DNA from: Bacteroidales bacterium
GTDB taxonomy: Bacteria; Bacteroidota; Bacteroidia; Bacteroidales; UBA932
Assembly (NCBI GenBank): GCA_017477465.1
Contig: JAFUVU010000042.1
Location: 1 to 59,304 of the forward strand
Reading direction: 5' to 3'
DNA length: 59,304 nucleotides
The translations under genes and the position numbers were made by a program. Below the pieces are notes generated by a model that saw only the letters and a program-made list of their open reading frames with translations, searched no databases and was not told the DNA's origin. Shown here in pieces: positions 1 through 59,304 of this stretch (its first letter is position 1; each line of letters starts with the position of its first letter).

Positions 1-111
1 AACGCTTCTGCAGAATCACTCAACTCCAAGATGAAAGCCTTCAGGGCTCAACTCAGAGGTGTATCAGATCTACCCTTCTTCATGTTCCGCTTATGCACAA
101 TCTTCGGGTAA
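1..111 (+). CDS. IS transposase, C-terminal end only (partial at window edge)
   Basis: Frame 1 is open from the first base to a TAA at 109-111 and encodes 36 residues containing AESLNSKMKAFRAQLRG and DLPFFMFRL. This resembles the C-terminus of Bacteroidetes DDE transposases of the ISL3-related ISAON1 type, which as I recall end in a similar 'ESFNAKIKxFRxxLRGVxDxPFFLFRL' stretch. The rest lies left of the window, so whether the element is intact is unknown. The IS end probably lies within the next 40 bases, directly upstream of the response regulator gene. The assignment rests on remembered family similarity. Confidence 0.6.
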   Translation, partial: NASAESLNSKMKAFRAQLRGVSDLPFFMFRLCTIFG

Positions 112-143
112 CTTCCCACGGAAGATTGCAGGTGTGCCACTAT

Positions 144-563
144 ATGACACCGTTTTTTGCACAAGACCACGACTATTCAAAGTACAACGTTCTGGCCGTA
201 GATGACATTCCTTTGAATCTGCTGCTGGTACAGAAAATGCTGTCGCGGTTCAACTTCAAGATGCGCACCGCCGCCAACGGCCAGCTTGCCCTGGACGCCG
301 TGGCCGCCCAGAAACCCGACCTTATCCTTCTGGACCTGATGATGCCCGGCATCGACGGATTCGAAGTTATACGAAGACTGAGAGCAAACCCGGAAACGGC
401 AGACATCCAGATAGTTATCCTAAGCGCCTTGAACTCCAACGAAGACGTGGTGAAAGGCTTCAACGTAGGCGCCAACGACTTCATCATGAAGCCCATCATC
501 ATGGAGAAACTGCTCTCCTGCGTGGTAACCCAGATGCAAATCGTAGAAGGGAAAAACAAGTAA
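144..563 (+). CDS. Single-domain response regulator (CheY-like receiver)
   Basis: A 139-aa cytoplasmic phosphoacceptor protein made of one receiver domain. It shows the acidic pair in LAVDD, the phosphoacceptor Asp in LILLDLMMPG, the conserved Ser in VILSA and the Lys in FIMKP. No DNA-binding or enzymatic output domain follows, so output must come through a partner protein. ATG 144 is chosen because an upstream in-frame start at 93 lies in IS-derived sequence. Its stop TAA overlaps the ATG of the TPR membrane protein (TAATG at 561-565), indicating translational coupling. The IS end just upstream may have replaced the native promoter or the first codons. No histidine kinase is visible in the window next to it. 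Confidence 0.85.
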   Translation: MTPFFAQDHDYSKYNVLAVDDIPLNLLLVQKMLSRFNFKMRTAANGQLALDAVAAQKPDLILLDLMMPGIDGFEVIRRLRANPETADIQIVILSALNSNEDVVKGFNVGANDFIMKPIIMEKLLSCVVTQMQIVEGKNK

Positions 564-1894
564 TGCGAAGGCTCTTTCTCCTTGCCGCGGCCCTGCTGCT
601 GGGATTGGTTTCCAATGCCCAGATAGTGAACCGTTTACGCGTAGATCAGGACACCTTCCTGCGCTACGCATACGGCCGCATGCAGCAGTTCAGTCCGGAG
701 AACCTGGCCCTGGCCGATTCCCTGTACACCCTTGGCTCAGAGAAAGACAACTTCCGATACAAATGCCTGGCGCTGTCGCTGGAAATGCCGGTGCGCTTCG
801 CTCAGGGAGAATATGCCCGGATGGACGAGACCGCCCAGGAAGTGAAAACCCTCCTGGCAGAGCGTAAAGACCTGAGAGAGTTCTACTTCTCCTTCCTGCA
901 CGAGTACTGCGAATATCTGGTCCACATCGGCAGGTCTTCCGACGCCATGCTCGAAGCAAGGGCCATGGAGCGCCTGGCCCAGGCCGAAAAGAAGCCGGTG
1001 GGCAAGATGTACTCTTACCGCATTATCGGCCTGATACAGAGCTACAGGGACAATTCCTACCTGGCGATCCAGAATATGGAGAAAGCGGTCCGCTTCAGCC
1101 GCGAAGCAAGGGCCGAGCAGGACCTCCCCAACCTCTTCATCCTCCTTGCGCAGGAAAACGTGAAAATGAAAAACTTCCAGGAGGCCGAGAATTACGTCCT
1201 CCGCGCGGAGGAGTATCAGTCCTTCTTCCCGTCGGTCCGGCTCAAAGCGCAAATGACGCGCGCCTACCTCTACTACGTGTCCGGCCGCATGGACCTCTTT
1301 TGGCGCACTTACGAAGCCCTCACCAGCGATCCGCTCTACAGGATGCAGGCCGATGCCGATTCCCGCTACGGGCTGGACATCAGCTATTTACGCTCCCATC
1401 GGCTCTTCAATGAAGCCCTTGTAAAGGCCGATTCCCTAAGCACTTCCCGCGAGCGCTATGCACATAAGCACGGCATCTACGCCGACCTGGGGGACTTCGG
1501 CTCCGCCTACGGCAACCTCTCCTCCCTTATGAATGAGAAGGATTCCATCTACATCAAGGTCCAGAACGAAGACCTGGCTATTCTGGATGCCGAAATGAAC
1601 AACGCGCAGCTTAGGGAAGAAGCCCAAAAACTTAAGGCTCAGAACCAGATGACCATCCTGCTGGGCTTTCTGGTGATGTTTGCCATTGCGTTCGCATCCA
1701 TACTTATACAGCAATGGCAGCTGCGTGAAAACCTTGACGAAATGCGCCGCAAGAACAACGAGGCGCTTGCTGCAAGACGCGCATTCCAGAAGGCGATGGA
1801 TTCGAAGGAAAGCGAAAACGACTACAAGATAAAAATCCTGCAAAACCGCACCACCAACGTGCTCACCGATTATGAAGATTTCCTCAATAGTTAA
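563..1894 (+). CDS. Exported TPR-like protein with C-terminal membrane segment and coiled coil
   Basis: A 443-aa protein with a signal peptide (MRRLFLLAAALLLGLVSNAQ), a helical repeat region at roughly residues 30-330 with TPR-like spacing, a charged coiled coil near 335-365, one membrane segment near 365-385 (LGFLVMFAIAFASIL) and a short cytoplasmic coiled-coil tail. The layout matches Bacteroidetes TPR sensor proteins whose cytoplasmic side usually carries a histidine kinase or HTH domain. Here the tail is only about 60 residues and has no kinase, so it may signal through the preceding receiver protein or be a shortened sensor. It is translationally coupled to its neighbours on both sides. 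Specific function unknown. Confidence 0.65.
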   Translation: MRRLFLLAAALLLGLVSNAQIVNRLRVDQDTFLRYAYGRMQQFSPENLALADSLYTLGSEKDNFRYKCLALSLEMPVRFAQGEYARMDETAQEVKTLLAERKDLREFYFSFLHEYCEYLVHIGRSSDAMLEARAMERLAQAEKKPVGKMYSYRIIGLIQSYRDNSYLAIQNMEKAVRFSREARAEQDLPNLFILLAQENVKMKNFQEAENYVLRAEEYQSFFPSVRLKAQMTRAYLYYVSGRMDLFWRTYEALTSDPLYRMQADADSRYGLDISYLRSHRLFNEALVKADSLSTSRERYAHKHGIYADLGDFGSAYGNLSSLMNEKDSIYIKVQNEDLAILDAEMNNAQLREEAQKLKAQNQMTILLGFLVMFAIAFASILIQQWQLRENLDEMRRKNNEALAARRAFQKAMDSKESENDYKIKILQNRTTNVLTDYEDFLNS

Positions 1895-2294
1895 AAACCA
1901 CAAGAGCGAACTGCTTGCTCTTGCCCTATTTCTGTCGGGCGCCACATTGGGCATGCTGGGCCTTATACAGAAAGTTCCATTGGTGCTGGGCATCCTCGGC
2001 ATAGTTATTCTTGCCACCGGATTGTTCTACTTCTGCCTGCGCTACACCTCCGAAAAGGTGTACAAGGAGTACTATAAAGACAGCTATGAGATTGAGCATG
2101 GGACCATTGAGGACGAGATTCGCAAATCCATGCGCTATCATCGCTACCAGGAAGCCGTCCTGGGCCGATACGAAAGCGCCTGCCGCGACCTGGGCCTGGT
2201 GGACGAGCAAAAAGACTGGCTCCTGGACCTTCTGATGGCCGAAAAGAACAAAGTGGACAGAGAGCTGGAAGCAGAAGGCGGCGGCCATATCTAG
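1872..2294 (+). CDS. Small two-TM membrane protein, unknown function
   Basis: A 140-aa protein with two hydrophobic segments at about residues 14-33 and 36-57 (LALALFLSGATLGMLGL and VLGILGIVILATGLFYF), followed by a charged, soluble, helical C-terminal region of about 80 residues. Its start overlaps the end of the TPR protein by 23 bases, so the two are probably co-translated and may act together. I do not recognise a family. It is the last gene of the response regulator operon; 24-bp repeats follow. Confidence 0.6.
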   Translation: MKISSIVKNHKSELLALALFLSGATLGMLGLIQKVPLVLGILGIVILATGLFYFCLRYTSEKVYKEYYKDSYEIEHGTIEDEIRKSMRYHRYQEAVLGRYESACRDLGLVDEQKDWLLDLLMAEKNKVDRELEAEGGGHI

Positions 2295-2301
2295 CCCTCC
2301 C

Positions 2302-2402
2302 CTGTCATTTCGACCGCGTTCCGCTTTGTCATTTCAATTGCGTCCCGCTCTGTCATTTCAATTGCGTCCCGCTCTGTCATTTCGAGCGTAGCCGAGAAAT
2401 CT
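2302..2402 (+). repeat. Four 24-bp tandem repeats (TGTCATTTCRA family)
   Basis: TGTCATTTC begins at 2303, 2327, 2351 and 2375, an exact 24-base period. Units two and three are TGTCATTTCAATTGCGTCCC plus GCTC/GCTT; the last ends in GAGCGTAGCCGAGAAATCTC. The same core appears inverted at 53190-53346, and a TGTCATTCTGAGCGAAGC version lies at the end of xylB. Such units are widespread intergenic repeats in many bacterial genomes, including Bacteroidetes. Confidence 0.85.
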
Positions 2403-2409
2403 CATTTTC

Positions 2410-2440
2410 TTTGCATTTTCAGTTTTTTATTGTATCTTTG
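2410..2440 (+). promoter_or_regulatory. Promoter for tRNA-Val
   Basis: TTTG at 2410-2413, 19 nt spacer, TATCTTTG at 2433-2440, 14 nt before the tRNA. Matches the Bacteroidetes -33/-7 consensus. Confidence 0.8.
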
Positions 2441-2454
2441 CATTCCCAAAATGA

Positions 2455-2529
2455 GGGCGGTTAGCTCAGTTGGTTCAGAGCACCTGCCTTACAAGCAGGG
2501 GGTCACTGGTTCGAATCCAGTACCGCCCA
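2455..2529 (+). tRNA. tRNA-Val (UAC anticodon)
   Basis: A 75-nt cloverleaf. Acceptor strands GGGCGGT (2455-2461) and ACCGCCC (2522-2528) pair fully, discriminator A at 2529, T-loop TTCGAAT. The anticodon stem is CCTGC/GCAGG around CTTACAA, giving TAC. CCA is not encoded. Confidence 0.95.
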
Positions 2530-2542
2530 CTCCTTAAAATCA

Positions 2543-2574
2543 AGCACTTACGCCACCGTAGGTGCTTTTTTTTT
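2543..2574 (+). terminator. Rho-independent terminator of tRNA-Val
   Basis: AGCACTTACG (2543-2552), loop CCAC, CGTAGGTGCT (2557-2566) with one G.U pair, then a T run to 2574. Confidence 0.85.
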
Positions 2575-2642
2575 ATGCCACAATCGGCCTATATCTATAG
2601 TTACCCATTAACGAACTCGCAAGAGCGTTGTATCGGCATCAC

Positions 2643-2751
2643 CCTCGACACGTAACCATCATTGCCACAGCCACTTACAGAAATCAAGTGTGACTTTTTG
2701 CCACACTTGATTTCAGGAAAATGCTGTGTAACAGGGAGTTACATGTCAAGG
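2643..2751. repeat. 109-bp palindromic element, copy 1
   Basis: Left arm starts CCTCGACACGTAAC, right arm ends GTTACATGTCAAGG. Inner stem AAATCAAGTGTG (2681-2692), loop ACTTTTTGC (2693-2701), CACACTTGATTT (2702-2713). The right arm overlaps the 3' end of the macroglobulin gene and supplies its stop codon TAA (complement of 2739-2741). Confidence 0.95.
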
Positions 2752-5700
2752 TTGGATTCCAGGGGAGGGAGGGCGGCGCTGTTGGCACGGTAGTGGGGGG
2801 CGTAGAGGGATTCGATAACAGTGACTGGAGCGGTAAAGCGGCCCGCACGTGTGACATAGAATTCCTCTGTGAGCGTAGTGTTCTCCTCCGGATAGCTGTC
2901 AAAGTAATACTCTGTAGCAGAGGCCTTTACATTGCGATAGCCCTGAGGATAGAAGCCCCAGACGTAGCCGGGCCGACGAGGAATGATAAAGCGGTAGCCG
3001 ATGTGCCCGGACAACTGTTGCACAGGGTCGAGGGAAGCCTCGCGCCCGGCAGTGAGTTTGACGAAGGAGCGATTCTCGGCGTTCCATATCTCGTATTTGA
3101 CGACAATCTTGTCGCCGACCTTGACCTTATCGCCCTCCTTGATCTCCTTCAGCACAACTTTCACGTCGTTGGGACCGGACTTGTCGTCAAAAACGCGTTC
3201 CTCGCTCACTTCGCGGAAGAACTTGCGCTCAATCTTGAAGCCGTTTCCGCTGGCCTTAATCGCCTGGAAAGGAGCTTCATAACTTGCCGACAGGGCCAGA
3301 ACGCGAGTCTGGAGCACATGCTCAGGACCGTCCAGGATGGAAGTAATAGCGTCGATATAGGCAGGCTCGGTGTCCCACTTCTGGGTCTCCTTCTGCAGCA
3401 TGAGCCAGATCCGGATTCCGTTGGAGACAGTGCGCGCCTTCTCGATGTCGGAATAGAATTCGGTGCGTCCGTCGGCAACGACGCCGGTCATAAGATCGCA
3501 AAGGAGCGAGTGGGCATACGCTTCACTTTCCATCAGACCCCGCCAAGGCATCACGGCATTGGGATAGTACCATCCGCCGTCGCGGTGCTCGACTGCATAC
3601 TCGAGAAGGGAGGCGATATCGGCCTTCATCGATTTTTCGAGCTTGCTCTTTGTGCCGAAGCTGATGCCAAGGCTCTTGGCCAGGGCCAGACCATTGTCGG
3701 TGTAAAGCAAGTGCTTGAGCGTGAGGAGCCTGCGGCCCTTTGCCAGGATCTGTCCCTGCAGGCCGCGGCCGTCCTTCTTCGAAGGAGTGAGGTAATCCTT
3801 CGCCCATTTCTTGAACTGGGAGACGCGTTTCTTGTCGGCCTGGGTGACCGGGGTCAGCTGGAAGGGGACATCGGCCCAGAGGGCACGGATATGCAGGAAC
3901 TGCTCGTCGCTTACCCAGCCGCACCAGTAAGGGAGCGTTGCACCGAACTGCGTCTTATCCAGGAACTTAACGGAAGCGGTCATGTCCGGAACGTCGAAGC
4001 CGCGGTCGCGGAGCTTGGCAAAGCGCTCAAGGAGAACGGCGGTAATTACTGCCGATGAGTTCATCCCCTCGAACCAGCCAAAGCCTCCATCCGCATTCTT
4101 GCAGGCGAGAATCTTCTCAAGCAATTCTGCGTCAGAGAGTTCGGTAGGCTCCTGCATCTGCAGCCTGGAAGCCATCTTGCGGACGTACCAGGCTTCGGAA
4201 AGCGAGAGAACGTCTTCGGCCGATGGATTCACATGCGTTGGAATGGCATCCTTGACCATATCGAGGACGGTGATTTCTTTAAGGATGGCGTCTGCGCCAG
4301 GCACGTTCACAAAGCGGGAACGCAGTTCCTTAAGCAGGGCTTCGCGGTCCATATCGGCAAGAAGAACTGCCGAATGTGCCTCCGTAAGCACTTGAGCGGC
4401 AGGATATACCGGGATGGTGACGCGGACTGCGTCGGAGAAATCGGCAGCTTTGAAACCGGCCGTGAGCACTATGTCTCCGGGGCGCTCCGCCTTTACGGTA
4501 AAGCTGCGCGAAACGGTTTTCCCTGCAGGAATGGTGACGGGAATCTGCTGTTCGCCGCTACCGGTGCTGAGGGCAAGTATTCCGGAGATTTCGTAATCGA
4601 CAATGCTGGAAGCGCTGACGGCCACTTCATACTGGTCTCCGACATACAGGAAACGAGGTTCTGCAATTGCCACTTTCACAGGCAGCGACACTACCATCTC
4701 CTTCTCTTCGACGGCGTTGCGCATGGCAGCGTCGTGCGCGAGGACGCGGACATAGTAGGTGGACAGCTTGTCGGAAGTGCGGAAGCTGAAAGTGAGCGTT
4801 CCGTCAGGCTGAGGGCGCAGGTGAGGCTGGAAGGTAAGCGACTGCGCAAATTCCTCGCGCACAGTCACTTCCTGAAGCACTCCGGCGTCTTCCTCTACCA
4901 TGACATCCTGGTCGAAGCTTTCCTCCACATCCGCCGATTCCCTCACCGCCATGGCCAACATCGGCATGGCTTCATCCATGACGGCACGGTTTTTAGCCCT
5001 GCTGCCAAGCATAGCACCTTTAACGTGTATTGCATCGTCCAGGGTATCCACATTGTCCTCCCTATTGGTAACAACGCCGCAGGCCGTATGAATGTATGGA
5101 GCATCAACGCCGATATCATGCGTATTCACCAAAGGCCAATAGTTGCGGGCGATGGCATCCACGCTCTTGTCCCAGGCGGCGGCCAGAACCTCCGCATCGG
5201 GAGCCGTCTTCACAGAGAAGCTGTATTCCACGCCGGGATAGCCCTTTTCATGGAAGCGGGTGTATTGCAGCGGAAGGGTATATTTGTCTTTTTCCTTCCT
5301 GTATTCGCGGCCGAAGTTGAAACTCTTCCCATGCTGGAAGTAGAACACCTGAAGGCGCACTGCGTCGGGATAGCTGTCCAAGTAGGGAATATTGAAATTT
5401 TCCAACGTGCTGTCGACAACTCTAATTGCCTGAGAGTAAAGCACTTCCCTATTCGCTCCAAAGAGAGTGAACAAAGCGTACGCATCGCCTGCCGATGAGC
5501 CGAGCCGTGCCGATATCGCACCTCCTTCCGCCACGGTGAGCGCACCGGGGATGAAGACGCGGGACACCTTGTCGGACAGGCTTCTTTCCCCGGGAATGGA
5601 GCAAAGAAGGCTGAGGGTTGTGTTTGCTTTCAGTTCTGCACCATCGGCCTTTTTGACCTTGGTGCCGGCTTTGAGGGTATAGAATCCATTGCCCGGAAGG

Positions 5701-7976
5701 GTAAGGGTAAACGGCTCCATGGAAGGGACTTCCCCTTCGGCAATTACCTTTTCGCCGTCCAAAAGGGTGTAGCTCACTTTGCCGGGCACCGGGCGGGAAG
5801 AATTGTCCAGGACAGAGAGGTCCAGCTTGACTTCCGGGACTGTGACGGCAAATCTGGGATCACGTTTCCAATAATAGGATTCGTTCTCCGACGTCAGATA
5901 AAGGTCTGCATTGGCCGCATTAAGGACAGAGGCACGCACGGAGATATTGTCGCCGACGAAGAAGCCGTGCGAGAATTCGTGGGTTTCGCCGCTCGCTTCA
6001 GTGACCGTGAGCTCTACGTCGTAATAGCCCGAAGATTTGGCGGGAACGTTGACGCAGAAGGTATTCCCTTCTTCCACAGGCACTTCCGTCTCCAAAACCA
6101 CATTCGAATAGCATCTTACCCTTGCCGATATGCGGGCCCCGCTGACATTATGCCCTGAGTAGCTTGTAAGGCGGCCGCGAACCGGGATGGTTTCGTTCGT
6201 CAGATAGAGTTTGTCGATAGGGTCGAAACTCAGGTCGAAGGTAGGTAGGACGAATTCATCGACCCGGAAGCTGTCAGAGCCATAGTCTTCCGCTTCCAGG
6301 GAGAAGTAACCGTTCCGCAGGCCTTTGGGCAGGAGGAAGCATCCAGATACGGAGCCGAATGAATTGGTGGTAAATTCCTTATTTTCAAGCACATTACCTT
6401 CCGAGTCCTTCAGGCGGATCTTCACCTTTTTACCCTTCAGAACTTCGAAAGAAGTGGCGGGGTTTCCTTTGAAGAAGACAGCCTTGAAGTGCATACTGTC
6501 ACCGGGGTTGTATGCGCCTCTGTCACGATAGAAATTGCATCTGTTGTACTCGTGGTTATAGACCTTGGGAAGCTCGCGTTCCAGGCTCACCGGGCGGGAC
6601 TTTCTGTTGCCGCTGGCCGCAACGATGGTATAATATGCCGATTTTGAATCCAGCACCTTCTTAAACGACTGAGGCAGAGGGGTAAAACCGTCCAGCTTAA
6701 GTGTGGTTTTAGCCACCTGCTTGTCGCCCTTGTACAGATACAGGGTTGCCGAGCGCAGCGGGACGCCGGTTTCATAGTCGGCCACGTAGGCGCAGACGCC
6801 GCGATTGTCGTGACGGGTGGCTATGGAAAGGGTGTACTGCGTGTAATAGGCTATGTCGTCGTTATCTCCGCTTTTGACTTCCACGCTGTAGCTGCCATCG
6901 GCCAGTTTTGGCATGGCAATTTTCATTGTGTCAGGCACATAGAAGCTGTTTACGGGATTGGTGAGGCGCCAGGTCTGGATGGACTTTTTGCCCTCCCGGA
7001 GCACGACGTTGGCCTTTTTCAGATTGTGCAGAAGCACGACGATCCGGTCATTTTCTATGCTTACGTTCACGTCCTCGCCCGTCAGGGTCCGGCAGAGAGA
7101 CTCGACGCCTGTGCAGCCCTCGGCTATCGTCGCTTCGTCGCCCGTGAAGCTTTTGCGCTCTGCCTCAAAGGCTTTGGCCTCGTCGTAAAGGGCTTTGTAG
7201 CTGGCCGAATCGGCCTTTTTTCTGTCGAGAAGCTGCTTGCGGATGCGGAAAACCTCCCCTCTGGGGTACATGGCAGCCGCCTTGCCGGGATATCTGTCGG
7301 CAAGCTCCTGATAGGCCTTCATCTCATCTTCGGCCATGGAATCTGGCCAATATTTCGTGCCGATTGCATAGAAATCCAAAGCCAATTCGTTGGGATATAC
7401 GCCGGCAACTTCTTCTTTCAGAAGCTGGAACAGGCCGTCGTTTTGGATTATTATGTACCGGCGGCTTCCAAGCAGAGCCCACAGCACATATTCCTTGTCA
7501 CTGCGGATGAAAGGCCTCAGCTTACCGCCAAGGTAGCCATCAACGCCGCGATGGAAAGGCCTGTTCAGGCCCTCGAAGCCGTCGGGATGCTCCTGCACAA
7601 ACTGCCATATTGCGTCGGAGGAATATCCCGCCCAGTCTTTCATCCAGCGGAAGGTCACTATCGGCTCATTATAATCTTCAATCTCTTTCTGAAGATTCTG
7701 GCGAAGTTGGTCCCTTTGCTTCCAGTCCCGCCTTTGGACGGAACTTACATATTCCGTTGCAGCGTCGTAAAAATCTACGGAAAGTCGCTTTGCTGCGGCT
7801 TCCTGTTTGATTTTGGATAGAATATCGGCTTCCTTTTGCGGTCTGTCGGCCTTGTAAGCCTCCTGGTACTGCTTCCAGAGGGTGGTTAGTTGATGTCCGT
7901 CAGTCATAGGTTGAGCTTTTAATTGCGCACCGGCCGCCAATAGCGCCAGCGCCGCGGTTATAAATATCTGTCTCAT
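2739..7976 (-). CDS. Alpha-2-macroglobulin-like exported protein (no thioester)
   Basis: A very large (about 1745 aa) protein with signal peptide (start taken at MRQIFITAALALL; an in-frame ATG four codons upstream is possible). Its middle has macroglobulin domains, including an MG2-like segment DRGAYNPGDSMHFKAVFF; the A2M domain lies around residues 1010-1080, with LTFQPHLRPQPDGTLTFSF; a helical thioester-type domain follows (DGGFGWFEGMNSSAV). The Cys-Gly-Glu-Gln thioester motif is not seen. Bacterial macroglobulins trap proteases in the envelope; thioester-less forms are known. There is no lipobox, so it is probably periplasmic. The C-terminal residues DM and the stop lie in the 109-bp palindrome. 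It is monocistronic, with another palindrome upstream. Confidence 0.85.
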   Translation of the reverse strand: MRQIFITAALALLAAGAQLKAQPMTDGHQLTTLWKQYQEAYKADRPQKEADILSKIKQEAAAKRLSVDFYDAATEYVSSVQRRDWKQRDQLRQNLQKEIEDYNEPIVTFRWMKDWAGYSSDAIWQFVQEHPDGFEGLNRPFHRGVDGYLGGKLRPFIRSDKEYVLWALLGSRRYIIIQNDGLFQLLKEEVAGVYPNELALDFYAIGTKYWPDSMAEDEMKAYQELADRYPGKAAAMYPRGEVFRIRKQLLDRKKADSASYKALYDEAKAFEAERKSFTGDEATIAEGCTGVESLCRTLTGEDVNVSIENDRIVVLLHNLKKANVVLREGKKSIQTWRLTNPVNSFYVPDTMKIAMPKLADGSYSVEVKSGDNDDIAYYTQYTLSIATRHDNRGVCAYVADYETGVPLRSATLYLYKGDKQVAKTTLKLDGFTPLPQSFKKVLDSKSAYYTIVAASGNRKSRPVSLERELPKVYNHEYNRCNFYRDRGAYNPGDSMHFKAVFFKGNPATSFEVLKGKKVKIRLKDSEGNVLENKEFTTNSFGSVSGCFLLPKGLRNGYFSLEAEDYGSDSFRVDEFVLPTFDLSFDPIDKLYLTNETIPVRGRLTSYSGHNVSGARISARVRCYSNVVLETEVPVEEGNTFCVNVPAKSSGYYDVELTVTEASGETHEFSHGFFVGDNISVRASVLNAANADLYLTSENESYYWKRDPRFAVTVPEVKLDLSVLDNSSRPVPGKVSYTLLDGEKVIAEGEVPSMEPFTLTLPGNGFYTLKAGTKVKKADGAELKANTTLSLLCSIPGERSLSDKVSRVFIPGALTVAEGGAISARLGSSAGDAYALFTLFGANREVLYSQAIRVVDSTLENFNIPYLDSYPDAVRLQVFYFQHGKSFNFGREYRKEKDKYTLPLQYTRFHEKGYPGVEYSFSVKTAPDAEVLAAAWDKSVDAIARNYWPLVNTHDIGVDAPYIHTACGVVTNREDNVDTLDDAIHVKGAMLGSRAKNRAVMDEAMPMLAMAVRESADVEESFDQDVMVEEDAGVLQEVTVREEFAQSLTFQPHLRPQPDGTLTFSFRTSDKLSTYYVRVLAHDAAMRNAVEEKEMVVSLPVKVAIAEPRFLYVGDQYEVAVSASSIVDYEISGILALSTGSGEQQIPVTIPAGKTVSRSFTVKAERPGDIVLTAGFKAADFSDAVRVTIPVYPAAQVLTEAHSAVLLADMDREALLKELRSRFVNVPGADAILKEITVLDMVKDAIPTHVNPSAEDVLSLSEAWYVRKMASRLQMQEPTELSDAELLEKILACKNADGGFGWFEGMNSSAVITAVLLERFAKLRDRGFDVPDMTASVKFLDKTQFGATLPYWCGWVSDEQFLHIRALWADVPFQLTPVTQADKKRVSQFKKWAKDYLTPSKKDGRGLQGQILAKGRRLLTLKHLLYTDNGLALAKSLGISFGTKSKLEKSMKADIASLLEYAVEHRDGGWYYPNAVMPWRGLMESEAYAHSLLCDLMTGVVADGRTEFYSDIEKARTVSNGIRIWLMLQKETQKWDTEPAYIDAITSILDGPEHVLQTRVLALSASYEAPFQAIKASGNGFKIERKFFREVSEERVFDDKSGPNDVKVVLKEIKEGDKVKVGDKIVVKYEIWNAENRSFVKLTAGREASLDPVQQLSGHIGYRFIIPRRPGYVWGFYPQGYRNVKASATEYYFDSYPEENTTLTEEFYVTRAGRFTAPVTVIESLYAPHYRANSAALPPLESNLDM

Positions 7977-8023
7977 TTCAAGAAACATTTTTTGCTGAAT
8001 TCTTCAACAATCGTGCCCTTTCC

Positions 8024-8133
8024 ACCGTGGCACGCAAACGCCTGATTCCCAGCCGCTTCCTGAAATCAAGTGTGTCTTTTTGCCACACTTGATTTTAGCA
8101 AGTTGTTGAGTATTAGGGACATGCGTGTCTAGG
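8024..8133. repeat. 109-bp palindromic element, copy 2
   Basis: Inner stem AAATCAAGTGTG (8063-8074), loop TCTTTTTGC (8075-8083), CACACTTGATTT (8084-8095). Right arm ends CATGCGTGTCTAGG at 8133, one base from the folC stop (8135-8137). The left outer arm is the most degenerate of the family (GGCACGCAAACG). Confidence 0.9.
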
Positions 8134-8134
8134 G

Positions 8135-9532
8135 TTAGCGGAAGAGGGGGAGGGATTCGGCTACTACGAAGGCGCTGCCGCCGATGTAGATGAGGGGCGG
8201 GGCGGGCTGTTCGGCCGATGCGCTGCGGCTTAGCTGTTCCGACAGGTTCTGGGCCAGCTGGACGGCCATCTGGACGGCCTGGCGGACGCTGGGTGCGAGG
8301 AAGGCACGCTCCGGACCTGGAATGGAAGCGGCGCGGCGATAGATAAGGTAACGGCGAAGCAGCTCCCCTGCCGGAAGGGCGCGCGGCGTGTCGGGGGCGG
8401 TGAAAATGTAGGTGGCATCGGCAGGCATCAGGGGCAGGATGGCGTCCAGGTCCTTGTCGGCCATTATGCCGTACACTATGATGAGCGAGGAGAAGGTGCC
8501 GCTTGCGATGCGGTCCTTCAGCTGGGCGAAATTGTAGCCGAGGGCCTGCGCATTGTGGCCGATGTCCGCCAGCACGTATGGCTGGGCCGACACTCGCTCC
8601 CATCTGCCGCGGAAGCCCATGCGCCGGGCGGTATGGATAATGCCTTCGAGGAGCTTGTCGTCCTGAGAAAGCGCCTGATATGCAGGAATTTGCTTAAGTA
8701 TATCGACGGCCGTCAGCACTGTGCGAAGGTTATGCTCCTGCACCGCCGCCTGAAGGTCCATCTGCTTAAGGATGCTCAAGTGCCGATACCAGAGCGAGGG
8801 CTTCACCCTGTCGGCATAGGTCAAGGGGCAGAACATCCAGGAGCGCTCGTTGAAAACCGGGTCCGTTTCGGGATTGCTTTCGCCGACAAGGGCAGGCACG
8901 CCGGCTTTGAAAATGCCGGCTTTCTCCGCAGCGATCTGAGGCAGAGTATCCCCAAGCAAAGCCATGTGGTCCAGGCCGATGGTGGTGATTATCGAAAGGT
9001 CCGGAACTATGATATTGGTAGAATCCAGACGTCCGCCAAGGCCGGTCTCGATGACGGCGACATCTACATTTTCATCGGCGAAATATTTCAGTGCCAGGCC
9101 GGTAGTAATCTCGAAGAAGGAAAGCTGATGCTCCGTTATCCAGGGCATCCATTCGGTGAGGAAGGAGAAAACGTAGTCCTTCGGCACCAGGAAGGAGGGT
9201 TCTTCCTCCTGCGCTTCCTTGCCCGGGGCAATGCGAACCCTTTCGCGGAAATCCACCAGGTGCGGCGACGTGAAAAGGCCGGTCTTAAGCCCGCAGGCAC
9301 TAAGGGCCGATGCAAGCATATTGGCCACCGATCCCTTGCCGTTTGTGCCGGCTATGTGGATGCTGTGAATCTGCCGCGAAGGGCTGCCCAGGGCCTCGTC
9401 AAAAGCTTGCATCCTTTCCAGACCGGGTTTGTATGCGCCCGGAGTGAAGCCATCCTTCTGAACTGACGGAAACCGTCTGAAAATATCCTGCACCAGGGCC
9501 TCGTAGCCCGCTTCTGTAAAACTTGCATCCAT
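8135..9532 (-). CDS. folC: Folylpolyglutamate synthase / dihydrofolate synthase
   Basis: A 465-aa cytoplasmic ATP-dependent ligase of the Mur ligase family that adds glutamate to dihydropteroate and folates. It shows the P-loop IAGTNGKGSV (about residue 62), the substrate loop FTSPHLVDFRERV, VIETGLGGRLDSTN, and ITTIGLDHMALLG with EKAGIFK. Length is slightly above the usual 420-440. ATG 9532 (MDASFTEAGY) is preferred over a TTG at 9550 because a -7 box, TATCTTTG, lies at 9547-9540 and would overlap the longer start. The gene is probably monocistronic, divergent from the PurL-like gene with back-to-back promoters in under 100 bp. A palindromic element touches its stop codon. Confidence 0.93.
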   Translation of the reverse strand: MDASFTEAGYEALVQDIFRRFPSVQKDGFTPGAYKPGLERMQAFDEALGSPSRQIHSIHIAGTNGKGSVANMLASALSACGLKTGLFTSPHLVDFRERVRIAPGKEAQEEEPSFLVPKDYVFSFLTEWMPWITEHQLSFFEITTGLALKYFADENVDVAVIETGLGGRLDSTNIIVPDLSIITTIGLDHMALLGDTLPQIAAEKAGIFKAGVPALVGESNPETDPVFNERSWMFCPLTYADRVKPSLWYRHLSILKQMDLQAAVQEHNLRTVLTAVDILKQIPAYQALSQDDKLLEGIIHTARRMGFRGRWERVSAQPYVLADIGHNAQALGYNFAQLKDRIASGTFSSLIIVYGIMADKDLDAILPLMPADATYIFTAPDTPRALPAGELLRRYLIYRRAASIPGPERAFLAPSVRQAVQMAVQLAQNLSEQLSRSASAEQPAPPLIYIGGSAFVVAESLPLFR

Positions 9533-9539
9533 ACAAATA

Positions 9540-9547
9540 CAAAGATA
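9540..9547 (-). promoter_or_regulatory. -7 box for folC
   Basis: TATCTTTG on the minus strand, ending 7 bases before ATG 9532, which implies a very short 5' leader. No clear TTTG at -33. Confidence 0.65.
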
Positions 9548-9574
9548 CAAAATATTTCCCGTCCGTGCTGCTTG

Positions 9575-9606
9575 TTTGCCATTTTGCAGAAAAATGTGTA
9601 TTTTTG
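9575..9606 (+). promoter_or_regulatory. Promoter for the PurL-like/PhoH operon
   Basis: TTTG at 9575-9578, 20 nt, TATTTTTG at 9599-9606; the ATG is only 7 bases further on. Confidence 0.75.
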
Positions 9607-9613
9607 AACCGAT

Positions 9614-10729
9614 ATGACCGATTTGCTAAATAGCAATTATATTATCGACGGAGTGCAAATGGCGCTATCTCCCGCCAAAATGCTCCGGGAGTGCACTTTG
9701 TTCCCCCCGCTGGAGCCGGACGGAGATGCCTCCACCCTTGCCGATGAACACCTGGACAGCGCAGCCAGCAACCCGGTGTACGACAAAGATAAAGCAGCAG
9801 AATATGCCGATGCGGTGCAAGCCCTCGGCAAACGTCAGCTCCCCCTGCCTTTCGCAGGCCCCTGCACCGCCGCCAGGGTAGCCTGGTCCCTCATCGACGC
9901 AATCTGGATGAGCGGCCACTTCCGCCTTGGAGACCTAACCCTGAAGGCCGACTGGAAGTGGAACGCCAAAGCAATCGGCCACGCAGCGGCTTTTTACGCT
10001 TCCGTGGAAAGCACTTGCAGTTACGTTGACGCGCTGGGAGTTAAAATTGACAGATATAGCCTTGGCAGCGGTGCGCCAAACGTCAGTTTCAAAGCCACCA
10101 CCATTGCCGAGGAAGACGCAGAAGACGAGGAAGAAAGCCTCTTCAGGGAACTCCCCTACCGCACCGCCAATCCACGTATTTCCAAGCGCCGCAAGGTTTC
10201 CGGACAGCTGGTCCAGGAAGCATCGGACTGGATAATCTATATCCCCTTTGACACTTGCGATTACCGCCTGGGCGGCAGCGCCCTCTCGGATGCCATGCAC
10301 ACCGGCCATGCCACAGCACCGGACGTCTCAGACGCAGACTATTTCATTGACTGCTACGAAGTTGTAAGGGAGCTGGTAGAAGACGGCATAGTCAAGGCCG
10401 GCGCCACAGTAGGAGAAGGCGGCCTAATGATGGCCCTCCGCTCCATGACCTCCCCGTCAACCGGTGCGGAGGTAAGCCTGAAAGACATCTCAAATGCCTA
10501 CGGCGGCGAGCATCCAATCCGCATCCTCTTCGCAGAAGTGCCGGGCGTACTAATCCAAATTGCCGATATCGACTACGACTACGTAGATGCAGAACTCATC
10601 CTCCAGGATGTCGTTTATTTCCCAGTCGGCCACCCTGCCGTGGGAAAACCCGGCATAGAGTTCACAGAAAAGGTCGAAATTCCGCAAATCCTTGAATCTC
10701 TTTTAAATACTTTGGAAGGTGAAGATTAA
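9614..10729 (+). CDS. PurL/PurM-like (AIR synthase superfamily) protein, stand-alone
   Basis: A 371-aa cytoplasmic protein. Its C-terminal half resembles the AIR-synthase-related domain of phosphoribosylformylglycinamidine synthase: LGGSALSDAMHTGH, then a helix ending DGIVKAGATVGEGGLMMAL, comparable to PurL 'gLV.a.hDvseGGL..aL'. The N-terminal half (FAGPCTAARVAWSLIDAIW, LKADWKWNA) resembles the preceding PurM-like domain. Bacteroidetes PurL is normally over 1200 residues, with a glutaminase domain, so this is a separate short paralogue or a PurM-fold protein of another function. The catalytic Asp of 'hDvs' is replaced (GATVGEGG). The promoter box is 7 bases from the ATG. It overlaps or abuts the phoH start. 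Purine function is not proven. Confidence 0.55.
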   Translation: MTDLLNSNYIIDGVQMALSPAKMLRECTLFPPLEPDGDASTLADEHLDSAASNPVYDKDKAAEYADAVQALGKRQLPLPFAGPCTAARVAWSLIDAIWMSGHFRLGDLTLKADWKWNAKAIGHAAAFYASVESTCSYVDALGVKIDRYSLGSGAPNVSFKATTIAEEDAEDEEESLFRELPYRTANPRISKRRKVSGQLVQEASDWIIYIPFDTCDYRLGGSALSDAMHTGHATAPDVSDADYFIDCYEVVRELVEDGIVKAGATVGEGGLMMALRSMTSPSTGAEVSLKDISNAYGGEHPIRILFAEVPGVLIQIADIDYDYVDAELILQDVVYFPVGHPAVGKPGIEFTEKVEIPQILESLLNTLEGED

Positions 10730-10730
10730 A

Positions 10731-12056
10731 ATGGCTAAGATCTTCGTTCTGGATACCAATATAATCCTTCACGACTACAAGTCCGTGAAGCAGTTCCAGG
10801 ACAACGATATCGTAATCCCCATCGCTGTAATCGAAGAGCTGGACAAGTTCAAAAAAGGCAACGACGCCCTAAGCTTCAACGCCAGGGCATTCATGCGGGA
10901 AATCAACAAACTCACCGACAGGCAGCGTTTCGGGCCACGTGGCGTTCCTCTTGGCAAACGCCTGGGTTACATTAAGATAGAGCCCAACCATCCCTTCTCG
11001 CCCCAATTCCAGGACATGTTCAGGGACGATATCCAGGACCACCGCATCCTGGCAACTGCAATGTGGGTGCGGGACAACAATCCCACCCGCTTTGTGGCCC
11101 TGGTCACAAAAGACATCAACCTGCGGCTGAAAGCCAAGGCGGCAGGCATGGAGGCCCAGGACTACCTGCGCGACAGAGTGGACGACGAGGTGATGCTGAA
11201 CCTCGAAAAGGAAGTAATCGAAAAAGATGCATCCTCGGAAGCCCTGCAGCGTCTGGCTTACGGACAGGACAATTCCATCTCCTGGAAAGAAGTTCAGGCC
11301 AAGGAACCGGCACCTAACCAACTGTACCAGTTCAACTTCGGCGGCACTCCCGTATGCGCCAGATACGATGCCCGCAAGCAGGAGATTGTACTTGTGCGCA
11401 ACAGCGAGGCATACGGCATCCGCCCCCGAAATCTGGAGCAGAAGTTCGCCATGGACGCGTGCCTGAATCCTGACATTCCGCTTGTATCGCTCACCGGCGG
11501 TGCGGGTACTGGTAAAACGCTGATTGCATTGGCATCGGCCCTGGAACAGGCAAACGAGTACGACCAAATCATCCTTACAAGGCCCACCGTAGTGCTGGGA
11601 GGGCAGGATATCGGCTTCCTTCCGGGCGACCAGAAGAGCAAGATGAGCCCTTACGTACAGCCGCTCATGGATAATCTGGAGGTGATTCGCCACTGTTTCC
11701 GCCCCGGCAGCAAGCAGGCTCAGCGCCTGGACGCCATGGTCCGCGAGGAAAAGCTTGTCATCTCCCCTCTTGCATACATCCGCGGCCGTTCGCTGGGCAA
11801 GGTTTATTTCATTGTGGATGAGGCGCAGAACCTCACTCCGCATGAGGTAAAGACCATTATCACCCGCGCCGGAGAAGGCACAAAGATGGTCTTCACGGGC
11901 GACATTTTCCAAATCGACCAGCCCTATCTGGACCAGTGGTCCAACGGCCTCACCCACCTTGGCGAAAAGATGAGGGGCCAGGCCCTGTTCGAGCACGTAT
12001 TCCTCCGCAAGGGAGAACGCTCGGAGCTGTCGGAAGTCGCTGCAAAGTTACTATAA
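10731..12056 (+). CDS. phoH: PIN-PhoH fusion ATPase (YlaK type)
   Basis: A 441-aa cytoplasmic protein with an N-terminal PIN nuclease domain (residues 1-140: FVLDTNIILHD, VIEELDKFK, DHRILATAM, VTKDINLRLKA) and a C-terminal PhoH ATPase with Walker A GGAGTGKT and Walker B VYFIVDEAQN. In the PIN-PhoH family the domains act together as ATP-dependent RNA helicase and ribonuclease. The acidic PIN residues (DTN, EE, D.R, KD.N) are all present. ATG 10731 lies one base after the TAA of the PurL-like gene; an in-frame GTG at 10719 is less likely. A bidirectional terminator separates it from ppdK. Confidence 0.92.
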   Translation: MAKIFVLDTNIILHDYKSVKQFQDNDIVIPIAVIEELDKFKKGNDALSFNARAFMREINKLTDRQRFGPRGVPLGKRLGYIKIEPNHPFSPQFQDMFRDDIQDHRILATAMWVRDNNPTRFVALVTKDINLRLKAKAAGMEAQDYLRDRVDDEVMLNLEKEVIEKDASSEALQRLAYGQDNSISWKEVQAKEPAPNQLYQFNFGGTPVCARYDARKQEIVLVRNSEAYGIRPRNLEQKFAMDACLNPDIPLVSLTGGAGTGKTLIALASALEQANEYDQIILTRPTVVLGGQDIGFLPGDQKSKMSPYVQPLMDNLEVIRHCFRPGSKQAQRLDAMVREEKLVISPLAYIRGRSLGKVYFIVDEAQNLTPHEVKTIITRAGEGTKMVFTGDIFQIDQPYLDQWSNGLTHLGEKMRGQALFEHVFLRKGERSELSEVAAKLL

Positions 12057-12062
12057 AAATAA

Positions 12063-12096
12063 GGGGCTAACCTCCGAGGTTAGTCCCTAAATTTTT
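12063..12096. terminator. Bidirectional terminator between phoH and ppdK
   Basis: GGGGCTAACCT (12063-12073), loop CCG, AGGTTAGTCCC (12077-12087), then AAATTTTT; A-rich on the left side. The flanking genes are convergent. Confidence 0.8.
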
Positions 12097-12112
12097 ACAC
12101 GTTCAGCGCGTC

Positions 12113-14839
12113 TTATTTGCTCTGCTGAATCTGGGCCTGGGCCGCTGCAAGGCGGGCGATAGGAACACGGAACGGTGAGCAGGAGACGTAGTCGATGCCG
12201 ATGGTGTTGAAGAACTCGATGGACTTGGGATCGCCACCGTGTTCACCGCAGATACCGCACTGCAGGCCGGGACGCTTGCTGCGGCCCTTGTCAACGCCGA
12301 GCTTCACGAGCTGGCCGACAGCCTTGGTGTCGATGGTCTGGAAAGGATCGCTGTCCAGGATCTTGTTGCCAAGATAGTCACCCATGAAGGTGCCGATGTC
12401 GTCGCGGCTGAAACCGAAGGTCATCTGGGTAAGGTCGTTGGTACCGAAGCTGAAGAATTCGGCTGCGCGGGCCATACGGTCGGCGGTGAGGGCTGCGCGG
12501 GGGATCTCGATCATTGTACCGAACTGATACTCGATGAGCTGGGCGGTCTTGGCCTCTACTTCTGCTTTGATGCGGTCGCAGATAACCTTCTGGAAGCTGA
12601 GCTCACGGGCGCTGATGGTAACGGGGATCATGATCTCCGGGTGCGGGTGCAGGCCTTCTTTCTGGAGTTCTGCAGTAGCGGTGAAGATGGCGCGGTACTG
12701 GGTTTCGGCAATCAGGGGGAAGCTCACGTGCAGACGGACGCCGCGGTGACCCATCATAGGGTTCACTTCGTGCAGGCTTTCGCCACGCTTTTCGACTTCC
12801 TTGACGCTGATACCCAGGTCTTTGGCCAGCTCTTTCTTCTTGTCTTCGCCTTGAGGGACGAACTCGTGGAGCGGCGGATCCAGGAGACGGAACACAACCG
12901 GTTTGCCGTCCATGACGCGGAGGGTTTCCTTTACGGATGCCTTCATGAAAGGCTCCAGCTCTGCCAGTGCTTTCTTGCGCTCTTCGTCGGTGTCGCAGAG
13001 GATCATCTTGCGGAGCTTAGAAAGAGGCAGTTCGGAGTTGCGGCCGTAGAACATGTGCTCGATACGGAACAGGCCGATGCCCTGGGCACCGAACTTGAGG
13101 GCGCGGGCTGCGTCTTCGGGAGTGTCGGCATTGGTGCGGATACCGAGCTTGCGGAACTTGTCGCACATTGCCATGAATTTGGCGAAGAGGGGGTTCTCGG
13201 AGGCGTCCATGGTTTCGATGGCACCTTCGTAAACGAGACCCTTGGCGCCGTTCAGGGACAGCCATTCGCCTTCTTTGAAGGTCTTGTCAACACCGGCGAA
13301 CCTGACGGTCTTGTCCTTGAAGTTGATCTTGAGGGCGTCGCAGCCTACGATGCAGCACTTGCCCCAGCCGCGGGCCACGAGGGCTGCGTGGGAGGTCATG
13401 CCGCCGCGCTCGGTGAGGATACCCACGGAGGCGTGCATACCGTCGATGTCTTCCGGAGAGGTTTCCTCACGGACGAGGATGCACTTCTTGCCGGCCTTCG
13501 CATAAGCAATGGCGTCTTCGGAAGTGAAGACAATCTGGCCGACGGCGCCGCCCGGAGAAGCAGGCAGACCCTGAGCCAGGACAGCGGCCTTCTTTTCGGA
13601 GGCGGGGTCGAGGATGGGGTGCAGAACCTCGTCAAGCTGGGCGGGAGCCACGCGCATGACGGCGGTCTTTTCGTCGATGAGGCCTTCTTCGACCATATCG
13701 ACGGCCATCTGCAGGGCGGCCAGACCGGTGCGCTTGCCGATACGGCACTGCAGCATCCAAAGCTTGCCTTCCTGGATGGTGAATTCGATATCCTGCATAT
13801 CCTGGAAGTGGTCTTCGAGGCGCTTGCGGATGTCGTCAAGCTCTTTATAGACTTCCGGCATTGCGGTTTCCAGGGAAGCGAGGTTCTTGTTCTTTTCGCT
13901 CTTTGTGGCTTCGTTCAGGGGGTTGGGGGTACGGATACCTGCCACCACATCTTCACCCTGGGCGTTGATGAGCCATTCGCCGTAGAATTTGTTGTCGCCG
14001 TTGGCAGGGTTGCGGGAGAAGGCAACGCCTGTGGCCGATGTCTCACCCATGTTGCCGAACACCATGGACTGAACGTTCACGGCTGTGCCCCAGTCATCCG
14101 GAATGTGCTCGATCTGGCGGTAGCGGATGGCGCGTTTGCCGTTCCAGCTCTTGAATACGCCGCCGATGGAACCCCAAAGCTGGGCTTTTGCATCGTCGGG
14201 GAATTCAACGCCGAGGACTTCCTTGATGCGCACCTTGAAAGCCTCTGCGAGGTCTTTGAGCTCGTCGGCTGTGAGTTCGGTGTCGCTCTTGTAGCCTTTT
14301 GCGTCTTTGACATCCTGCATCATGCGGTCAAGCTGCTGGCGGATGCCCTGACCGTCGGCGGGTTCGATGCCTTCGGCCTTTTCCATCACGACGTCGGAGT
14401 ACATCATGATGAGACGGCGGTATGCGTCATATACGAAACGGGGGTTGCCGGTCTTTTTGATCATGCCGGGGATAGTGGCACTGCAAAGGCCGATATTGAG
14501 GATGGTGTCCATCATGCCGGGCATGGAGCTGCGTGCGCCGGAGCGGCAGCTGACAAGGAGAGGGTCTGTGGGGTCACCAAATTTCTTGCCCATGATTTTC
14601 TCTGTGGCTTCCAGGGCATCGGCCACTTCTGCTTTGAGTTCGGGGGTGTAACCGCCACCCAGACGATAGTACTCGGTGCAGCATTCGGTGGTGATGGTGA
14701 AGCCAGCGGGAACGGGCATGCCAAGGAGGTTCATCTCGGCCAGGTTGGCACCTTTGCCGCCCAGGAGCTCTCTCATTTTACCGTCGCCTTCTGCGTGCTT
14801 TCCGCCGAAGCGATAGACTCTTTTTTTGATTTCTGCCAT
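12113..14839 (-). CDS. ppdK: Pyruvate, phosphate dikinase
   Basis: A 908-aa cytoplasmic enzyme interconverting pyruvate, ATP and phosphate with PEP, AMP and pyrophosphate, typical in anaerobic glycolysis and gluconeogenesis. The N-terminal ATP-grasp domain starts GGKGANLAEMNLLGMPVPAGF; the swivelling domain carries the phosphohistidine motif GGMTSHAALVARGWGK; the C-terminal PEP-utilising barrel ends with the catalytic Cys region GLQCGICGEHGGDP. Length and domain order are those of full-length PPDK. It starts MAEIKKRVYRFGG, with a -7 box TATATTTG about 43 bases upstream. It has its own promoter and shares a terminator with the convergent phoH gene. Confidence 0.97.
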   Translation of the reverse strand: MAEIKKRVYRFGGKHAEGDGKMRELLGGKGANLAEMNLLGMPVPAGFTITTECCTEYYRLGGGYTPELKAEVADALEATEKIMGKKFGDPTDPLLVSCRSGARSSMPGMMDTILNIGLCSATIPGMIKKTGNPRFVYDAYRRLIMMYSDVVMEKAEGIEPADGQGIRQQLDRMMQDVKDAKGYKSDTELTADELKDLAEAFKVRIKEVLGVEFPDDAKAQLWGSIGGVFKSWNGKRAIRYRQIEHIPDDWGTAVNVQSMVFGNMGETSATGVAFSRNPANGDNKFYGEWLINAQGEDVVAGIRTPNPLNEATKSEKNKNLASLETAMPEVYKELDDIRKRLEDHFQDMQDIEFTIQEGKLWMLQCRIGKRTGLAALQMAVDMVEEGLIDEKTAVMRVAPAQLDEVLHPILDPASEKKAAVLAQGLPASPGGAVGQIVFTSEDAIAYAKAGKKCILVREETSPEDIDGMHASVGILTERGGMTSHAALVARGWGKCCIVGCDALKINFKDKTVRFAGVDKTFKEGEWLSLNGAKGLVYEGAIETMDASENPLFAKFMAMCDKFRKLGIRTNADTPEDAARALKFGAQGIGLFRIEHMFYGRNSELPLSKLRKMILCDTDEERKKALAELEPFMKASVKETLRVMDGKPVVFRLLDPPLHEFVPQGEDKKKELAKDLGISVKEVEKRGESLHEVNPMMGHRGVRLHVSFPLIAETQYRAIFTATAELQKEGLHPHPEIMIPVTISARELSFQKVICDRIKAEVEAKTAQLIEYQFGTMIEIPRAALTADRMARAAEFFSFGTNDLTQMTFGFSRDDIGTFMGDYLGNKILDSDPFQTIDTKAVGQLVKLGVDKGRSKRPGLQCGICGEHGGDPKSIEFFNTIGIDYVSCSPFRVPIARLAAAQAQIQQSK

Positions 14840-14881
14840 AAGGATTTATATTAGATTTAAAGTAAAATTCGCTTAAACATG

Positions 14882-14889
14882 CAAATATA
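14882..14889 (-). promoter_or_regulatory. -7 box for ppdK
   Basis: TATATTTG on the minus strand, 43 nt upstream of the ppdK ATG. Confidence 0.6.
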
Positions 14890-14930
14890 CAATAAATTCT
14901 CCGAATTGCAGAAAAAAATGCTACATGCTT

Positions 14931-16883
14931 CTACAACATCTGCAGGACCCAGCCGCCGCCGGGAGCGAGCTTGACGGTAAGTTTTTCTGTTACAGGCGCT
15001 TTCGTGCGGACAAAGTCACGTCCTGCGCGGTGGGCGTTGGGGCCGTCGGCAAAGATAAGGGCCTCTCCGGGGCCGATAAAACTCAGGTCCAGCTCCAGCG
15101 TGCGTGCCTTGAGGCCGTTGAGCGCTCCGACGAACCATTTCGAGCCTTTGCGGCGGGCCATGACCACATACTCGCCTATCTTGCCGTCCAGGCAGACCGA
15201 CTCGTCCCAGATGGTGGGCACTCCGGCTATGAACTCCGTGCATTCAGGCTCGTTCATATAGTTGCTGGGACTGTCGCAAAGCATGGTGAGAGGGGCGTCA
15301 AATATCAGGTACTCAGCCAGTTGATGGCAGCGAGTTCCCTGCGACATCGGCTCTGAATAAGCAGGATGATAGTTGCCGGGGGTGACGTTTCGCATTGCGC
15401 CCTGGGTATAATCGGCCGGACCTGCCACAAGGCGGGTGAAGGGGATGGTAACATCGTAGGTTATCTGGTCGGTCTCCTTGGGCGCCCATTTCATGTTCTC
15501 GAGGCCGAAAACGCCTTCATAATTGAGGATGTTGGGATAGGTCCTGTTAAGGCCTGTGGGCTTGTAGGCGCCGTGGAAATCCACCGTCATCTTATACTTG
15601 GCGGCGGTTGCTGCGGCGCGCTCATAGAAGCGCACTACGTCTTGGTCGTCCCTGTCCATGAAATCTATCTTCCAGCCCTTTATGCCCATTTTCGAATAAT
15701 GGGCGCAGACGTTCTCCATGTCCTTGTCGAAGGCTTTGTAGCCCGCCCAGAGAATAAGGCCGACGCCTTTGGAGGCGGCGTAATCGGCAAGCATTTGGAG
15801 GTCGATTTCCGGGATTACCTGCATGAGGTCGGCCTTAAGGTTCACGGACCAGCCTTCGTCCAGGATTACGAATTCGATGCCTTTGGAGGCGGCGAAGTCG
15901 ATGTAGTATTTGTACGTGTCGTTGTTGATGCCGGCCTCGAAAGGAACGCCGTAGAGGTTCCAGTCGTTCCACCAGTCCCAGGCTACCTTGCCGGGCTTCA
16001 CCCAGGACCAGTCGGCCTCTTGGGCCGGCTTTGCGAGCCGATACACCATGTCGCTCTGAGCCAGGAGTTTGTCTTCCCGGGCCACTATTACAACGCGCCA
16101 GGGGAAGTCTTTTGCGTCGCGGGCGATGTAGTCCTTGCGGGAGGTGACTATGCTCTGGAGCATATTGTGACCGCCCTGCAGCTCCGTGTCCGGCACTGCG
16201 GGGAACCTTGCCTTCAGAGTGGTGGAGGCGTTTCCGTTGTAAAAGTACATGCCGGGGTAGTTGCGAAGGTCGGCCTCGGTCAGGCAAAGCTTCACGCTTC
16301 CGGCGTCGATGGTGACGGGCGGGAAGGCGATGCGCTCCTTGTTCCACTGGCTCACGGGATGCACGGCATATTGCGACTCCTGCGCGCTCATGTACTGACC
16401 TTCAAGCGTTTCGACGTGCTTTCTTACGTAAGGGACGTAGATTGTCCAGTCGTCGGCAAGGCAGAAGTTTGCCGTTTCGTTTTTCACCGTGACTGTCTTT
16501 TCCGGGACGAAACGGTATGCCAGGCCGTCGTCGTAAAGACGGAACACGACGCTGAATCCTTTGGCCGGCAGGGAGAGTTCGTTGAACTTGTCTCGCACGG
16601 TGCTGCGCTTGAAAAGGATGGCATTTATGCTTTCATCCACGCTGCGCCTTTTAGGGCCGCGGAATTTGGTTCCCGGGCCGATTATGGTGCCATCGGCAAG
16701 AGTCAGGCCGATTTCGGAGGGGGTCAGCAGCGGTGCGCCGTCCCTTTCGAGGCTGTAAGTCAGGGTTGCGCCGGTTTGGACGGTGGCTTTAAGACGGCCG
16801 TCCGGCGAAGTGAAGCTGTAGGTCTTTGCGCCGGCAGATACGGTGGCGGCGAGCAGAAGGAGAACTGACAGGATACGTCTCAT
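14931..16883 (-). CDS. Glycoside hydrolase family 97, retaining alpha-galactosidase type
   Basis: A 650-aa exported enzyme with signal peptide (MRRILSVLLLLAATVSAGA), an N-terminal beta-sandwich (SPDGRLKATVQTGATLTYSL, a GH97 hallmark), a catalytic (beta/alpha)8 barrel (WVKPGKVAWDWWNDWN, FVILDEGW, KGWKIDFMDRDDQ) and a C-terminal sandwich. GH97 contains inverting glucosidases (SusB) and retaining galactosidases. The Asp in KIDFMDRDD and Gly in place of Glu in VDFHGAYKPTG fit the retaining group as I remember it, so alpha-galactosidase or a related activity is more likely than SusB-type glucosidase. It lies apart from the PUL, next to the GT8-like gene, with 59 bases between them. Confidence 0.88.
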   Translation of the reverse strand: MRRILSVLLLLAATVSAGAKTYSFTSPDGRLKATVQTGATLTYSLERDGAPLLTPSEIGLTLADGTIIGPGTKFRGPKRRSVDESINAILFKRSTVRDKFNELSLPAKGFSVVFRLYDDGLAYRFVPEKTVTVKNETANFCLADDWTIYVPYVRKHVETLEGQYMSAQESQYAVHPVSQWNKERIAFPPVTIDAGSVKLCLTEADLRNYPGMYFYNGNASTTLKARFPAVPDTELQGGHNMLQSIVTSRKDYIARDAKDFPWRVVIVAREDKLLAQSDMVYRLAKPAQEADWSWVKPGKVAWDWWNDWNLYGVPFEAGINNDTYKYYIDFAASKGIEFVILDEGWSVNLKADLMQVIPEIDLQMLADYAASKGVGLILWAGYKAFDKDMENVCAHYSKMGIKGWKIDFMDRDDQDVVRFYERAAATAAKYKMTVDFHGAYKPTGLNRTYPNILNYEGVFGLENMKWAPKETDQITYDVTIPFTRLVAGPADYTQGAMRNVTPGNYHPAYSEPMSQGTRCHQLAEYLIFDAPLTMLCDSPSNYMNEPECTEFIAGVPTIWDESVCLDGKIGEYVVMARRKGSKWFVGALNGLKARTLELDLSFIGPGEALIFADGPNAHRAGRDFVRTKAPVTEKLTVKLAPGGGWVLQML

Positions 16884-16942
16884 AGGGCTGAATATGTTTT
16901 TTCAGCCCAATTTACGAATAAATACGGGATTTGCGAAAAAAA

Positions 16943-17617
16943 CTAACCGGCTATCGGCATCGGAAAGGATTTTCTTCTTCTCATTTCACGGATGTAGGCG
17001 CCGAAGCCGCTCTTTTCGGCATACTTCCAGAACAGTTCGCTGCAAGGAGCGCCTTCCTTGAGCCAAGGCTTGAACTGGCTGCCGTAGTGAATGATCTTAG
17101 CATCGTCAAGGTCGCATACCTTTTCCGATGCAGTCGCATTCCATTCCGGATCAAGGAGAAGGATGTCTTTGTCGGAAAGGTCTTGCTTTCTTGCTCTCAG
17201 CGCCTTGCAGTTAAGGAGCAGGACGCCGGGATTCGCGTTCTGAAGGGTGCTGCAGACCGACCCTATCGGCTTGCTGCCCAGGGGCTCCTGGAACAGGCGG
17301 GCAATATTGCCGTTGACTATCAGCTCATTGTCAAGCCATACGGCTTTGTCGTACTGAGGGAAAAGCTCCGGCACAAGATAAAGCGCGTTTTCGAGCTTTG
17401 TCGGCAGAAGTTTCGCGTTTGTAATATTTATATGAAAATTATCGGAGGAGAAACTCTCGATTTTTGATGCAAGGCTGGAGGAAAGGCCCTCCGTGAGGAC
17501 ATGGACCTGATAAACAAAATAAGCGGTTGCGTTATCTTTGATGGAGCTTACAACCGTCGCGAGAAGCGGTGCGGTGGCATCGCTTACTGAAAAGAAGATG
17601 GGAACAACAGTTTTCAT
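16943..17617 (-). CDS. GT8-like glycosyltransferase, short
   Basis: A 224-aa protein of the family 8 glycosyltransferase fold: an N-terminal nucleotide-sugar strand (VPIFFSVSDATAPLLATVVS), then YDKAVWLDNELIVNGNIARLF, where the usual DxD metal motif reads Asp-Asn-Glu, then a C-terminal KIIHYGSQFKPW matching the 'HF.G..KPW' signature. It is shorter than the usual 280-320 residues. ATG 17617 (MKTVVPIFF) is chosen over an in-frame start nine codons upstream. The donor and acceptor cannot be read. It is followed by GH97 on the same strand, so both may modify a surface glycan. The altered DxD may reduce metal binding. Confidence 0.75.
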   Translation of the reverse strand: MKTVVPIFFSVSDATAPLLATVVSSIKDNATAYFVYQVHVLTEGLSSSLASKIESFSSDNFHINITNAKLLPTKLENALYLVPELFPQYDKAVWLDNELIVNGNIARLFQEPLGSKPIGSVCSTLQNANPGVLLLNCKALRARKQDLSDKDILLLDPEWNATASEKVCDLDDAKIIHYGSQFKPWLKEGAPCSELFWKYAEKSGFGAYIREMRRRKSFPMPIAG

Positions 17618-17641
17618 GACTTTTCTGCGCTTGTTTGTTTG

Positions 17642-17649
17642 CAAAATTA
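17642..17649 (-). promoter_or_regulatory. -7 box for the GT8-like gene
   Basis: TAATTTTG on the minus strand, 24 nt upstream of ATG 17617. Confidence 0.5.
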
Positions 17650-17684
17650 TCGGCTTTCAAAATGACAGAGAAAAAAATGTTGTT

Positions 17685-17789
17685 GGGACGAACGAAAAGT
17701 GGTAAAATTTGCTATTTAGGGACGAAAGTCTTATTTTTGGGACGAATAAAGGATAAAAAGTTCTTTTACCACACTAAAATAGTGACGAA
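17685..17789 (+). promoter_or_regulatory. Promoter with repeated GGGACGAA boxes upstream of the LytTR gene
   Basis: TTTG at 17708-17711, 20 nt, TATTTTTG at 17732-17739. GGGACGAA occurs at 17685-17692, 17719-17726 (between the -33 and -7 elements) and 17739-17746 (at the likely start site); GTGACGAA ends at the start codon (17782-17789). Four near-identical boxes overlapping a promoter look like an operator. A LytTR protein is the obvious candidate ligand because the gene behind it encodes one. Confidence 0.65.
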
Positions 17790-18601
17790 TGAAAACGATA
17801 GCACGCACATTTTACAAGATGCCTTCGAGCATTCTTTTCATCATCGGAGTACCGCTGTTCTTTTTTGTTTTCTGCATTGTTTACCGCCCGTTCGACATTG
17901 AAGAATTTCTCTCGGCCGGAAGCGATTCATACACCCTTAATCTGATAATATGCTCGCTTATCGTACTGGGCGTAATCGCGGTTTCGCGCATGCTACTGTT
18001 TATACTGCGGCACACTATCGACCTTAACTGGACGCTGTATGTCGCCTGGTGCTTCGGAGAGGCCATCGTGTGCGGCTTGCTGATGTCTATCCCCATGGGC
18101 ATCGGCTGGGCCGACAGCAGAGCCTACTTCCCCGTCATGATGCAGTGCATCCTCTACATGATTGGCATATTGGTTTTTCCCCTGTCGCTGCTGTCGATGG
18201 GGGTGCAGCTGTACGTATTGAATAAAAGGGTCGGCCTGAATCCCGCAGTTGACGAGAAGAAACTCATCCGCTTCCACGACGAGCAGAACCGCCTCAAATT
18301 CGTCGTCTCCTCAGAAGCTATCCTCTACATTCAGGCCGAAGACAACTACGTACACATCTACCACCTGGACAACGGACGCGTCAGGGAGTTTACGCTTCGC
18401 TCCTCCATGCGGGCGCTTGAAGAGCTTCTGATGCGGCATGGACTGGTCCGGTGCCATCGCTCTTATTTCATCAACCCCGTCCACGTGGATCTTCTCAAAA
18501 AGGACAGCAACGGCTTCGCTTTGGCCCAGATGGACCGCGAAAACGTGGCTCCCATCCCGGTATCAAAACGTTACTATGAGAGCGTAACTGCCTTATTATA
18601 A
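17789..18601 (+). CDS. Membrane-anchored LytTR transcriptional regulator
   Basis: A 270-aa protein with about four membrane helices in residues 10-150 (SILFIIGVPLFFFVFCIVY, LNLIICSLIVLGVIAVSRML, LYVAWCFGEAIVCGLLM, QCILYMIGILVFPLSLLSMG) and a C-terminal LytTR DNA-binding domain (about 170-270: ILYIQAEDNYVHIYHLDNG, FTLRSSMRALEE, LVRCHRSYFINPVHV, IPVSKRYY). It has no receiver domain, so it probably senses something at the membrane directly. It stands convergent to the PUL, next to its distal end. The GGGACGAA boxes at its own promoter suggest autoregulation. Confidence 0.87.
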   Translation: MKTIARTFYKMPSSILFIIGVPLFFFVFCIVYRPFDIEEFLSAGSDSYTLNLIICSLIVLGVIAVSRMLLFILRHTIDLNWTLYVAWCFGEAIVCGLLMSIPMGIGWADSRAYFPVMMQCILYMIGILVFPLSLLSMGVQLYVLNKRVGLNPAVDEKKLIRFHDEQNRLKFVVSSEAILYIQAEDNYVHIYHLDNGRVREFTLRSSMRALEELLMRHGLVRCHRSYFINPVHVDLLKKDSNGFALAQMDRENVAPIPVSKRYYESVTALL

Positions 18602-18651
18602 GTTATAATGTTAAATTAAAATAATTTAATTACTTTAAAATGTATTAAAAG

Positions 18652-18682
18652 TTTGTTTTATGAATAAAAGATTGTAACTTTG
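18652..18682 (+). promoter_or_regulatory. Promoter of a candidate small RNA
   Basis: TTTG at 18652-18655, 19 nt, TAACTTTG at 18675-18682, in a gene-free AT-rich stretch after the LytTR gene; no start codon with a sizeable ORF follows. Confidence 0.7.
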
Positions 18683-18688
18683 CAGCGG

Positions 18689-18775
18689 ACATAGAAGTTC
18701 TCTTCGTGTCTATTTGTTAAGTTCGTTTTATATACCCGAACGGCACCCTTGGGGAGGGGTGCCGTTCATTTTTTT
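18689..18775 (+). ncRNA. Candidate small RNA, about 87 nt
   Basis: A good promoter (18652-18682) is followed about 55 bases later by a strong terminator, with no plausible ORF between. The 5' part can form a small stem (GACATAGAAG with CTTCGTGTC). The class is not recognised. Bacteroidales-1 type RNAs have a similar promoter-to-terminator size, but I cannot verify that match. It could also be a 3' product of the LytTR mRNA. Confidence 0.55.
18738..18775 (+). terminator. Strong Rho-independent terminator
   Basis: GAACGGCACCC (18738-18748) pairs with GGGTGCCGTTC (18757-18767), followed by a seven-T run from 18769. It ends the candidate small RNA. Confidence 0.9.
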
Positions 18776-18786
18776 ATCCTTTCTAC

Positions 18787-18895
18787 CCTTGACACACAAC
18801 CAACTGACAATCAGCCATTTCCTGAAATCAAGTGTGTCTTTTTGCCACACTTGATTTTCACAAGTCGCTGAGGGACAGCGGGTTGCGTGTCGAGG
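18787..18895. repeat. 109-bp palindromic element, copy 3
   Basis: Starts CCTTGACACACAAC and ends GTTGCGTGTCGAGG. Inner stem 18825-18836 / 18846-18857, loop TCTTTTTGC. Its right end is 3 bases from the stop codon of the GH53 gene. Confidence 0.95.
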
Positions 18896-18898
18896 TTT

Positions 18899-20083
18899 TT
18901 AGTTGGCGAAGGGGTCCAGGATGGTGGTTGGTTTGCCGTCGGTGGTGAAGGCGCCTTGGTTGTAAGCGACCCAGGCAGATGAGACAGTGGTGCCGCTGTA
19001 TTTGCTCAGTTCGGCCGGTTTGGAATAGATCTCCGGCTTCCAGACGCCATCGACTTCCGGTTCCCAATAGAAAACGCCTTTGCAGGCCGATATTTTGCGG
19101 ACTTCGGTCATGAAGGAGGCCAGCAGGTCTGCAGCGCCTGATTTGGTGGAGTTTACGCCTATTTCTGAGACTATGACGGGCACACCATAATCACTAGCAA
19201 CTTTTTTAAGATATGCGATAGCGTACTGATTAACCTCTGACGGGGAGAGCGTTTTCTCGGTACTTCCTATCCACATTTTACTCTCATAATGGGGATAATG
19301 AGAAAGAGCAATCATGTCAAACTTTCCGCCTTTGGCCTTAAAGTCATCAAGCCACATGGGATTGCCATACGATGCGCTTAGATAAGCGTTATTCAAATGC
19401 GGCATTACGTATGATTCGGGGTAAATCTTCTTTGCCGCATCATATCCTGCATTATAAAGACTGACAAAATCGCTCAGATTAATCTGCTTATTATTCCAGG
19501 AAGCCTTACCCGTAGGGAACAGCATTCCTTCCCGCGTTTCATTGCCGATCTGCACCCAATTTACCGTCACGCCGGCATCTTTCAGCGCCTTGAGGACGTC
19601 GGTGGTATGGTCGGCAACGTGTTTGCACATCTTGTCCATGTCGCTCTTGTCGGCTGCCCAGGCAGAAGGGATAGTCTGGCGGTCAGGGTCGGCAAAGAAA
19701 TCGCTGTAGTGGAAATCCACCATCAGGGCCATGCCGGCGGCCTTTACGCGCTTTGCAAGGGCGATGACGTCGTCTTTCCCGCTCCAGCCTTTGTACGGAT
19801 CAACCCACACGCGCAGGCGGATGGCGTTGATGCCGCAATCGGCAAGGACTGCGAGGATATCGGCCTTGGTGCCGTCTTTCTTCCTGAAGGTTTTACCGGA
19901 CGCCTCCATCTCTGAAACCCAGCTGATATCGGCCCCTTTTGCGAATGCGGGGGTGGCGATGGGGATTTCGACAGGTTCCGGCTTGGAATCTCCGCCGTCA
20001 CCGGAGGCAGGGTCTGTAGGAGCGGTTTTGTTACCGCAGGAAAATGCCGCGAAAAGCGCAGCCAGAAGCATAAGTTTTTTCAT
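18899..20083 (-). CDS. GH53 endo-beta-1,4-galactanase, surface lipoprotein
   Basis: A 394-aa enzyme cleaving beta-1,4-galactan side chains of pectin (arabinogalactan type I). Signal peptide with lipobox (LLAALFAAFSC), acidic linker, then the GH53 barrel: FAKGADISWVSEMEASG, GINAIRLRVWVDP, LMVDFHYSDFFADP, the acid/base Glu in WVQIGNETREGM and the nucleophile Glu in VIVSEIGVNS. Length is typical. It is the last gene of the PUL, separated from the GH13 gene by a 109-bp palindrome that may alter its mRNA level. Its presence broadens the apparent target from starch towards galactan, or marks a mixed plant-polysaccharide locus. Confidence 0.93.
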   Translation of the reverse strand: MKKLMLLAALFAAFSCGNKTAPTDPASGDGGDSKPEPVEIPIATPAFAKGADISWVSEMEASGKTFRKKDGTKADILAVLADCGINAIRLRVWVDPYKGWSGKDDVIALAKRVKAAGMALMVDFHYSDFFADPDRQTIPSAWAADKSDMDKMCKHVADHTTDVLKALKDAGVTVNWVQIGNETREGMLFPTGKASWNNKQINLSDFVSLYNAGYDAAKKIYPESYVMPHLNNAYLSASYGNPMWLDDFKAKGGKFDMIALSHYPHYESKMWIGSTEKTLSPSEVNQYAIAYLKKVASDYGVPVIVSEIGVNSTKSGAADLLASFMTEVRKISACKGVFYWEPEVDGVWKPEIYSKPAELSKYSGTTVSSAWVAYNQGAFTTDGKPTTILDPFAN

Positions 20084-20129
20084 AGCGCTAAGTTAGCCAA
20101 ATTCTGCCGCAAATCAAAGCACCGCCGCC

Positions 20130-20238
20130 CCTCGACACGCAAGTACCTGACTATCAGCAAAATGCTGAAATCAAGTGTGGCAAAAAGTCACACTTGATTT
20201 CAGGAAAGGGTTATGTTTCAGGCGTTTACGTGCCTAGG
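20130..20238. repeat. 109-bp palindromic element, copy 4 (reverse loop)
   Basis: Starts CCTCGACACGCAAG and ends GTTTACGTGCCTAGG. Inner stem 20168-20179 / 20189-20200, loop GCAAAAAGT, so the element is flipped relative to copies 1-3. It lies between the GH13 and GH53 genes, one base from the GH13 stop codon. Confidence 0.95.
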
Positions 20239-20239
20239 T

Positions 20240-22498
20240 TTACAGTGCGAAAACTACTGAGGAGTTGGGGCCGAGGAGGAGCTTGCCGTTCTTTACGTAT
20301 GCGCTGCCGAGGACAGCGACAGGGTGCTCCATGGAGTCGGAAACTGTAAGCTCGGCCTCTTTGGCGGCCACATTGTGCATCACCAGCATCTTCTCGGAGC
20401 CGCTGGTCATGTACCAGGCAGCTATCGAGCCGCTGTTGCCGGGGGCCGATGTCATCTCACCGGAAGCCAGCGCAGGATAAGTGTTGCGAAGACGTCCCCA
20501 AGTGATGTAGGTGTTCAGCAGGGAGTTTTCATCGGCCGATTGTGTCTCGACGGAGATGGAACCGGTGAGCATGGAATTGTCCACCTTTCCACCGGCCCAG
20601 CCTTTAGCGCAGTCGCTGGCCGATTTATTCCAAACGATAGGGGCACGGAGGTATTCGTCTCCGCGGCCGGCGGAATTGCCCCAGTAGCCCAGTTCTTCGC
20701 CCTGATAGACGAACGGTTTACCAGGGCAAGTAAGGAGCATTGCAGCGGCTTGTTTCTCCTTGTCGAGGTTCTTTCCAAGGTCGTCGGCCGCACGTACTTC
20801 GCCGCCGCCGGTCTTGCTGGAATGGTCGTGATTGGTCATGAAGATGGAGGTCTCCGCATCGGCCCTGATGCCTTTGTGGTCCTTGACCATGCCGCTGACG
20901 GAGGAGACGAAACTGGTGGCGCTACCGCTGGAGAGGGCCCGCTGCAGGAGCGTCCAGTATTCGAATTCAAAGCAGGAGGTTATACCCTCATAATAATACT
21001 GTTCTACGCCGTGGCCGTCCCAGCACTCCCCTACCATGAAGATATTGTCGGAATGGCCGGCGACCTTGTAAGCATCATTGCAGGCTTCGTACCAGGCTTT
21101 AAGGAATGTTCTGTTGGCCTGATTGTTATAAGAGCCGATACCACCGCAGATGTGCTTCACCGCATCCAGGCGGAAGCCGTCAATGCCCATATCGATCCAC
21201 TTCTTTGCCGATTTCACCAGCTCCTTAAAGAGCGCATTGTCGCTGACGGATGCAATTGATCCGTAGTTCAGATCCGGCATCCAATCGCTGAAGCAGCCCA
21301 TGTAATAGAGCGTTTCTGTGGAAAGGTTGGAAATTTCGATTTTGTAACGTCCGTCGCCGGTGAAGGTAATGTCGTTTCCTTCGGCCACAAGGTCAAGAGA
21401 ACCGCCGTCAGAGAGGGTTGCACCGCTATTTTTACCGCCGAACTTGGAGTTGTCCCAGCCGTCTTTGGAGCGGAGAAGAATGCCGTACTTGCCATTGATT
21501 TCCGTCACCAGATACATTGTTCCGTCACCGTTGTCCTTGAAATGGAGAGCATCACCGGTCGTCCCGCTGATGGGCCATATCCAAAGGTTCCAGCTGGCGT
21601 CTCCTGTAGTTACAGACTCTGTGGTCTTGGAAATGCTGATTCTGGGCGATCCAGAAGCGCCGATCTTCCATTCGCCGGAATTGAAGCTTGTTCCGCTGAG
21701 CATAGGGAACTTGCTGTAATCGGCCGATGGATTGGAACTTATGAAATAATAATCGCGATAGGAGCTGGAAGGATTGGCCAGCGCCTCCTTGAACCAAGGA
21801 TGGCCTTTTCCGGAGTGATTCAGCACGTAATCGATGTAAATCTCTATGCCCTTGGCATGGGCCGCATCCACAAGATTCTTGAAATCGGCATCCGTGCCGA
21901 ACTTCTCGTTGGTGGCAAAGTAGTCGGTAACGTCATAGCCGTGATAGGAATCGGAAGGATGAATAGGGCTGAGCCACAACGCCGTTACGCCCAGCTTATC
22001 CAGATAGTCCAGTTTGTTCTGGATGCCTTTGAAATCTCCCCAGCCGTCGCCGTCGGAATCGGCAAAACTATAAACCAACAGTTGGTAGGTGGTGCTGGAG
22101 AGCTTGTTGCCGTCGAAAGCGGCGGGAGCGGGCACCAGAGGCGTCTTTCCGCTGCCTTCCTGCGTCACCTCAACAGTGGCCGATTCTGAGCCGCAGGTGA
22201 CCTTGATGCTTCCGCTTCTGGTGTTTTCTTCATCACTTGCATCCACTTTCACTGAAATGGAGCTGTTTCCCGTGCCGCTAAGCTTGCCGGCATGTATCCA
22301 ATCTCCTGTCACAGTCGCCGTCCAGGCGCCGCCCGCCGTGACTGAAACAAACTTCGTGGAAGCATCGGCCTCCTTGAAGGACAAAGACGTAGGGCTGACC
22401 GACAGGGACACAACTTCGGTTCCGCCTCCGGGTTTCTCCGAAGGCGCGCAGGCAGCAAAAGCCGCCACTGCAAGCAATATGGAAACAAATTTCTTCAT
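20240..22498 (-). CDS. GH13 alpha-amylase (SusG-like) with BACON domain, lipoprotein
   Basis: A 752-aa surface lipoprotein (lipobox AVAAFAAC). Residues about 28-115 form a BACON carbohydrate-associated domain (VSLSVSPTSLSFKEADAS ... ATVEVTQEG). The GH13 barrel follows: ALWLSPIHPSDSYHGYDVTDYF, nucleophile Asp in IDGFRLDAVKHI, acid Glu in MVGECWDG, transition-state Asp in FMTNHDHSSKTGG. About 130 extra residues after the third strand (DASWNLWIWPISG ... TLYYMGCFSDW) resemble the carbohydrate-binding insertion in Bacteroides SusG. It cleaves starch or related alpha-glucans at the cell surface. It lies 62 bases after the SusE-like gene. Confidence 0.93.
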   Translation of the reverse strand: MKKFVSILLAVAAFAACAPSEKPGGGTEVVSLSVSPTSLSFKEADASTKFVSVTAGGAWTATVTGDWIHAGKLSGTGNSSISVKVDASDEENTRSGSIKVTCGSESATVEVTQEGSGKTPLVPAPAAFDGNKLSSTTYQLLVYSFADSDGDGWGDFKGIQNKLDYLDKLGVTALWLSPIHPSDSYHGYDVTDYFATNEKFGTDADFKNLVDAAHAKGIEIYIDYVLNHSGKGHPWFKEALANPSSSYRDYYFISSNPSADYSKFPMLSGTSFNSGEWKIGASGSPRISISKTTESVTTGDASWNLWIWPISGTTGDALHFKDNGDGTMYLVTEINGKYGILLRSKDGWDNSKFGGKNSGATLSDGGSLDLVAEGNDITFTGDGRYKIEISNLSTETLYYMGCFSDWMPDLNYGSIASVSDNALFKELVKSAKKWIDMGIDGFRLDAVKHICGGIGSYNNQANRTFLKAWYEACNDAYKVAGHSDNIFMVGECWDGHGVEQYYYEGITSCFEFEYWTLLQRALSSGSATSFVSSVSGMVKDHKGIRADAETSIFMTNHDHSSKTGGGEVRAADDLGKNLDKEKQAAAMLLTCPGKPFVYQGEELGYWGNSAGRGDEYLRAPIVWNKSASDCAKGWAGGKVDNSMLTGSISVETQSADENSLLNTYITWGRLRNTYPALASGEMTSAPGNSGSIAAWYMTSGSEKMLVMHNVAAKEAELTVSDSMEHPVAVLGSAYVKNGKLLLGPNSSVVFAL

Positions 22499-22560
22499 AA
22501 TCATATCAATTTGGCAAACGGGCGTCCGGTCAGGGGCGCCCGTTCGAGGTTTAGGGACAC

Positions 22561-25500
22561 TTATTTGGATAGTGTGAGTGTTCTGGCGTTGAGGTCGAGG
22601 GCGATGTTGTAGGTGCCTCCTACTTCAACCGGAATGTTGCCATCGGCAATTGCGGAGAGGGCATCGAGAGTGCCGGCCAATGTGAGGCCCCAGTTCTCGT
22701 TGAAGCGTACTTTGACTTCGGCCTTGTCGCCAAGTGTGACGGAGCCGGTGTAAGTGGCGCTGGCAGAATCATAGGTAAGATCAATACCTTTTTCCCAGCC
22801 GCCGTCGAAGGAGCCCATCAGCTCGACCTTGGTAATCTCGGTTGCAGTGGCGATGTTTTGAGTCAGATCCACCGACCAGTAATAAGCACCGGCGCCGATA
22901 TTCATGTTGTCATTTGCACCCAGGGTGTAAGCACCTGCAGCCGTTGCATCAGCTGTGCCGCCGATCCAGCCACCGTCGTGAACGAACTTGAACTCTGGAT
23001 TGCCGCCATCGGTCGTCCTCATATTCACAGCACCCTTGAAGGCGCCGTCGCCCTTACCGAGAAGCTTGGGAGCCTGCTCAGGAGTCCATGTGGAATAGCT
23101 GCCGGGGACAAAGATTTCTTCCTTGTACTGAGGAGCCTGGCCTTCACCGGTAATGGAACCAGTACCGGCGTTGAAGTCAAGAGTGACCACCTGGCCGGCC
23201 TTGACGACGACATCAGCCAAATCGCCACCGGAGGGACGATAAGTGATGACACCGTCGTAGATGTTGAACTCACGGGTCCACTGGTCCGATGTGCTGATGG
23301 AAGAAGCGGCATACATGCGGAGTTTACCGGCCTTGGGCAGGGTAATCTTCATCACAGTGCCATCGGCCTTAAAGAGGTTGGCTTCGCTGGCAAGGACAGC
23401 CTCTTCGTTCCAATTGTCTGCAACATCCGTGCAGTCACCCACAAGGGATACACGGGCGGGTTCCATGTGCAGGAGCCCTCTCTTGTAGTCGATGTGGACC
23501 AGGTAGAAACCGCTTTCGGCCACGTGACAATTATTGTCATTGCCTACAGTATAGCCGTCGTTGGTCTGCAAGCTGGTGAAATCGCCGTCCCATGCACGCT
23601 TGGCGCAGAACTTGAAGCCCTTGGAAGCATCGAAATAACGGACAGTCCACCACTGGGCCTCCGCATTGGCACCCCATTCGGGATTGTGCAGGACAGTAGT
23701 CAGTTCCACAACGCCATCGGAATCCCAATTCCAGCCGCCGAAATCATCACCAATCATATACACATGATCCGGGAACTCCTTGTACTCCTCGATGAGGATG
23801 GTAGGTTCGTCGCCATAGGTAAAGACGATGTTGTATGCGCCTTCCGCCTCGATGTAGATATTGGTAGTGCCAGCTGTGAAGGTTTCGCCGATAGTGGCTT
23901 TGTACACACCTTCGGTGGTTTCGTCTTCCTTGGGCATATCGAAGTTGGCCTCAGGGCCGCCATAGCTCTTAGCCCAGTCGTGGTCGGCGCGGATCTTGAA
24001 GACCTCTCCGGCTCCAATGGCAACGTTCTTGATTTCCCAGATGTCACCGCTGGTGTTGGTAAGGTCGGTATCAGTATCCCATCCAGCCCCGCCGATGGTG
24101 CCGATCAGGGACCACACCTCCGGTTTGGGTTCGGGGGCAGGAGTATCTCCGGCTTCGGGAGCTACAGACTTGATAATCTTAGCCGTAGCGTTCTCCGGAT
24201 CCAGAATGAGGTCGTAAACGCCGTCTTCCAGAATCTTGATGTTACCGCCATCCTGTGCAACGGCGAATTCCTCGCCCAGAACATATTCGGAAACACCGGA
24301 GGCATAACCAAAGTTTACAGTCCAACCCTTATCCTGGCGGAACTTGAATTCCACATCCTTATTGGCAGCAAAAGCCTTGGCCACGTGGAGGGTACCGTTG
24401 GTAACCATTTCCACATCACCGCCCCAGCTATTAAAGGAGCCAATTACAGACCAAGTACTTACTTCGGTATAAGTAGCATACGGATCTCCAGCAACAGCTT
24501 TGGTAAGGATAATCTTGGCAGTGGCATTTGCGGGATCCAGGAAAATGTCATAGTCACCGGCTTCTGCAATTATAATGTTTGCACCATCCTGTTTTACAGC
24601 AAACTCGGCATCCAGGGTGTAAGAATCTACACCATCTCCATAACCGAAGTTTTCTGTCCAGGCCAGGTCTTTGCGGAACTTGAACTCGACGCCTGCATCG
24701 AAGTGGACATTCTTTGCCACGTGGAGGGTTCCGTTGGACACCATTTCCACATCGGGATTATTACCCCAACCGTTGAAAGAGCCTACCAGGGTCCAAGGAC
24801 TATCTTCCGTATAAGCGGCATACGGATCTTCAGCAGGCATAACGGACTCTATGATAGTGACCGTGAGAGCTACGGGATCCAGGAAGATGTCGTATTTGCC
24901 GTCTTCGGCCACTACGATATTGCTTCCGCCGGCGACTACGGAGAAGGCTTCGCCTATAGTGTACTGTGTGACGCCTTCACCATAGCCGAGGTTTTCGTCC
25001 CAGTTGGCATTCTTGCGGAACTTGATTTCATCGCCCTTTTTGAGTTCCACACCCTTTGCGACATGCAGGGTTCCGTTGGTCCACATTTCCACGTCGGGAG
25101 CGACATTTCCATCGGCATCCGGGTTGCCCCAGTTGTTGATAACACCTACGAGGCCCCATTCACTCAGGTCAACATAGCGGGCATACGGATCGCCGCTAGG
25201 CAGGACCACTGCATAGTCGGCAAACTCGGCGATTTCTTTGGAATCCACAAAAGTGTTAGGCTCATCGTCGCGGACTTCGACTTTCTGAAGCGGAGAAGCA
25301 CGGACGACCAATTCGAAATCGGCCTTGGAACCATCTTCGCAGCCTAAAGCCACAAGGGCTTTTGCAAGGTTGGCCGACGTTACTTTGGCAACGCCGTCCT
25401 TGACAGTGGTACTAATGCCGTAACTCACGGGCTGACCATCCAAAGAGGTGACAGCAAGCCAGTGATTAACAATTTTTTGGTTAACATTCATAACGCCGGG

Positions 25501-25662
25501 GGTAAAGGTAACAGTAATGTCACCATCTACCTCTTCATAAGATGTAATGACCGGCGCGGTGGAACTAGCCGGGTCAAAGACAACCCGGACTTCTTCTTTT
25601 GCGCAGGAGGCCATACCAAGCAGTATGGCTCCGACAGACAATATGGATAATAATTTTTTCAT
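22561..25662 (-). CDS. SusE/SusF-like outer-membrane glucan-binding lipoprotein
   Basis: A 1033-aa surface lipoprotein (lipobox LLGMASC). The N-terminus resembles the SusE N-terminal domain. Then come three near-identical modules of about 100 residues (roughly 165-465), each with W..[VI]G.[FI]N.WG, NGTLHVAK, EFKFR and YDIFLDP (YDLILDP in the third), then more divergent starch-binding-like modules (VWSLIGTIGGAGW; HVYMIGDDFGGWNW; RVSLVGDCTDV; FVPGSYSTW; VELMGSFDGGW). SusE and SusF normally have two or three such modules and about 390-490 residues, so this protein is about twice as long. It tethers polysaccharide near SusC/SusD. The near-identical repeats suggest recent internal duplication. Confidence 0.9.
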   Translation of the reverse strand: MKKLLSILSVGAILLGMASCAKEEVRVVFDPASSTAPVITSYEEVDGDITVTFTPGVMNVNQKIVNHWLAVTSLDGQPVSYGISTTVKDGVAKVTSANLAKALVALGCEDGSKADFELVVRASPLQKVEVRDDEPNTFVDSKEIAEFADYAVVLPSGDPYARYVDLSEWGLVGVINNWGNPDADGNVAPDVEMWTNGTLHVAKGVELKKGDEIKFRKNANWDENLGYGEGVTQYTIGEAFSVVAGGSNIVVAEDGKYDIFLDPVALTVTIIESVMPAEDPYAAYTEDSPWTLVGSFNGWGNNPDVEMVSNGTLHVAKNVHFDAGVEFKFRKDLAWTENFGYGDGVDSYTLDAEFAVKQDGANIIIAEAGDYDIFLDPANATAKIILTKAVAGDPYATYTEVSTWSVIGSFNSWGGDVEMVTNGTLHVAKAFAANKDVEFKFRQDKGWTVNFGYASGVSEYVLGEEFAVAQDGGNIKILEDGVYDLILDPENATAKIIKSVAPEAGDTPAPEPKPEVWSLIGTIGGAGWDTDTDLTNTSGDIWEIKNVAIGAGEVFKIRADHDWAKSYGGPEANFDMPKEDETTEGVYKATIGETFTAGTTNIYIEAEGAYNIVFTYGDEPTILIEEYKEFPDHVYMIGDDFGGWNWDSDGVVELTTVLHNPEWGANAEAQWWTVRYFDASKGFKFCAKRAWDGDFTSLQTNDGYTVGNDNNCHVAESGFYLVHIDYKRGLLHMEPARVSLVGDCTDVADNWNEEAVLASEANLFKADGTVMKITLPKAGKLRMYAASSISTSDQWTREFNIYDGVITYRPSGGDLADVVVKAGQVVTLDFNAGTGSITGEGQAPQYKEEIFVPGSYSTWTPEQAPKLLGKGDGAFKGAVNMRTTDGGNPEFKFVHDGGWIGGTADATAAGAYTLGANDNMNIGAGAYYWSVDLTQNIATATEITKVELMGSFDGGWEKGIDLTYDSASATYTGSVTLGDKAEVKVRFNENWGLTLAGTLDALSAIADGNIPVEVGGTYNIALDLNARTLTLSK

Positions 25663-25677
25663 ATTCTTATACTTCCA

Positions 25678-27276
25678 TTATTCGGTTGCACCGGCATACC
25701 CGGGATTCTGTCCCAGTTTGCTGTTGGAATTGGTCTCGGCAGCAGGAATCGGGAACAAGGCAAGATAATCACTGACTGCTGTGCCGCTGTGTTCTCCTCC
25801 TTTCCATTCCCAGAGATAAGAATCACCGGTGAATTTACCGAAACGAATGAGGTCGCTGCGGCGGTGGCATTCCCAGTAAAGTTCGCGGCCACGTTCATCA
25901 AGAAGTTCATCAAGAGTATAGTTGGTCACTTCACCCAGGCCTGCGCGGCGGCGGACAGCGTTCCAGGCAGCTTTGGCCTCAGTTTCGGTGACATTTGAAG
26001 CGCCACGGAGTTGGCATTCGGCCAGCATCAGATAGGCGTCTGCACTGCGGAAGAGCGGGAAATCGGTGTCAATGAAGCCGTTGCCGGCATAAATGGCACC
26101 TGTAGAAGCCATATTCGTCCACTTATAGGAAGACCAGCCCGTTGTAAAATCGTGAGGATTATCCATAGTGTCGGGGAATCCTTTCGGACCTCCCCAGAAC
26201 ATGAAACGGACATCGTTATCCCTGTCAAACTTGTTCATGAATGTAGGGGTAACATTGAGACCGCCCCAACCGTTGGCGCTGGTGCCGAGAAGGGCTGCAG
26301 TTTCCGTGTCACCATCAGCGTATTGTGCACATACGAGGAACTGGGTGGAACCCCAAGTCTGGATTTCTCCTGCTTTTTCCTCCACGCAGAAGATAATCTC
26401 GTCGCGGCAGCGGTCATTGTCCGACATGAAAAGTTCCTTATAGTTGGGATGAAGGGTAGGATAAGCAGCGACAATAGCTTTGCACGCTTCGGCGGCAGCC
26501 TGGTAATACGGGGCGGCCTCGGCACCTGAGAGTCCCAGATATACAGGGGCGTTCAAGTTAATCTTGGCCTTGAGCATCTGGACAAAACCCTTGTCAACGC
26601 GGCCATATTCGGCGGCGCCGATGGCGGCCAGTTTGTCAGAAGAGAGAAGCTCTTCAGCTTCATTCAGCATCCATGGAACCAAATCATTGCTGGGAGCGGG
26701 GCCGACAGAGCCAATGTTGTTTTCTTCCGTTGCAAAAGGAATATGCTTGTAGCCGAACATATCCACCGCATGATAATAACTCAAAAGACGGAGGGCCCTT
26801 GCCTCTGCGACATACTGCTGAATCTTAGGGTCGTCTTTTAAAGTGGATGCGTTGGCCTGACGGATGAGCTCGTTGCAGATGCTGATCTGGAAATAGCAGC
26901 GGGAGAACATAGCGCGGACGAAAACATCGGAAGCAGTCCAGCGCATGAACTTGAACGTGGGCAGGGTGTTGTCGTTCCAAACAAGGTGTGCCTCATCCGA
27001 GGGAACTTCCTCCAGATAATACAGGGCGCGGATATATTGGCCGAAGCCGTTGTCGATACCATCGATATCGGCGGAGCTTTCACCCCAAGATCCTGAAGTG
27101 GAGAGCCCGACATAGCATTTTGCCAACACCTTTTCGAACTCCTCTGTGCCGGTAAGTATATCGGCCGGGAGAACGACGTCGTCGTCAACAGGTTCAATCT
27201 CCAGGTCTTTCAAGCAGGAGGTAGTGCCTACCAGGGCGGCGGCAATCACAGCAAGAATAGTAGTATATTTTTTCAT
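25678..27276 (-). CDS. SusD/RagB-family glycan-binding lipoprotein
   Basis: About 532 aa, a surface lipoprotein (lipobox ALVGTTSC) that lids the SusC transporter and binds glycan. SusD features: an N-terminal segment with GTEEFEKVLAKCY, TPR-like helices, an RALRLLSYYHAVDMFG motif and the C-terminal NAVRRRAGLGEV, LLDERGRELYWECHRRSDLIRFG signature. The start is taken at the ATG giving MKKYTTILAV, preceded by GGGAGGA; a start two codons upstream is possible. It lies 18 bases after susC and 15 before the susE-like gene, clearly in one operon. Confidence 0.95.
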   Translation of the reverse strand: MKKYTTILAVIAAALVGTTSCLKDLEIEPVDDDVVLPADILTGTEEFEKVLAKCYVGLSTSGSWGESSADIDGIDNGFGQYIRALYYLEEVPSDEAHLVWNDNTLPTFKFMRWTASDVFVRAMFSRCYFQISICNELIRQANASTLKDDPKIQQYVAEARALRLLSYYHAVDMFGYKHIPFATEENNIGSVGPAPSNDLVPWMLNEAEELLSSDKLAAIGAAEYGRVDKGFVQMLKAKINLNAPVYLGLSGAEAAPYYQAAAEACKAIVAAYPTLHPNYKELFMSDNDRCRDEIIFCVEEKAGEIQTWGSTQFLVCAQYADGDTETAALLGTSANGWGGLNVTPTFMNKFDRDNDVRFMFWGGPKGFPDTMDNPHDFTTGWSSYKWTNMASTGAIYAGNGFIDTDFPLFRSADAYLMLAECQLRGASNVTETEAKAAWNAVRRRAGLGEVTNYTLDELLDERGRELYWECHRRSDLIRFGKFTGDSYLWEWKGGEHSGTAVSDYLALFPIPAAETNSNSKLGQNPGYAGATE

Positions 27277-27294
27277 AATCATTCCTCCCATATA

Positions 27295-30200
27295 TTAAAA
27301 GTTGAACTTAAGGCCCAGCATATACATACGGGGGCGGGGGTACATGTTGTTGTCGATACCCGAGAAGACTTCGGGATCAATACCGCTGTAACGGGTAATG
27401 GTGGCCACATTCTGCACGGTGGCAAACAGATTCAAAGAACCGCTTCTGTCAATGAATGTGCCCTTGATAGGGAATGTATAACCAAGGGTCACGTTATCGA
27501 TCTTAAGGAAGGAGGCATTCTCCACAAAGTAATCGGAGAAATAGTCGGCAATATAGAAAGGAGCATCGATAACAGTAGCCAGTCGGTTGGCCGACCAGTT
27601 ATTGGTCCACAGATCGCTCATATAGCTGCGCACGGAAGCATTGTTATTGTACACATAATTGCCGATGTTGGCATGGGCCGATGCGGCCAGCGTCCAACGC
27701 TTCCAACTGAGATTGGTGTTGAGGCCGAAGGTGAAATCCGGAGCCGCCTGCTTGTAGCAGTAGAAATCGTCCTCGTTCAACTTGCCGTCATCGTTCAGGT
27801 CCTCATAAAGGCCGGAAATGGGTTTGCCGTCCACATCGTACACCTGTTTGTGCACATAGAAGGTGTTGATCGGGTGTCCCACCAGGAAACGCTGAATAGT
27901 ATTACCCTGACCACCACTGATGCCACCAGTAGCAACGCCCTTGTATTCATCAGTGTCATAAGCGGTCATCTTTGTAACGCGGTTGTGGTTATAAGCGGCA
28001 TTGAAGTTGATGGTCCAGAACAAATCTTTCTTGTCGATGGCAATCCAGTTCAAGTTCAATTCGACACCTTTGTTGACCAAGGTACCGATGTTGGCGAGAA
28101 GCTCGTTCTTAAGGTTGGCGCCGGCAGGAATAGGAGTCTTGTTCAGCAGATCTGAAGTCAAACGATAATACAACTCCAGATTACCGGTGATGCGATCGTT
28201 CAGGAAGCCGAAGTCTAAACCGGCATTGTAGGTGGTTGTCGTTTCCCATTTAAGGTCTTCATTGTAACCCACAGGAAGGGTAGGAATCACCTTGCGGTCG
28301 CCGAAATAATACATACTGGCATCCGTGCTGTACTGATAAGTAGGCAAGGACGGGTAGTCACCGGCGTTCACTTCCTGCTGGCCGGTCTGGCCCCAGGAAA
28401 GACGAAGTTTCGCAGCCGAGACGGCCTGGACGTCCTTCAGGAAGCTCTCATTCTTGATGTTCCATGCAAATGCCACGGACGGGAAGATACCCCACTTGTT
28501 GTTCACAAAGCGGGAGGTACCGTCGGCACGGACTGTAGCGGTGAGGAGGTAGCGGCCGCCGTAGGAATAATTGAGACGGCCGAAGAAAGAGATCAGACGA
28601 TACATGAAATCGTAATTATCTTCTTCTCCGGTGACGATGGACTTGTCGGCCGTAGTGGTCACTGAATGCGAATGGACCTTGAATTCCTGCCAGGAATATC
28701 CGGCCATGGCGCCTAAGTTGTGTTTGCCAAGGTCCTTGTTGTAGTTGGCATAAACTTCAAGGGTCTTGTCTGTGCGCAGCTCGTTGCGAGGACGGTCATA
28801 TCCCATACCGGGATGTCCCTGGTCATGGAAGGACTGCTCCGATCCTGCTGCAACAAATGTGTGACTCTTGGAAGAGGAACGGTCCAGACCCAGGTTGGCA
28901 TGCAGGTGCAGGTCTTCAAAGCCGTGGATGGCATAATCCAGCTGGGCATTGCCGATAAAGCGGAAAGCGTCACTGAAGTCCTGGTACTCTTCCAAAGCGG
29001 CTACAGGGTTACTGGGAGCGAGACCGATAATGGCACCGTCTGTGTTCCTATAAGAAGTATATCCGTTCACGCCGGCTCTATCATAAATAGGAAGCGTAGG
29101 ATTGAAATTGACTGCGGAGCCGATGGCACCGGTGTTGGCCCAGCGGTTGTGCATGTACACGCCTTTGGCGCTGAGGTCAATCTTGAGGTGATTGTCCAGC
29201 AGGGAAGGGTTCAGGTTCACGGCCAGGGTCCCACGGTCCATCTCGGAAGTCTTGAGGGTACCTTCCTGGAAGAGGAAACCGCCGGAAACGCGGTAAGGGA
29301 GGTAGTTGTCCTTGCCCATCTGGATATTACCGGTGAGGCCCAGGTTGCCTTCATAGGACTGACCCACACGATAGATGGCTTTCTGCCAATCCGTATTAGC
29401 GTCACCGATACTGGCGCGGGCTGCTGCCTGACCGGCCTCGGAAGTGACAAATCTGGCAATATAGCCATTGTCACCAAGCATCAGATTCCGGTACTGGTCG
29501 GCGCTAAGCACCTGCGCGTAACGGGAATTCTGGCTAAGTGAAGTGGTAAAGTCAAAGTTCACGTGCGGAATCAAACCGTCGGATTTTTTACCGGTGCGGG
29601 TAGTGATGATAATAACGCCGTTGGAAGCACGGGAACCGTAGATGGCGGTTGCCGATGCATCCTTAAGCACGGTGAAGCTCTCGATGTCGTCCGGATTGAT
29701 GGTTGAAAGGGCGTCGCCCATACCATCAACACCGTGGGAGCCGACAGGAAGGCCGTCAACGATGATGAGAGGGTCGTTGGAAGCCTGCAAGGAGGAGCCG
29801 CCACGGATACGGATAGTGGAGGCGCTGCCAGGCATACCGTCACCGGCCGTTACAACAACGCCGCCCGTTTTACCGGCCAGCAGCTGAGACGGGGATGAGG
29901 CGATACCTTTGTTTACCTGGTCGGCCTTCACTGTGGAGACCGAACCGGTCATATCCGTCTTTTTCACAGTACCATAACCGATTACCATAACTTCGTCGAG
30001 GAAGTCTGCATCCTCGGAGAGGGTGACTGTTGCGGGTACGGCCTTGGCCGGGAAAGTTTGTGTTGCATATCCGATGCAGCTTATTTCAATCACTGCATCC
30101 GGACTGGAAACTTTTAGTGCATAGTCGCCGTCCAGGCCTGTGGAGGTGCCATTGGTGGTTCCCTGTTCAATGACAGAGGCACCGATGACGGGGCCGATGG

Positions 30201-30297
30201 CATCGACTATCACACCTTTAACCTGGTATCCGCCCTGGGCGAATACGGTTGCGCAAGCTGCTAAGAGCACTGCGACTGCGGTTAAAACTCTTTTCAT
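27295..30297 (-). CDS. SusC/RagA-family TonB-dependent outer-membrane transporter
   Basis: A 1000-aa protein with signal peptide (MKRVLTAVAVLLAACATVFA), an N-terminal carboxypeptidase-D regulatory-like domain (YQVKGVIVDAIGPVIGASV), a TonB box region (DEVMVIGYGTVKKTDMTGSV), a plug domain (VRGG-like IRIRGGSSLQASNDPLIIVDG) and a 22-strand barrel ending in the C-terminal aromatic PRMYMLGLKFNF. It imports oligosaccharides to the periplasm. There is no STN domain, so it is not an anti-sigma-coupled receptor. Length is normal. It lies 19 bases after the MFS gene. Confidence 0.97.
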   Translation of the reverse strand: MKRVLTAVAVLLAACATVFAQGGYQVKGVIVDAIGPVIGASVIEQGTTNGTSTGLDGDYALKVSSPDAVIEISCIGYATQTFPAKAVPATVTLSEDADFLDEVMVIGYGTVKKTDMTGSVSTVKADQVNKGIASSPSQLLAGKTGGVVVTAGDGMPGSASTIRIRGGSSLQASNDPLIIVDGLPVGSHGVDGMGDALSTINPDDIESFTVLKDASATAIYGSRASNGVIIITTRTGKKSDGLIPHVNFDFTTSLSQNSRYAQVLSADQYRNLMLGDNGYIARFVTSEAGQAAARASIGDANTDWQKAIYRVGQSYEGNLGLTGNIQMGKDNYLPYRVSGGFLFQEGTLKTSEMDRGTLAVNLNPSLLDNHLKIDLSAKGVYMHNRWANTGAIGSAVNFNPTLPIYDRAGVNGYTSYRNTDGAIIGLAPSNPVAALEEYQDFSDAFRFIGNAQLDYAIHGFEDLHLHANLGLDRSSSKSHTFVAAGSEQSFHDQGHPGMGYDRPRNELRTDKTLEVYANYNKDLGKHNLGAMAGYSWQEFKVHSHSVTTTADKSIVTGEEDNYDFMYRLISFFGRLNYSYGGRYLLTATVRADGTSRFVNNKWGIFPSVAFAWNIKNESFLKDVQAVSAAKLRLSWGQTGQQEVNAGDYPSLPTYQYSTDASMYYFGDRKVIPTLPVGYNEDLKWETTTTYNAGLDFGFLNDRITGNLELYYRLTSDLLNKTPIPAGANLKNELLANIGTLVNKGVELNLNWIAIDKKDLFWTINFNAAYNHNRVTKMTAYDTDEYKGVATGGISGGQGNTIQRFLVGHPINTFYVHKQVYDVDGKPISGLYEDLNDDGKLNEDDFYCYKQAAPDFTFGLNTNLSWKRWTLAASAHANIGNYVYNNNASVRSYMSDLWTNNWSANRLATVIDAPFYIADYFSDYFVENASFLKIDNVTLGYTFPIKGTFIDRSGSLNLFATVQNVATITRYSGIDPEVFSGIDNNMYPRPRMYMLGLKFNF

Positions 30298-30316
30298 TAG
30301 TGCGAAAGTTGGTTAA

Positions 30317-31642
30317 TTATTTGATTTTGATGAGTTTCACGCTAAGTGCGCCAAGCACCAGGAACACCCCGGCGACAAGGAGCATGGCAGGCTGGGAGCC
30401 GCCCACCATAGACAGCACCAGGCCGCCCGTTGCGGCAGCCACGATCTGCGGCAGGCAGATGGTGCAGTTGAAAAGGCCCAGATAGCTTCCCATGTAGGGG
30501 CTTCCCTCAAGCGCGTTGGTGAGGAGCGTAAAGGGCAGTGCCAGCATGGCGGCCCAGGCGAAGCCGATGAGGAAGTAGCTGACAAACAGCACGTACTGGT
30601 TGTGGATGAACATTACCGAAGCAAAGCCCAGGGCGCCGATGAGAAGGCTTACGACATAGGCCAGCTTGAGGTTTTTGAAGCGGGGCAGGACGGCGGCCCA
30701 GACAAGGGAGCCGACGGCCTGCACGGCGAACAGCACGCCCACCCAGTTGCCGGCGGTCTGATAAGCCTCGGAGGCTGTATCGGCCGTGTGCCAGACATTG
30801 TCGGCAATGGCGCCGTTGGTGTAAGTCCACATGTAGAGGAAAGCGGCCCAGCAGAAGAACTGCACCAGGCCGACGGTCCAGAATGTCTTGGGTGCTTTCA
30901 CAAGGAGTTTGAAGAGGCCTTCGCTCTTTTTCTCGGACTCTTTCTGCAGGTCGATGCCGTGGAATTCGGCATACTCCTTCGGGGGCATCTCCTTCACGCG
31001 GAAGAAGGTGTACAGCACGCAGAGGATGAGGATGGCGGCGCCGCAGTAGAAGCTGTAAATCACGCTGTCGGGAACCACGCCCTTGGGTGCGGTGTTGGCT
31101 ATGCCTATCCAGGTGAAGAGGATGGGGAAGACATATCCCACAAGGCTGCCGGCGTTGCAAAGGAAGCTCTGGATGCTGTAGGCGGTGGTTTTCTGCTCCT
31201 CGTTGACCATGTCGCCCACCATCATCTTGAAGGGCTGCATGGCTATGTTGATGGAGGTATCCAGGAAAATCAGGGAGAACAGGCCGAACCACATCGCGGC
31301 GTTAAGTCCCAGGAAGAGCCGGGTGCCGAAATGAAGGCTGCCGGCGTTTGGAAGGAAAATCATAACCAGCACGGCAATGACGGCGCCGATTAGAAGGTAG
31401 GGCTTGCGTCGGCCCATTTTGCACCAGGTACGGTCGCTGTATTTGCCGATAAGGGGCTGCACTATCATGCCCATCAGCGGGGGGAGAATCCAGAAAAATG
31501 ACAGCTGGTGCGGATCTGCGCCCAAGGTGGCGAAGATGCGGCTGATATTGGCGCTTTGCAGGGCGTATGCTATCTGCACGCCGAAAAAGCCGAAGCTCAG
31601 ATCCACCAGCTGGCGGAATGTCAAATTTCGTTTTTGAGACAT
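30317..31642 (-). CDS. MFS sugar transporter of the SLC45/GPH-like type
   Basis: A 441-aa inner-membrane transporter with about 12 helices. It shows QLVDLSFGFFGVQIAYALQ, GKYSDRTWCKMGRRKPYLL (the MFS loop 2-3 motif) and WILPPLMGMIVQPLIG, typical of sucrose/maltose-type transporters in Bacteroidetes PULs. ATG 31642 (MSQKRNLTF) is chosen; a longer upstream reading would run through the promoter. It is the first gene of the PUL operon and would take oligosaccharides from the periplasm to the cytoplasm. Confidence 0.9.
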   Translation of the reverse strand: MSQKRNLTFRQLVDLSFGFFGVQIAYALQSANISRIFATLGADPHQLSFFWILPPLMGMIVQPLIGKYSDRTWCKMGRRKPYLLIGAVIAVLVMIFLPNAGSLHFGTRLFLGLNAAMWFGLFSLIFLDTSINIAMQPFKMMVGDMVNEEQKTTAYSIQSFLCNAGSLVGYVFPILFTWIGIANTAPKGVVPDSVIYSFYCGAAILILCVLYTFFRVKEMPPKEYAEFHGIDLQKESEKKSEGLFKLLVKAPKTFWTVGLVQFFCWAAFLYMWTYTNGAIADNVWHTADTASEAYQTAGNWVGVLFAVQAVGSLVWAAVLPRFKNLKLAYVVSLLIGALGFASVMFIHNQYVLFVSYFLIGFAWAAMLALPFTLLTNALEGSPYMGSYLGLFNCTICLPQIVAAATGGLVLSMVGGSQPAMLLVAGVFLVLGALSVKLIKIK

Positions 31643-31674
31643 ACTGTTATCAGTTTTAGCCAATATGGCATCTG

Positions 31675-31698
31675 CAAAAATACTCTTTCGTCCGCAAA
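31675..31698 (-). promoter_or_regulatory. Promoter and GGACGAAAG box of the PUL operon
   Basis: On the minus strand TATTTTTG (31682-31675) is preceded 2 nt upstream by GGACGAAAG (31693-31685). The LytTR gene promoter has GGACGAAAG 3 nt before the same TATTTTTG. No TTTG at the usual -33 spacing is seen, which would fit an activator-dependent promoter. Confidence 0.6.
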
Positions 31699-31736
31699 CC
31701 TTATAATTACGCGCGACCAAAAAAGGTTGAACGGAC

Positions 31737-31755
31737 ATTTTTTTGCGACGAACGG
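31737..31755 (+). promoter_or_regulatory. GCGACGAAC box upstream of the sensor kinase gene
   Basis: ATTTTTTTG is directly followed by CGACGAACGG (31746-31755), 26 nt before ATG 31781. The arrangement parallels TATTTTTG followed by GGACGAAT upstream of the membrane LytTR gene. Confidence 0.45.
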
Positions 31756-31780
31756 AATTATTAGTAAATTAGTAGCCGGT

Positions 31781-32932
31781 ATGAAAAGAATACAAACCAG
31801 CTGGTTCATCCATTTTTTCGCACTTGCGCACGCTGCAACTTCGCTCGTGTGCTCTCTTGCAGGTGTGCCCGACAGTCTGTTCCTTACCGCCCTCACAATG
31901 GCCCTTGCAGTAGTAATCTGCCGCAAGGAAAACCTCACCGTGGAAATCACCATAATCTCCCTGGTGCTGGTAAACGCCCTGGGCTTTATTTTCGGAAACC
32001 TCGGCGCACAACTTGTCTTCGACTTCCTCCCTCCCCTGTGGCAGCACGCCATCACCACCTTCATCGTAACAGAGCTTCTGGGATGGGCGCTGTACCTTTT
32101 CGCGCATACCGTATCCCCTCAGGGCGCCGCAGGATATGAGAGCACCCAGTCCTGGCACAAGAACGTGGGCTGGCTAATCGCGGGCATCGCCGCCGTCTTC
32201 GGCTTCCGCGTATATATCGACCTTTCATACGAAGGAGACCTGTTCCAGGAGTCGGGCGTTATCGGCCTTCTGGTTATTGTCACCCTGCTTTCGCTCGCCT
32301 ACATGGTTATCTTTGCGCTCAAGATGCAGCGGGAGGTTTCAAAGCAGCGTGCACGCAGGCACAAGGCCGAATTCAGCTACATGAATCTCAAGAACCAGGT
32401 TAACCCGCACTTCCTTTTCAACAGCCTCAACGTGCTGGATTCAATCGTACAAGACGGCACCCGGGAAGAAGCAAGCACTTATATCCACAAGATGGCCTCC
32501 ATCTACCGCTACATGATGCAGCATGAGAGCAAGCGCCTGGTCCCGGTAGCCGAGGAAATCGCCTTCTCAAGCAACTACAGGGACCTTATTCAGATCCGCT
32601 TCCCCGACGGCCTCATAATAGAGAATCAAATAAAGGCCGATGTCCCCGAAGGCTGCGTCCCGCCCTGCACGCTGCAGCTGCTGCTGGAGAATGCCATCAA
32701 ACACAACGCCATCGGCCCGGAAAATCCTCTGCATGTGGTGCTTAGCTCGGACGGGACAAACCTTACGGTATGGAACAACCGGGTCCCAAAGGTGTCGGCC
32801 GCTCCTTCCAGCGGAATCGGCCTGCAGTATGTGCGAAATCAGTACAGAGACATCGCCGGAAAGGAAATACAGGTTGTGGAAACGCCTGATTCATTTGCGG
32901 TTAGCATTCCAATTTTGGCTTTTCCGGAATAA
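31781..32932 (+). CDS. LytS-type membrane sensor histidine kinase
   Basis: A 383-aa protein with about five or six membrane helices (residues 5-185) and a short cytoplasmic LytS/YehU-like kinase core: H-box KNQVNPHFLFNSLNVLDSI (phosphoacceptor His), N-box CTLQLLLENAIKHNA and G-box GIGLQYVRNQY. ATG 31781 is chosen because earlier in-frame sequence crosses the PUL promoter. It lies 21 bases before the response regulator gene, which forms its likely partner. Divergent placement from the PUL points to control of polysaccharide use. The signal is unknown. Confidence 0.92.
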   Translation: MKRIQTSWFIHFFALAHAATSLVCSLAGVPDSLFLTALTMALAVVICRKENLTVEITIISLVLVNALGFIFGNLGAQLVFDFLPPLWQHAITTFIVTELLGWALYLFAHTVSPQGAAGYESTQSWHKNVGWLIAGIAAVFGFRVYIDLSYEGDLFQESGVIGLLVIVTLLSLAYMVIFALKMQREVSKQRARRHKAEFSYMNLKNQVNPHFLFNSLNVLDSIVQDGTREEASTYIHKMASIYRYMMQHESKRLVPVAEEIAFSSNYRDLIQIRFPDGLIIENQIKADVPEGCVPPCTLQLLLENAIKHNAIGPENPLHVVLSSDGTNLTVWNNRVPKVSAAPSSGIGLQYVRNQYRDIAGKEIQVVETPDSFAVSIPILAFPE

Positions 32933-32944
32933 TTAGTATCTTTG
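32914..32944 (+). promoter_or_regulatory. Internal promoter for the LytR-type regulator
   Basis: TTTG at 32914-32917, 19 nt, TATCTTTG at 32937-32944, inside and just after the end of the kinase gene; ATG 32954 follows after 9 nt. Confidence 0.65.
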
Positions 32945-32953
32945 CGTTACCAC

Positions 32954-33694
32954 ATGAAAGCACTAATCATAGAAGATGAGCCCCGCGCCCGGGCGCACAT
33001 GATTTCCCTTCTGGCCGACAATTTCCCGGAAGTGGAGGTAGTCGGGGCTATCGGCTCCGTCAAAGATTCCATTCAATGGCTTTGCGCCAACCCCGCCCCG
33101 GATGTGATTTTCATGGACGTTGAGCTGAGCGACGGCAACAGCTTCGAAATCTTCGCCAACATCGACGTCCCCGCCCCTGTAATAATGACCACGGCCTACG
33201 ACCAGTACGCCATCCGCGCCTTCCAGGTAAACGCTGTGGACTACCTCCTCAAACCTATTGACGTAGAGGATCTTAAGCGCTCCATCGGCAGGGTGTCCGC
33301 AGGTGAGACTTCGCGTCCGGAATCGGTCCGGAAGATGATCGACCAGGCCTTCAAGGAGAAATTCCTCATAAAGCTGAACGACCGCATAGTCCCGGTCCGC
33401 GCATCCGATATCGCCTACGTTTATTCCGAGTCCAAGAACACCTACATCGTCACATCGGCAGGCAGTTCCTACGTTCTGGACGATTCCCTGGACACCATCG
33501 CCGCATCGCTTGACCCGGCGTCGTTCTTCCGCATTTCCCGCAGCTGCATTATCTCCGAAGGCGTCATCGACTCGGTGTCCCGCCTCATGGGTGGTCGCCT
33601 CCGCATAACCCTGCGCCCGGAATTCCCCGCCCTGGCAGACTTCACCGTCTCCCGCGCCAGAGTAGATGACTTCCTCTCCTGGCTGGAAAAATAG
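32954..33694 (+). CDS. LytR/AlgR-type response regulator with LytTR domain
   Basis: A 246-aa cytoplasmic regulator. Receiver domain 1-120: LIIEDEPRAR, phosphoacceptor Asp in VIFMDVELSDG, TTAYDQYAI and LLKPID. LytTR domain about 140-246: VRASDIAYVYSESKNTYIV, YVLDDSLDTIAASLDP, FFRISRSCIISEGVI. ATG 32954 is preferred over a TTG at 32942 that lies in the promoter. The TAG stop at 33692-33694 is immediately followed by palindromic element copy 5, which on its other side touches the stop of the convergent prenyl synthase gene. Confidence 0.95.
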   Translation: MKALIIEDEPRARAHMISLLADNFPEVEVVGAIGSVKDSIQWLCANPAPDVIFMDVELSDGNSFEIFANIDVPAPVIMTTAYDQYAIRAFQVNAVDYLLKPIDVEDLKRSIGRVSAGETSRPESVRKMIDQAFKEKFLIKLNDRIVPVRASDIAYVYSESKNTYIVTSAGSSYVLDDSLDTIAASLDPASFFRISRSCIISEGVIDSVSRLMGGRLRITLRPEFPALADFTVSRARVDDFLSWLEK

Positions 33695-33803
33695 CCTCGA
33701 CACGCAACCCTCTGTCCCTGAGCCATTTATGAAAATCAAGTGTGACTTTTTGCCACACTTGATTTCAGGAACTTGTTGATTGTTAGGGAGTTGCGTGTCA
33801 AGG
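33695..33803. repeat. 109-bp palindromic element, copy 5
   Basis: Starts CCTCGACACGCAAC and ends GTTGCGTGTCAAGG. Inner stem 33733-33744 / 33754-33765, loop ACTTTTTGC. It fills exactly the gap between two convergent stop codons, ending at 33694 and starting at 33804. Confidence 0.97.
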
Positions 33804-34778
33804 TCAGAAGTTGCGGCCGATTAGGCTGGAGGAGAAGTTTTTCAGGGATGCCAGGCCTTCCGCGGGCATTGTGGCCGATGCCGCCTTTTCCACCGCGGCG
33901 GCGGAGAGGCTGGAGATGGCAGCACGGGCATCGGCAGCGACATCGACACTGTCGTAGATGGCTTTGACGCGGGCAATCTTAGCGGCCTGCTCCGAGGGCG
34001 TATCGGCCTTATGCTCAAGTGCTTCCAGGACTTCGACGGCGCCTTTCTCGTATGCCCTGATGGTGAGCCAGGACTTCTTCCCGTTCAGGATGTCCCCGCC
34101 GATAGGTTTGCCGAAGACCTGCTGATCGCCGTAGGCATCGAGGTAATCATCGGCCACCTGGAAGGCAAGGCCAAGATTGTAGCCGAAGTCGTACAGATGC
34201 TTCTGGCTGGCGGCATCGGCCCCTCCGATAAGGGCGCCCATTTCGGCCGAGCAGGCCAGCAGAACGCCGGTTTTGAGGCCGATCATCTGCATATATTCGT
34301 CCATCGAGACCACTTGCCAATTCTCGAATTCCATGTCCATCTGCTGCCCGTCGCAGACCTCGGCCGCTGTTTTCGAGAACAGCGCCACCGCCTGGGGCAA
34401 TACGCTGGCCGGAGCTTGCGCTATGCGCTTGTAGGCGTCGATGCACATGACGTCGCCGCTTAGGATGGCCGTGTCCTGATCCCACTTTTTCCAGACTGTG
34501 TCGTGCCCTCGGCGAAGGGGGCTGTGGTCCATGATGTCGTCGTGGATAAGGGTGAAGCTGTGGAAAACTTCCAGGCCGGCGGCTGGTTGGAGGATCGAGG
34601 GGGTGAGCTCATCGGCATAAATACCGTAGGTGGTGAGACAAAGCTTCGGGCGAAGACGCTTTCCGCCGATGGCAATCATGTAGCGCAGAGGGTCGTACAG
34701 CCCTGCCGGCTGAGCCTGGAACTCGATGCCCCTGAACAGAGCCTCGATGGCCTCATTGATAGTAGATTCAGTAATCAT
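33804..34778 (-). CDS. Polyprenyl (farnesyl/geranylgeranyl-type) diphosphate synthase
   Basis: A 324-aa cytoplasmic prenyltransferase of the isoprenoid pathway. First Asp-rich motif in FTLIHDDIMDHSPLRRG, second in AFQVADDYLDAYGD; GGKRLRP near the N-terminus and QMDMEFE also fit. Two residues between DD and D in the first motif suggest a short-chain product, but chain length is not certain. Its stop touches palindrome copy 5 and another palindrome (copy 6) lies 2 bases upstream of its ATG, so the gene is bracketed by these elements. Any promoter must lie within copy 6 or further upstream. Confidence 0.92.
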   Translation of the reverse strand: MITESTINEAIEALFRGIEFQAQPAGLYDPLRYMIAIGGKRLRPKLCLTTYGIYADELTPSILQPAAGLEVFHSFTLIHDDIMDHSPLRRGHDTVWKKWDQDTAILSGDVMCIDAYKRIAQAPASVLPQAVALFSKTAAEVCDGQQMDMEFENWQVVSMDEYMQMIGLKTGVLLACSAEMGALIGGADAASQKHLYDFGYNLGLAFQVADDYLDAYGDQQVFGKPIGGDILNGKKSWLTIRAYEKGAVEVLEALEHKADTPSEQAAKIARVKAIYDSVDVAADARAAISSLSAAAVEKAASATMPAEGLASLKNFSSSLIGRNF

Positions 34779-34780
34779 AA

Positions 34781-34889
34781 GCTTGACACGTAAATATCTG
34801 ACACAGAAGCAAATGCTGAAATCAAGTGCGGCAAAAAGTCACACTTGATTTCTGTAAAGTGTTATGGGTGAGAGGGTTGTGTGTCGAGG
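34781..34889. repeat. 109-bp palindromic element, copy 6 (reverse loop)
   Basis: Starts GCTTGACACGTAAA and ends GTTGTGTGTCGAGG. Inner stem AAATCAAGTGCG 34819-34830 with CACACTTGATTT 34840-34851, loop GCAAAAAGT. Its right 28 bases code for the last residues (LDTQPSHP) and the stop of the U32 gene. Confidence 0.95.
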
Positions 34890-36175
34890 TTGATCCAGTC
34901 CCAGCGATAGACTTTGTCGCCGCGGCGGGGGTGGATTCTCGGGGATTCGGCCGACGGGAGCTTGTCCTCGGGCATAGCCTCAGGCGGGACAGCCACAGAG
35001 CAGCGGATGCCCTGGGGGGCCACATCGGCAGGGAGATAGTCAACCCTAAGGTCGTCAATCTTGACTTCCAGGATGCCGGTAGTGCGGCCGATGAACAGAA
35101 TCTCGTCGCCCCTGTGCAGCGGCGACGCATCCACCTGCACCTCCGCTACTCCTATCTTGTCGAACCAATTGGTTACCTGGCCGATATACACTTTCCGGCG
35201 GGTTGCGGAACTGCCGTACACGGAGCTCCACTCGCCCATCGGCGCGCCCAGATAGTAGCCGTCCCAGAAGCCCCGGTTGAAGACCGTGGCCAGCTTTTCC
35301 TTGAAGGCGGCGCCCATATCGGGAGTGAAAGTTCCGTCGGCCACTGCATCGGCGGCCTGGCGGTAGCAGCTGCTTGTTATTTTGACGTAGTCGGCACTTC
35401 TGGCGCGGCCTTCGATTTTGAAAACCTTGACGCCGGCCTCTATGAACTTATCAAGAAAGTCGATGGTACAGAGGTCCTTAGGCGACATCAGATACTTATT
35501 GTCGATGTGTACCTGATTGCCGGTTTCATAGTCGGTCACTACGTACCCCCTGCGGCACACTTGCATGCATGCGCCGCGGTTGGCGCTTTCCCCGTAGGCG
35601 GCAAGCGACAGGTAGCACTTGCCGGACACGGCCATGCAGAACGCCCCGTGCGCAAACATCTCGATGCGCACAAGATTGCCGGAAGGGCCCGTAATATGCT
35701 CGGACACAATTGTATCGTGGATGGCTTTAACCTGCTTAAGATTAAGTTCGCGGGCAAGGACCACGACATCGGCCCATTGGGCATAGAAGCGCAGAGCCTC
35801 CGCATTTGAGATGCTGAGCTGAGTGGAGATATGAACCTCCAGGCCGATGCGGCGGCAATAGAGGATGGCGGCCATGTCGGAGGCTATGACAGCGTCCACA
35901 CCCGCTTCGAGGGCGGCGTCCAGCACTTCCCTGGCGGGCTGCAAATCCTCCCCGTAAAGCGTGATATTGAGCGTGAGATAAGCCTTTACCCCATAGGCGC
36001 GGCAGATGCGGATAATCTCCGGCAAATCCTCCTTGGAGAAGTTATTGGCCGAATGAGAGCGCATATTGAGGGAGCCGATGCCGAAGTACACCGAGTCCGC
36101 TCCGCCTTCGATGGCTGCCATCAGGCAGGCGAAATTGCCCGCCGGGGCCATTATTTCAAGTTCTTTGTGATGCAT
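34862..36175 (-). CDS. U32 family protein (peptidase U32 / RlhA-like)
   Basis: A 437-aa cytoplasmic protein with the U32 hallmarks [24 protein letters not shown], the Cys-containing signature [17 protein letters not shown] with a second Cys pair in [13 protein letters not shown], and [14 protein letters not shown]32 proteins were first called collagenases; characterised members (RlhA, TrhP) make 5-hydroxycytidine or 5-hydroxyuridine in RNA using prephenate and Fe-S-type cysteines, so an RNA modification role is likely. ATG 36175 lies 8 nt after a TACCTTTG -7 box. The last eight residues are encoded by palindrome copy 6. Confidence 0.9.
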
Positions 36176-36183
36176 AATCGGCA

Positions 36184-36191
36184 CAAAGGTA
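36184..36191 (-). promoter_or_regulatory. -7 box for the U32 gene
   Basis: TACCTTTG on the minus strand, 8 nt before ATG 36175; back to back with the lepA promoter. Confidence 0.6.
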
Positions 36192-36206
36192 GCGATTTTT
36201 TATGGT

Positions 36207-36238
36207 TTTGGGAATTTGCCCGATTTAAAGTATCTTTG
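36207..36238 (+). promoter_or_regulatory. Promoter for lepA-menA
   Basis: TTTG at 36207-36210, 20 nt, TATCTTTG at 36231-36238; ATG 36245 is 6 nt further on. Confidence 0.75.
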
Positions 36239-36244
36239 CGGGTT

Positions 36245-38032
36245 ATGAAGAATATCCGCAATTTCTGCATTATCGCACATATTGACCACGGCAAGTCAAC
36301 GCTGGCGGACAGGCTGCTGGAACTCACCCAAACCCTCACGGAAAGGGAGATGGAGAACCAGGTTCTGGACGATATGGACCTGGAACGTGAAAAGGGCATC
36401 ACCATCAAGAGCCACGCCATCCAGATGGACTATCACCGCGACGGAGTGACTTACCGCCTCAACCTTATTGACACTCCCGGCCACGTGGACTTCAGCTACG
36501 AAGTGTCCCGCAGCATCGCCTCCTGCGAAGGTGCCCTGCTTGTGGTGGATGCATCACAAGGAATTCAGGCTCAGACGATTTCCAATCTGTATCAGGCCAT
36601 AGACCATAGCCTGGAAATCATCCCTGTACTGAACAAGATAGACATGGACAGCGCCCAGCCGGAAGTAGTGACCGACCAAGTGTGCGACCTACTTGGCTGC
36701 AACCCCGAGGATGTTCTCCGCGTCAGCGCACGCACAGGCGAAGGCGTCCAGGCCGTGCTCGATGCAATCGTGGACAAGATTCCCGCCCCGAAAGGCGACC
36801 CCGAGGCCCCGCTGCAGGCCCTGATATTCGACTCTGTATTCAACGCTTTCCGCGGCATCATCGCCTACTTCAAAGTAGTGAACGGCACAATCAGCAAGGG
36901 CGACAAAGTCAAATTTTTCTCGACAGGCAACGAATACGAAGCCGAGGAAGTAGGCAGCCTGAAACTTAAGCTGAACCCCACCGGCGAAGTGAAAGCCGGC
37001 GACGTGGGCTACATAATCACCGGCATCAAAGCCGCCGTAGAAGTAAAAGTGGGCGACACAATCACCCGTGTGGACAATCCCTGCAAAGAGGCCATCGCAG
37101 GCTTCGAGGAAGTAAAACCCATGGTTTTCGCCGGCCTGTACCCCGTGGACGCCTCAAAGTTCGAGGAACTTCGCTCCACCCTGGAAAAATTCCAGCTCAA
37201 CGACGCCTCCTTCACATACGAACCGGAAAGTTCCCTGGCACTGGGCTTTGGCTTCCGTTGCGGCTTCCTGGGCCTTTTGCACCTGGAAATCGTGCAGGAG
37301 CGCCTGTTCAGGGAATTCAACATGGACGTCATAACCACCGTCCCCAACGTATCGTACAAAGTCTTCACCACCAAAGGGGAAGTCGTCGATGTGCACAACC
37401 CCAGCGGTCTTCCGTCGGCAACCATAATCGACCATATTGAAGAGCCATACATACGCGCGCAGATAATAACAAAGGCCGATTTCTACGGCCCCATCATGAA
37501 ACTGTGCATGGACAAGCGTGGAACGTTGATCGGCCAGCATTACATCACCACCGACCGCGTGGAGCTGAATTACGACCTTCCGCTCAGCGAAGTGGTCTTT
37601 GACTTCTACGACAAGCTCAAGAGCATCTCCAAAGGCTATGCTTCCTTCGACTATCACGTCACCGACTTCCGCCCCGCAAAGCTGGTTAAGCTGGACATCC
37701 TCCTCAACGGAGACCCTGCCGATGCCCTGAGCACCCTGATCCACGAAGACCATGCCTACGACTTCGGGCGCAAGATCTGCCTCAAGCTTAAGGATTTGAT
37801 ACCTCGCCAGCAGTTCGACATCGCCGTACAGGCTGCCATCGGCGCAAAAATCATAGCGCGCGAAACGGTGCGCCAGGTGCGTAAAGACGTGACAGCCAAG
37901 TGCTACGGCGGCGACGTCACCCGTAAGCGCAAACTTCTGGAGAAGCAGAAGGAAGGCAAAAAGAGAATGCGCCAGATAGGCACCGTGCAAGTGCCGCAGA
38001 GCGCTTTCATGGCTGTGTTGAAATTGGATTAA
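36245..38032 (+). CDS. lepA: Elongation factor 4 (LepA) GTPase
   Basis: A 595-aa ribosome-associated translational GTPase. G1 [20 protein letters not shown]2 region [13 protein letters not shown]3 [17 protein letters not shown]4 PVLNKIDM; then EF-G-like domains and the LepA-specific C-terminal domain ending [16 protein letters not shown]. Full length. ATG 36245 ([16 protein letters not shown]) is the standard LepA start; a longer reading would run over the divergent promoters. It is followed one base later by menA in an operon. Confidence 0.97.
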
Positions 38033-38033
38033 G

Positions 38034-38942
38034 ATGAATATCAAAGCCGCAATCAAATCTATGAGGCTGAGGACTTTGCCGCTTTCTACGGCGGGGGTTC
38101 TCCTGGGCATACTGCTGGCTGTGGCCGATTGGAAGGTAGATCTTCTCACGGCCGTGCTCATCGTCCTCACAACCATATCTTTACAGATTCTTTCCAACCT
38201 TTCCAACGAGCTTGGCGACGTGCTTCACGGCACCGATACTCCCGAGCGGCTAGGCCCTCAGTACGGCCTCAACGGAGGAGAGATGACAATGGCCGACATG
38301 AAGCGCCTCATCGGCCTTTTCGTAGTGCTTTGCATTGTTTTTGGCACCCTTATGACTTGGCGCGCATTCGGCACGCTTTGGGACATTACACCCATTCTGG
38401 TGCTCCTTCTGGGAACCGCCGCAATCACCGCCGCCATGAAGTACACCCTTGGGCCGAATCCATACGGATACAGAGCCAAAGGCGACTTTTACGTCTTCCT
38501 GTTCTTCGGGCTGGTGTCCGTGCTTGGCAGCTATTTCGTGTGCACAAAGGGAATCGGCCTTCATTGGAAGCTGCTTCTGCCGGCATCGGCAGTGGGCTTT
38601 TTCTCTGTGGGAGTGCTCAATGTCAACAATATCAGGGATATGGCGACGGACGCCCAAAACAGGGTTACCGTGGCAATAAAGCTGGGTGAGAAGAAGGCCA
38701 AGATTTACCAGACGGTGCTTATCGGCCTTGGCTGGGCGGCCATGATTGCCTATACCCTGCTGTGCTGGCCTTCCATCTGGAACTGGATGTGGGTGCTTAC
38801 GCTCCCGCTCTATGTTTTGCACCTTACAGGCATCTGGAAGCGTAGCGGAAAGGCCCTTGACCCAATGCTCCCACTGCTTGTCATATCCACTTTCCTGCTA
38901 TGCCTCCTCACCGGAGTGGGACATTGCATGTTCCTGCTATAG
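38034..38942 (+). CDS. menA: 1,4-dihydroxy-2-naphthoate polyprenyltransferase
   Basis: A 302-aa inner-membrane UbiA-family enzyme attaching a polyprenyl chain to DHNA in menaquinone biosynthesis. About nine helices; the first Asp-rich loop reads ILSNLSNELGDVLHGTDTPER and the second NVNNIRDMATDAQNR. N-terminal MRLRTLPLSTAGVLLG is typical for MenA. It begins one base after the lepA stop. The prenyl donor could come from the nearby polyprenyl synthase or a longer-chain paralogue. Confidence 0.93.
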   Translation: MNIKAAIKSMRLRTLPLSTAGVLLGILLAVADWKVDLLTAVLIVLTTISLQILSNLSNELGDVLHGTDTPERLGPQYGLNGGEMTMADMKRLIGLFVVLCIVFGTLMTWRAFGTLWDITPILVLLLGTAAITAAMKYTLGPNPYGYRAKGDFYVFLFFGLVSVLGSYFVCTKGIGLHWKLLLPASAVGFFSVGVLNVNNIRDMATDAQNRVTVAIKLGEKKAKIYQTVLIGLGWAAMIAYTLLCWPSIWNWMWVLTLPLYVLHLTGIWKRSGKALDPMLPLLVISTFLLCLLTGVGHCMFLL

Positions 38943-38984
38943 TCCGGTCTTGGCACGGGTTGTGCAATATGCATCCATCGGCCG

Positions 38985-39500
38985 ATGTCAGACAACGAGC
39001 GCATATTCCACCAATTGGTCAAAGACTACAGCGAGCAGCTGTGGTGGCACGTGCGTCGCATGGTGGGCACGCAGGAAGATGCCGACGACCTCCTCCAGGA
39101 AATCTTCCTGAAAGTGTGGAACGCCCTCCCCTCCTTCAGGGGCGAATCGGGCCTCTATACCTGGATTTGGCGCATCGCCACAAACGAAACCCTCAACTGG
39201 CTGCGCAAGGAGCGCGTACGGGCTGCCCTTCGCTTCTCCTCCATCGACGCGGAAATGGAGCGCCGCATACAGGCCGATCCTTTCTTCAACGGCACCGAGG
39301 CCCAAAGGGAACTCTCTAAGGCCGTCGCCAAACTTCCCGAAAAACAGCGCCAGATATTTGTAATGCGCTGGTGGGACGAGCTCAGCTACGACGAGATATC
39401 GGCCATTACCGGAACATCCGTAGGAGCACTTAAAGCTTCCTTTCATATAGCACAGAAAAAAATCAAATTAAACCTTGAAGAGTTGGACGTGTCAAAGTAA
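38985..39500 (+). CDS. ECF-type RNA polymerase sigma factor
   Basis: A 171-aa sigma-70 family group 4 factor. Region 2 (about 5-75: DADDLLQEIFLKVWNALPSFRGESGLYTWIWRIATNETLNWLRK) and region 4 (about 110-165: LSKAVAKLPEKQRQIFVMRWWDELSYDEISAITGTSVGALKASFHIAQKKI). It is the first gene of a compact three-gene unit with a small membrane protein and a Spy-like exported protein, a layout seen for envelope-stress modules. Six bases separate it from the next gene. Confidence 0.95.
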   Translation: MSDNERIFHQLVKDYSEQLWWHVRRMVGTQEDADDLLQEIFLKVWNALPSFRGESGLYTWIWRIATNETLNWLRKERVRAALRFSSIDAEMERRIQADPFFNGTEAQRELSKAVAKLPEKQRQIFVMRWWDELSYDEISAITGTSVGALKASFHIAQKKIKLNLEELDVSK

Positions 39501-39506
39501 GCAGTT

Positions 39507-39881
39507 ATGGCAAAAAGAAACGACATATCTCTTCCCGAAGGCCACCTCGAAGCCTTGCAGGAAAAACTGATGGCTATTCCCGCGCAGCAGCAAGAAGCGC
39601 CGCGTGGCGTGCGCAGATTGGCCCCTTATCTGGCCTACGCCGCCTCGCTTGCAGCCTTGGTGCTGATGGGGAACGCCATTCTGCGTTATTCGGCAGGCAC
39701 TGCAAATCAAGACGAGGGATGGGACTATGTGTCCTACCTTGCCCAGTCATTGGATCCGGACGGGCAGATAGAACTCATTGCAGCCCCGCAGCTGTCGGAC
39801 GAAGAGATTGAATCCTATCTGATTGCCAGCAACATTTCCGTAGAACAATTATATTCAGTGACTTATGAAGAAGATTATTAG
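39507..39881 (+). CDS. Small single-pass membrane protein, putative anti-sigma factor
   Basis: A 124-aa protein with an N-terminal cytoplasmic part of about 45 residues, one membrane segment (LAPYLAYAASLAALVLMGNAIL) and an acidic extracytoplasmic C-terminus. No named domain is recognised. Position between an ECF sigma gene and a Spy-like gene, size and topology suggest an anti-sigma factor, but the cytoplasmic part is short. Its end overlaps the next gene by 17 bases. Confidence 0.6.
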   Translation: MAKRNDISLPEGHLEALQEKLMAIPAQQQEAPRGVRRLAPYLAYAASLAALVLMGNAILRYSAGTANQDEGWDYVSYLAQSLDPDGQIELIAAPQLSDEEIESYLIASNISVEQLYSVTYEEDY

Positions 39882-40401
39882 TGTATTCCTGGCACTGGTC
39901 CTTGTAAGCGCATTCGCCTTTGCCCAGAACCAGAACAAGAAGAGAGACCCCGAACAGTGGCGCGAAAAAGTACGCGCAGAGCAGGTAGCGTTCCTGACAT
40001 CGGAACTGGACCTCACAGAGGCCGAAGCACAAGCCTTCTGGCCGGTTTACAACTCGGTGCAAGACAAACGCCGCGATGCTTTCAAAGCCTCCTCAGAAGC
40101 CTTCAAAGCCCTCAAGACAGGCATTGACGGTGAAGACGTTTCCGCCCTTCTGGACAAGTACATCGCAGCTAAAAAAGCATGCGAAGCAATTGACGAAGAG
40201 GCGCTTGCAAGCTTCAAGAGCGTGCTTCCCGTGCAAAAGGTGGCAAAGCTTTACCTGGCCGAGGAGAAATTCCGCCATCAGCAGATTGGCAAATTCGGTA
40301 AAGGCGGCAGACCGGGCGAGCGTTCCGGTGACGGTGAACGTCGCGGCAACGGCCGTCGCAGCCCTCAAGAACGCGGTTTAAACGCCGAAGCAGAAATCTA
40401 A
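39865..40401 (+). CDS. Exported Spy/CpxP-like (LTxxQ-type) protein
   Basis: A 178-aa protein with signal peptide (MKKIISVFLALVLVSAFAFAQ) and a helical, charged mature part: VAFLTSELDLTEAEAQAFWPVYNSVQDKR resembles the LTxxQ/CpxP-Spy first helix, followed by long helices and a Gly/Arg-rich tail (GRPGERSGDGERRGNGRR). Such periplasmic proteins bind unfolded proteins or metals and can sense stress in sigma/anti-sigma systems. It is translationally coupled to the preceding gene by a 17-base overlap and ends before a bidirectional terminator. Confidence 0.75.
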   Translation: MKKIISVFLALVLVSAFAFAQNQNKKRDPEQWREKVRAEQVAFLTSELDLTEAEAQAFWPVYNSVQDKRRDAFKASSEAFKALKTGIDGEDVSALLDKYIAAKKACEAIDEEALASFKSVLPVQKVAKLYLAEEKFRHQQIGKFGKGGRPGERSGDGERRGNGRRSPQERGLNAEAEI

Positions 40402-40420
40402 ACGCCTCTGATTCAAAAAG

Positions 40421-40450
40421 AAATGGCCCCCTTCAAGGGCCATTTTTTTA
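40421..40450. terminator. Bidirectional terminator
   Basis: AAATGGCCC (40421-40429) pairs with GGGCCATTT (40437-40445), T run to 40449; AAAAAG on the left serves the opposite strand. The flanking genes are convergent, and the lolD stop lies within it. Confidence 0.88.
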
Positions 40451-41104
40451 TTCCTTCCAGGCGCCGTCCTGAAGGATGCAGGTGCGGTCGCAGAGAGCGG
40501 CGAGGGCCGGATCGTGCGTTACTATGACGACGGTCTGGCCCATTTCATTTTTCACCTGCAGAAGGAGGCGATGGATTTCTTCTTTTGTGCGGGTGTCCAG
40601 GTTGCCTGTGGGCTCATCGGCAAAAAGGATGGCGGGGGTGTTGATTAGGGCGCGGGCGATGGCTACGCGCTGCTGCTCGCCACCGGAAAGCTCCGAAGGC
40701 TTATGGCCGATGCGTGCGCCAAGACCCACCGACTCGAGAAGGGAGGCCGCGCGGGAGCGGGCCGCAGAGGTGGAAGCGCCGCCGATGAGCGCCGGAATCA
40801 TGACGTTTTCCACTGCCGTGAATTCCGGCAGCAGGCGATGGGCCTGGAAAACAAAGCCGATGCGGCTGTTCCGGAAAGCGGCAAGCGAATTGCCGGAAAG
40901 GGAGAGCACGTCGCGGCCGTCTATCTCCAAGGAACCGGCATCCGGGATTAGCAGAGTGCCAAGTATTTGAAGCAGAGTTGATTTGCCTGCTCCCGAGGCG
41001 CCCATTACGGCCACCAGTTCTCCTTTTTCCACTTCGAAGTCTATTCCTCGCAGCACTTGAAGTGCACCGAAGGACTTTTGGATATTCTTTGCGCTGACTA
41101 TCAT
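40448..41104 (-). CDS. lolD: ABC transporter ATPase, LolD/MacB type
   Basis: A 218-aa cytoplasmic ATPase with Walker A GASGAGKSTLLQ, Q-loop FVFQAHRLLPEFTA, signature LSGGEQQRVAIARAL, Walker B ILFADEPTGNLD and switch His in VIVTHDP. The 'FxFQ.H.LLPEF.A.ENVMIPALI' stretch is characteristic of LolD, which powers lipoprotein release from the inner membrane. No permease gene (LolC/E) is next to it; in Bacteroidetes lolD often stands apart. Monocistronic in this window. Confidence 0.88.
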   Translation of the reverse strand: MIVSAKNIQKSFGALQVLRGIDFEVEKGELVAVMGASGAGKSTLLQILGTLLIPDAGSLEIDGRDVLSLSGNSLAAFRNSRIGFVFQAHRLLPEFTAVENVMIPALIGGASTSAARSRAASLLESVGLGARIGHKPSELSGGEQQRVAIARALINTPAILFADEPTGNLDTRTKEEIHRLLLQVKNEMGQTVVIVTHDPALAALCDRTCILQDGAWKE

Positions 41105-41112
41105 CTTTTTAT

Positions 41113-41143
41113 TTTGCTTTGGAATGGGAAATCACTACCTTTG
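41113..41143 (+). promoter_or_regulatory. Promoter for the phospholipase D/TonB receptor operon
   Basis: TTTG at 41113-41116, 19 nt, TACCTTTG at 41136-41143, giving a leader of about 120 nt before ATG 41272. Confidence 0.75.
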
Positions 41144-41218
41144 TCCGTGTATTGAAAAACCTATTCCTCCACAAAGATAAAAACATTCCCAAAATGTCGC
41201 AAATACTAAGTAATCGTG

Positions 41219-41299
41219 AAAAAACAAGCCGCCTCAACGCTCCAGTCGCTGCGCGACCCTATTCCGGGCAAATGTCGCTTATGAGGCGGCTTGTTTTTT
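41219..41299 (+). promoter_or_regulatory. Terminator-like hairpin over the start of the PLD gene (putative attenuator)
   Basis: AAAAAACAAGCCGCCTCA (41219-41236) is perfectly complementary to TGAGGCGGCTTGTTTTTT (41282-41299): 18 bp ending in six T. The 45-nt loop contains the inner hairpin GTCGC-TGC-GCGAC and the start codon at 41272. With the promoter at 41136 this resembles a leader with a conditional terminator, or a structure that hides the start. Confidence 0.65.
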
Positions 41300-42471
41300 C
41301 TGCATTGCCAAGCATTCTGCTGCTCATCTTCAGTTATTTACCCCTGCAGGCCCAATATGGCCCGCTGGCAGACAGCATATCCACGTCCACCGGTTTCGTA
41401 CCCGTAGGCGGCAACAGCATGAAGCTGACAAAAAACGGCGAGGAGTTCATGCGCTGGCTATTAGAGGATATCCACAACGCCACCCAAAGCGTTGAAATAG
41501 AGTACTATTGGTTCGATAACGACAAGGCCGGCCAGATGCTTCGCACGGCTCTGATGGAGAAAGCCCGTCAGGGAGTTGCCGTAAGGGTAATCATGGACAA
41601 TCTGATCGACCCCACAGCTCCGGAGGAGTATTACGACGTTCTCCGCAGGACAGGGGCCGATGTCCGCTATTTCAGAGACTTCAAAAAAATCCGTCTCTGG
41701 AAGCTTCCAGCCACTGTTCTGGGACAGAGGAATCACAAGAAAATAGTTGTCATCGACAATAAGATTGCCTACACTGGCGGCATGAATTTCTGCGATGCAG
41801 CAGCGTTCAACTGGGAAGACACACAGATGCGCATTGTCGGCCCAGCTGCCAATGAGATGCGAAAACTCTTCCTCAAGACTTGGACAGCCCTTGGCGGGGA
41901 AGCTCCCGAAATGGCCGCCGCGGCGCCGGAAGGCAACGTTGTGGCACAGGTCATTTATTCGGATGCATCGCCCATGCTTGAGAATATTTATGTGCAGACT
42001 ATCAGGCAGGCCAAGCGCTATTTTTACATCCAGACGCCTTATATGGTACCGCCGCAAGCACTTCTGGATGAGCTTGTTGCAGCAAAGCGGCGCGGTGTCG
42101 ATGTGCGCATTATCATCCCTACCAGCAGCGACTGGCCCTTCATGAACGAAATCACGCGCGACTACTTCCCTCTTTTCATGCAGGAAGGCATCCGCATATA
42201 CGAATACGGCACTATTTACGACCACAGCAAAGTCTTCGTATCCGACGATATACTAAGCAGTTGCGGCACAGTGAACCTGGACAACCGCAGCTTCCATATA
42301 AACTGCGAAAACGCCCTCCTGTTCCACGACAGTGAAACTGCGGTGTATTTCCGCGGGCTGCTTGAAGGCCTCATGGGCAAAGCCCACGAGATTCAGCCAG
42401 GAGAGGGCGACGCGAAAGGCCTTCGCAGAGTCTGGCGTAGCTTCATAAAACTCTTCTCTCCCCTGCTTTGA
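41272..42471 (+). CDS. Exported phospholipase D / cardiolipin synthase-like protein
   Basis: About 399 aa from ATG 41272 (MSLMRRLVFSALPSILLLIF, signal peptide or anchor; ATG 41281 is also possible, and an open reading extends to 41119). Two HKD motifs: NHKKIVVIDNKIAYTGGMN (about residue 160) and YDHSKVFVSDDILSSCGTVN (about 325), with EYYWFDND near the N-terminus, as in bacterial cardiolipin synthases and PLDs. The predicted cleavable signal (LPLQAQYG) would place it in the periplasm, which is unusual for a cardiolipin synthase. It is the first gene of an operon with a TonB receptor (TTGA overlap) and a DUF4249 lipoprotein. Confidence 0.85.
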   Translation: MSLMRRLVFSALPSILLLIFSYLPLQAQYGPLADSISTSTGFVPVGGNSMKLTKNGEEFMRWLLEDIHNATQSVEIEYYWFDNDKAGQMLRTALMEKARQGVAVRVIMDNLIDPTAPEEYYDVLRRTGADVRYFRDFKKIRLWKLPATVLGQRNHKKIVVIDNKIAYTGGMNFCDAAAFNWEDTQMRIVGPAANEMRKLFLKTWTALGGEAPEMAAAAPEGNVVAQVIYSDASPMLENIYVQTIRQAKRYFYIQTPYMVPPQALLDELVAAKRRGVDVRIIIPTSSDWPFMNEITRDYFPLFMQEGIRIYEYGTIYDHSKVFVSDDILSSCGTVNLDNRSFHINCENALLFHDSETAVYFRGLLEGLMGKAHEIQPGEGDAKGLRRVWRSFIKLFSPLL

Positions 42472-44465
42472 CACGCGTATCGGCATACTTGTTGGCCCTT
42501 CTCACTTTCTGCTTGCCCCTTCAGGCTCAGGAGGTCGACAGTCTGCACGCGAAATTGGACAGCACCGTCTTTGCCGTTGAAAAACCCTCTTCCGGGCTCA
42601 GTTTCGGCGTTTCCCAGGCCACTACCGCCACTATCCAGCAGATAAAGAAAGTGCCGATGCTGATGGGCAATGCCGACCCGCTCCGCTTCGTCCGCCTGCT
42701 TCCGGGGGTAACTTCCGGCATGGACCTGGACTCCGGCCTGCACATCCAGGGGACGGAAAACGCCCACTGCCTGGTGGCGGTGGAGGGAGTGCCGGTGTAT
42801 GGCGCCTCGCACCTTCTGGGCGTGTTTTCTTCCTTCATTTCCAGCCACTTCAAGGAGATGGAGTTCACGCCCTTCAGCGCAAAGGCCAACCGTCTTGGCG
42901 GAACGGTGAACATGCGCCTGCCCTCGGAGGTTCCTTCAAGGTTTCGCGGGCAGATTACCGCGGGTCTTTTCGAAAGCGAGGGAACCCTTGATATCCCCCT
43001 TGGGAAGCGTTCGGGGCTGTTTTTATCGGCACGGAAGTCTTATATCAATCTGCTGTACTCACCGTTTCTGCGGATGGACCAGTACAGCTTCCGATACGGC
43101 ATGGGGGACGGCAACCTCACCTGGTACTGGACGCCCCGCCGGCAGGATCAAATTTGGGCCGATGTAAGCCTGGGGGCCGATGCGGTGACCTTTTTAAGCA
43201 GCATCAGCGGTATCAATTTCTCGTTCGACTGGTGGAACCGGACGGCGGCGCTGCATTGGCTGCATACCTGGGACGGCGGGCCCAAGCTCAAGCAGACTCT
43301 CTATCACAGCGGACTTGCCCTGAACATCGATTTCAAGCACGATTTCTTCAACTTTATCGTCCCTTCAAGCATTGCCACCACAGGGTACAAAGCCTCCCTG
43401 GAGAGCGGCCGATGGCGTTTTGAGGCGCACGCAGCTTACCATCAGGCCATGCCGCAGAAGATGAGTATCGGCAATATTGCATTCGACCTGCAGCAGGAAG
43501 GAGAGCATCAGCAGGGCGTTGAACTAACAGCCGAGGCGCATTACACATGGCCTGTCAATCAGATACTTACGCTTGAGGGTGCGCTGAAGGGTGTCTGGTG
43601 GCTGTCGCCTGACGGGGCTTCATATCCCGCTCTGCTGCCCGAGGCGCGGGCGCTGCTGAATCTCGGATGGGCCGGTAAGCTTGATGCAGTGGCGGGACTG
43701 GCCCGGCAGCATCTTTTCCAGACGGGAGTGTCTTCGATGGGCATGCCCACCGAGTTCTGGTACCTTGCCGGGAAGGACCTGCCGCCGCAGGGATCGGCCT
43801 ATACCGCCCTCACTTGGGGGAGGAATTTCTTCCGGGAGCAATATGCGGTGCAGATAAGCGCTTATTATCGGCATTTGACAAACCAGATTGACTACAACGG
43901 CAACATGCTGGATTATTTGCAGGCCGATTATGCCACGCCCCGCTACCTTAGCTGGGGCAGCGGCAGCAATTACGGGCTGGGCATCATTCTGCAAAGGCAG
44001 TACGGGGCGCTTACAGGCTGGATTTCATATACCCTGTCGCGGTCTTTGCGCAATTTCGAGGGAGGGAGTTTCCCGGCCTCGCACGAACGCATCCACGAAT
44101 TCAATGCCGTGGCCAATTACAGCCTTGGGGCGTGGGACTTCGGGGCTTCGATGGTGCTGGCTTCCGGCACGCCTTTTACCGCTGCCGAGGCTTTCTATGT
44201 CCTTGGCGGAACGCTGATTACCAGTTACTCCGAGCGTAATGCCAGCCGGGCCAAGCCTTATTTCAGATTGGATATCCAGGCAAGTTACTACTTCCACCGC
44301 GGGGAACGGGAGAATGGAATTAGCTTTTCCATGTTCAACGCTGCAGGGTACAAGAACGACATTTATCGGCAACTTACTGTCACTGAGGACGGGAAGTTCG
44401 CTTACAAGCCTTTCGGCCTGCATCTTCGCTTTTTGCCGGCCTTGTCTTACTTCCATCACTTTTAG
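42468..44465 (+). CDS. TonB-dependent receptor-like outer-membrane protein
   Basis: A 665-aa protein with a signal peptide (YLLALLTFCLPLQAQ), a plug domain (VPMLMGNADPLRFVRLLPGVTSGMD, HIQGTENAHCLVAVEGVPVYGASHLLG, KANRLGGTVNMRLPSE) and a beta-barrel to the end. The carboxypeptidase-like N-terminal domain common in SusC proteins is missing. It begins at TTG (42468-42470), overlapping the stop TGA of the PLD gene; no ATG gives a signal peptide, so TTG is the probable start. The partner downstream is a DUF4249 lipoprotein, a pairing common in Bacteroidetes in place of SusD. Substrate unknown. Confidence 0.88.
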   Translation: MTRVSAYLLALLTFCLPLQAQEVDSLHAKLDSTVFAVEKPSSGLSFGVSQATTATIQQIKKVPMLMGNADPLRFVRLLPGVTSGMDLDSGLHIQGTENAHCLVAVEGVPVYGASHLLGVFSSFISSHFKEMEFTPFSAKANRLGGTVNMRLPSEVPSRFRGQITAGLFESEGTLDIPLGKRSGLFLSARKSYINLLYSPFLRMDQYSFRYGMGDGNLTWYWTPRRQDQIWADVSLGADAVTFLSSISGINFSFDWWNRTAALHWLHTWDGGPKLKQTLYHSGLALNIDFKHDFFNFIVPSSIATTGYKASLESGRWRFEAHAAYHQAMPQKMSIGNIAFDLQQEGEHQQGVELTAEAHYTWPVNQILTLEGALKGVWWLSPDGASYPALLPEARALLNLGWAGKLDAVAGLARQHLFQTGVSSMGMPTEFWYLAGKDLPPQGSAYTALTWGRNFFREQYAVQISAYYRHLTNQIDYNGNMLDYLQADYATPRYLSWGSGSNYGLGIILQRQYGALTGWISYTLSRSLRNFEGGSFPASHERIHEFNAVANYSLGAWDFGASMVLASGTPFTAAEAFYVLGGTLITSYSERNASRAKPYFRLDIQASYYFHRGERENGISFSMFNAAGYKNDIYRQLTVTEDGKFAYKPFGLHLRFLPALSYFHHF

Positions 44466-44468
44466 CGC

Positions 44469-45275
44469 ATGAAACGTCTGATTCCCATACTTTTACTGCT
44501 TGTGAGCGCCTGCACGCCCACCCTTGTGAGCATGCCCGACAAGGAGCGCCTGGTGGTAGAAGGCTGGATCGACAGCGGCGACAATCCCGTCGTCATGGTC
44601 ACTACGCCCGTTAAGGCCGAGGATTATGAACGATCGGCCAAAAGCCTGGCGCAGCATATTGTCACCCGGGCCCGCGTAACGGTGCAGGAGGATGACGGAG
44701 AGGAGGTTCTGCTGGAAGGCAGGGTGGACGAAAATTACCTTCCGCCTTATATCTATACCACCGACATGATTATCGGCCGGCCTGGGCACAAATATACGCT
44801 GAAGGTTCAGTATGGGAACCATTCGGCCCAAGGCGAAACGACTGTGCCTGAGCCGGTTCCGCTTAAAAGCGTAGAGGTTTCGCACTCGGCCTACGCTAAC
44901 GACCTTTATCTTGTGATGGCCCATCTTGACCGCACCGACGTGCGCTACCGTTTCTTCACCAAGGTCGAGGGGAAGGACACTCAGTTCTACCCTTGCATTC
45001 TCAGCGGCACATCGGGGCTCTCGGCTGTGCCGATTATGCGGGGATGGAGTCTTATCGGCGAAAAGCAGCCCGAATTCCTTGCCGGCGAAGTGGTTCATCT
45101 TAAGGCATGTACGCTGGATGAGGCCGCCTGGCAGTTCTGGCAAGGCTTCGACGCGGTGGCTACCCTCGGGCTCATTCCCTTCTTCCCCGTCCACGACAAC
45201 GCCCCCTCCAACCTCAAAGGCGCCTACGGCTATTGGGCCGGCTACGGCGTCACCTTCTATACTGTGGAGATGTAA
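44469..45275 (+). CDS. DUF4249 family surface lipoprotein
   Basis: A 268-aa lipoprotein (lipobox LLLLVSAC) with an N-terminal beta-rich domain (KERLVVEGWIDSGDNPVVMVTT) and the ordered strands typical of DUF4249 proteins. These are encoded next to TonB-dependent receptors and may act as extracellular lids or ligand binders. It begins 3 bases after the receptor gene. It ends 29 bases before palindrome copy 7, which it shares with the convergent xylose transporter gene. Confidence 0.82.
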   Translation: MKRLIPILLLLVSACTPTLVSMPDKERLVVEGWIDSGDNPVVMVTTPVKAEDYERSAKSLAQHIVTRARVTVQEDDGEEVLLEGRVDENYLPPYIYTTDMIIGRPGHKYTLKVQYGNHSAQGETTVPEPVPLKSVEVSHSAYANDLYLVMAHLDRTDVRYRFFTKVEGKDTQFYPCILSGTSGLSAVPIMRGWSLIGEKQPEFLAGEVVHLKACTLDEAAWQFWQGFDAVATLGLIPFFPVHDNAPSNLKGAYGYWAGYGVTFYTVEM

Positions 45276-45304
45276 GCGCTGCGACGTGGCCGTTGCCGGT
45301 GCCA

Positions 45305-45413
45305 CCTCGACACACAACCCACTGACACTGAGCCAACTATGAAAATCAAGTGTGACTTTTTGCCACACTTGATTTCAGGAAAGTATTGATTATCACGCTG
45401 TTGCGTGTCGAGG
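45305..45413. repeat. 109-bp palindromic element, copy 7
   Basis: Starts CCTCGACACACAAC and ends GTTGCGTGTCGAGG. Inner stem 45343-45354 / 45364-45375, loop ACTTTTTGC. Its right end touches the xylE stop codon (45414-45416). Confidence 0.97.
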
Positions 45414-46856
45414 TTACTTTTGGGTGCGCCAGAAGGTTGTCATGTCTTCCAGGGTTTTGCCTTTGGTTTCTGGCACCAGGCGCCAGACGAAGATTGCCGC
45501 CACAAGGCAGATGACACCGTACAGTGCATAGGCGAAGAAATGGCCGAAGCTGTCGCCCATCGAGCCCAGACGCATATTGTACATCGGCACAAAAGTGCTG
45601 GAAACGATGAAGTTGAATATCCACTGGAACGCCACGGCGATGGCGGTTGCCTGACTGCGGATGGTGTTGGGGAAAAGCTCCGAGATGTACACCCAGCAGA
45701 TAGGGCCCCAGCTGAACATGAAGCAGGCGCTGTAAAGCATGATGCTCACCACCGGCACGAAGGCGGGCAGGGTGACAATATTGCTAAGCGCAACTCCAAG
45801 AGCGCCGATTGCCATGCCCAGGGAACCCGTGATGAGGAGGGGCTTTCGGCCCAGTTTGTCCACGGTAAAAACGGCCACCAGGGTGAAGGAAATGTTGATT
45901 ACACCCATGATCACCGTAAAGAGCATATTGTTGGACACACCCATGGATTCAAAGATGCGCGGTGCAAAATACAGCACTGCATTTATGCCGATGATCTGCT
46001 GGAACACGCTGAGCATGCAGCCGATGAATACCACCATCCAGCCGTAGGAGAATAGATGCTCGCGCTTGGTATCGACGGTGGCTTTGATTTCCTCGAGGAT
46101 GATTCGGGCGTTGTGCTCGCCGTTGATGTTGGACAGTACCTTCATCGCATCGTCGTCGCGGCCCTTAAGCGTCAGATATCGAGGCGTTTCGGGGACCAGC
46201 AGTATAAGCAGGGCGAAGAGCCCGGCAGGCACGGCCTCGGAGACGAACATCAGGCGCCAGCCTACCTCGTTGGTCCATTCCACCACGTCGGGATCGGCAG
46301 CGTGGCTACGCACGATGAGGAAGTTCACAAAGTACACCACCAGCTGGCCGAAGATAATGGCAAACTGGTTCCATGACACCAGGGAGCCGCGCTTCTTGTA
46401 GGGGGCAATCTCGGCAATGTACATAGGGCACAGGGCCGATGCCAATCCTACGCCGATACCGCCAAGCACACGGTAGCAGTTGAAAGCCACCAGGAGGCTC
46501 ATGCTGGCCTCGCCTTCCTCGAAGAAGAGGAATTCGGGGTAGTACGAGCCGAGGGCGCTGAGGAAGAAGAGAATGCCGGCAATGAAGAGGGATTTCTTTC
46601 TTCCGAGCCTGGAAGCCATGATGCCGGAGAGGAAAGCGCCGATAACACAGCCGATCAGGGCGCTGGAGGTAGTGAAGCCATGCAGGGCGTCGGTGTAAAC
46701 GAAATCATCGGCATCCTGGAAAAAGGCCTGCAGACCCTTCTCCGCGCCGGATATGACAGCTGTGTCATACCCAAACAGCAGTCCGCCCAGCACTGCTACC
46801 AGGACGATGCCGAGCAGGTAGGCGAGGCTGCCGCTTTGTCTGTAACTACTTTGCAT
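45414..46856 (-). CDS. xylE: MFS sugar:H+ symporter, xylose type
   Basis: A 480-aa inner-membrane transporter of the sugar porter family with 12 helices. Motifs: [40 protein letters not shown], the loop-6 [26 protein letters not shown] and the late PETKGKTLE. The Gln and Asn residues in QQIIGIN match sugar-binding residues of XylE. It overlaps the 3' end of xylA by 11 bases, in the operon xylB-xylA-xylE, which supports xylose as substrate. Confidence 0.92.
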
Positions 46857-48162
46857 AGAGGTTCAGGAGGGTTTCGTAAAGTTCCTGCTTGCCGGAAGCC
46901 GAGACGGGCTCGCCGTTAGCCTTGGCGTAATTGTAAAGCTCTTCCAGAGTGGCCTTGCCCTCTTCGAACTTCTTGCCGAGGCCTTCGTCGAAGCTGGCGT
47001 AGCGCTCCCCTACCATCTTGCAGATGGGGCTTTCTTCGAGGACTGCAGCGGCATTGAGAAGGGCGTGGGCCATTGCATCCATGGCGCTGATATGGGCGAT
47101 GAAGATGTCGTCGGGGTCGGTGGAGGAGCGGCGGAGCTTGGCGTCGAAGTTGGTGCCGCCATTGCCGAAGCCTCCGTTCAGGATCACCTGCATCATGGCC
47201 TGGGTGAGGTCGTAAGGATCCACGGGGAACTGGTCTGTATCCCAGCCGTTCTGTGCGTCGCCGCGGTTGGCGTCGATGGAGCCGAGGAAGCCGTTCTCGC
47301 GGGCTACCGTGAGCTCGTGCTCGAATGTGTGGCCGGCCAGGGTGGCGTGGTTGACTTCGATATTCACCTTGAAGTCCTTTTCAAGGCCGTTTGCACGCAG
47401 GAAGCCGATAACCGTCTCGGTGTCAACGTCGTACTGATGCTTGGTGGGTTCCATGGGCTTGGGCTCGATGAGGAAGGTGCCTTTGAATCCGTTTGCACGG
47501 GCGTAGTCGCGGGCTGCCTTGAGCATCTGGGCAAGGTGGTCTTTCTCACGCTGCATCTGGGTATTGAGAAGGGTGTAATAGCCTTCACGGCCGCCCCAGA
47601 ACACGTAATTGGTGCCGCCGAGTTTGATGGTGGCGTCGATGGCGTTCTTGATCTGGACAGCTGCGCGGGCCACGATGTCAAACTGAGGGTTGGTGGCAGC
47701 GCCGTTCATGTAACGCTTATTGCCGAAAACATTGGCAGTGCCCCAGAGGTTCTTGATACCGGTCTCCTTCATCTTTTCGAGGAGGTAGTCGGTGATGTCT
47801 TTCAGGCGGGCTTCATACTCGGCGATGTCTTCGCAGTCTTCGATAAGATCCACATCGTGGAAGCAGAAGTACTCGATTCCAAGCTTTTGCATGATTTCGA
47901 AGCCTGCATCGGCCTTGGCGCGGGCACGGCAGTAGGGGCATTCGCCTTTGTCCCATTCGTAGCTGCGGGTCTGTCCGCCGAAGGGATCGGCCGAAGCCTG
48001 GCCCAGGGTATGCCACCAGGCCATTGCAAATTTGAGCCACTCCTTCATGGGTTTGCCCATGACTATGCGCTCTGCATCGTAATAGTGGAAAGCAAAGACG
48101 TTCTTGCTTTCAGGCCCTTCAAAGGGGATTTTGCCGATTGTCGGGAAATATTCTTTTGCCAT
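46846..48162 (-). CDS. xylA: Xylose isomerase
   Basis: A 438-aa cytoplasmic enzyme converting D-xylose to D-xylulose. Motifs: catalytic His in [23 protein letters not shown], metal ligands in [18 protein letters not shown] and [21 protein letters not shown], and [15 protein letters not shown] near the N-terminus. Length is that of class II xylose isomerases (about 438), the type typical of Bacteroidetes. It lies between xylB (45 bases upstream) and xylE (overlapping). Confidence 0.98.
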
Positions 48163-48182
48163 AATGTATTGATGTTAAATTA

Positions 48183-48219
48183 TTTTCTTTCAGATTCTTC
48201 GCTTCGCTCAGAATGACAG
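48183..48219 (-). repeat. TGTCATTCTGAGCGAAGC repeat at the end of xylB
   Basis: On the minus strand CTGTCATTCTGAGCGAAGCG, then AAGAATCTG, the same family as the 24-bp units at 2302 and those at 53190-53346. It encodes the last xylB residues (Leu-Ser-Phe) and its TGA. Confidence 0.8.
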
Positions 48220-49674
48220 GTGGGACTTCCACCGCTCGTAGGCTTCGCGGTACTGGTCCTGGTGGTCCGGGAGGATGACGTCCAGACGCTCCAGGGTGGC
48301 AAAGGCTTCGCGGTTGTCCCTATAGATGCCGGCTCCTATGCCTGCACCTTTGGCTGCTCCTGCGCTGCCTTCCGTATCGTACAGTTCGATGGTGGCACCG
48401 GTAACGCCTGCAAGAGTGTCCCTGAACACTTTGGACTGGAACATATTGGCCCGTCCGGCGTGGATTTTATCCACTTTCAGGCCCATCTTTTCCATAACCT
48501 CAATGCCGAAGCGGAAGCCGAAAACGATGCCTTCCTGGGCCGCGCGGAACAGCTGCGGCCTGTCGTGCCTGTTGAAGTCCAGCCCGTAAATGCTGCAGCC
48601 GACGTTCTTGTTGCCCAGCAGACGCTCCGCTCCGTTGCCGAAGGGCAGGATGCTGATGCCATCGGCCCCGATTGGGACATTTTCGGCAAGTTCGTTCATT
48701 TCCTGATATGTTGCGCCTTCCAGGGCTACGTGGCGACGCATCCATGAATTCATGATGCCGGTGCCGTTTATGCAGAGCAGCACGCCGAGGCGGGGATTAT
48801 CGACCGTATAGTTCACGTGGGCGAAGGTGTTCACGCGGGAGGCGGGGTCGTAATTTATCTTGTCCGTTACGCCATAGACGACGCCGGAGGTGCCTGCCGT
48901 GGATGCTATATCGCCGGGGTTGAACACATTCAGGCTCAGCGCATTGTTTGGCTGATCGCCTGCCCTGTAAGTTACGGGGATGCCTTCCTTAAGGCCCAAT
49001 TCCTCGGCCGCTTTGCGCGAGACGGTGCCTTGAATGCCGAAGGTGGACTTGATGTCCGGGATAAGGGTGTCGCTAAATCCGAAATGCTCCAGCAGAGGGG
49101 CCGAAATCCGGCCGGCCTTGAAGTCCCAGAATATGCCTTCGGACAGGCCGCCGGCCGTTGTGCAGACGGTATCGGTGAGGCGCATGGCTATGTAGTCGCC
49201 CGGAAGCATTATCTTCCAGATGCGCTTGTACAGTTCCGGCTCATTTTCTTTCACCCAGGCCAATTTGGCGGCGGTAAAGTTACCGGGAGAATTCAGCAGA
49301 TGTTCCAGACACCATTGCGGGTCCAGGCTCTTGAAGGCCTCCTCGCCGTAAGGGACGGCGCGGGAATCGCACCATATAATGGACGGGCGCAGGACATTGC
49401 GGTCCCTGTCGATGCAAACCAGACCATGCATCTGGTAAGAAATGCCGATGGCGGCGATATCACGGGCATCGACCTTTGTGAGAAGACGCTCGGTGACTAT
49501 TTTCAGGTTGCCCCACCACATTGAGGGGTCCTGCTCGGCCCAGCCTGGTTTTTTTGATATTATTATGGCCTCGTGCGAAGGATAAGATGCAAAGGCGACG
49601 GTCTTCCCGCTCTGCGCATCTACTATTGAGCCCTTGACAGAAGAGCTGCCGATATCGTAGCCTAAAAGGTACAT
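48208..49674 (-). CDS. xylB: Xylulokinase
   Basis: A 488-aa cytoplasmic FGGY-family kinase phosphorylating D-xylulose to xylulose 5-phosphate. ATP/phosphate motif LLGYDIGSSSVKGSIVDAQ at the N-terminus, GISYQMHGLVCIDRD, catalytic Asp region VTYRAGDQPNNALS and the C-terminal KIHAGRANMFQS, ASTAGTSGV. First gene of the xylose operon; its promoter (TACCTTTA) lies upstream of ATG 49674. The C-terminal residues LSF and the stop come from an intergenic repeat (48183-48219), so the native C-terminus may have been altered. No xylose-responsive regulator is adjacent. Confidence 0.95.
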   Translation of the reverse strand: MYLLGYDIGSSSVKGSIVDAQSGKTVAFASYPSHEAIIISKKPGWAEQDPSMWWGNLKIVTERLLTKVDARDIAAIGISYQMHGLVCIDRDRNVLRPSIIWCDSRAVPYGEEAFKSLDPQWCLEHLLNSPGNFTAAKLAWVKENEPELYKRIWKIMLPGDYIAMRLTDTVCTTAGGLSEGIFWDFKAGRISAPLLEHFGFSDTLIPDIKSTFGIQGTVSRKAAEELGLKEGIPVTYRAGDQPNNALSLNVFNPGDIASTAGTSGVVYGVTDKINYDPASRVNTFAHVNYTVDNPRLGVLLCINGTGIMNSWMRRHVALEGATYQEMNELAENVPIGADGISILPFGNGAERLLGNKNVGCSIYGLDFNRHDRPQLFRAAQEGIVFGFRFGIEVMEKMGLKVDKIHAGRANMFQSKVFRDTLAGVTGATIELYDTEGSAGAAKGAGIGAGIYRDNREAFATLERLDVILPDHQDQYREAYERWKSHLSF

Positions 49675-49700
49675 AGGTTTATCGTTTTAGCAATCGTCCG

Positions 49701-49732
49701 TAAAGGTACATAATTTCTGCCGAACTTTCAAA
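49701..49732 (-). promoter_or_regulatory. Promoter for the xylose operon
   Basis: On the minus strand TTTG (49732-49729), 20 nt, TACCTTTA (49708-49701), 26 nt before the xylB ATG. The last base of the -7 box deviates from consensus. Confidence 0.6.
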
Positions 49733-49746
49733 ACGCCGCCGCTTTT

Positions 49747-49778
49747 TTTGTCAATTTGTAAAAAACAACGTACCTTTG
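49747..49778 (+). promoter_or_regulatory. Promoter for tRNA-Pro
   Basis: TTTG at 49747-49750, 20 nt, TACCTTTG at 49771-49778; the tRNA starts 9 nt later. Confidence 0.8.
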
Positions 49779-49787
49779 CAATCCCAT

Positions 49788-49861
49788 CGGGGTGTGGCGC
49801 AGTTGGCTAGCGCATCTGGTTTGGGACCAGAGGGTCGTGTGTTCGAGTCACATCACCCCGA
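49788..49861 (+). tRNA. tRNA-Pro (UGG anticodon)
   Basis: A 74-nt cloverleaf. Acceptor CGGGGTG (49788-49794) pairs with CACCCCG (49854-49860), discriminator A at 49861. Anticodon stem TCTGG/CCAGA around TTTGGGA gives TGG; T-loop TTCGAGT. Confidence 0.95.
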
Positions 49862-49864
49862 CGT

Positions 49865-49890
49865 AAAGACGGCTTTTTGCCGTCTTTTTT
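49865..49890 (+). terminator. Terminator of tRNA-Pro
   Basis: AAAGACGGC, loop TTTTT, GCCGTCTTT followed by further T to 49890. Confidence 0.9.
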
Positions 49891-49940
49891 GTTGTGAAAG
49901 CGTTGTAGCGGGAAACAGCCTTGCTTATGCCACGATATAG

Positions 49941-50049
49941 CCTTGACACGCAAGTGACTGACTCTCAGCGAGTTCCTGAAATCAAGTGTGTCTTTTTGCC
50001 GCACTTGATTTCAGCAAGTGATTGTGACACAGAGAGTTGCGTGTCGAGG
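49941..50049. repeat. 109-bp palindromic element, copy 8
   Basis: Starts CCTTGACACGCAAG and ends GTTGCGTGTCGAGG. Inner stem 49979-49990 / 50000-50011, loop TCTTTTTGC. It lies between the tRNA-Pro terminator and the rimM stop, 72 bases from the latter, the only copy not next to a stop codon. Confidence 0.95.
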
Positions 50050-50121
50050 TTAATCGGCAACCGAGGCGATTCCGGTGATAGGTTAGCCAAGGCACTTCCG
50101 GGAAGCGGAAAGGGTAAGTGG

Positions 50122-50610
50122 TTACTGGAGATTCAGTACCCCTTCCGGGACGGTTAGTTGGAGGGTCTTTTTTTTAGAATTGGCGGAGAGGATGAGGTCT
50201 TCGTGGAGGGGGAGGAGGACTTCTTCGCCGGAGGGCCTTTTTACGTAGATGCAGGGGTTGCCGGGGATGTCTTCGTGGGCCGATACGGTGCCGATGACCG
50301 TGGATCTGTCGTCCAAGATTGTCCAGCCGGTGAGGTCTTCTTCTTCGTCTTCTTCGAAGTAATCGGCATAGATTGGGGAGCCGGAGAGTTCGTCGGCATC
50401 CTTTAGGGAGCTAATGCCGGTGAGGCGGACGAGGGCACGGTTGGTGCCGCGCTGGGTAAATGATTCAAAATAAAAGGGAACCGGCAGTCCATCGAAGTTG
50501 ATGAATACCGGTTCCTGAAGGTCGATATCCTCCGGGGCGACGTCGAAGAAACTTATAAGCAGTTCGCCGTCTGTGCCGTTGGATTTCAGTACCTGTGCTA
50601 TGCGGAGCAT
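50122..50610 (-). CDS. rimM: 16S rRNA processing protein RimM
   Basis: A 162-aa cytoplasmic ribosome maturation factor acting on the 30S head. N-terminal RimM barrel (IAQVLKSNGTDGELLISF, LVRLTGISSLKDADELSGSPIYAD) and C-terminal PRC-like barrel (LTGWTILDDRSTVIGTVSAHEDIPGNPCIYV, EEVLLPLHEDLIL). ATG 50610 lies just after the rpsP stop (TAA then AATG), the classical rpsP-rimM arrangement; a longer reading would run antisense-like through the rpsP tail in another frame. Confidence 0.93.
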   Translation of the reverse strand: MLRIAQVLKSNGTDGELLISFFDVAPEDIDLQEPVFINFDGLPVPFYFESFTQRGTNRALVRLTGISSLKDADELSGSPIYADYFEEDEEEDLTGWTILDDRSTVIGTVSAHEDIPGNPCIYVKRPSGEEVLLPLHEDLILSANSKKKTLQLTVPEGVLNLQ

Positions 50611-50611
50611 T

Positions 50612-51151
50612 TTACTCTGCTGCTTCCACAGGTTCTGCTTCGGTAGCCTGGGCTGCTGCCTCTTCGGCGGCTTTGCGGGCGGCTTCCTCGGCTTCTGCCT
50701 TCTTGGCGGCGATAGCCTTTGCACGGGCTTCGTTCACCTCTGCCTCGGCAGCTTTGGCAGCCTTTGCCTTAGCGATGGCATCGTTGCGGAGGCCGGTCAC
50801 CTTTGCGTTGACCTTTTCGTCGTGCTGGGCTTTCCAGGCGGCGAATTTAGCATCGGCCTGAGCTTCTGTGAGAGCGCCTTTGGCTACGCCTTCTGCCAGG
50901 TGCTTGCGAAGGAGGACACCTTCGTAAGAGAGGAGGCGGCGAGCTGTAAGGGTGGGCTGGGCACCTACATTGAGCCAAGCAAGAGCCTTGTCAGCATCGA
51001 GAACGATGGTGGCAGGGTTGGTGTTGGGGTTGTAAGAGCCGATTTGCTCGATGAATTTACCGTCGCGCGGGGCGCGGGAGTCGGCCACTACAATGTGGAA
51101 GAATGCGAAATTCTTCTTACCGTGGCGCTGAAGTCTGATTTTAACAGCCAT
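50612..51151 (-). CDS. rpsP: Ribosomal protein S16 with long C-terminal extension
   Basis: A 179-aa 30S subunit protein. The first about 85 residues are a normal S16 ([58 protein letters not shown]). The remaining about 90 residues form an Ala/Glu/Lys-rich predicted helix ending in EAEPVEAAE. Extended S16 is common in Bacteroidetes. It is first in the operon with rimM, with a leader of about 48 nt downstream of a TATATTTG box at 51214-51207. Confidence 0.96.
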
Positions 51152-51206
51152 TGTGAATCTGTTTTAAAAATTAATAATGCGTATTGCCCCAACTCGTGGG
51201 AGCCTG

Positions 51207-51214
51207 CAAATATA
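51207..51214 (-). promoter_or_regulatory. -7 box for rpsP-rimM
   Basis: TATATTTG on the minus strand, 55 nt upstream of the rpsP ATG. Confidence 0.6.
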
Positions 51215-51267
51215 CGCAAATTTCTGATAATTCGCGCACATCGGCAGGATTTTAATGAAAATAACGT

Positions 51268-51275
51268 TAACTTTG
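51268..51275 (+). promoter_or_regulatory. -7 box for the exported-protein pair
   Basis: TAACTTTG, 63 nt upstream of ATG 51339. No clear -33 element. Confidence 0.5.
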
Positions 51276-51338
51276 TGTATCCCGATGCAAGAATTCATGG
51301 CATCCGGGATTCTATTTGAGAAAGCAACTAACTCAGAC

Positions 51339-51947
51339 ATGAAAAATATCTTCACACTCGCCCTGGCGCTGAGCCTTTGCTGCTCGGCACTAGCCCAGGG
51401 GAAGCATGAGACGGCAGTCTTCATCGGCGGATACAAAGCCGAATTCACTCAGGTCGATTTAGGAGACAACTACGCCGGCTTTTCTTTTGCCTCGTCAGAC
51501 AGAAAAAATGCAGGAGACTTGTTCGATTTATACGAACCGCACTATTCCTACGTCAGCGGCCCGGTGCTCACTGTCAGCTACAACTTCATTCTCAACAAAT
51601 GGGTACGCTTTGGCGCCCAGGCCAACTTCGGCTCGGTGAGCGGGCAAAGCTGGTACGAGATCGGCGACAGCACCGCTTCCTATTACCACGAACAGATGCT
51701 CAGCGTCCTGCCGCAGGTCAAGGTCTGCATTCCTTCGCCAAAGCATTTCCGCCTGTACGGGAAGGCGGCCGCGGGGCTGCAGTACACTTTCGGCTCGCTT
51801 CGTCCGGGCGGCAAGCCCCTCAATTTCGCATGGGACATTGTGCCGATAGGCGCAGAATGGGGCGGGCAGCGCATCTACGGGTGCGCCGAGCTCTGCTGGG
51901 GCAGTATCATCAGGGGCGGCCGTATCGGCCTTGGTTTCAGGTTTTAA
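51339..51947 (+). CDS. Putative outer-membrane beta-barrel protein, unknown function
   Basis: A 202-aa protein with signal peptide (MKNIFTLALALSLCCSALAQ) and an antiparallel beta-strand pattern (GPVLTVSYNFILNKWVRFGAQANFG, HFRLYGKAAAGLQYTF) ending in an aromatic residue (GRIGLGFRF), typical of small outer-membrane barrels. No specific family is recognised. ATG 51339 gives the best signal peptide; in-frame upstream codons back to 51255 overlap the promoter. It is followed 12 bases later by a lipoprotein gene, so the two are probably an envelope pair. Confidence 0.65.
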   Translation: MKNIFTLALALSLCCSALAQGKHETAVFIGGYKAEFTQVDLGDNYAGFSFASSDRKNAGDLFDLYEPHYSYVSGPVLTVSYNFILNKWVRFGAQANFGSVSGQSWYEIGDSTASYYHEQMLSVLPQVKVCIPSPKHFRLYGKAAAGLQYTFGSLRPGGKPLNFAWDIVPIGAEWGGQRIYGCAELCWGSIIRGGRIGLGFRF

Positions 51948-51959
51948 AAAGGAAAAGTC

Positions 51960-52637
51960 ATGAAAAAGAATATTTTGATACTCATCCTCGCCGCTTTGGC
52001 CACGGTTTCTTGCTACAAGGGAGATTATGTCGGAGGTTCGGATCCCATCGTCGGCGGGCACACCAGCGAGGGCAACTATAAGCTTCGCACCTACATGATG
52101 TCAATTGCCGATAACCTCATCGCCGGCATCCTGGACGAGTTTGAACTGGCAACAAGCATAAACGGCAAAAACCTTTCCAGAAGCTCGCATTTCGACATTT
52201 CCGGCGCCCTTAACGAGGCTGGGTCAGTGTGGACCGTCAGGGCCGATGACAGCAAGTTCAAAGGCCTGAGCATCCGCTGCAACGCCGCAGGGGAATGGAC
52301 AGTCAAATTTCAGGGCGACTTCCCGCTTGTGAACAATGAGAATATTTTCCCCACCAATATAGTGGTTACCGTGAAAGCCCATGAAACCACCTCTGAAAAA
52401 AGTACAGGATGGGAAACGACGATATCCGGAAGCAGAGAGGAAAGAGGCGGCTACACCTGCACATTCGAGTCTGAATCCCTTACATACGTAAACACACGCG
52501 GCATTGGGACACAGGGCTGGGACCAGATGTTTGGAGACCTCTATATGGAAGTATTCAAGAGCAGCGACTCTATTGACTACTGCTGCCTGACATTCAATGG
52601 CTCCCCCGGCGAGTCAACTTTGATACGAGGACTATAA
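51960..52637 (+). CDS. Hypothetical lipoprotein
   Basis: A 225-aa lipoprotein (MKKNILILILAALATVSC, lipobox ending at Cys 18) with a beta-rich mature part (SGALNEAGSVWTVRADDSKF, GEWTVKFQGDFPL, NIVVTVKAHETTSEKSTGWE). I do not recognise a family. AAAGGAAAAG just before the ATG may act as a ribosome binding site. It is the second gene of the pair with the small barrel protein and ends 15 bases before the tRNA-Leu promoter. Confidence 0.65.
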   Translation: MKKNILILILAALATVSCYKGDYVGGSDPIVGGHTSEGNYKLRTYMMSIADNLIAGILDEFELATSINGKNLSRSSHFDISGALNEAGSVWTVRADDSKFKGLSIRCNAAGEWTVKFQGDFPLVNNENIFPTNIVVTVKAHETTSEKSTGWETTISGSREERGGYTCTFESESLTYVNTRGIGTQGWDQMFGDLYMEVFKSSDSIDYCCLTFNGSPGESTLIRGL

Positions 52638-52652
52638 AAAAGTGTTAAAAGT

Positions 52653-52684
52653 TTTGGGTATTTCAAAAAAGCTTCTTATCTTTG
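52653..52684 (+). promoter_or_regulatory. Promoter for tRNA-Leu
   Basis: TTTG at 52653-52656, 20 nt, TATCTTTG at 52677-52684; the tRNA starts 16 nt later. Confidence 0.8.
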
Positions 52685-52700
52685 CAGTCCCAAAAAGAAT

Positions 52701-52783
52701 GCGGGTGTGGTGAAATGGTAGACACGCCACTTTGAGGGGGTGGTGGGCATTAGCCCGTGGAAGTTCGACTCTTCTCACCCGCA
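52701..52783 (+). tRNA. tRNA-Leu (GAG anticodon)
   Basis: An 83-nt class II tRNA. Acceptor GCGGGTG (52701-52707) pairs with CACCCGC (52776-52782), discriminator A at 52783. Anticodon stem CCACT/GGTGG around TTGAGGG gives GAG. A long variable arm (GGGCATTAGCCC) fits leucine; T-loop TTCGACT. Confidence 0.93.
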
Positions 52784-52794
52784 CATCAACAACG

Positions 52795-52818
52795 AGGCCG
52801 GCTCAATCGAGTCGGCCT
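52795..52818 (+). terminator. Hairpin after tRNA-Leu
   Basis: AGGCCGGCTC, loop AATC, GAGTCGGCCT: ten pairs with one G.U. The following sequence (TGAATTGTATT) is only weakly T-rich. Confidence 0.55.
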
Positions 52819-52850
52819 TGAATTGTATTATGGCCCCGATATTTCGCTAA

Positions 52851-53346
52851 GTGCGAAAAATGGCAAAAGTGCACCTCAGAGGCAACACAAACCATCCGTG
52901 CGGTGCGGAATACGGCAAAAACGCACCTGGAAGGCAGCTTCGACCGTCCTGAGAGTTGTCGGAGAGGGTATGCCCTTCCACTCAGCTGGCAGAAAGGGGG
53001 GCGGCACCGGTCGTTTGACGTCATAACGCCTCCTTTTACGGGCCCTGACGTGCCCGTAACGTCGTTGAATGGATTCCGTCATGCCGCTTGCGCGGCACCA
53101 CTCCCTCCGCAGGCCATCGCACGTCCCCCTTTCTGCCAATTCGCTCCAGGACATACCCTCTCCGGCAACTGCGACGTACATGGAACGAGAGATTTCTTCG
53201 CTCCGCCCTTCGGGCTCCGGTCGAAATGACAAAAGGATGGTAGTGGCACCGACGGCCCTTCGACGGGCTCAAGGGCCGAAGGGCGAAGTGACGACGCGGG
53301 GCAAGCGGCCCTTCGGCAGGCTCAGGGGCCGAAGGTCGAAATGACA
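52851..53346. repeat. Gene-free region filled with direct and inverted repeats
   Basis: No credible gene lies in 52784-53452. Contents: an imperfect direct repeat with GTGCG..A..GGCAAAA.GCACCT (52851-52885 and 52903-52937); an imperfect inverted repeat of about 47 bases (52953-53000 and 53125-53170; shared cores CGGAGAGGGTATG and GGCAGAAAGGGGG); small hairpins between them (ACGGGC/GCCCGT near 53038-53057, GCCGC-TTGC-GCGGC near 53083-53096); three reversed TGTCATTTCGACC units (53190-53231, 53250-53295, 53308-53346). Confidence 0.75.
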
Positions 53347-53378
53347 AAACAAGGCCGGTGATAAATCCAGCCCAGCAA

Positions 53379-53416
53379 CAAAAAAACCGACCCGCAGGCA
53401 GCTCTGGGGCCGGTTT
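53379..53416 (-). terminator. Terminator of the lemA/DUF2207 operon
   Basis: On the minus strand AAACCGGCCC (53416-53407) pairs with GGGTCGGTTT (53393-53384) with one G.U, then a T run to 53379. Confidence 0.8.
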
Positions 53417-53452
53417 AACTTATGTAACAAATTGTTATATTGCGTTTTGTGC

Positions 53453-55171
53453 TTAGCGAGAGCCTCCGCCGTGGCCTCCTCCAAAGCCTCCTCCGCCTCC
53501 GCCGAAGGAGATGGAACCGCCGCCTCCGCTGGAGCGGCGTTCCTGCGCCCGGCGTGCCGCCTCTCTCTGCGCCTGGTGGTTCAGGGCCGAACTCATCATG
53601 GATCTGGAAGAGTTGTTGAGGCTGCCCAGGACGTAGTACGTTGTCATCGTGTCGTACATATTGGTCTGGCGGGCATACTCTTCCATCACTTTGGGGAAGA
53701 GCTTTTCAAAGTTCTTGGCCACCTTGTCGGCAATGCCTAGCGACGCCGCAATGATCATATACTTTTTCCACACTCCTACTTCCGGGGCCTCACGTTCATT
53801 TGTCAGGGTAAAGTCATTGAGATAGTTCATGAACTCGATGGCATGGCAGCGTTCCTCCTGGGAAAGTGGTTGCCAGCCATTGTCCCTGCCCCAATAACGC
53901 GCCTCATTAGGCCACGAAGTCACTATTCTGTCGTTCTTATAAGACCATTTCTTGAACTCGTCGGCCTCCAGAAGGTCATCGCCTGCAGCAAGGACCGCGC
54001 TGTCGTAAATCTGCTTTTCAAGCGGGGTATCAAAGACAGGGTCCCGGTCATTTTTCACGAAACGCAGATTGACACGAGTCTCCTTTTTGGGGTCTTTTTC
54101 TACCCGCACCAAGCCGTCCTGTATCCATTTGAGGAAATAGGCGCTCACGACATTGGGAAAAGCCTTGACGTCGGAATGGCTCAGATAGTCGCCGGATTGG
54201 ATGAGGCTGTAAAGGGCCACCGGATTGCCATTCATCGGCACGTCTCTGTACCAGGTATCAATCTTGGACTTGCCGAAGATATCTTTCCTGTAACGGTTCC
54301 CGGTAGTTTTTCGCCAAAGATACTTAAGGCCCTCATAAATAAGCCAAATGACGAAGAGAATCGGCAAGAAAATAAAGAGGATGATGCCCAGAATACGCCC
54401 CGCTTTTTCTTCCCAGTCTTCTTTCTCGCCATAGTCGCTTCCCTTCATTGCGGTCTCCTTGAGTTCCTCGAAGGTACCGTCGGCCTCTACTTGGGGGTTG
54501 AACAGACCTTTGTCAAACTGCACCAGGGCCGAGAAGAAGGACCTGTATTGGAAGGACTCCGTGGATTCGAAACAGATATTGCCCTTTTCGTCCATCCAGG
54601 ACTCTCCGACCATGCCGAAGCCCCAGAAACGTACGTTGCAGGAATCTTTGTTTTCATGGAACCACTGCTCCCCATCTGTCTCGTTCATCAGTTTGACGGA
54701 CGCGTGCTGAGGCTTGGCGGTCCACTCGTCATTGAGGAAGTGCCAGTGGAAGCCGTCGCACTCCGGATATGACTGCACAAGGTTGTCGATGATGTAGGAG
54801 ATGGTGTACACATGGTCGCCGTATTCTCCCTGGCCCCAGCAGAGCTCGATATTGCCGCCGCTTTTCTCTACGATGCCGCATCGGCCCGTTTTGGCTGCAA
54901 GCGAGCGATTGGAATTCCATTCACGGCCTTCGCTGACATACTTCTGGCCGTTCTCATAGACGTTCAGGTCGCGTATGTACGATTTGCCGGGATTGTCGAT
55001 GGGGATGTACCACTCGGTGCCTTCCGTCACGGTTACGTCCCAGCGCTGGGCCACCATGGCGCTGCCGTCGCGGAAGAGGTACACTTCCGTCTGAATGTCG
55101 CGGATTTCCTGTGCAAAGGAAAATGCCGCCGTGGCCAGGACGGCCGCTGCGGCAAGAAGGAGCTTTCTCAT
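53453..55171 (-). CDS. DUF2207 family membrane protein with Gly-rich tail
   Basis: About 572 aa: signal peptide (MRKLLLAAAAVLATAAFSFAQ), an extracytoplasmic DUF2207 domain (EVYLFRDGSAMVAQRWDVTV, EWYIPIDNPGKSYIRDL), a membrane segment near residue 280 (ILGIILFIFLPILFVIWLIY), a cytoplasmic alpha/beta region (PVALYSLIQSGDYLSHSDV, VSAYFLKWIQDGLVRVEKD), a late hydrophobic segment (KYMIIAASLGIADKVAKNF) and a tail of Gly-rich repeats (SFGGGGGGFGGGHGGGSR). ATG 55171 is chosen, 4 bases after the lemA stop. Pairing with LemA is conserved in many bacteria, but the function is not established. Confidence 0.85.
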   Translation of the reverse strand: MRKLLLAAAAVLATAAFSFAQEIRDIQTEVYLFRDGSAMVAQRWDVTVTEGTEWYIPIDNPGKSYIRDLNVYENGQKYVSEGREWNSNRSLAAKTGRCGIVEKSGGNIELCWGQGEYGDHVYTISYIIDNLVQSYPECDGFHWHFLNDEWTAKPQHASVKLMNETDGEQWFHENKDSCNVRFWGFGMVGESWMDEKGNICFESTESFQYRSFFSALVQFDKGLFNPQVEADGTFEELKETAMKGSDYGEKEDWEEKAGRILGIILFIFLPILFVIWLIYEGLKYLWRKTTGNRYRKDIFGKSKIDTWYRDVPMNGNPVALYSLIQSGDYLSHSDVKAFPNVVSAYFLKWIQDGLVRVEKDPKKETRVNLRFVKNDRDPVFDTPLEKQIYDSAVLAAGDDLLEADEFKKWSYKNDRIVTSWPNEARYWGRDNGWQPLSQEERCHAIEFMNYLNDFTLTNEREAPEVGVWKKYMIIAASLGIADKVAKNFEKLFPKVMEEYARQTNMYDTMTTYYVLGSLNNSSRSMMSSALNHQAQREAARRAQERRSSGGGGSISFGGGGGGFGGGHGGGSR

Positions 55172-55175
55172 CGGC

Positions 55176-55739
55176 TTACTTTTTGAAAAGATCCTGGGGA
55201 AGATCTGCCTTTTCCGGTCTGTCGGCCAGATATTCACGCTTTTGGAAGCCCAGCATGGAGGCTACCACCGAACCGGGGAAGGCGCGGACCTCGCGGTTGA
55301 ATTTGGTTACTGTATCGTTGAAGGTCATGCGGCTTACGCGCACGGTCTCCTCGTACTCGAAGTACTTGTTCATGGCTTTCTGGTAGGTCTCGGCACCCTT
55401 TAGCTGGGGGTATTGCTCGGCCACTGCCATCAGGCGGGCGGCAAAGCCGCCGAGGGCCGATTCCGCCGCGTTGATTTCCGCTACTGTGGGATTGGCGGAA
55501 GATGCCGGACGTCGCATGCCGATAATCTTTTCATAATTCTCCCCTTCTATGGCATTTTGCTCGCGTGCTATTTGAATGCCTTGCTCCAGAGCGTCGTAAC
55601 GGCTGGTTTGCTGGACGCTGATTTGTTTGAGGGCATTGTTGCAGAATTCGTCCTGCTTTACCAGGGAATTCTGCACACGGATTACCCAAAGGACTAACAC
55701 GGCCAGAATGGCTATGACTACAATCAATGTAACGGACAT
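55176..55739 (-). CDS. lemA: LemA family protein
   Basis: A 187-aa protein with an N-terminal membrane segment (LIVVIAILAVLVLWVIRVQNSLV) and a long helical domain with the LemA pattern NSLVKQDEFCNNALKQISVQ and KFNREVRAFPGSVVASMLGF, near the C-terminal YLADRPEKAD. LemA proteins are envelope helical-bundle proteins of uncertain role. First gene of the operon with DUF2207; its -7 box TATGTTTG lies at 55774-55767. Confidence 0.93.
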   Translation of the reverse strand: MSVTLIVVIAILAVLVLWVIRVQNSLVKQDEFCNNALKQISVQQTSRYDALEQGIQIAREQNAIEGENYEKIIGMRRPASSANPTVAEINAAESALGGFAARLMAVAEQYPQLKGAETYQKAMNKYFEYEETVRVSRMTFNDTVTKFNREVRAFPGSVVASMLGFQKREYLADRPEKADLPQDLFKK

Positions 55740-55766
55740 GGCAATAGATTTTTTGGTTAATTTTCA

Positions 55767-55794
55767 CAAACATACAAAAAATTAAGTATTTTTG
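55767..55794. promoter_or_regulatory. Back-to-back -7 boxes for lemA and the DUF975 gene
   Basis: TATGTTTG on the minus strand (55774-55767) faces lemA. TATTTTTG on the plus strand (55787-55794) lies 23 nt before ATG 55818. Confidence 0.6.
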
Positions 55795-55817
55795 TCAATA
55801 GTTAAATATAACTTTTG

Positions 55818-56555
55818 ATGAAAACCAACAGCGAGTTCAAAAACGAAGCCCTTGCAGCGCTTAGGGGCAACTGGGGCAAGGCTGTACTGGCCACCCTCGT
55901 GTATGCAATCCTACTGTTTGTCTTTTCCGGCCCATCGGCCTACCAAAGCATGGAAATGCAGGACTACGTGAGAGAGCATTCCCACCGCGGCGCTTCCGTG
56001 CATCAGATGGCGGCGATGATACAGGACCCTGCGTACCAGCTTTTGCAAAAGCGCAGCAACGGGACATCGGCAGCCCTTACCCTTGCACAGATTTTCCTTA
56101 TCTTCCCCATCGCACTGGGGTATGCAAACGCCTTCCGCAAGCTGCTGGTGAGCGGAGATAACAACCTCCTTTCCAACTCGTTCCGCATTGGTTTCAGCAA
56201 TTATTGGCACAAGGTGGGCGGTATGCTGCAGATGTACGTGCTGATAGTGCTGTGGTCGCTGCTGTTCTTGATTCCGGGCATAATAAAGGCCTATTCGTAC
56301 GCGATGACGCCTTATATCTTGGATGAGAATCCGGAGCTTAGCACCACCGAAGCCATCCACCGCAGCCGCATGATGATGCGCGGCCATAAATTCGACCTCT
56401 TCTGGCTGCAGCTCAGCTTTATCGGCTGGCTGTTGCTTGGAATACTCACAGCCGGCATCGGCTATTTCTGGCTTGCCCCTTACATGGACACGGCCCAGGC
56501 AGCCTTCTACGAAGACGTAAAGGCCGATTACGCCATCAACGGCGGTCTGGCTTAA
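55818..56555 (+). CDS. DUF975 family integral membrane protein
   Basis: A 245-aa protein starting KTNSEFKNEALAALRGNWGKAVLATLVY, the DUF975 N-terminus, with about five or six membrane segments and the internal signature GYANAFRKLLVSGDN and FRIGFSNYWHKVGGMLQMYVLI, LLFLIPGIIKAYSYAMTPYIL, EAIHRSRMMMRGHKFDLFWL. Function unknown; it belongs to a broad family of bacterial membrane proteins. ATG 55818 is preferred over the TTG three bases upstream. Its TAA stop overlaps the convergent deformylase stop in the shared TTAA (56552-56555). Confidence 0.88.
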   Translation: MKTNSEFKNEALAALRGNWGKAVLATLVYAILLFVFSGPSAYQSMEMQDYVREHSHRGASVHQMAAMIQDPAYQLLQKRSNGTSAALTLAQIFLIFPIALGYANAFRKLLVSGDNNLLSNSFRIGFSNYWHKVGGMLQMYVLIVLWSLLFLIPGIIKAYSYAMTPYILDENPELSTTEAIHRSRMMMRGHKFDLFWLQLSFIGWLLLGILTAGIGYFWLAPYMDTAQAAFYEDVKADYAINGGLA

Positions 56556-57226
56556 TCAATCGGCTTCTTATAGCTGAAGGCGGCGCGCTCGGCCGCCCAG
56601 GTGCTGTCTGTGAAGACGGTATCGGCCCTGTCTATGTACAGGCGGCCGTCCAGATGGTCGCACTCGTGCTGGAAGATTATGGCGGTGTAGCCTTCCACCT
56701 TTTCGCGGCAGGATTCTCCGGTGAGGGGATTTATGTAGCTCACTATTACGCCTGAATACCTGGGGACATAGCCCCGTTTAGGCGGGACGGAGAGGCAGCC
56801 TTCGGGGCCGTGGGTGATGTTGCCGAAGAGGCTGTCCAGCTGCACGTTGGCGTAGCACTCGAACGGCTCCCCGGGCTTGTCCATGCGCTGCACCCAGATG
56901 ACGCGGCGGTTGATGCCAACCTGAGGCGCGGCAATGCCTACGCCGTCCTGCGAAGGGTCCTGCACCGTGCGGAGCATCTTCTCCAGTAGCATTTGCAAAT
57001 CCTTTGATTTCAGGGCTTTTCGGCTTAGATTGCGGCTTGGGGTGCGCAATACGGCGCTGTCCTGCGGCAGCACGGTTACGTACATCACCGAATCCGATTT
57101 GTGGATGATGTCCAGTTCCCTGCCGTTCCAGGGTTTTCCTATGCCAAGGGAAAAAATGCCGACAAGCAGCACTATTGCGGCAAGGCTCACTGCGGACACT
57201 TGCCAGCCTTTCGTTTTTCTATCCAT
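56552..57226 (-). CDS. def: Peptide deformylase with N-terminal membrane anchor
   Basis: A 224-aa metalloprotease-fold enzyme that removes the N-formyl group from new proteins. Motif 1 DGVGIAAPQVG, motif 2 EGCLSVP (Cys metal ligand) and motif 3 FQHECDHLDG (two His ligands, catalytic Glu) are intact. Unusually, an N-terminal hydrophobic segment (VSAVSLAAIVLLVGIFSLGI) and a linker of about 40 residues precede the catalytic domain. It would be membrane-attached, possibly with the active site outside the cytoplasm. Convergent with the DUF975 gene, sharing TTAA at the stop codons. Confidence 0.92.
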   Translation of the reverse strand: MDRKTKGWQVSAVSLAAIVLLVGIFSLGIGKPWNGRELDIIHKSDSVMYVTVLPQDSAVLRTPSRNLSRKALKSKDLQMLLEKMLRTVQDPSQDGVGIAAPQVGINRRVIWVQRMDKPGEPFECYANVQLDSLFGNITHGPEGCLSVPPKRGYVPRYSGVIVSYINPLTGESCREKVEGYTAIIFQHECDHLDGRLYIDRADTVFTDSTWAAERAAFSYKKPID

Positions 57227-57313
57227 ATCGCAAAATTATAGCATCTTGCGCATAAGTGCAAGAAGGGATGCCTCTCCGGGCAGGTAATTTTTTCAGTATC
57301 AATAAAAATGTGT

Positions 57314-57321
57314 TATATTTG
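57314..57321 (+). promoter_or_regulatory. -7 box for the symporter gene
   Basis: TATATTTG, 5 nt before ATG 57327, implying a nearly leaderless transcript. Confidence 0.65.
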
Positions 57322-57326
57322 TGAGG

Positions 57327-58682
57327 ATGGGCAATATCGTATCGGCAGTCAATGATATAGTTTGGAATCCCGCACTGGTGGGGCTCCTTATCCTCGCGGG
57401 GCTTTACCTTTCTTTCCGGACGCGTTTCGTTCAGGTGCGGAAGTTCTCCACCATGCTGCGCTCGCTGCTTAGCAAAGGCGGCTCGGACAAAGGGATTTCT
57501 TCTTTCGAGGCTTTTTGCATAGCGCTGTCCGGCAGGGTCGGCACTGGCAATATCGTTGGCGTGGCTACTGCCATTGCCTTTGGCGGGCCCGGGGCGGTGT
57601 TCTGGATGTGGGTGGTGGCGTTCTTCGGGGCTTCAACCGCCTTCGTGGAATCTACGTTGGCTCAGATTTACAAGTTTCCGCACCACAGCGGCTATCGCGG
57701 AGGCCCCTTCAGCTTTATCGAAAAGGGCCTCGGGCTGCGCTGGCTGGGGGTTGTGTTTGCCATCGTCACCGTTATCGGCACAGGAGTTTTCCTGCCGACG
57801 GTGCAGGCCAACGGAGTCTCCACCGCAATTCAGAATTCCTTCCCGGTGGAGCCGCTTGTCTCCGGCATTGCGCTGGCGCTTGTCCTGGGGCTTGTGATAA
57901 TCGGCGGAGTCAAGCGCATCGCAAAGGTTGCAACCATCGTAACGCCCTTCATGGCTGCGGGTTATATTCTCATATCGCTGGTGGTCGTGGCTTTTCACTA
58001 TCAGGATGTGCCGGCCGTTCTCGGGGCCATCTTCCGCGGGGCTTTCGGCATGGACGCTGCATGCGGAGGCATCATCGGCTCAACCATCGCCATGGGCGTC
58101 AAGCGCGGCATCTTCTCCAACGAGGCAGGCCAGGGTACGGGCGCCATTGTTTCAGCATCGGCCGATGTCCCCCACCCCGCCCAGCAGGGGCTTGCGCAGG
58201 CGTTTTCGGTTTATGTGGACACGCTGCTCGTCTGCACCGCCACTGCACTGATGATCCTTACATCGGGCACTTACAACATCTTCGGCCCCGGCGGCGAAGT
58301 GCTGTATTCGGGCGCACCGGAGCTGGCCAACAACTACGTCAATTATACGCAAAGCGCTGTGGACAGCGTCTTCGCCGGCTTCGGCAGGCAGTTCGTATCG
58401 GTGGCCATGGTCTTTTTCGCCTTCAGCACCATCATGGCCTATTATTTCTATGCCGAATCCAGCATAATCTACCTCCTTCACGGAAAGGCCGAAAAGATTG
58501 CAATACGCGTTCTCCAGGCGCTGATGCTCGCCGCCGTCATCTTCGGCGCAGTAAGAGAGGCCGACGTGGTCTGGCAACTTGGCGACATCGGCGTCGGCCT
58601 GATGGCCTGGATAACGGTGATTTCCATCCTTATCCTCTGCCCCAAAGCCCTAAGCGCACTGAAAGAGTACGAGAAGAAGTAG
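57327..58682 (+). CDS. Sodium:alanine (glycine) symporter, AGCS family
   Basis: A 451-aa inner-membrane transporter with about 11 helices. AGCS hallmarks: FEAFCIALSGRVGTGNIVGVATAIAFGGPGAVFWMW, KGLGLRWLGVVFAI, the C-terminal IFSNEAGQGTGAIVSASADVPHPAQQGL and AYYFYAESS. It takes up alanine or glycine with sodium. ATG 57327 (MGNIVSAVND) is preferred over GTG 57321, which overlaps the -7 box. Length is typical. Monocistronic. Confidence 0.95.
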   Translation: MGNIVSAVNDIVWNPALVGLLILAGLYLSFRTRFVQVRKFSTMLRSLLSKGGSDKGISSFEAFCIALSGRVGTGNIVGVATAIAFGGPGAVFWMWVVAFFGASTAFVESTLAQIYKFPHHSGYRGGPFSFIEKGLGLRWLGVVFAIVTVIGTGVFLPTVQANGVSTAIQNSFPVEPLVSGIALALVLGLVIIGGVKRIAKVATIVTPFMAAGYILISLVVVAFHYQDVPAVLGAIFRGAFGMDAACGGIIGSTIAMGVKRGIFSNEAGQGTGAIVSASADVPHPAQQGLAQAFSVYVDTLLVCTATALMILTSGTYNIFGPGGEVLYSGAPELANNYVNYTQSAVDSVFAGFGRQFVSVAMVFFAFSTIMAYYFYAESSIIYLLHGKAEKIAIRVLQALMLAAVIFGAVREADVVWQLGDIGVGLMAWITVISILILCPKALSALKEYEKK

Positions 58683-58690
58683 CGGGGGGG

Positions 58691-58792
58691 TCTGGACGGC
58701 GCAGGCGACTGGCTTGGGGCTGTTTCTGGACGGCGCAGGCGACTGGCTTGGGGTTGTTTCTGGACGGCGCAGGCGACTGGCTCGTGGTTGTT
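58691..58792 (+). repeat. Three 34-bp tandem repeats
   Basis: TCTGGACGGCGCAGGCGACT begins at 58691, 58725 and 58759, each followed by GGCTTGGGGCTGTT or a variant. The core GACTGGCTYG recurs, decayed, at about 58859. The repeats start 8 bases after the symporter stop codon. Confidence 0.9.
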
Positions 58793-58964
58793 TTGAAATT
58801 GCTGATAATCAGGCGCTTAGAAAATAGCCCGAGCCACTCGAGCTATTATTTTGTGCCGACTGGCTCGAGGCGTTTTATAACGCGCTGTAAATCCGGGCTT
58901 TGACAAAGGCGCCAATCCAGTCGCGCGCGACATAACTCTCATCAGTACTGAGTGCGAAGATGAA

Positions 58965-59121
58965 ATTATGAGCCGTTTAATGAAAAACGTTTCCCCGCAC
59001 GAATGGCATAGGTGCAAAAAGCAGTTGGTGATACAGCAGCAAACTATTTGATACTTATGCGATTATGAGTAGTTTGATGAGACGCGTTTCTTGCGCGAAG
59101 GGGATACGATTTGGGATATAA
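58965..59121 (+). repeat. Imperfect direct repeat containing two mini-ORFs
   Basis: ATTATGAG..GTTT.ATGA begins at 58965 and again at 59062. Each carries a short ORF, 58968-59051 (27 codons, MSRLMKNVS start) and 59065-59121 (18 codons, MSSLMRRVS start), whose first nine residues are similar. This could be a tandem copy of a small peptide gene or a decayed non-coding repeat. Confidence 0.55.
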
Positions 59122-59126
59122 AAAGC

Positions 59127-59163
59127 AAAAACCGCAGCAGAACTATGTCTGTTGCGGTTTTTT
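59127..59163 (+). terminator. Strong Rho-independent terminator
   Basis: AAAAACCGCAGCAG (59127-59140), 8-nt loop, CTGTTGCGGTTTTT (59149-59162) with one G.U pair; the T run ends at 59163. Confidence 0.88.
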
Positions 59164-59196
59164 GTGGAGGTAGTCGGATTCGAATCAAAACTACAA
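59164..59196 (-). other. tRNA 3'-end-like remnant, possible attachment site
   Basis: On the minus strand this stretch reads GATTCGAATC followed by CGAC and TACCTCCA, like the T-arm and acceptor 3' strand of a tRNA, but no 5' half is visible and two T-stem pairs are wrong. Such remnants often mark integration sites. Weak evidence. Confidence 0.35.
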
Positions 59197-59211
59197 ACCC
59201 CTCCAGAAACC

Positions 59212-59243
59212 CTTGTTTAAATGATTTCTATTGCGTATTTTTG
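59212..59243 (+). promoter_or_regulatory. Rightward promoter at window edge
   Basis: CTTG at 59212-59215, 20 nt, TATTTTTG at 59236-59243. Downstream lie a small hairpin (GGAGTTA/TAACTCC, 59249-59264) and a direct repeat TTTTGGGGCA (59271-59280, 59282-59291). The gene it serves is beyond the window. Confidence 0.55.
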
Positions 59244-59304
59244 CAGGCGGAGTTAAATAACTCCACCCATTTTTGGGGCACTTTTGGGGCATTATTGAGA
59301 CATT

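Follow-up and report, generated by a model that had tools for sequence, protein, structure and literature searches.

The window (the whole 59,304-nt stretch of DNA analysed here, which lies on contig C3 of the source genome, G000) encodes Sus-type proteins, a SusG-like amylase and BACON and TonB-receptor domains, indicating a Bacteroidales host. Eight palindromic elements are scattered along it at spacings of 1 to 14 kb (Table 1). The initial annotation had read these as REPIN-like, that is, as inverted pairs of REP units mobilised by a RAYT-type transposase. All eight copies were present, although the second starts at 8025 and not at 8024, and each has the described design of a 50-nt arm, a 9-nt loop and a 50-nt inverted arm. 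Both loop orientations occur, the reversed form in the copies at 20130 and 34781. Folding energies of the eight elements were 5.4 to 8.5 standard deviations below those of shuffled sequences and none of the 200 shuffles equalled them (the second copy was entered in this test as 8024-8132, one base off). A known RNA family had been considered as another identity; the elements matched none in Rfam (4227 models, gathering score), and two tRNAs were the sole matches in the window.

Table 1. Palindromic elements and associated genes. Elements 1 to 8 are given in window positions, other features by contig of G000.
Feature	Position	Strand	Description
Element 1	2643..2751	+	109-bp palindrome; arm gives stop codon of minus-strand gene 2739-7988 (A2M-like)
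Element 2	8025..8133	+	109-bp palindrome; 1 bp from stop of minus-strand gene 8135-9550 (Mur ligase domains)
Element 3	18787..18895	+	109-bp palindrome; 3 bp from stop of minus-strand gene 18899-20083 (GH53)
Element 4	20130..20238	-	109-bp palindrome, loop reversed; 1 bp from stop of minus-strand gene 20240-22504 (SusG-like amylase)
Element 5	33695..33803	+	109-bp palindrome; occupies entire gap between convergent stop codons 33694 / 33804
Element 6	34781..34889	-	109-bp palindrome, loop reversed; contains stop of minus-strand gene 34862-36184 (peptidase U32)
Element 7	45305..45413	+	109-bp palindrome; touches stop of minus-strand gene 45414-46856 (sugar transporter); convergent plus-strand stop 29 bp away
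Element 8	49941..50049	+	109-bp palindrome; TAG immediately left, TTA right; no adjoining gene end by simple caller
C9 RAYT (clade A)	G000:C9:11438-12376	-	Y1/HUH gene between two family elements
Family element	C9:11350-11458		contains stop codon of C9 RAYT
Family element	C9:13109-13217		732 bp upstream of C9 RAYT, beyond one ORF
ORF	G000:C9:12493-13134		213 aa; between upstream element and C9 RAYT
C17 RAYT (clade A)	G000:C17:67257-68276		between two elements of own core type
C8 RAYT (clade A)	G000:C8:25925-26965		between two elements of own core type
In-gene element	G000:C15:43384-43492		L065; L234:2309-2417; read in frame within MatE gene

Other repeats were also seen in the window. A 34-bp repeat stands three times in tandem at 58691-58792, with 91-97% likeness to its first unit, and repeats spaced by 24 bp with TGTCATTTC motifs lie at 2302-2383, shortly before a tRNA gene. 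At 53253-53345 a 40-bp repeat occurs twice; it contains inverted parts resembling CGGCCCTTCG/CGAAGGGCCG and may be a further small palindromic repeat.

The family was counted in the whole draft genome (2.42 Mb, 73 contigs, 82.5% complete) using a 31-base core pattern with at most 3 mismatches. This gave 73 copies, and the backward control gave 0. The covariance model R1 produced 146 matches that fell on the same 73 places, all covering model positions 1-109. Element length in G000 is nearly fixed at 109 bp. The exact length claimed for the window copies held for all eight of them but for only 60 of the 73 genomic copies, the rest being 110 bp (nine), 111 bp (two), 115 bp (one) and 108 bp (one). 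A 13-base half-core with one mismatch gave 141 matches, compared to the 146 half-cores held by the 73 elements, and no half-arm singlets (REP remnants) were seen among the 100 matches listed of the 141, all of which lay inside elements by eye. The core is private to G000 among 400 genomes of the genus: at up to 3 mismatches it was found in one, G000 itself. The core pattern had no match in the GTDB contigs, a set in which the genome itself is possibly absent.

Pairing and conservation were computed on the 60 copies that are exactly 109 bp long. The inner stem (arm positions 38-50) was 97% paired and deserves the description of nearly perfect that had been given to both stems, whereas the outer 14 pairs, at 80% with G-T allowed, fall short of it. 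The middle was partly paired, as described, at 58%. Mean pairwise identity was 98% for the core, 77% for the outer arm and 56% for the middle, so conservation is highest at the centre and not at the end. The most alike pair shared 97 of 109 positions, and the absence of near-identical recent copies among the 60 counts against the RAYT reading. Compensatory change in the middle (arm positions 15-37), for which the initial annotation had proposed to look, was not seen within G000. Arms of the same copy were 58.1% paired there as compared to 63.5% for arms swapped between copies (z -5.2; 0 of 2000 swaps as low), which is the opposite of compensatory change inside G000. This lower same-copy pairing appeared in the true register only. 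A set of 116 elements taken from 17 other genomes, biased in that it was picked mostly by model score and of mixed lengths, did not reproduce it, the pooled values running in the opposite direction (61.2% vs 58.1%).

No RAYT gene is listed on contig C3, in agreement with the earlier statement that the window has none. A RAYT gene flanked by the same arms was found on contig C9, where the Y1/HUH gene lies between two family elements, one of them holding its stop codon and the other lying upstream beyond one ORF (Table 1). This ORF had no family match above cut-off. A homologous ORF of about 210 aa (48-56% identical) was present at 6 of the 34 clade A loci searched; apart from C9, the loci with the ORF are L099, L105 and L230-L233. 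The layout of element, ~210-aa ORF, RAYT and element was complete in L099, L105, L230 (CADAIT010000004.1) and L232 (CACYHF010000021.1), the last two being public records. At L233 only the upstream element was present, and at L231, where the contig begins, there was no element. L230-L233 were outside the training set of model R2 (see below), and the four named records with a close RAYT (55-57% identical) are metagenome-assembled genomes of uncultured Bacteroidia/Bacteroidales. The ~210-aa ORF may be a gene that partners the RAYT in this branch.

In the structure predicted for the C9 protein (pLDDT 91), a Y1 domain at the N terminus is followed by a long, helical C-terminal part. A Foldseek search with this model returned 4ER8, a RAYT in complex with a REP hairpin, as the top match (E 2.7e-5, TM 0.67 on target), followed by the IS608 and ISDra2 TnpA proteins of the IS200/IS605 group. 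H58, H60 and Y118 were invariant in 23 aligned proteins. The C9 protein has a predicted HUH/tyrosine Y1 transposase fold of the RAYT type, with HxH and Tyr. Two results were counted against the RAYT reading: REP_Tyr_transpos was the only NCBIfam match and scored 32.8 against a cut-off of 80 bits, and the WQ pair was absent from the RAYT in the alignment by eye. A search of G000 with PF01797 listed the C17 gene alone and not the C9 gene, which likewise counts against that reading; a profile made from 22 clade A proteins recovered the C9 and C8 genes.

Across the genus, Y1_Tnp matches were found in 46 of 61 genomes. Forty loci were fetched, and the 37 proteins that were long enough formed a tree with two clades, A (23 proteins) and B (14 proteins). 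Clade A proteins are about 310 aa with [DN]HxH and Y..NN motifs, no WQ and a helical C-terminal part. A palindrome detector found elements beside 7 of the 23 clade A genes vs 0 of the 14 clade B genes in the tree; one further match, at L111, was tRNA-like by eye and was discarded. By eye, at least 11 of the clade A genes had a single core type on both flanks, from adjacent to ~750 bp off. G000 holds three clade A genes (C9, C17 and C8). C17 and C8 carry cores other than that of the 73-copy family, the C17 core (at most 3 mismatches) occurs in one place only in G000, and in G019 and G024 the core flanking the RAYT differs from the sampled dispersed cores; these findings count against the RAYT reading. 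The clade B Y1_Tnp genes (e.g. L094, L103, L106) are more canonically RAYT-like with an MSNHVHFV-type motif, and the detector showed no flanking palindromes at them.

Elements of the same design were looked for in related genomes. Model R1 at E <= 1 matched 14 of 24 genomes of the same genus and 2 of 16 of the same order (E 0.4 and 0.66). At E <= 0.01, elements were found in 13 of the 16 genomes that have a clade A RAYT, as against 1 of the 9 that lack one (Fisher p 0.002 whether or not the own genome is counted). The exceptions to this pairing, which count against the RAYT reading, were G011, with an element and no clade A RAYT, and G004, G010 and G017, with a RAYT and no element. A second model, R2, was built from 37 hand-picked elements of 9 genomes. 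It was run on 12 further genomes, which had been picked for carrying the in-gene element described below, and gave between 66 and 150 matches in every one, counting both strands. One R2 match in G005 (L236:1126-1354) was 229 nt, about twice the usual length; it is perhaps two copies joined together or one element that has taken up an insertion. Across the alignment of the 37 elements, 85.8% of cells in the outer and core stems were paired vs 57.2% when shuffled and 31.8-40.8% when slid, and both-side changes were present at 26 of 27 stem pairs. This is strong evidence of compensatory change in the outer and core stems between species. The middle showed a small gain (61.1 vs 57.2 shuffled). The CTGA..TCAG arm hairpin showed no covariation beyond shuffles and was kept as sequence; being constant without covarying, it behaves as a protein contact would.

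The REPIN reading of the initial annotation is supported by the 73 copies, by the C9 RAYT lying between two of them and by 4ER8 as top fold match. We conclude with high confidence that this is a REPIN-like family of 73 copies, with inverted ~50-nt arms and a 9-nt loop, that would be mobilised as single-stranded DNA by its cognate RAYT-type HUH/tyrosine transposase (the C9 gene).

One copy in G000 is read in frame within a MatE gene, whose Pfam match scores 72.4 bits against a cut-off of 24.9 (Table 1). The MatE gene was recovered from 30 of 31 genomes searched and was scanned with R2 at E <= 1. An element lay in the same linker of 14 of the 30 genes including our own (13 of 29 relatives, L235-L247), the weakest match being in G412 (E 1.3e-4), and the other 16 loci had no match at that threshold. 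In-gene cores differ between species. They were compared with the cores of dispersed copies sampled from each of the 14 genomes, 1 to 72 per genome and excluding the in-gene copies, and the own genome was strictly the best match in 9 of 14 and tied in 2 (G005, and G412 at only 7/12), while it was not the best in G054, G377 and G405. None of 20000 permutations reached the own-genome total, in a test that ignores kinship between species. The MatE site suggests, as its plainest reading, a shared insertion with its core rewritten in place. More broadly, we tentatively propose per-species concerted evolution, somewhat short of an even chance, in which the core preference of the RAYT shifts and elements are rewritten in place, arm by arm, including an in-gene copy shared by descent in about a dozen species. 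If true, a single chromosomal position would hold, like a serial number, whichever transposon sequence is current in the species.

For the MatE site only, the 14 species may instead have gained elements independently in one tolerant linker, and we give this something approaching an even chance. The linker is clearly tolerant; G412 has the element and its sister G044 does not, and the spacing to the conserved helix differs by several residues. This sits against the finding that 13 of the 14 element-bearing genes form one clade, although support for that clade is only 70. Thirteen of the 14 matches begin in one shared codon phase (the 110-nt match in G255 is one base off), which argues for one inherited insertion, but a membrane-protein linker permits few stop-free phases. 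G054 and G240 each have one element with arms of two core types, as half-replaced copies would have, which counts against independent gain.

Gene context in G000 was assessed with a simple caller that relies on codon usage, trained on 16 ORFs of the window, and not with a proper gene finder; 67 of the 73 elements had both neighbours and 6 lacked one. Elements were concentrated at gene ends. Of 100 neighbouring stops, 48 were 0 to 5 bp from the element edge and 76 within -30..+10, compared to 2 and 11 of 40 neighbouring starts. A stop codon lay within -30..+10 bp of the edge at 58 of the 73 elements, some gene stops sit inside element arms, and one copy of the 73 was called inside a gene. The 67 neighbour pairs were convergent (33), co-directional (30) or divergent (4), and both stops were within -30..+10 in 18 of the 33 convergent pairs. 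On either flank, A made up 53-63% of the bases at -1 and -2, and no target duplication was seen by eye or in the flank table. Much like the stops inside the arms here, GTAG repeats supply TAG stops (PMC3733652). Empty sites were looked for at the polyprenyl synthetase gene, which has a window element on each side and was present in 383 of 400 genus genomes; among the 29 relatives fetched no gap downstream of it was seen that could be aligned to our own, and L203 and L204 had a long hairpin there. That no empty site was seen among these counts against the RAYT reading.

Such a placement, with convergent neighbours far outnumbering divergent ones, would also be expected of non-mobile functional 3'-end structures (bidirectional terminators or stabilisers of mRNA 3' ends) homogenised by selection, with RAYT genes merely carrying them too. 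The core in several related species does resemble a GC-rich stem with A and T tracts, but the G000 core is AT-rich, and a terminator scan flagged none of the four elements in 33000-50600. Start-side and in-gene copies also exist, and a purely 3'-end role leaves unexplained the RAYT between two copies, the nearly fixed length and the conserved arm motif. We consider this account unlikely, while a terminator role and mobility of the elements are compatible. A DDE-transposase MITE, or a site like the attC of integrons, would likewise be palindromic and many-copied with inverted terminal stems, but is very improbable as the flanks show the A preference only and, by eye and in the flank table, no target duplication, the genes found bounded by elements are RAYT genes (at loci chosen as Y1/RAYT genes), the window copies at 1 to 14 kb apart are not cassette arrays, and the arms presumably do not fit the attC core motif.

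For the preferred reading, a REPIN-like family with a cognate RAYT, we infer transposition of the elements along the following lines. The RAYT would bind the constant CTGA..TCAG part together with the species-specific stems and would cut and rejoin one strand, and elements would be copied to new sites without target duplication. Insertion may be tolerated where an element arm supplies a stop (TAA or TGA) or where the element sits in the gap after one. The differing core types between genomes fit a transposase and an element population that co-evolve. In this genus of at least 400 species, many of which have RAYT-linked elements of their own and a shared in-gene site, transposase-target co-evolution could be read; it would also bear on the in-place conversion of old copies and on settling at stop codons. 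Should transcription in some species also end at the elements, mobile DNA would be supplying whole gene borders.

The family was compared with known systems. IS608 and ISDra2 have hairpin ends. Their IS200/IS605 TnpA proteins share the HUH/tyrosine fold with the C9 protein; those are autonomous insertion sequences with a short transposase, whereas here the protein is longer and the non-autonomous population is large. GTAG/CGTC-tagged REPs, in the text of Di Nocera et al. 2013 (PMC3733652), likewise lie near or overlap genes and their GTAG termini often give the stop codon, but they are described there as 20-40 bp with a tetranucleotide tag, and the CGTC repeats as having no transposase partner. 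REPIN/RAYT systems fit in anatomy and partner gene as presented in PMC8049555 and PMC3116915. The account of Bertels and Rainey 2011 (PMC3116915) has the same inverted arm doublet, single-strand hairpin and many extragenic copies, with a RAYT beside family members and a family of its own for each RAYT. Compared with the REPINs of that account, the arm here is ~50 nt, the central hairpin and not the outer end is best conserved, length is nearly fixed at 109 and the stop-codon position is extreme. The GTAG/GTGG foot of canonical REPs is absent from the family arms, as judged by arm frequencies; this was counted against the RAYT reading, and we therefore class the family as REPIN-like and not as canonical REPINs. 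The REPIN literature, to judge from these two sources, deals mostly with Proteobacteria with GTAG-tagged REPs (PMC3116915, PMC8049555). The nearest printed note on such elements that we found is the passage on Bacteroidetes TnpA-REP subclass 2.6 in Quentin et al. 2018 (PMC6006769), in which the genes stand beside atypical structures that lack GT[AG]G and have copies elsewhere in the genome. Our family agrees in its Bacteroidetes host, in lacking GT[AG]G and in having copies of the flanking structures elsewhere. Subclass 2.6 is given NH[LIV]H, WQ and YIH[QN]NP motifs, and clade A instead has, by eye, [DN]HxH, no WQ and Y..NN. The passages on this subclass do not describe element architecture, length or evolution (PMC6006769), and the passages of the literature that we found hold no recognisable description of 109-bp elements of this design or of in-place core change. 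With the same design in other sequence in related species, the family looks like a non-canonical, little-described branch, in Bacteroidales, of the known REPIN/RAYT miniature mobile DNA.
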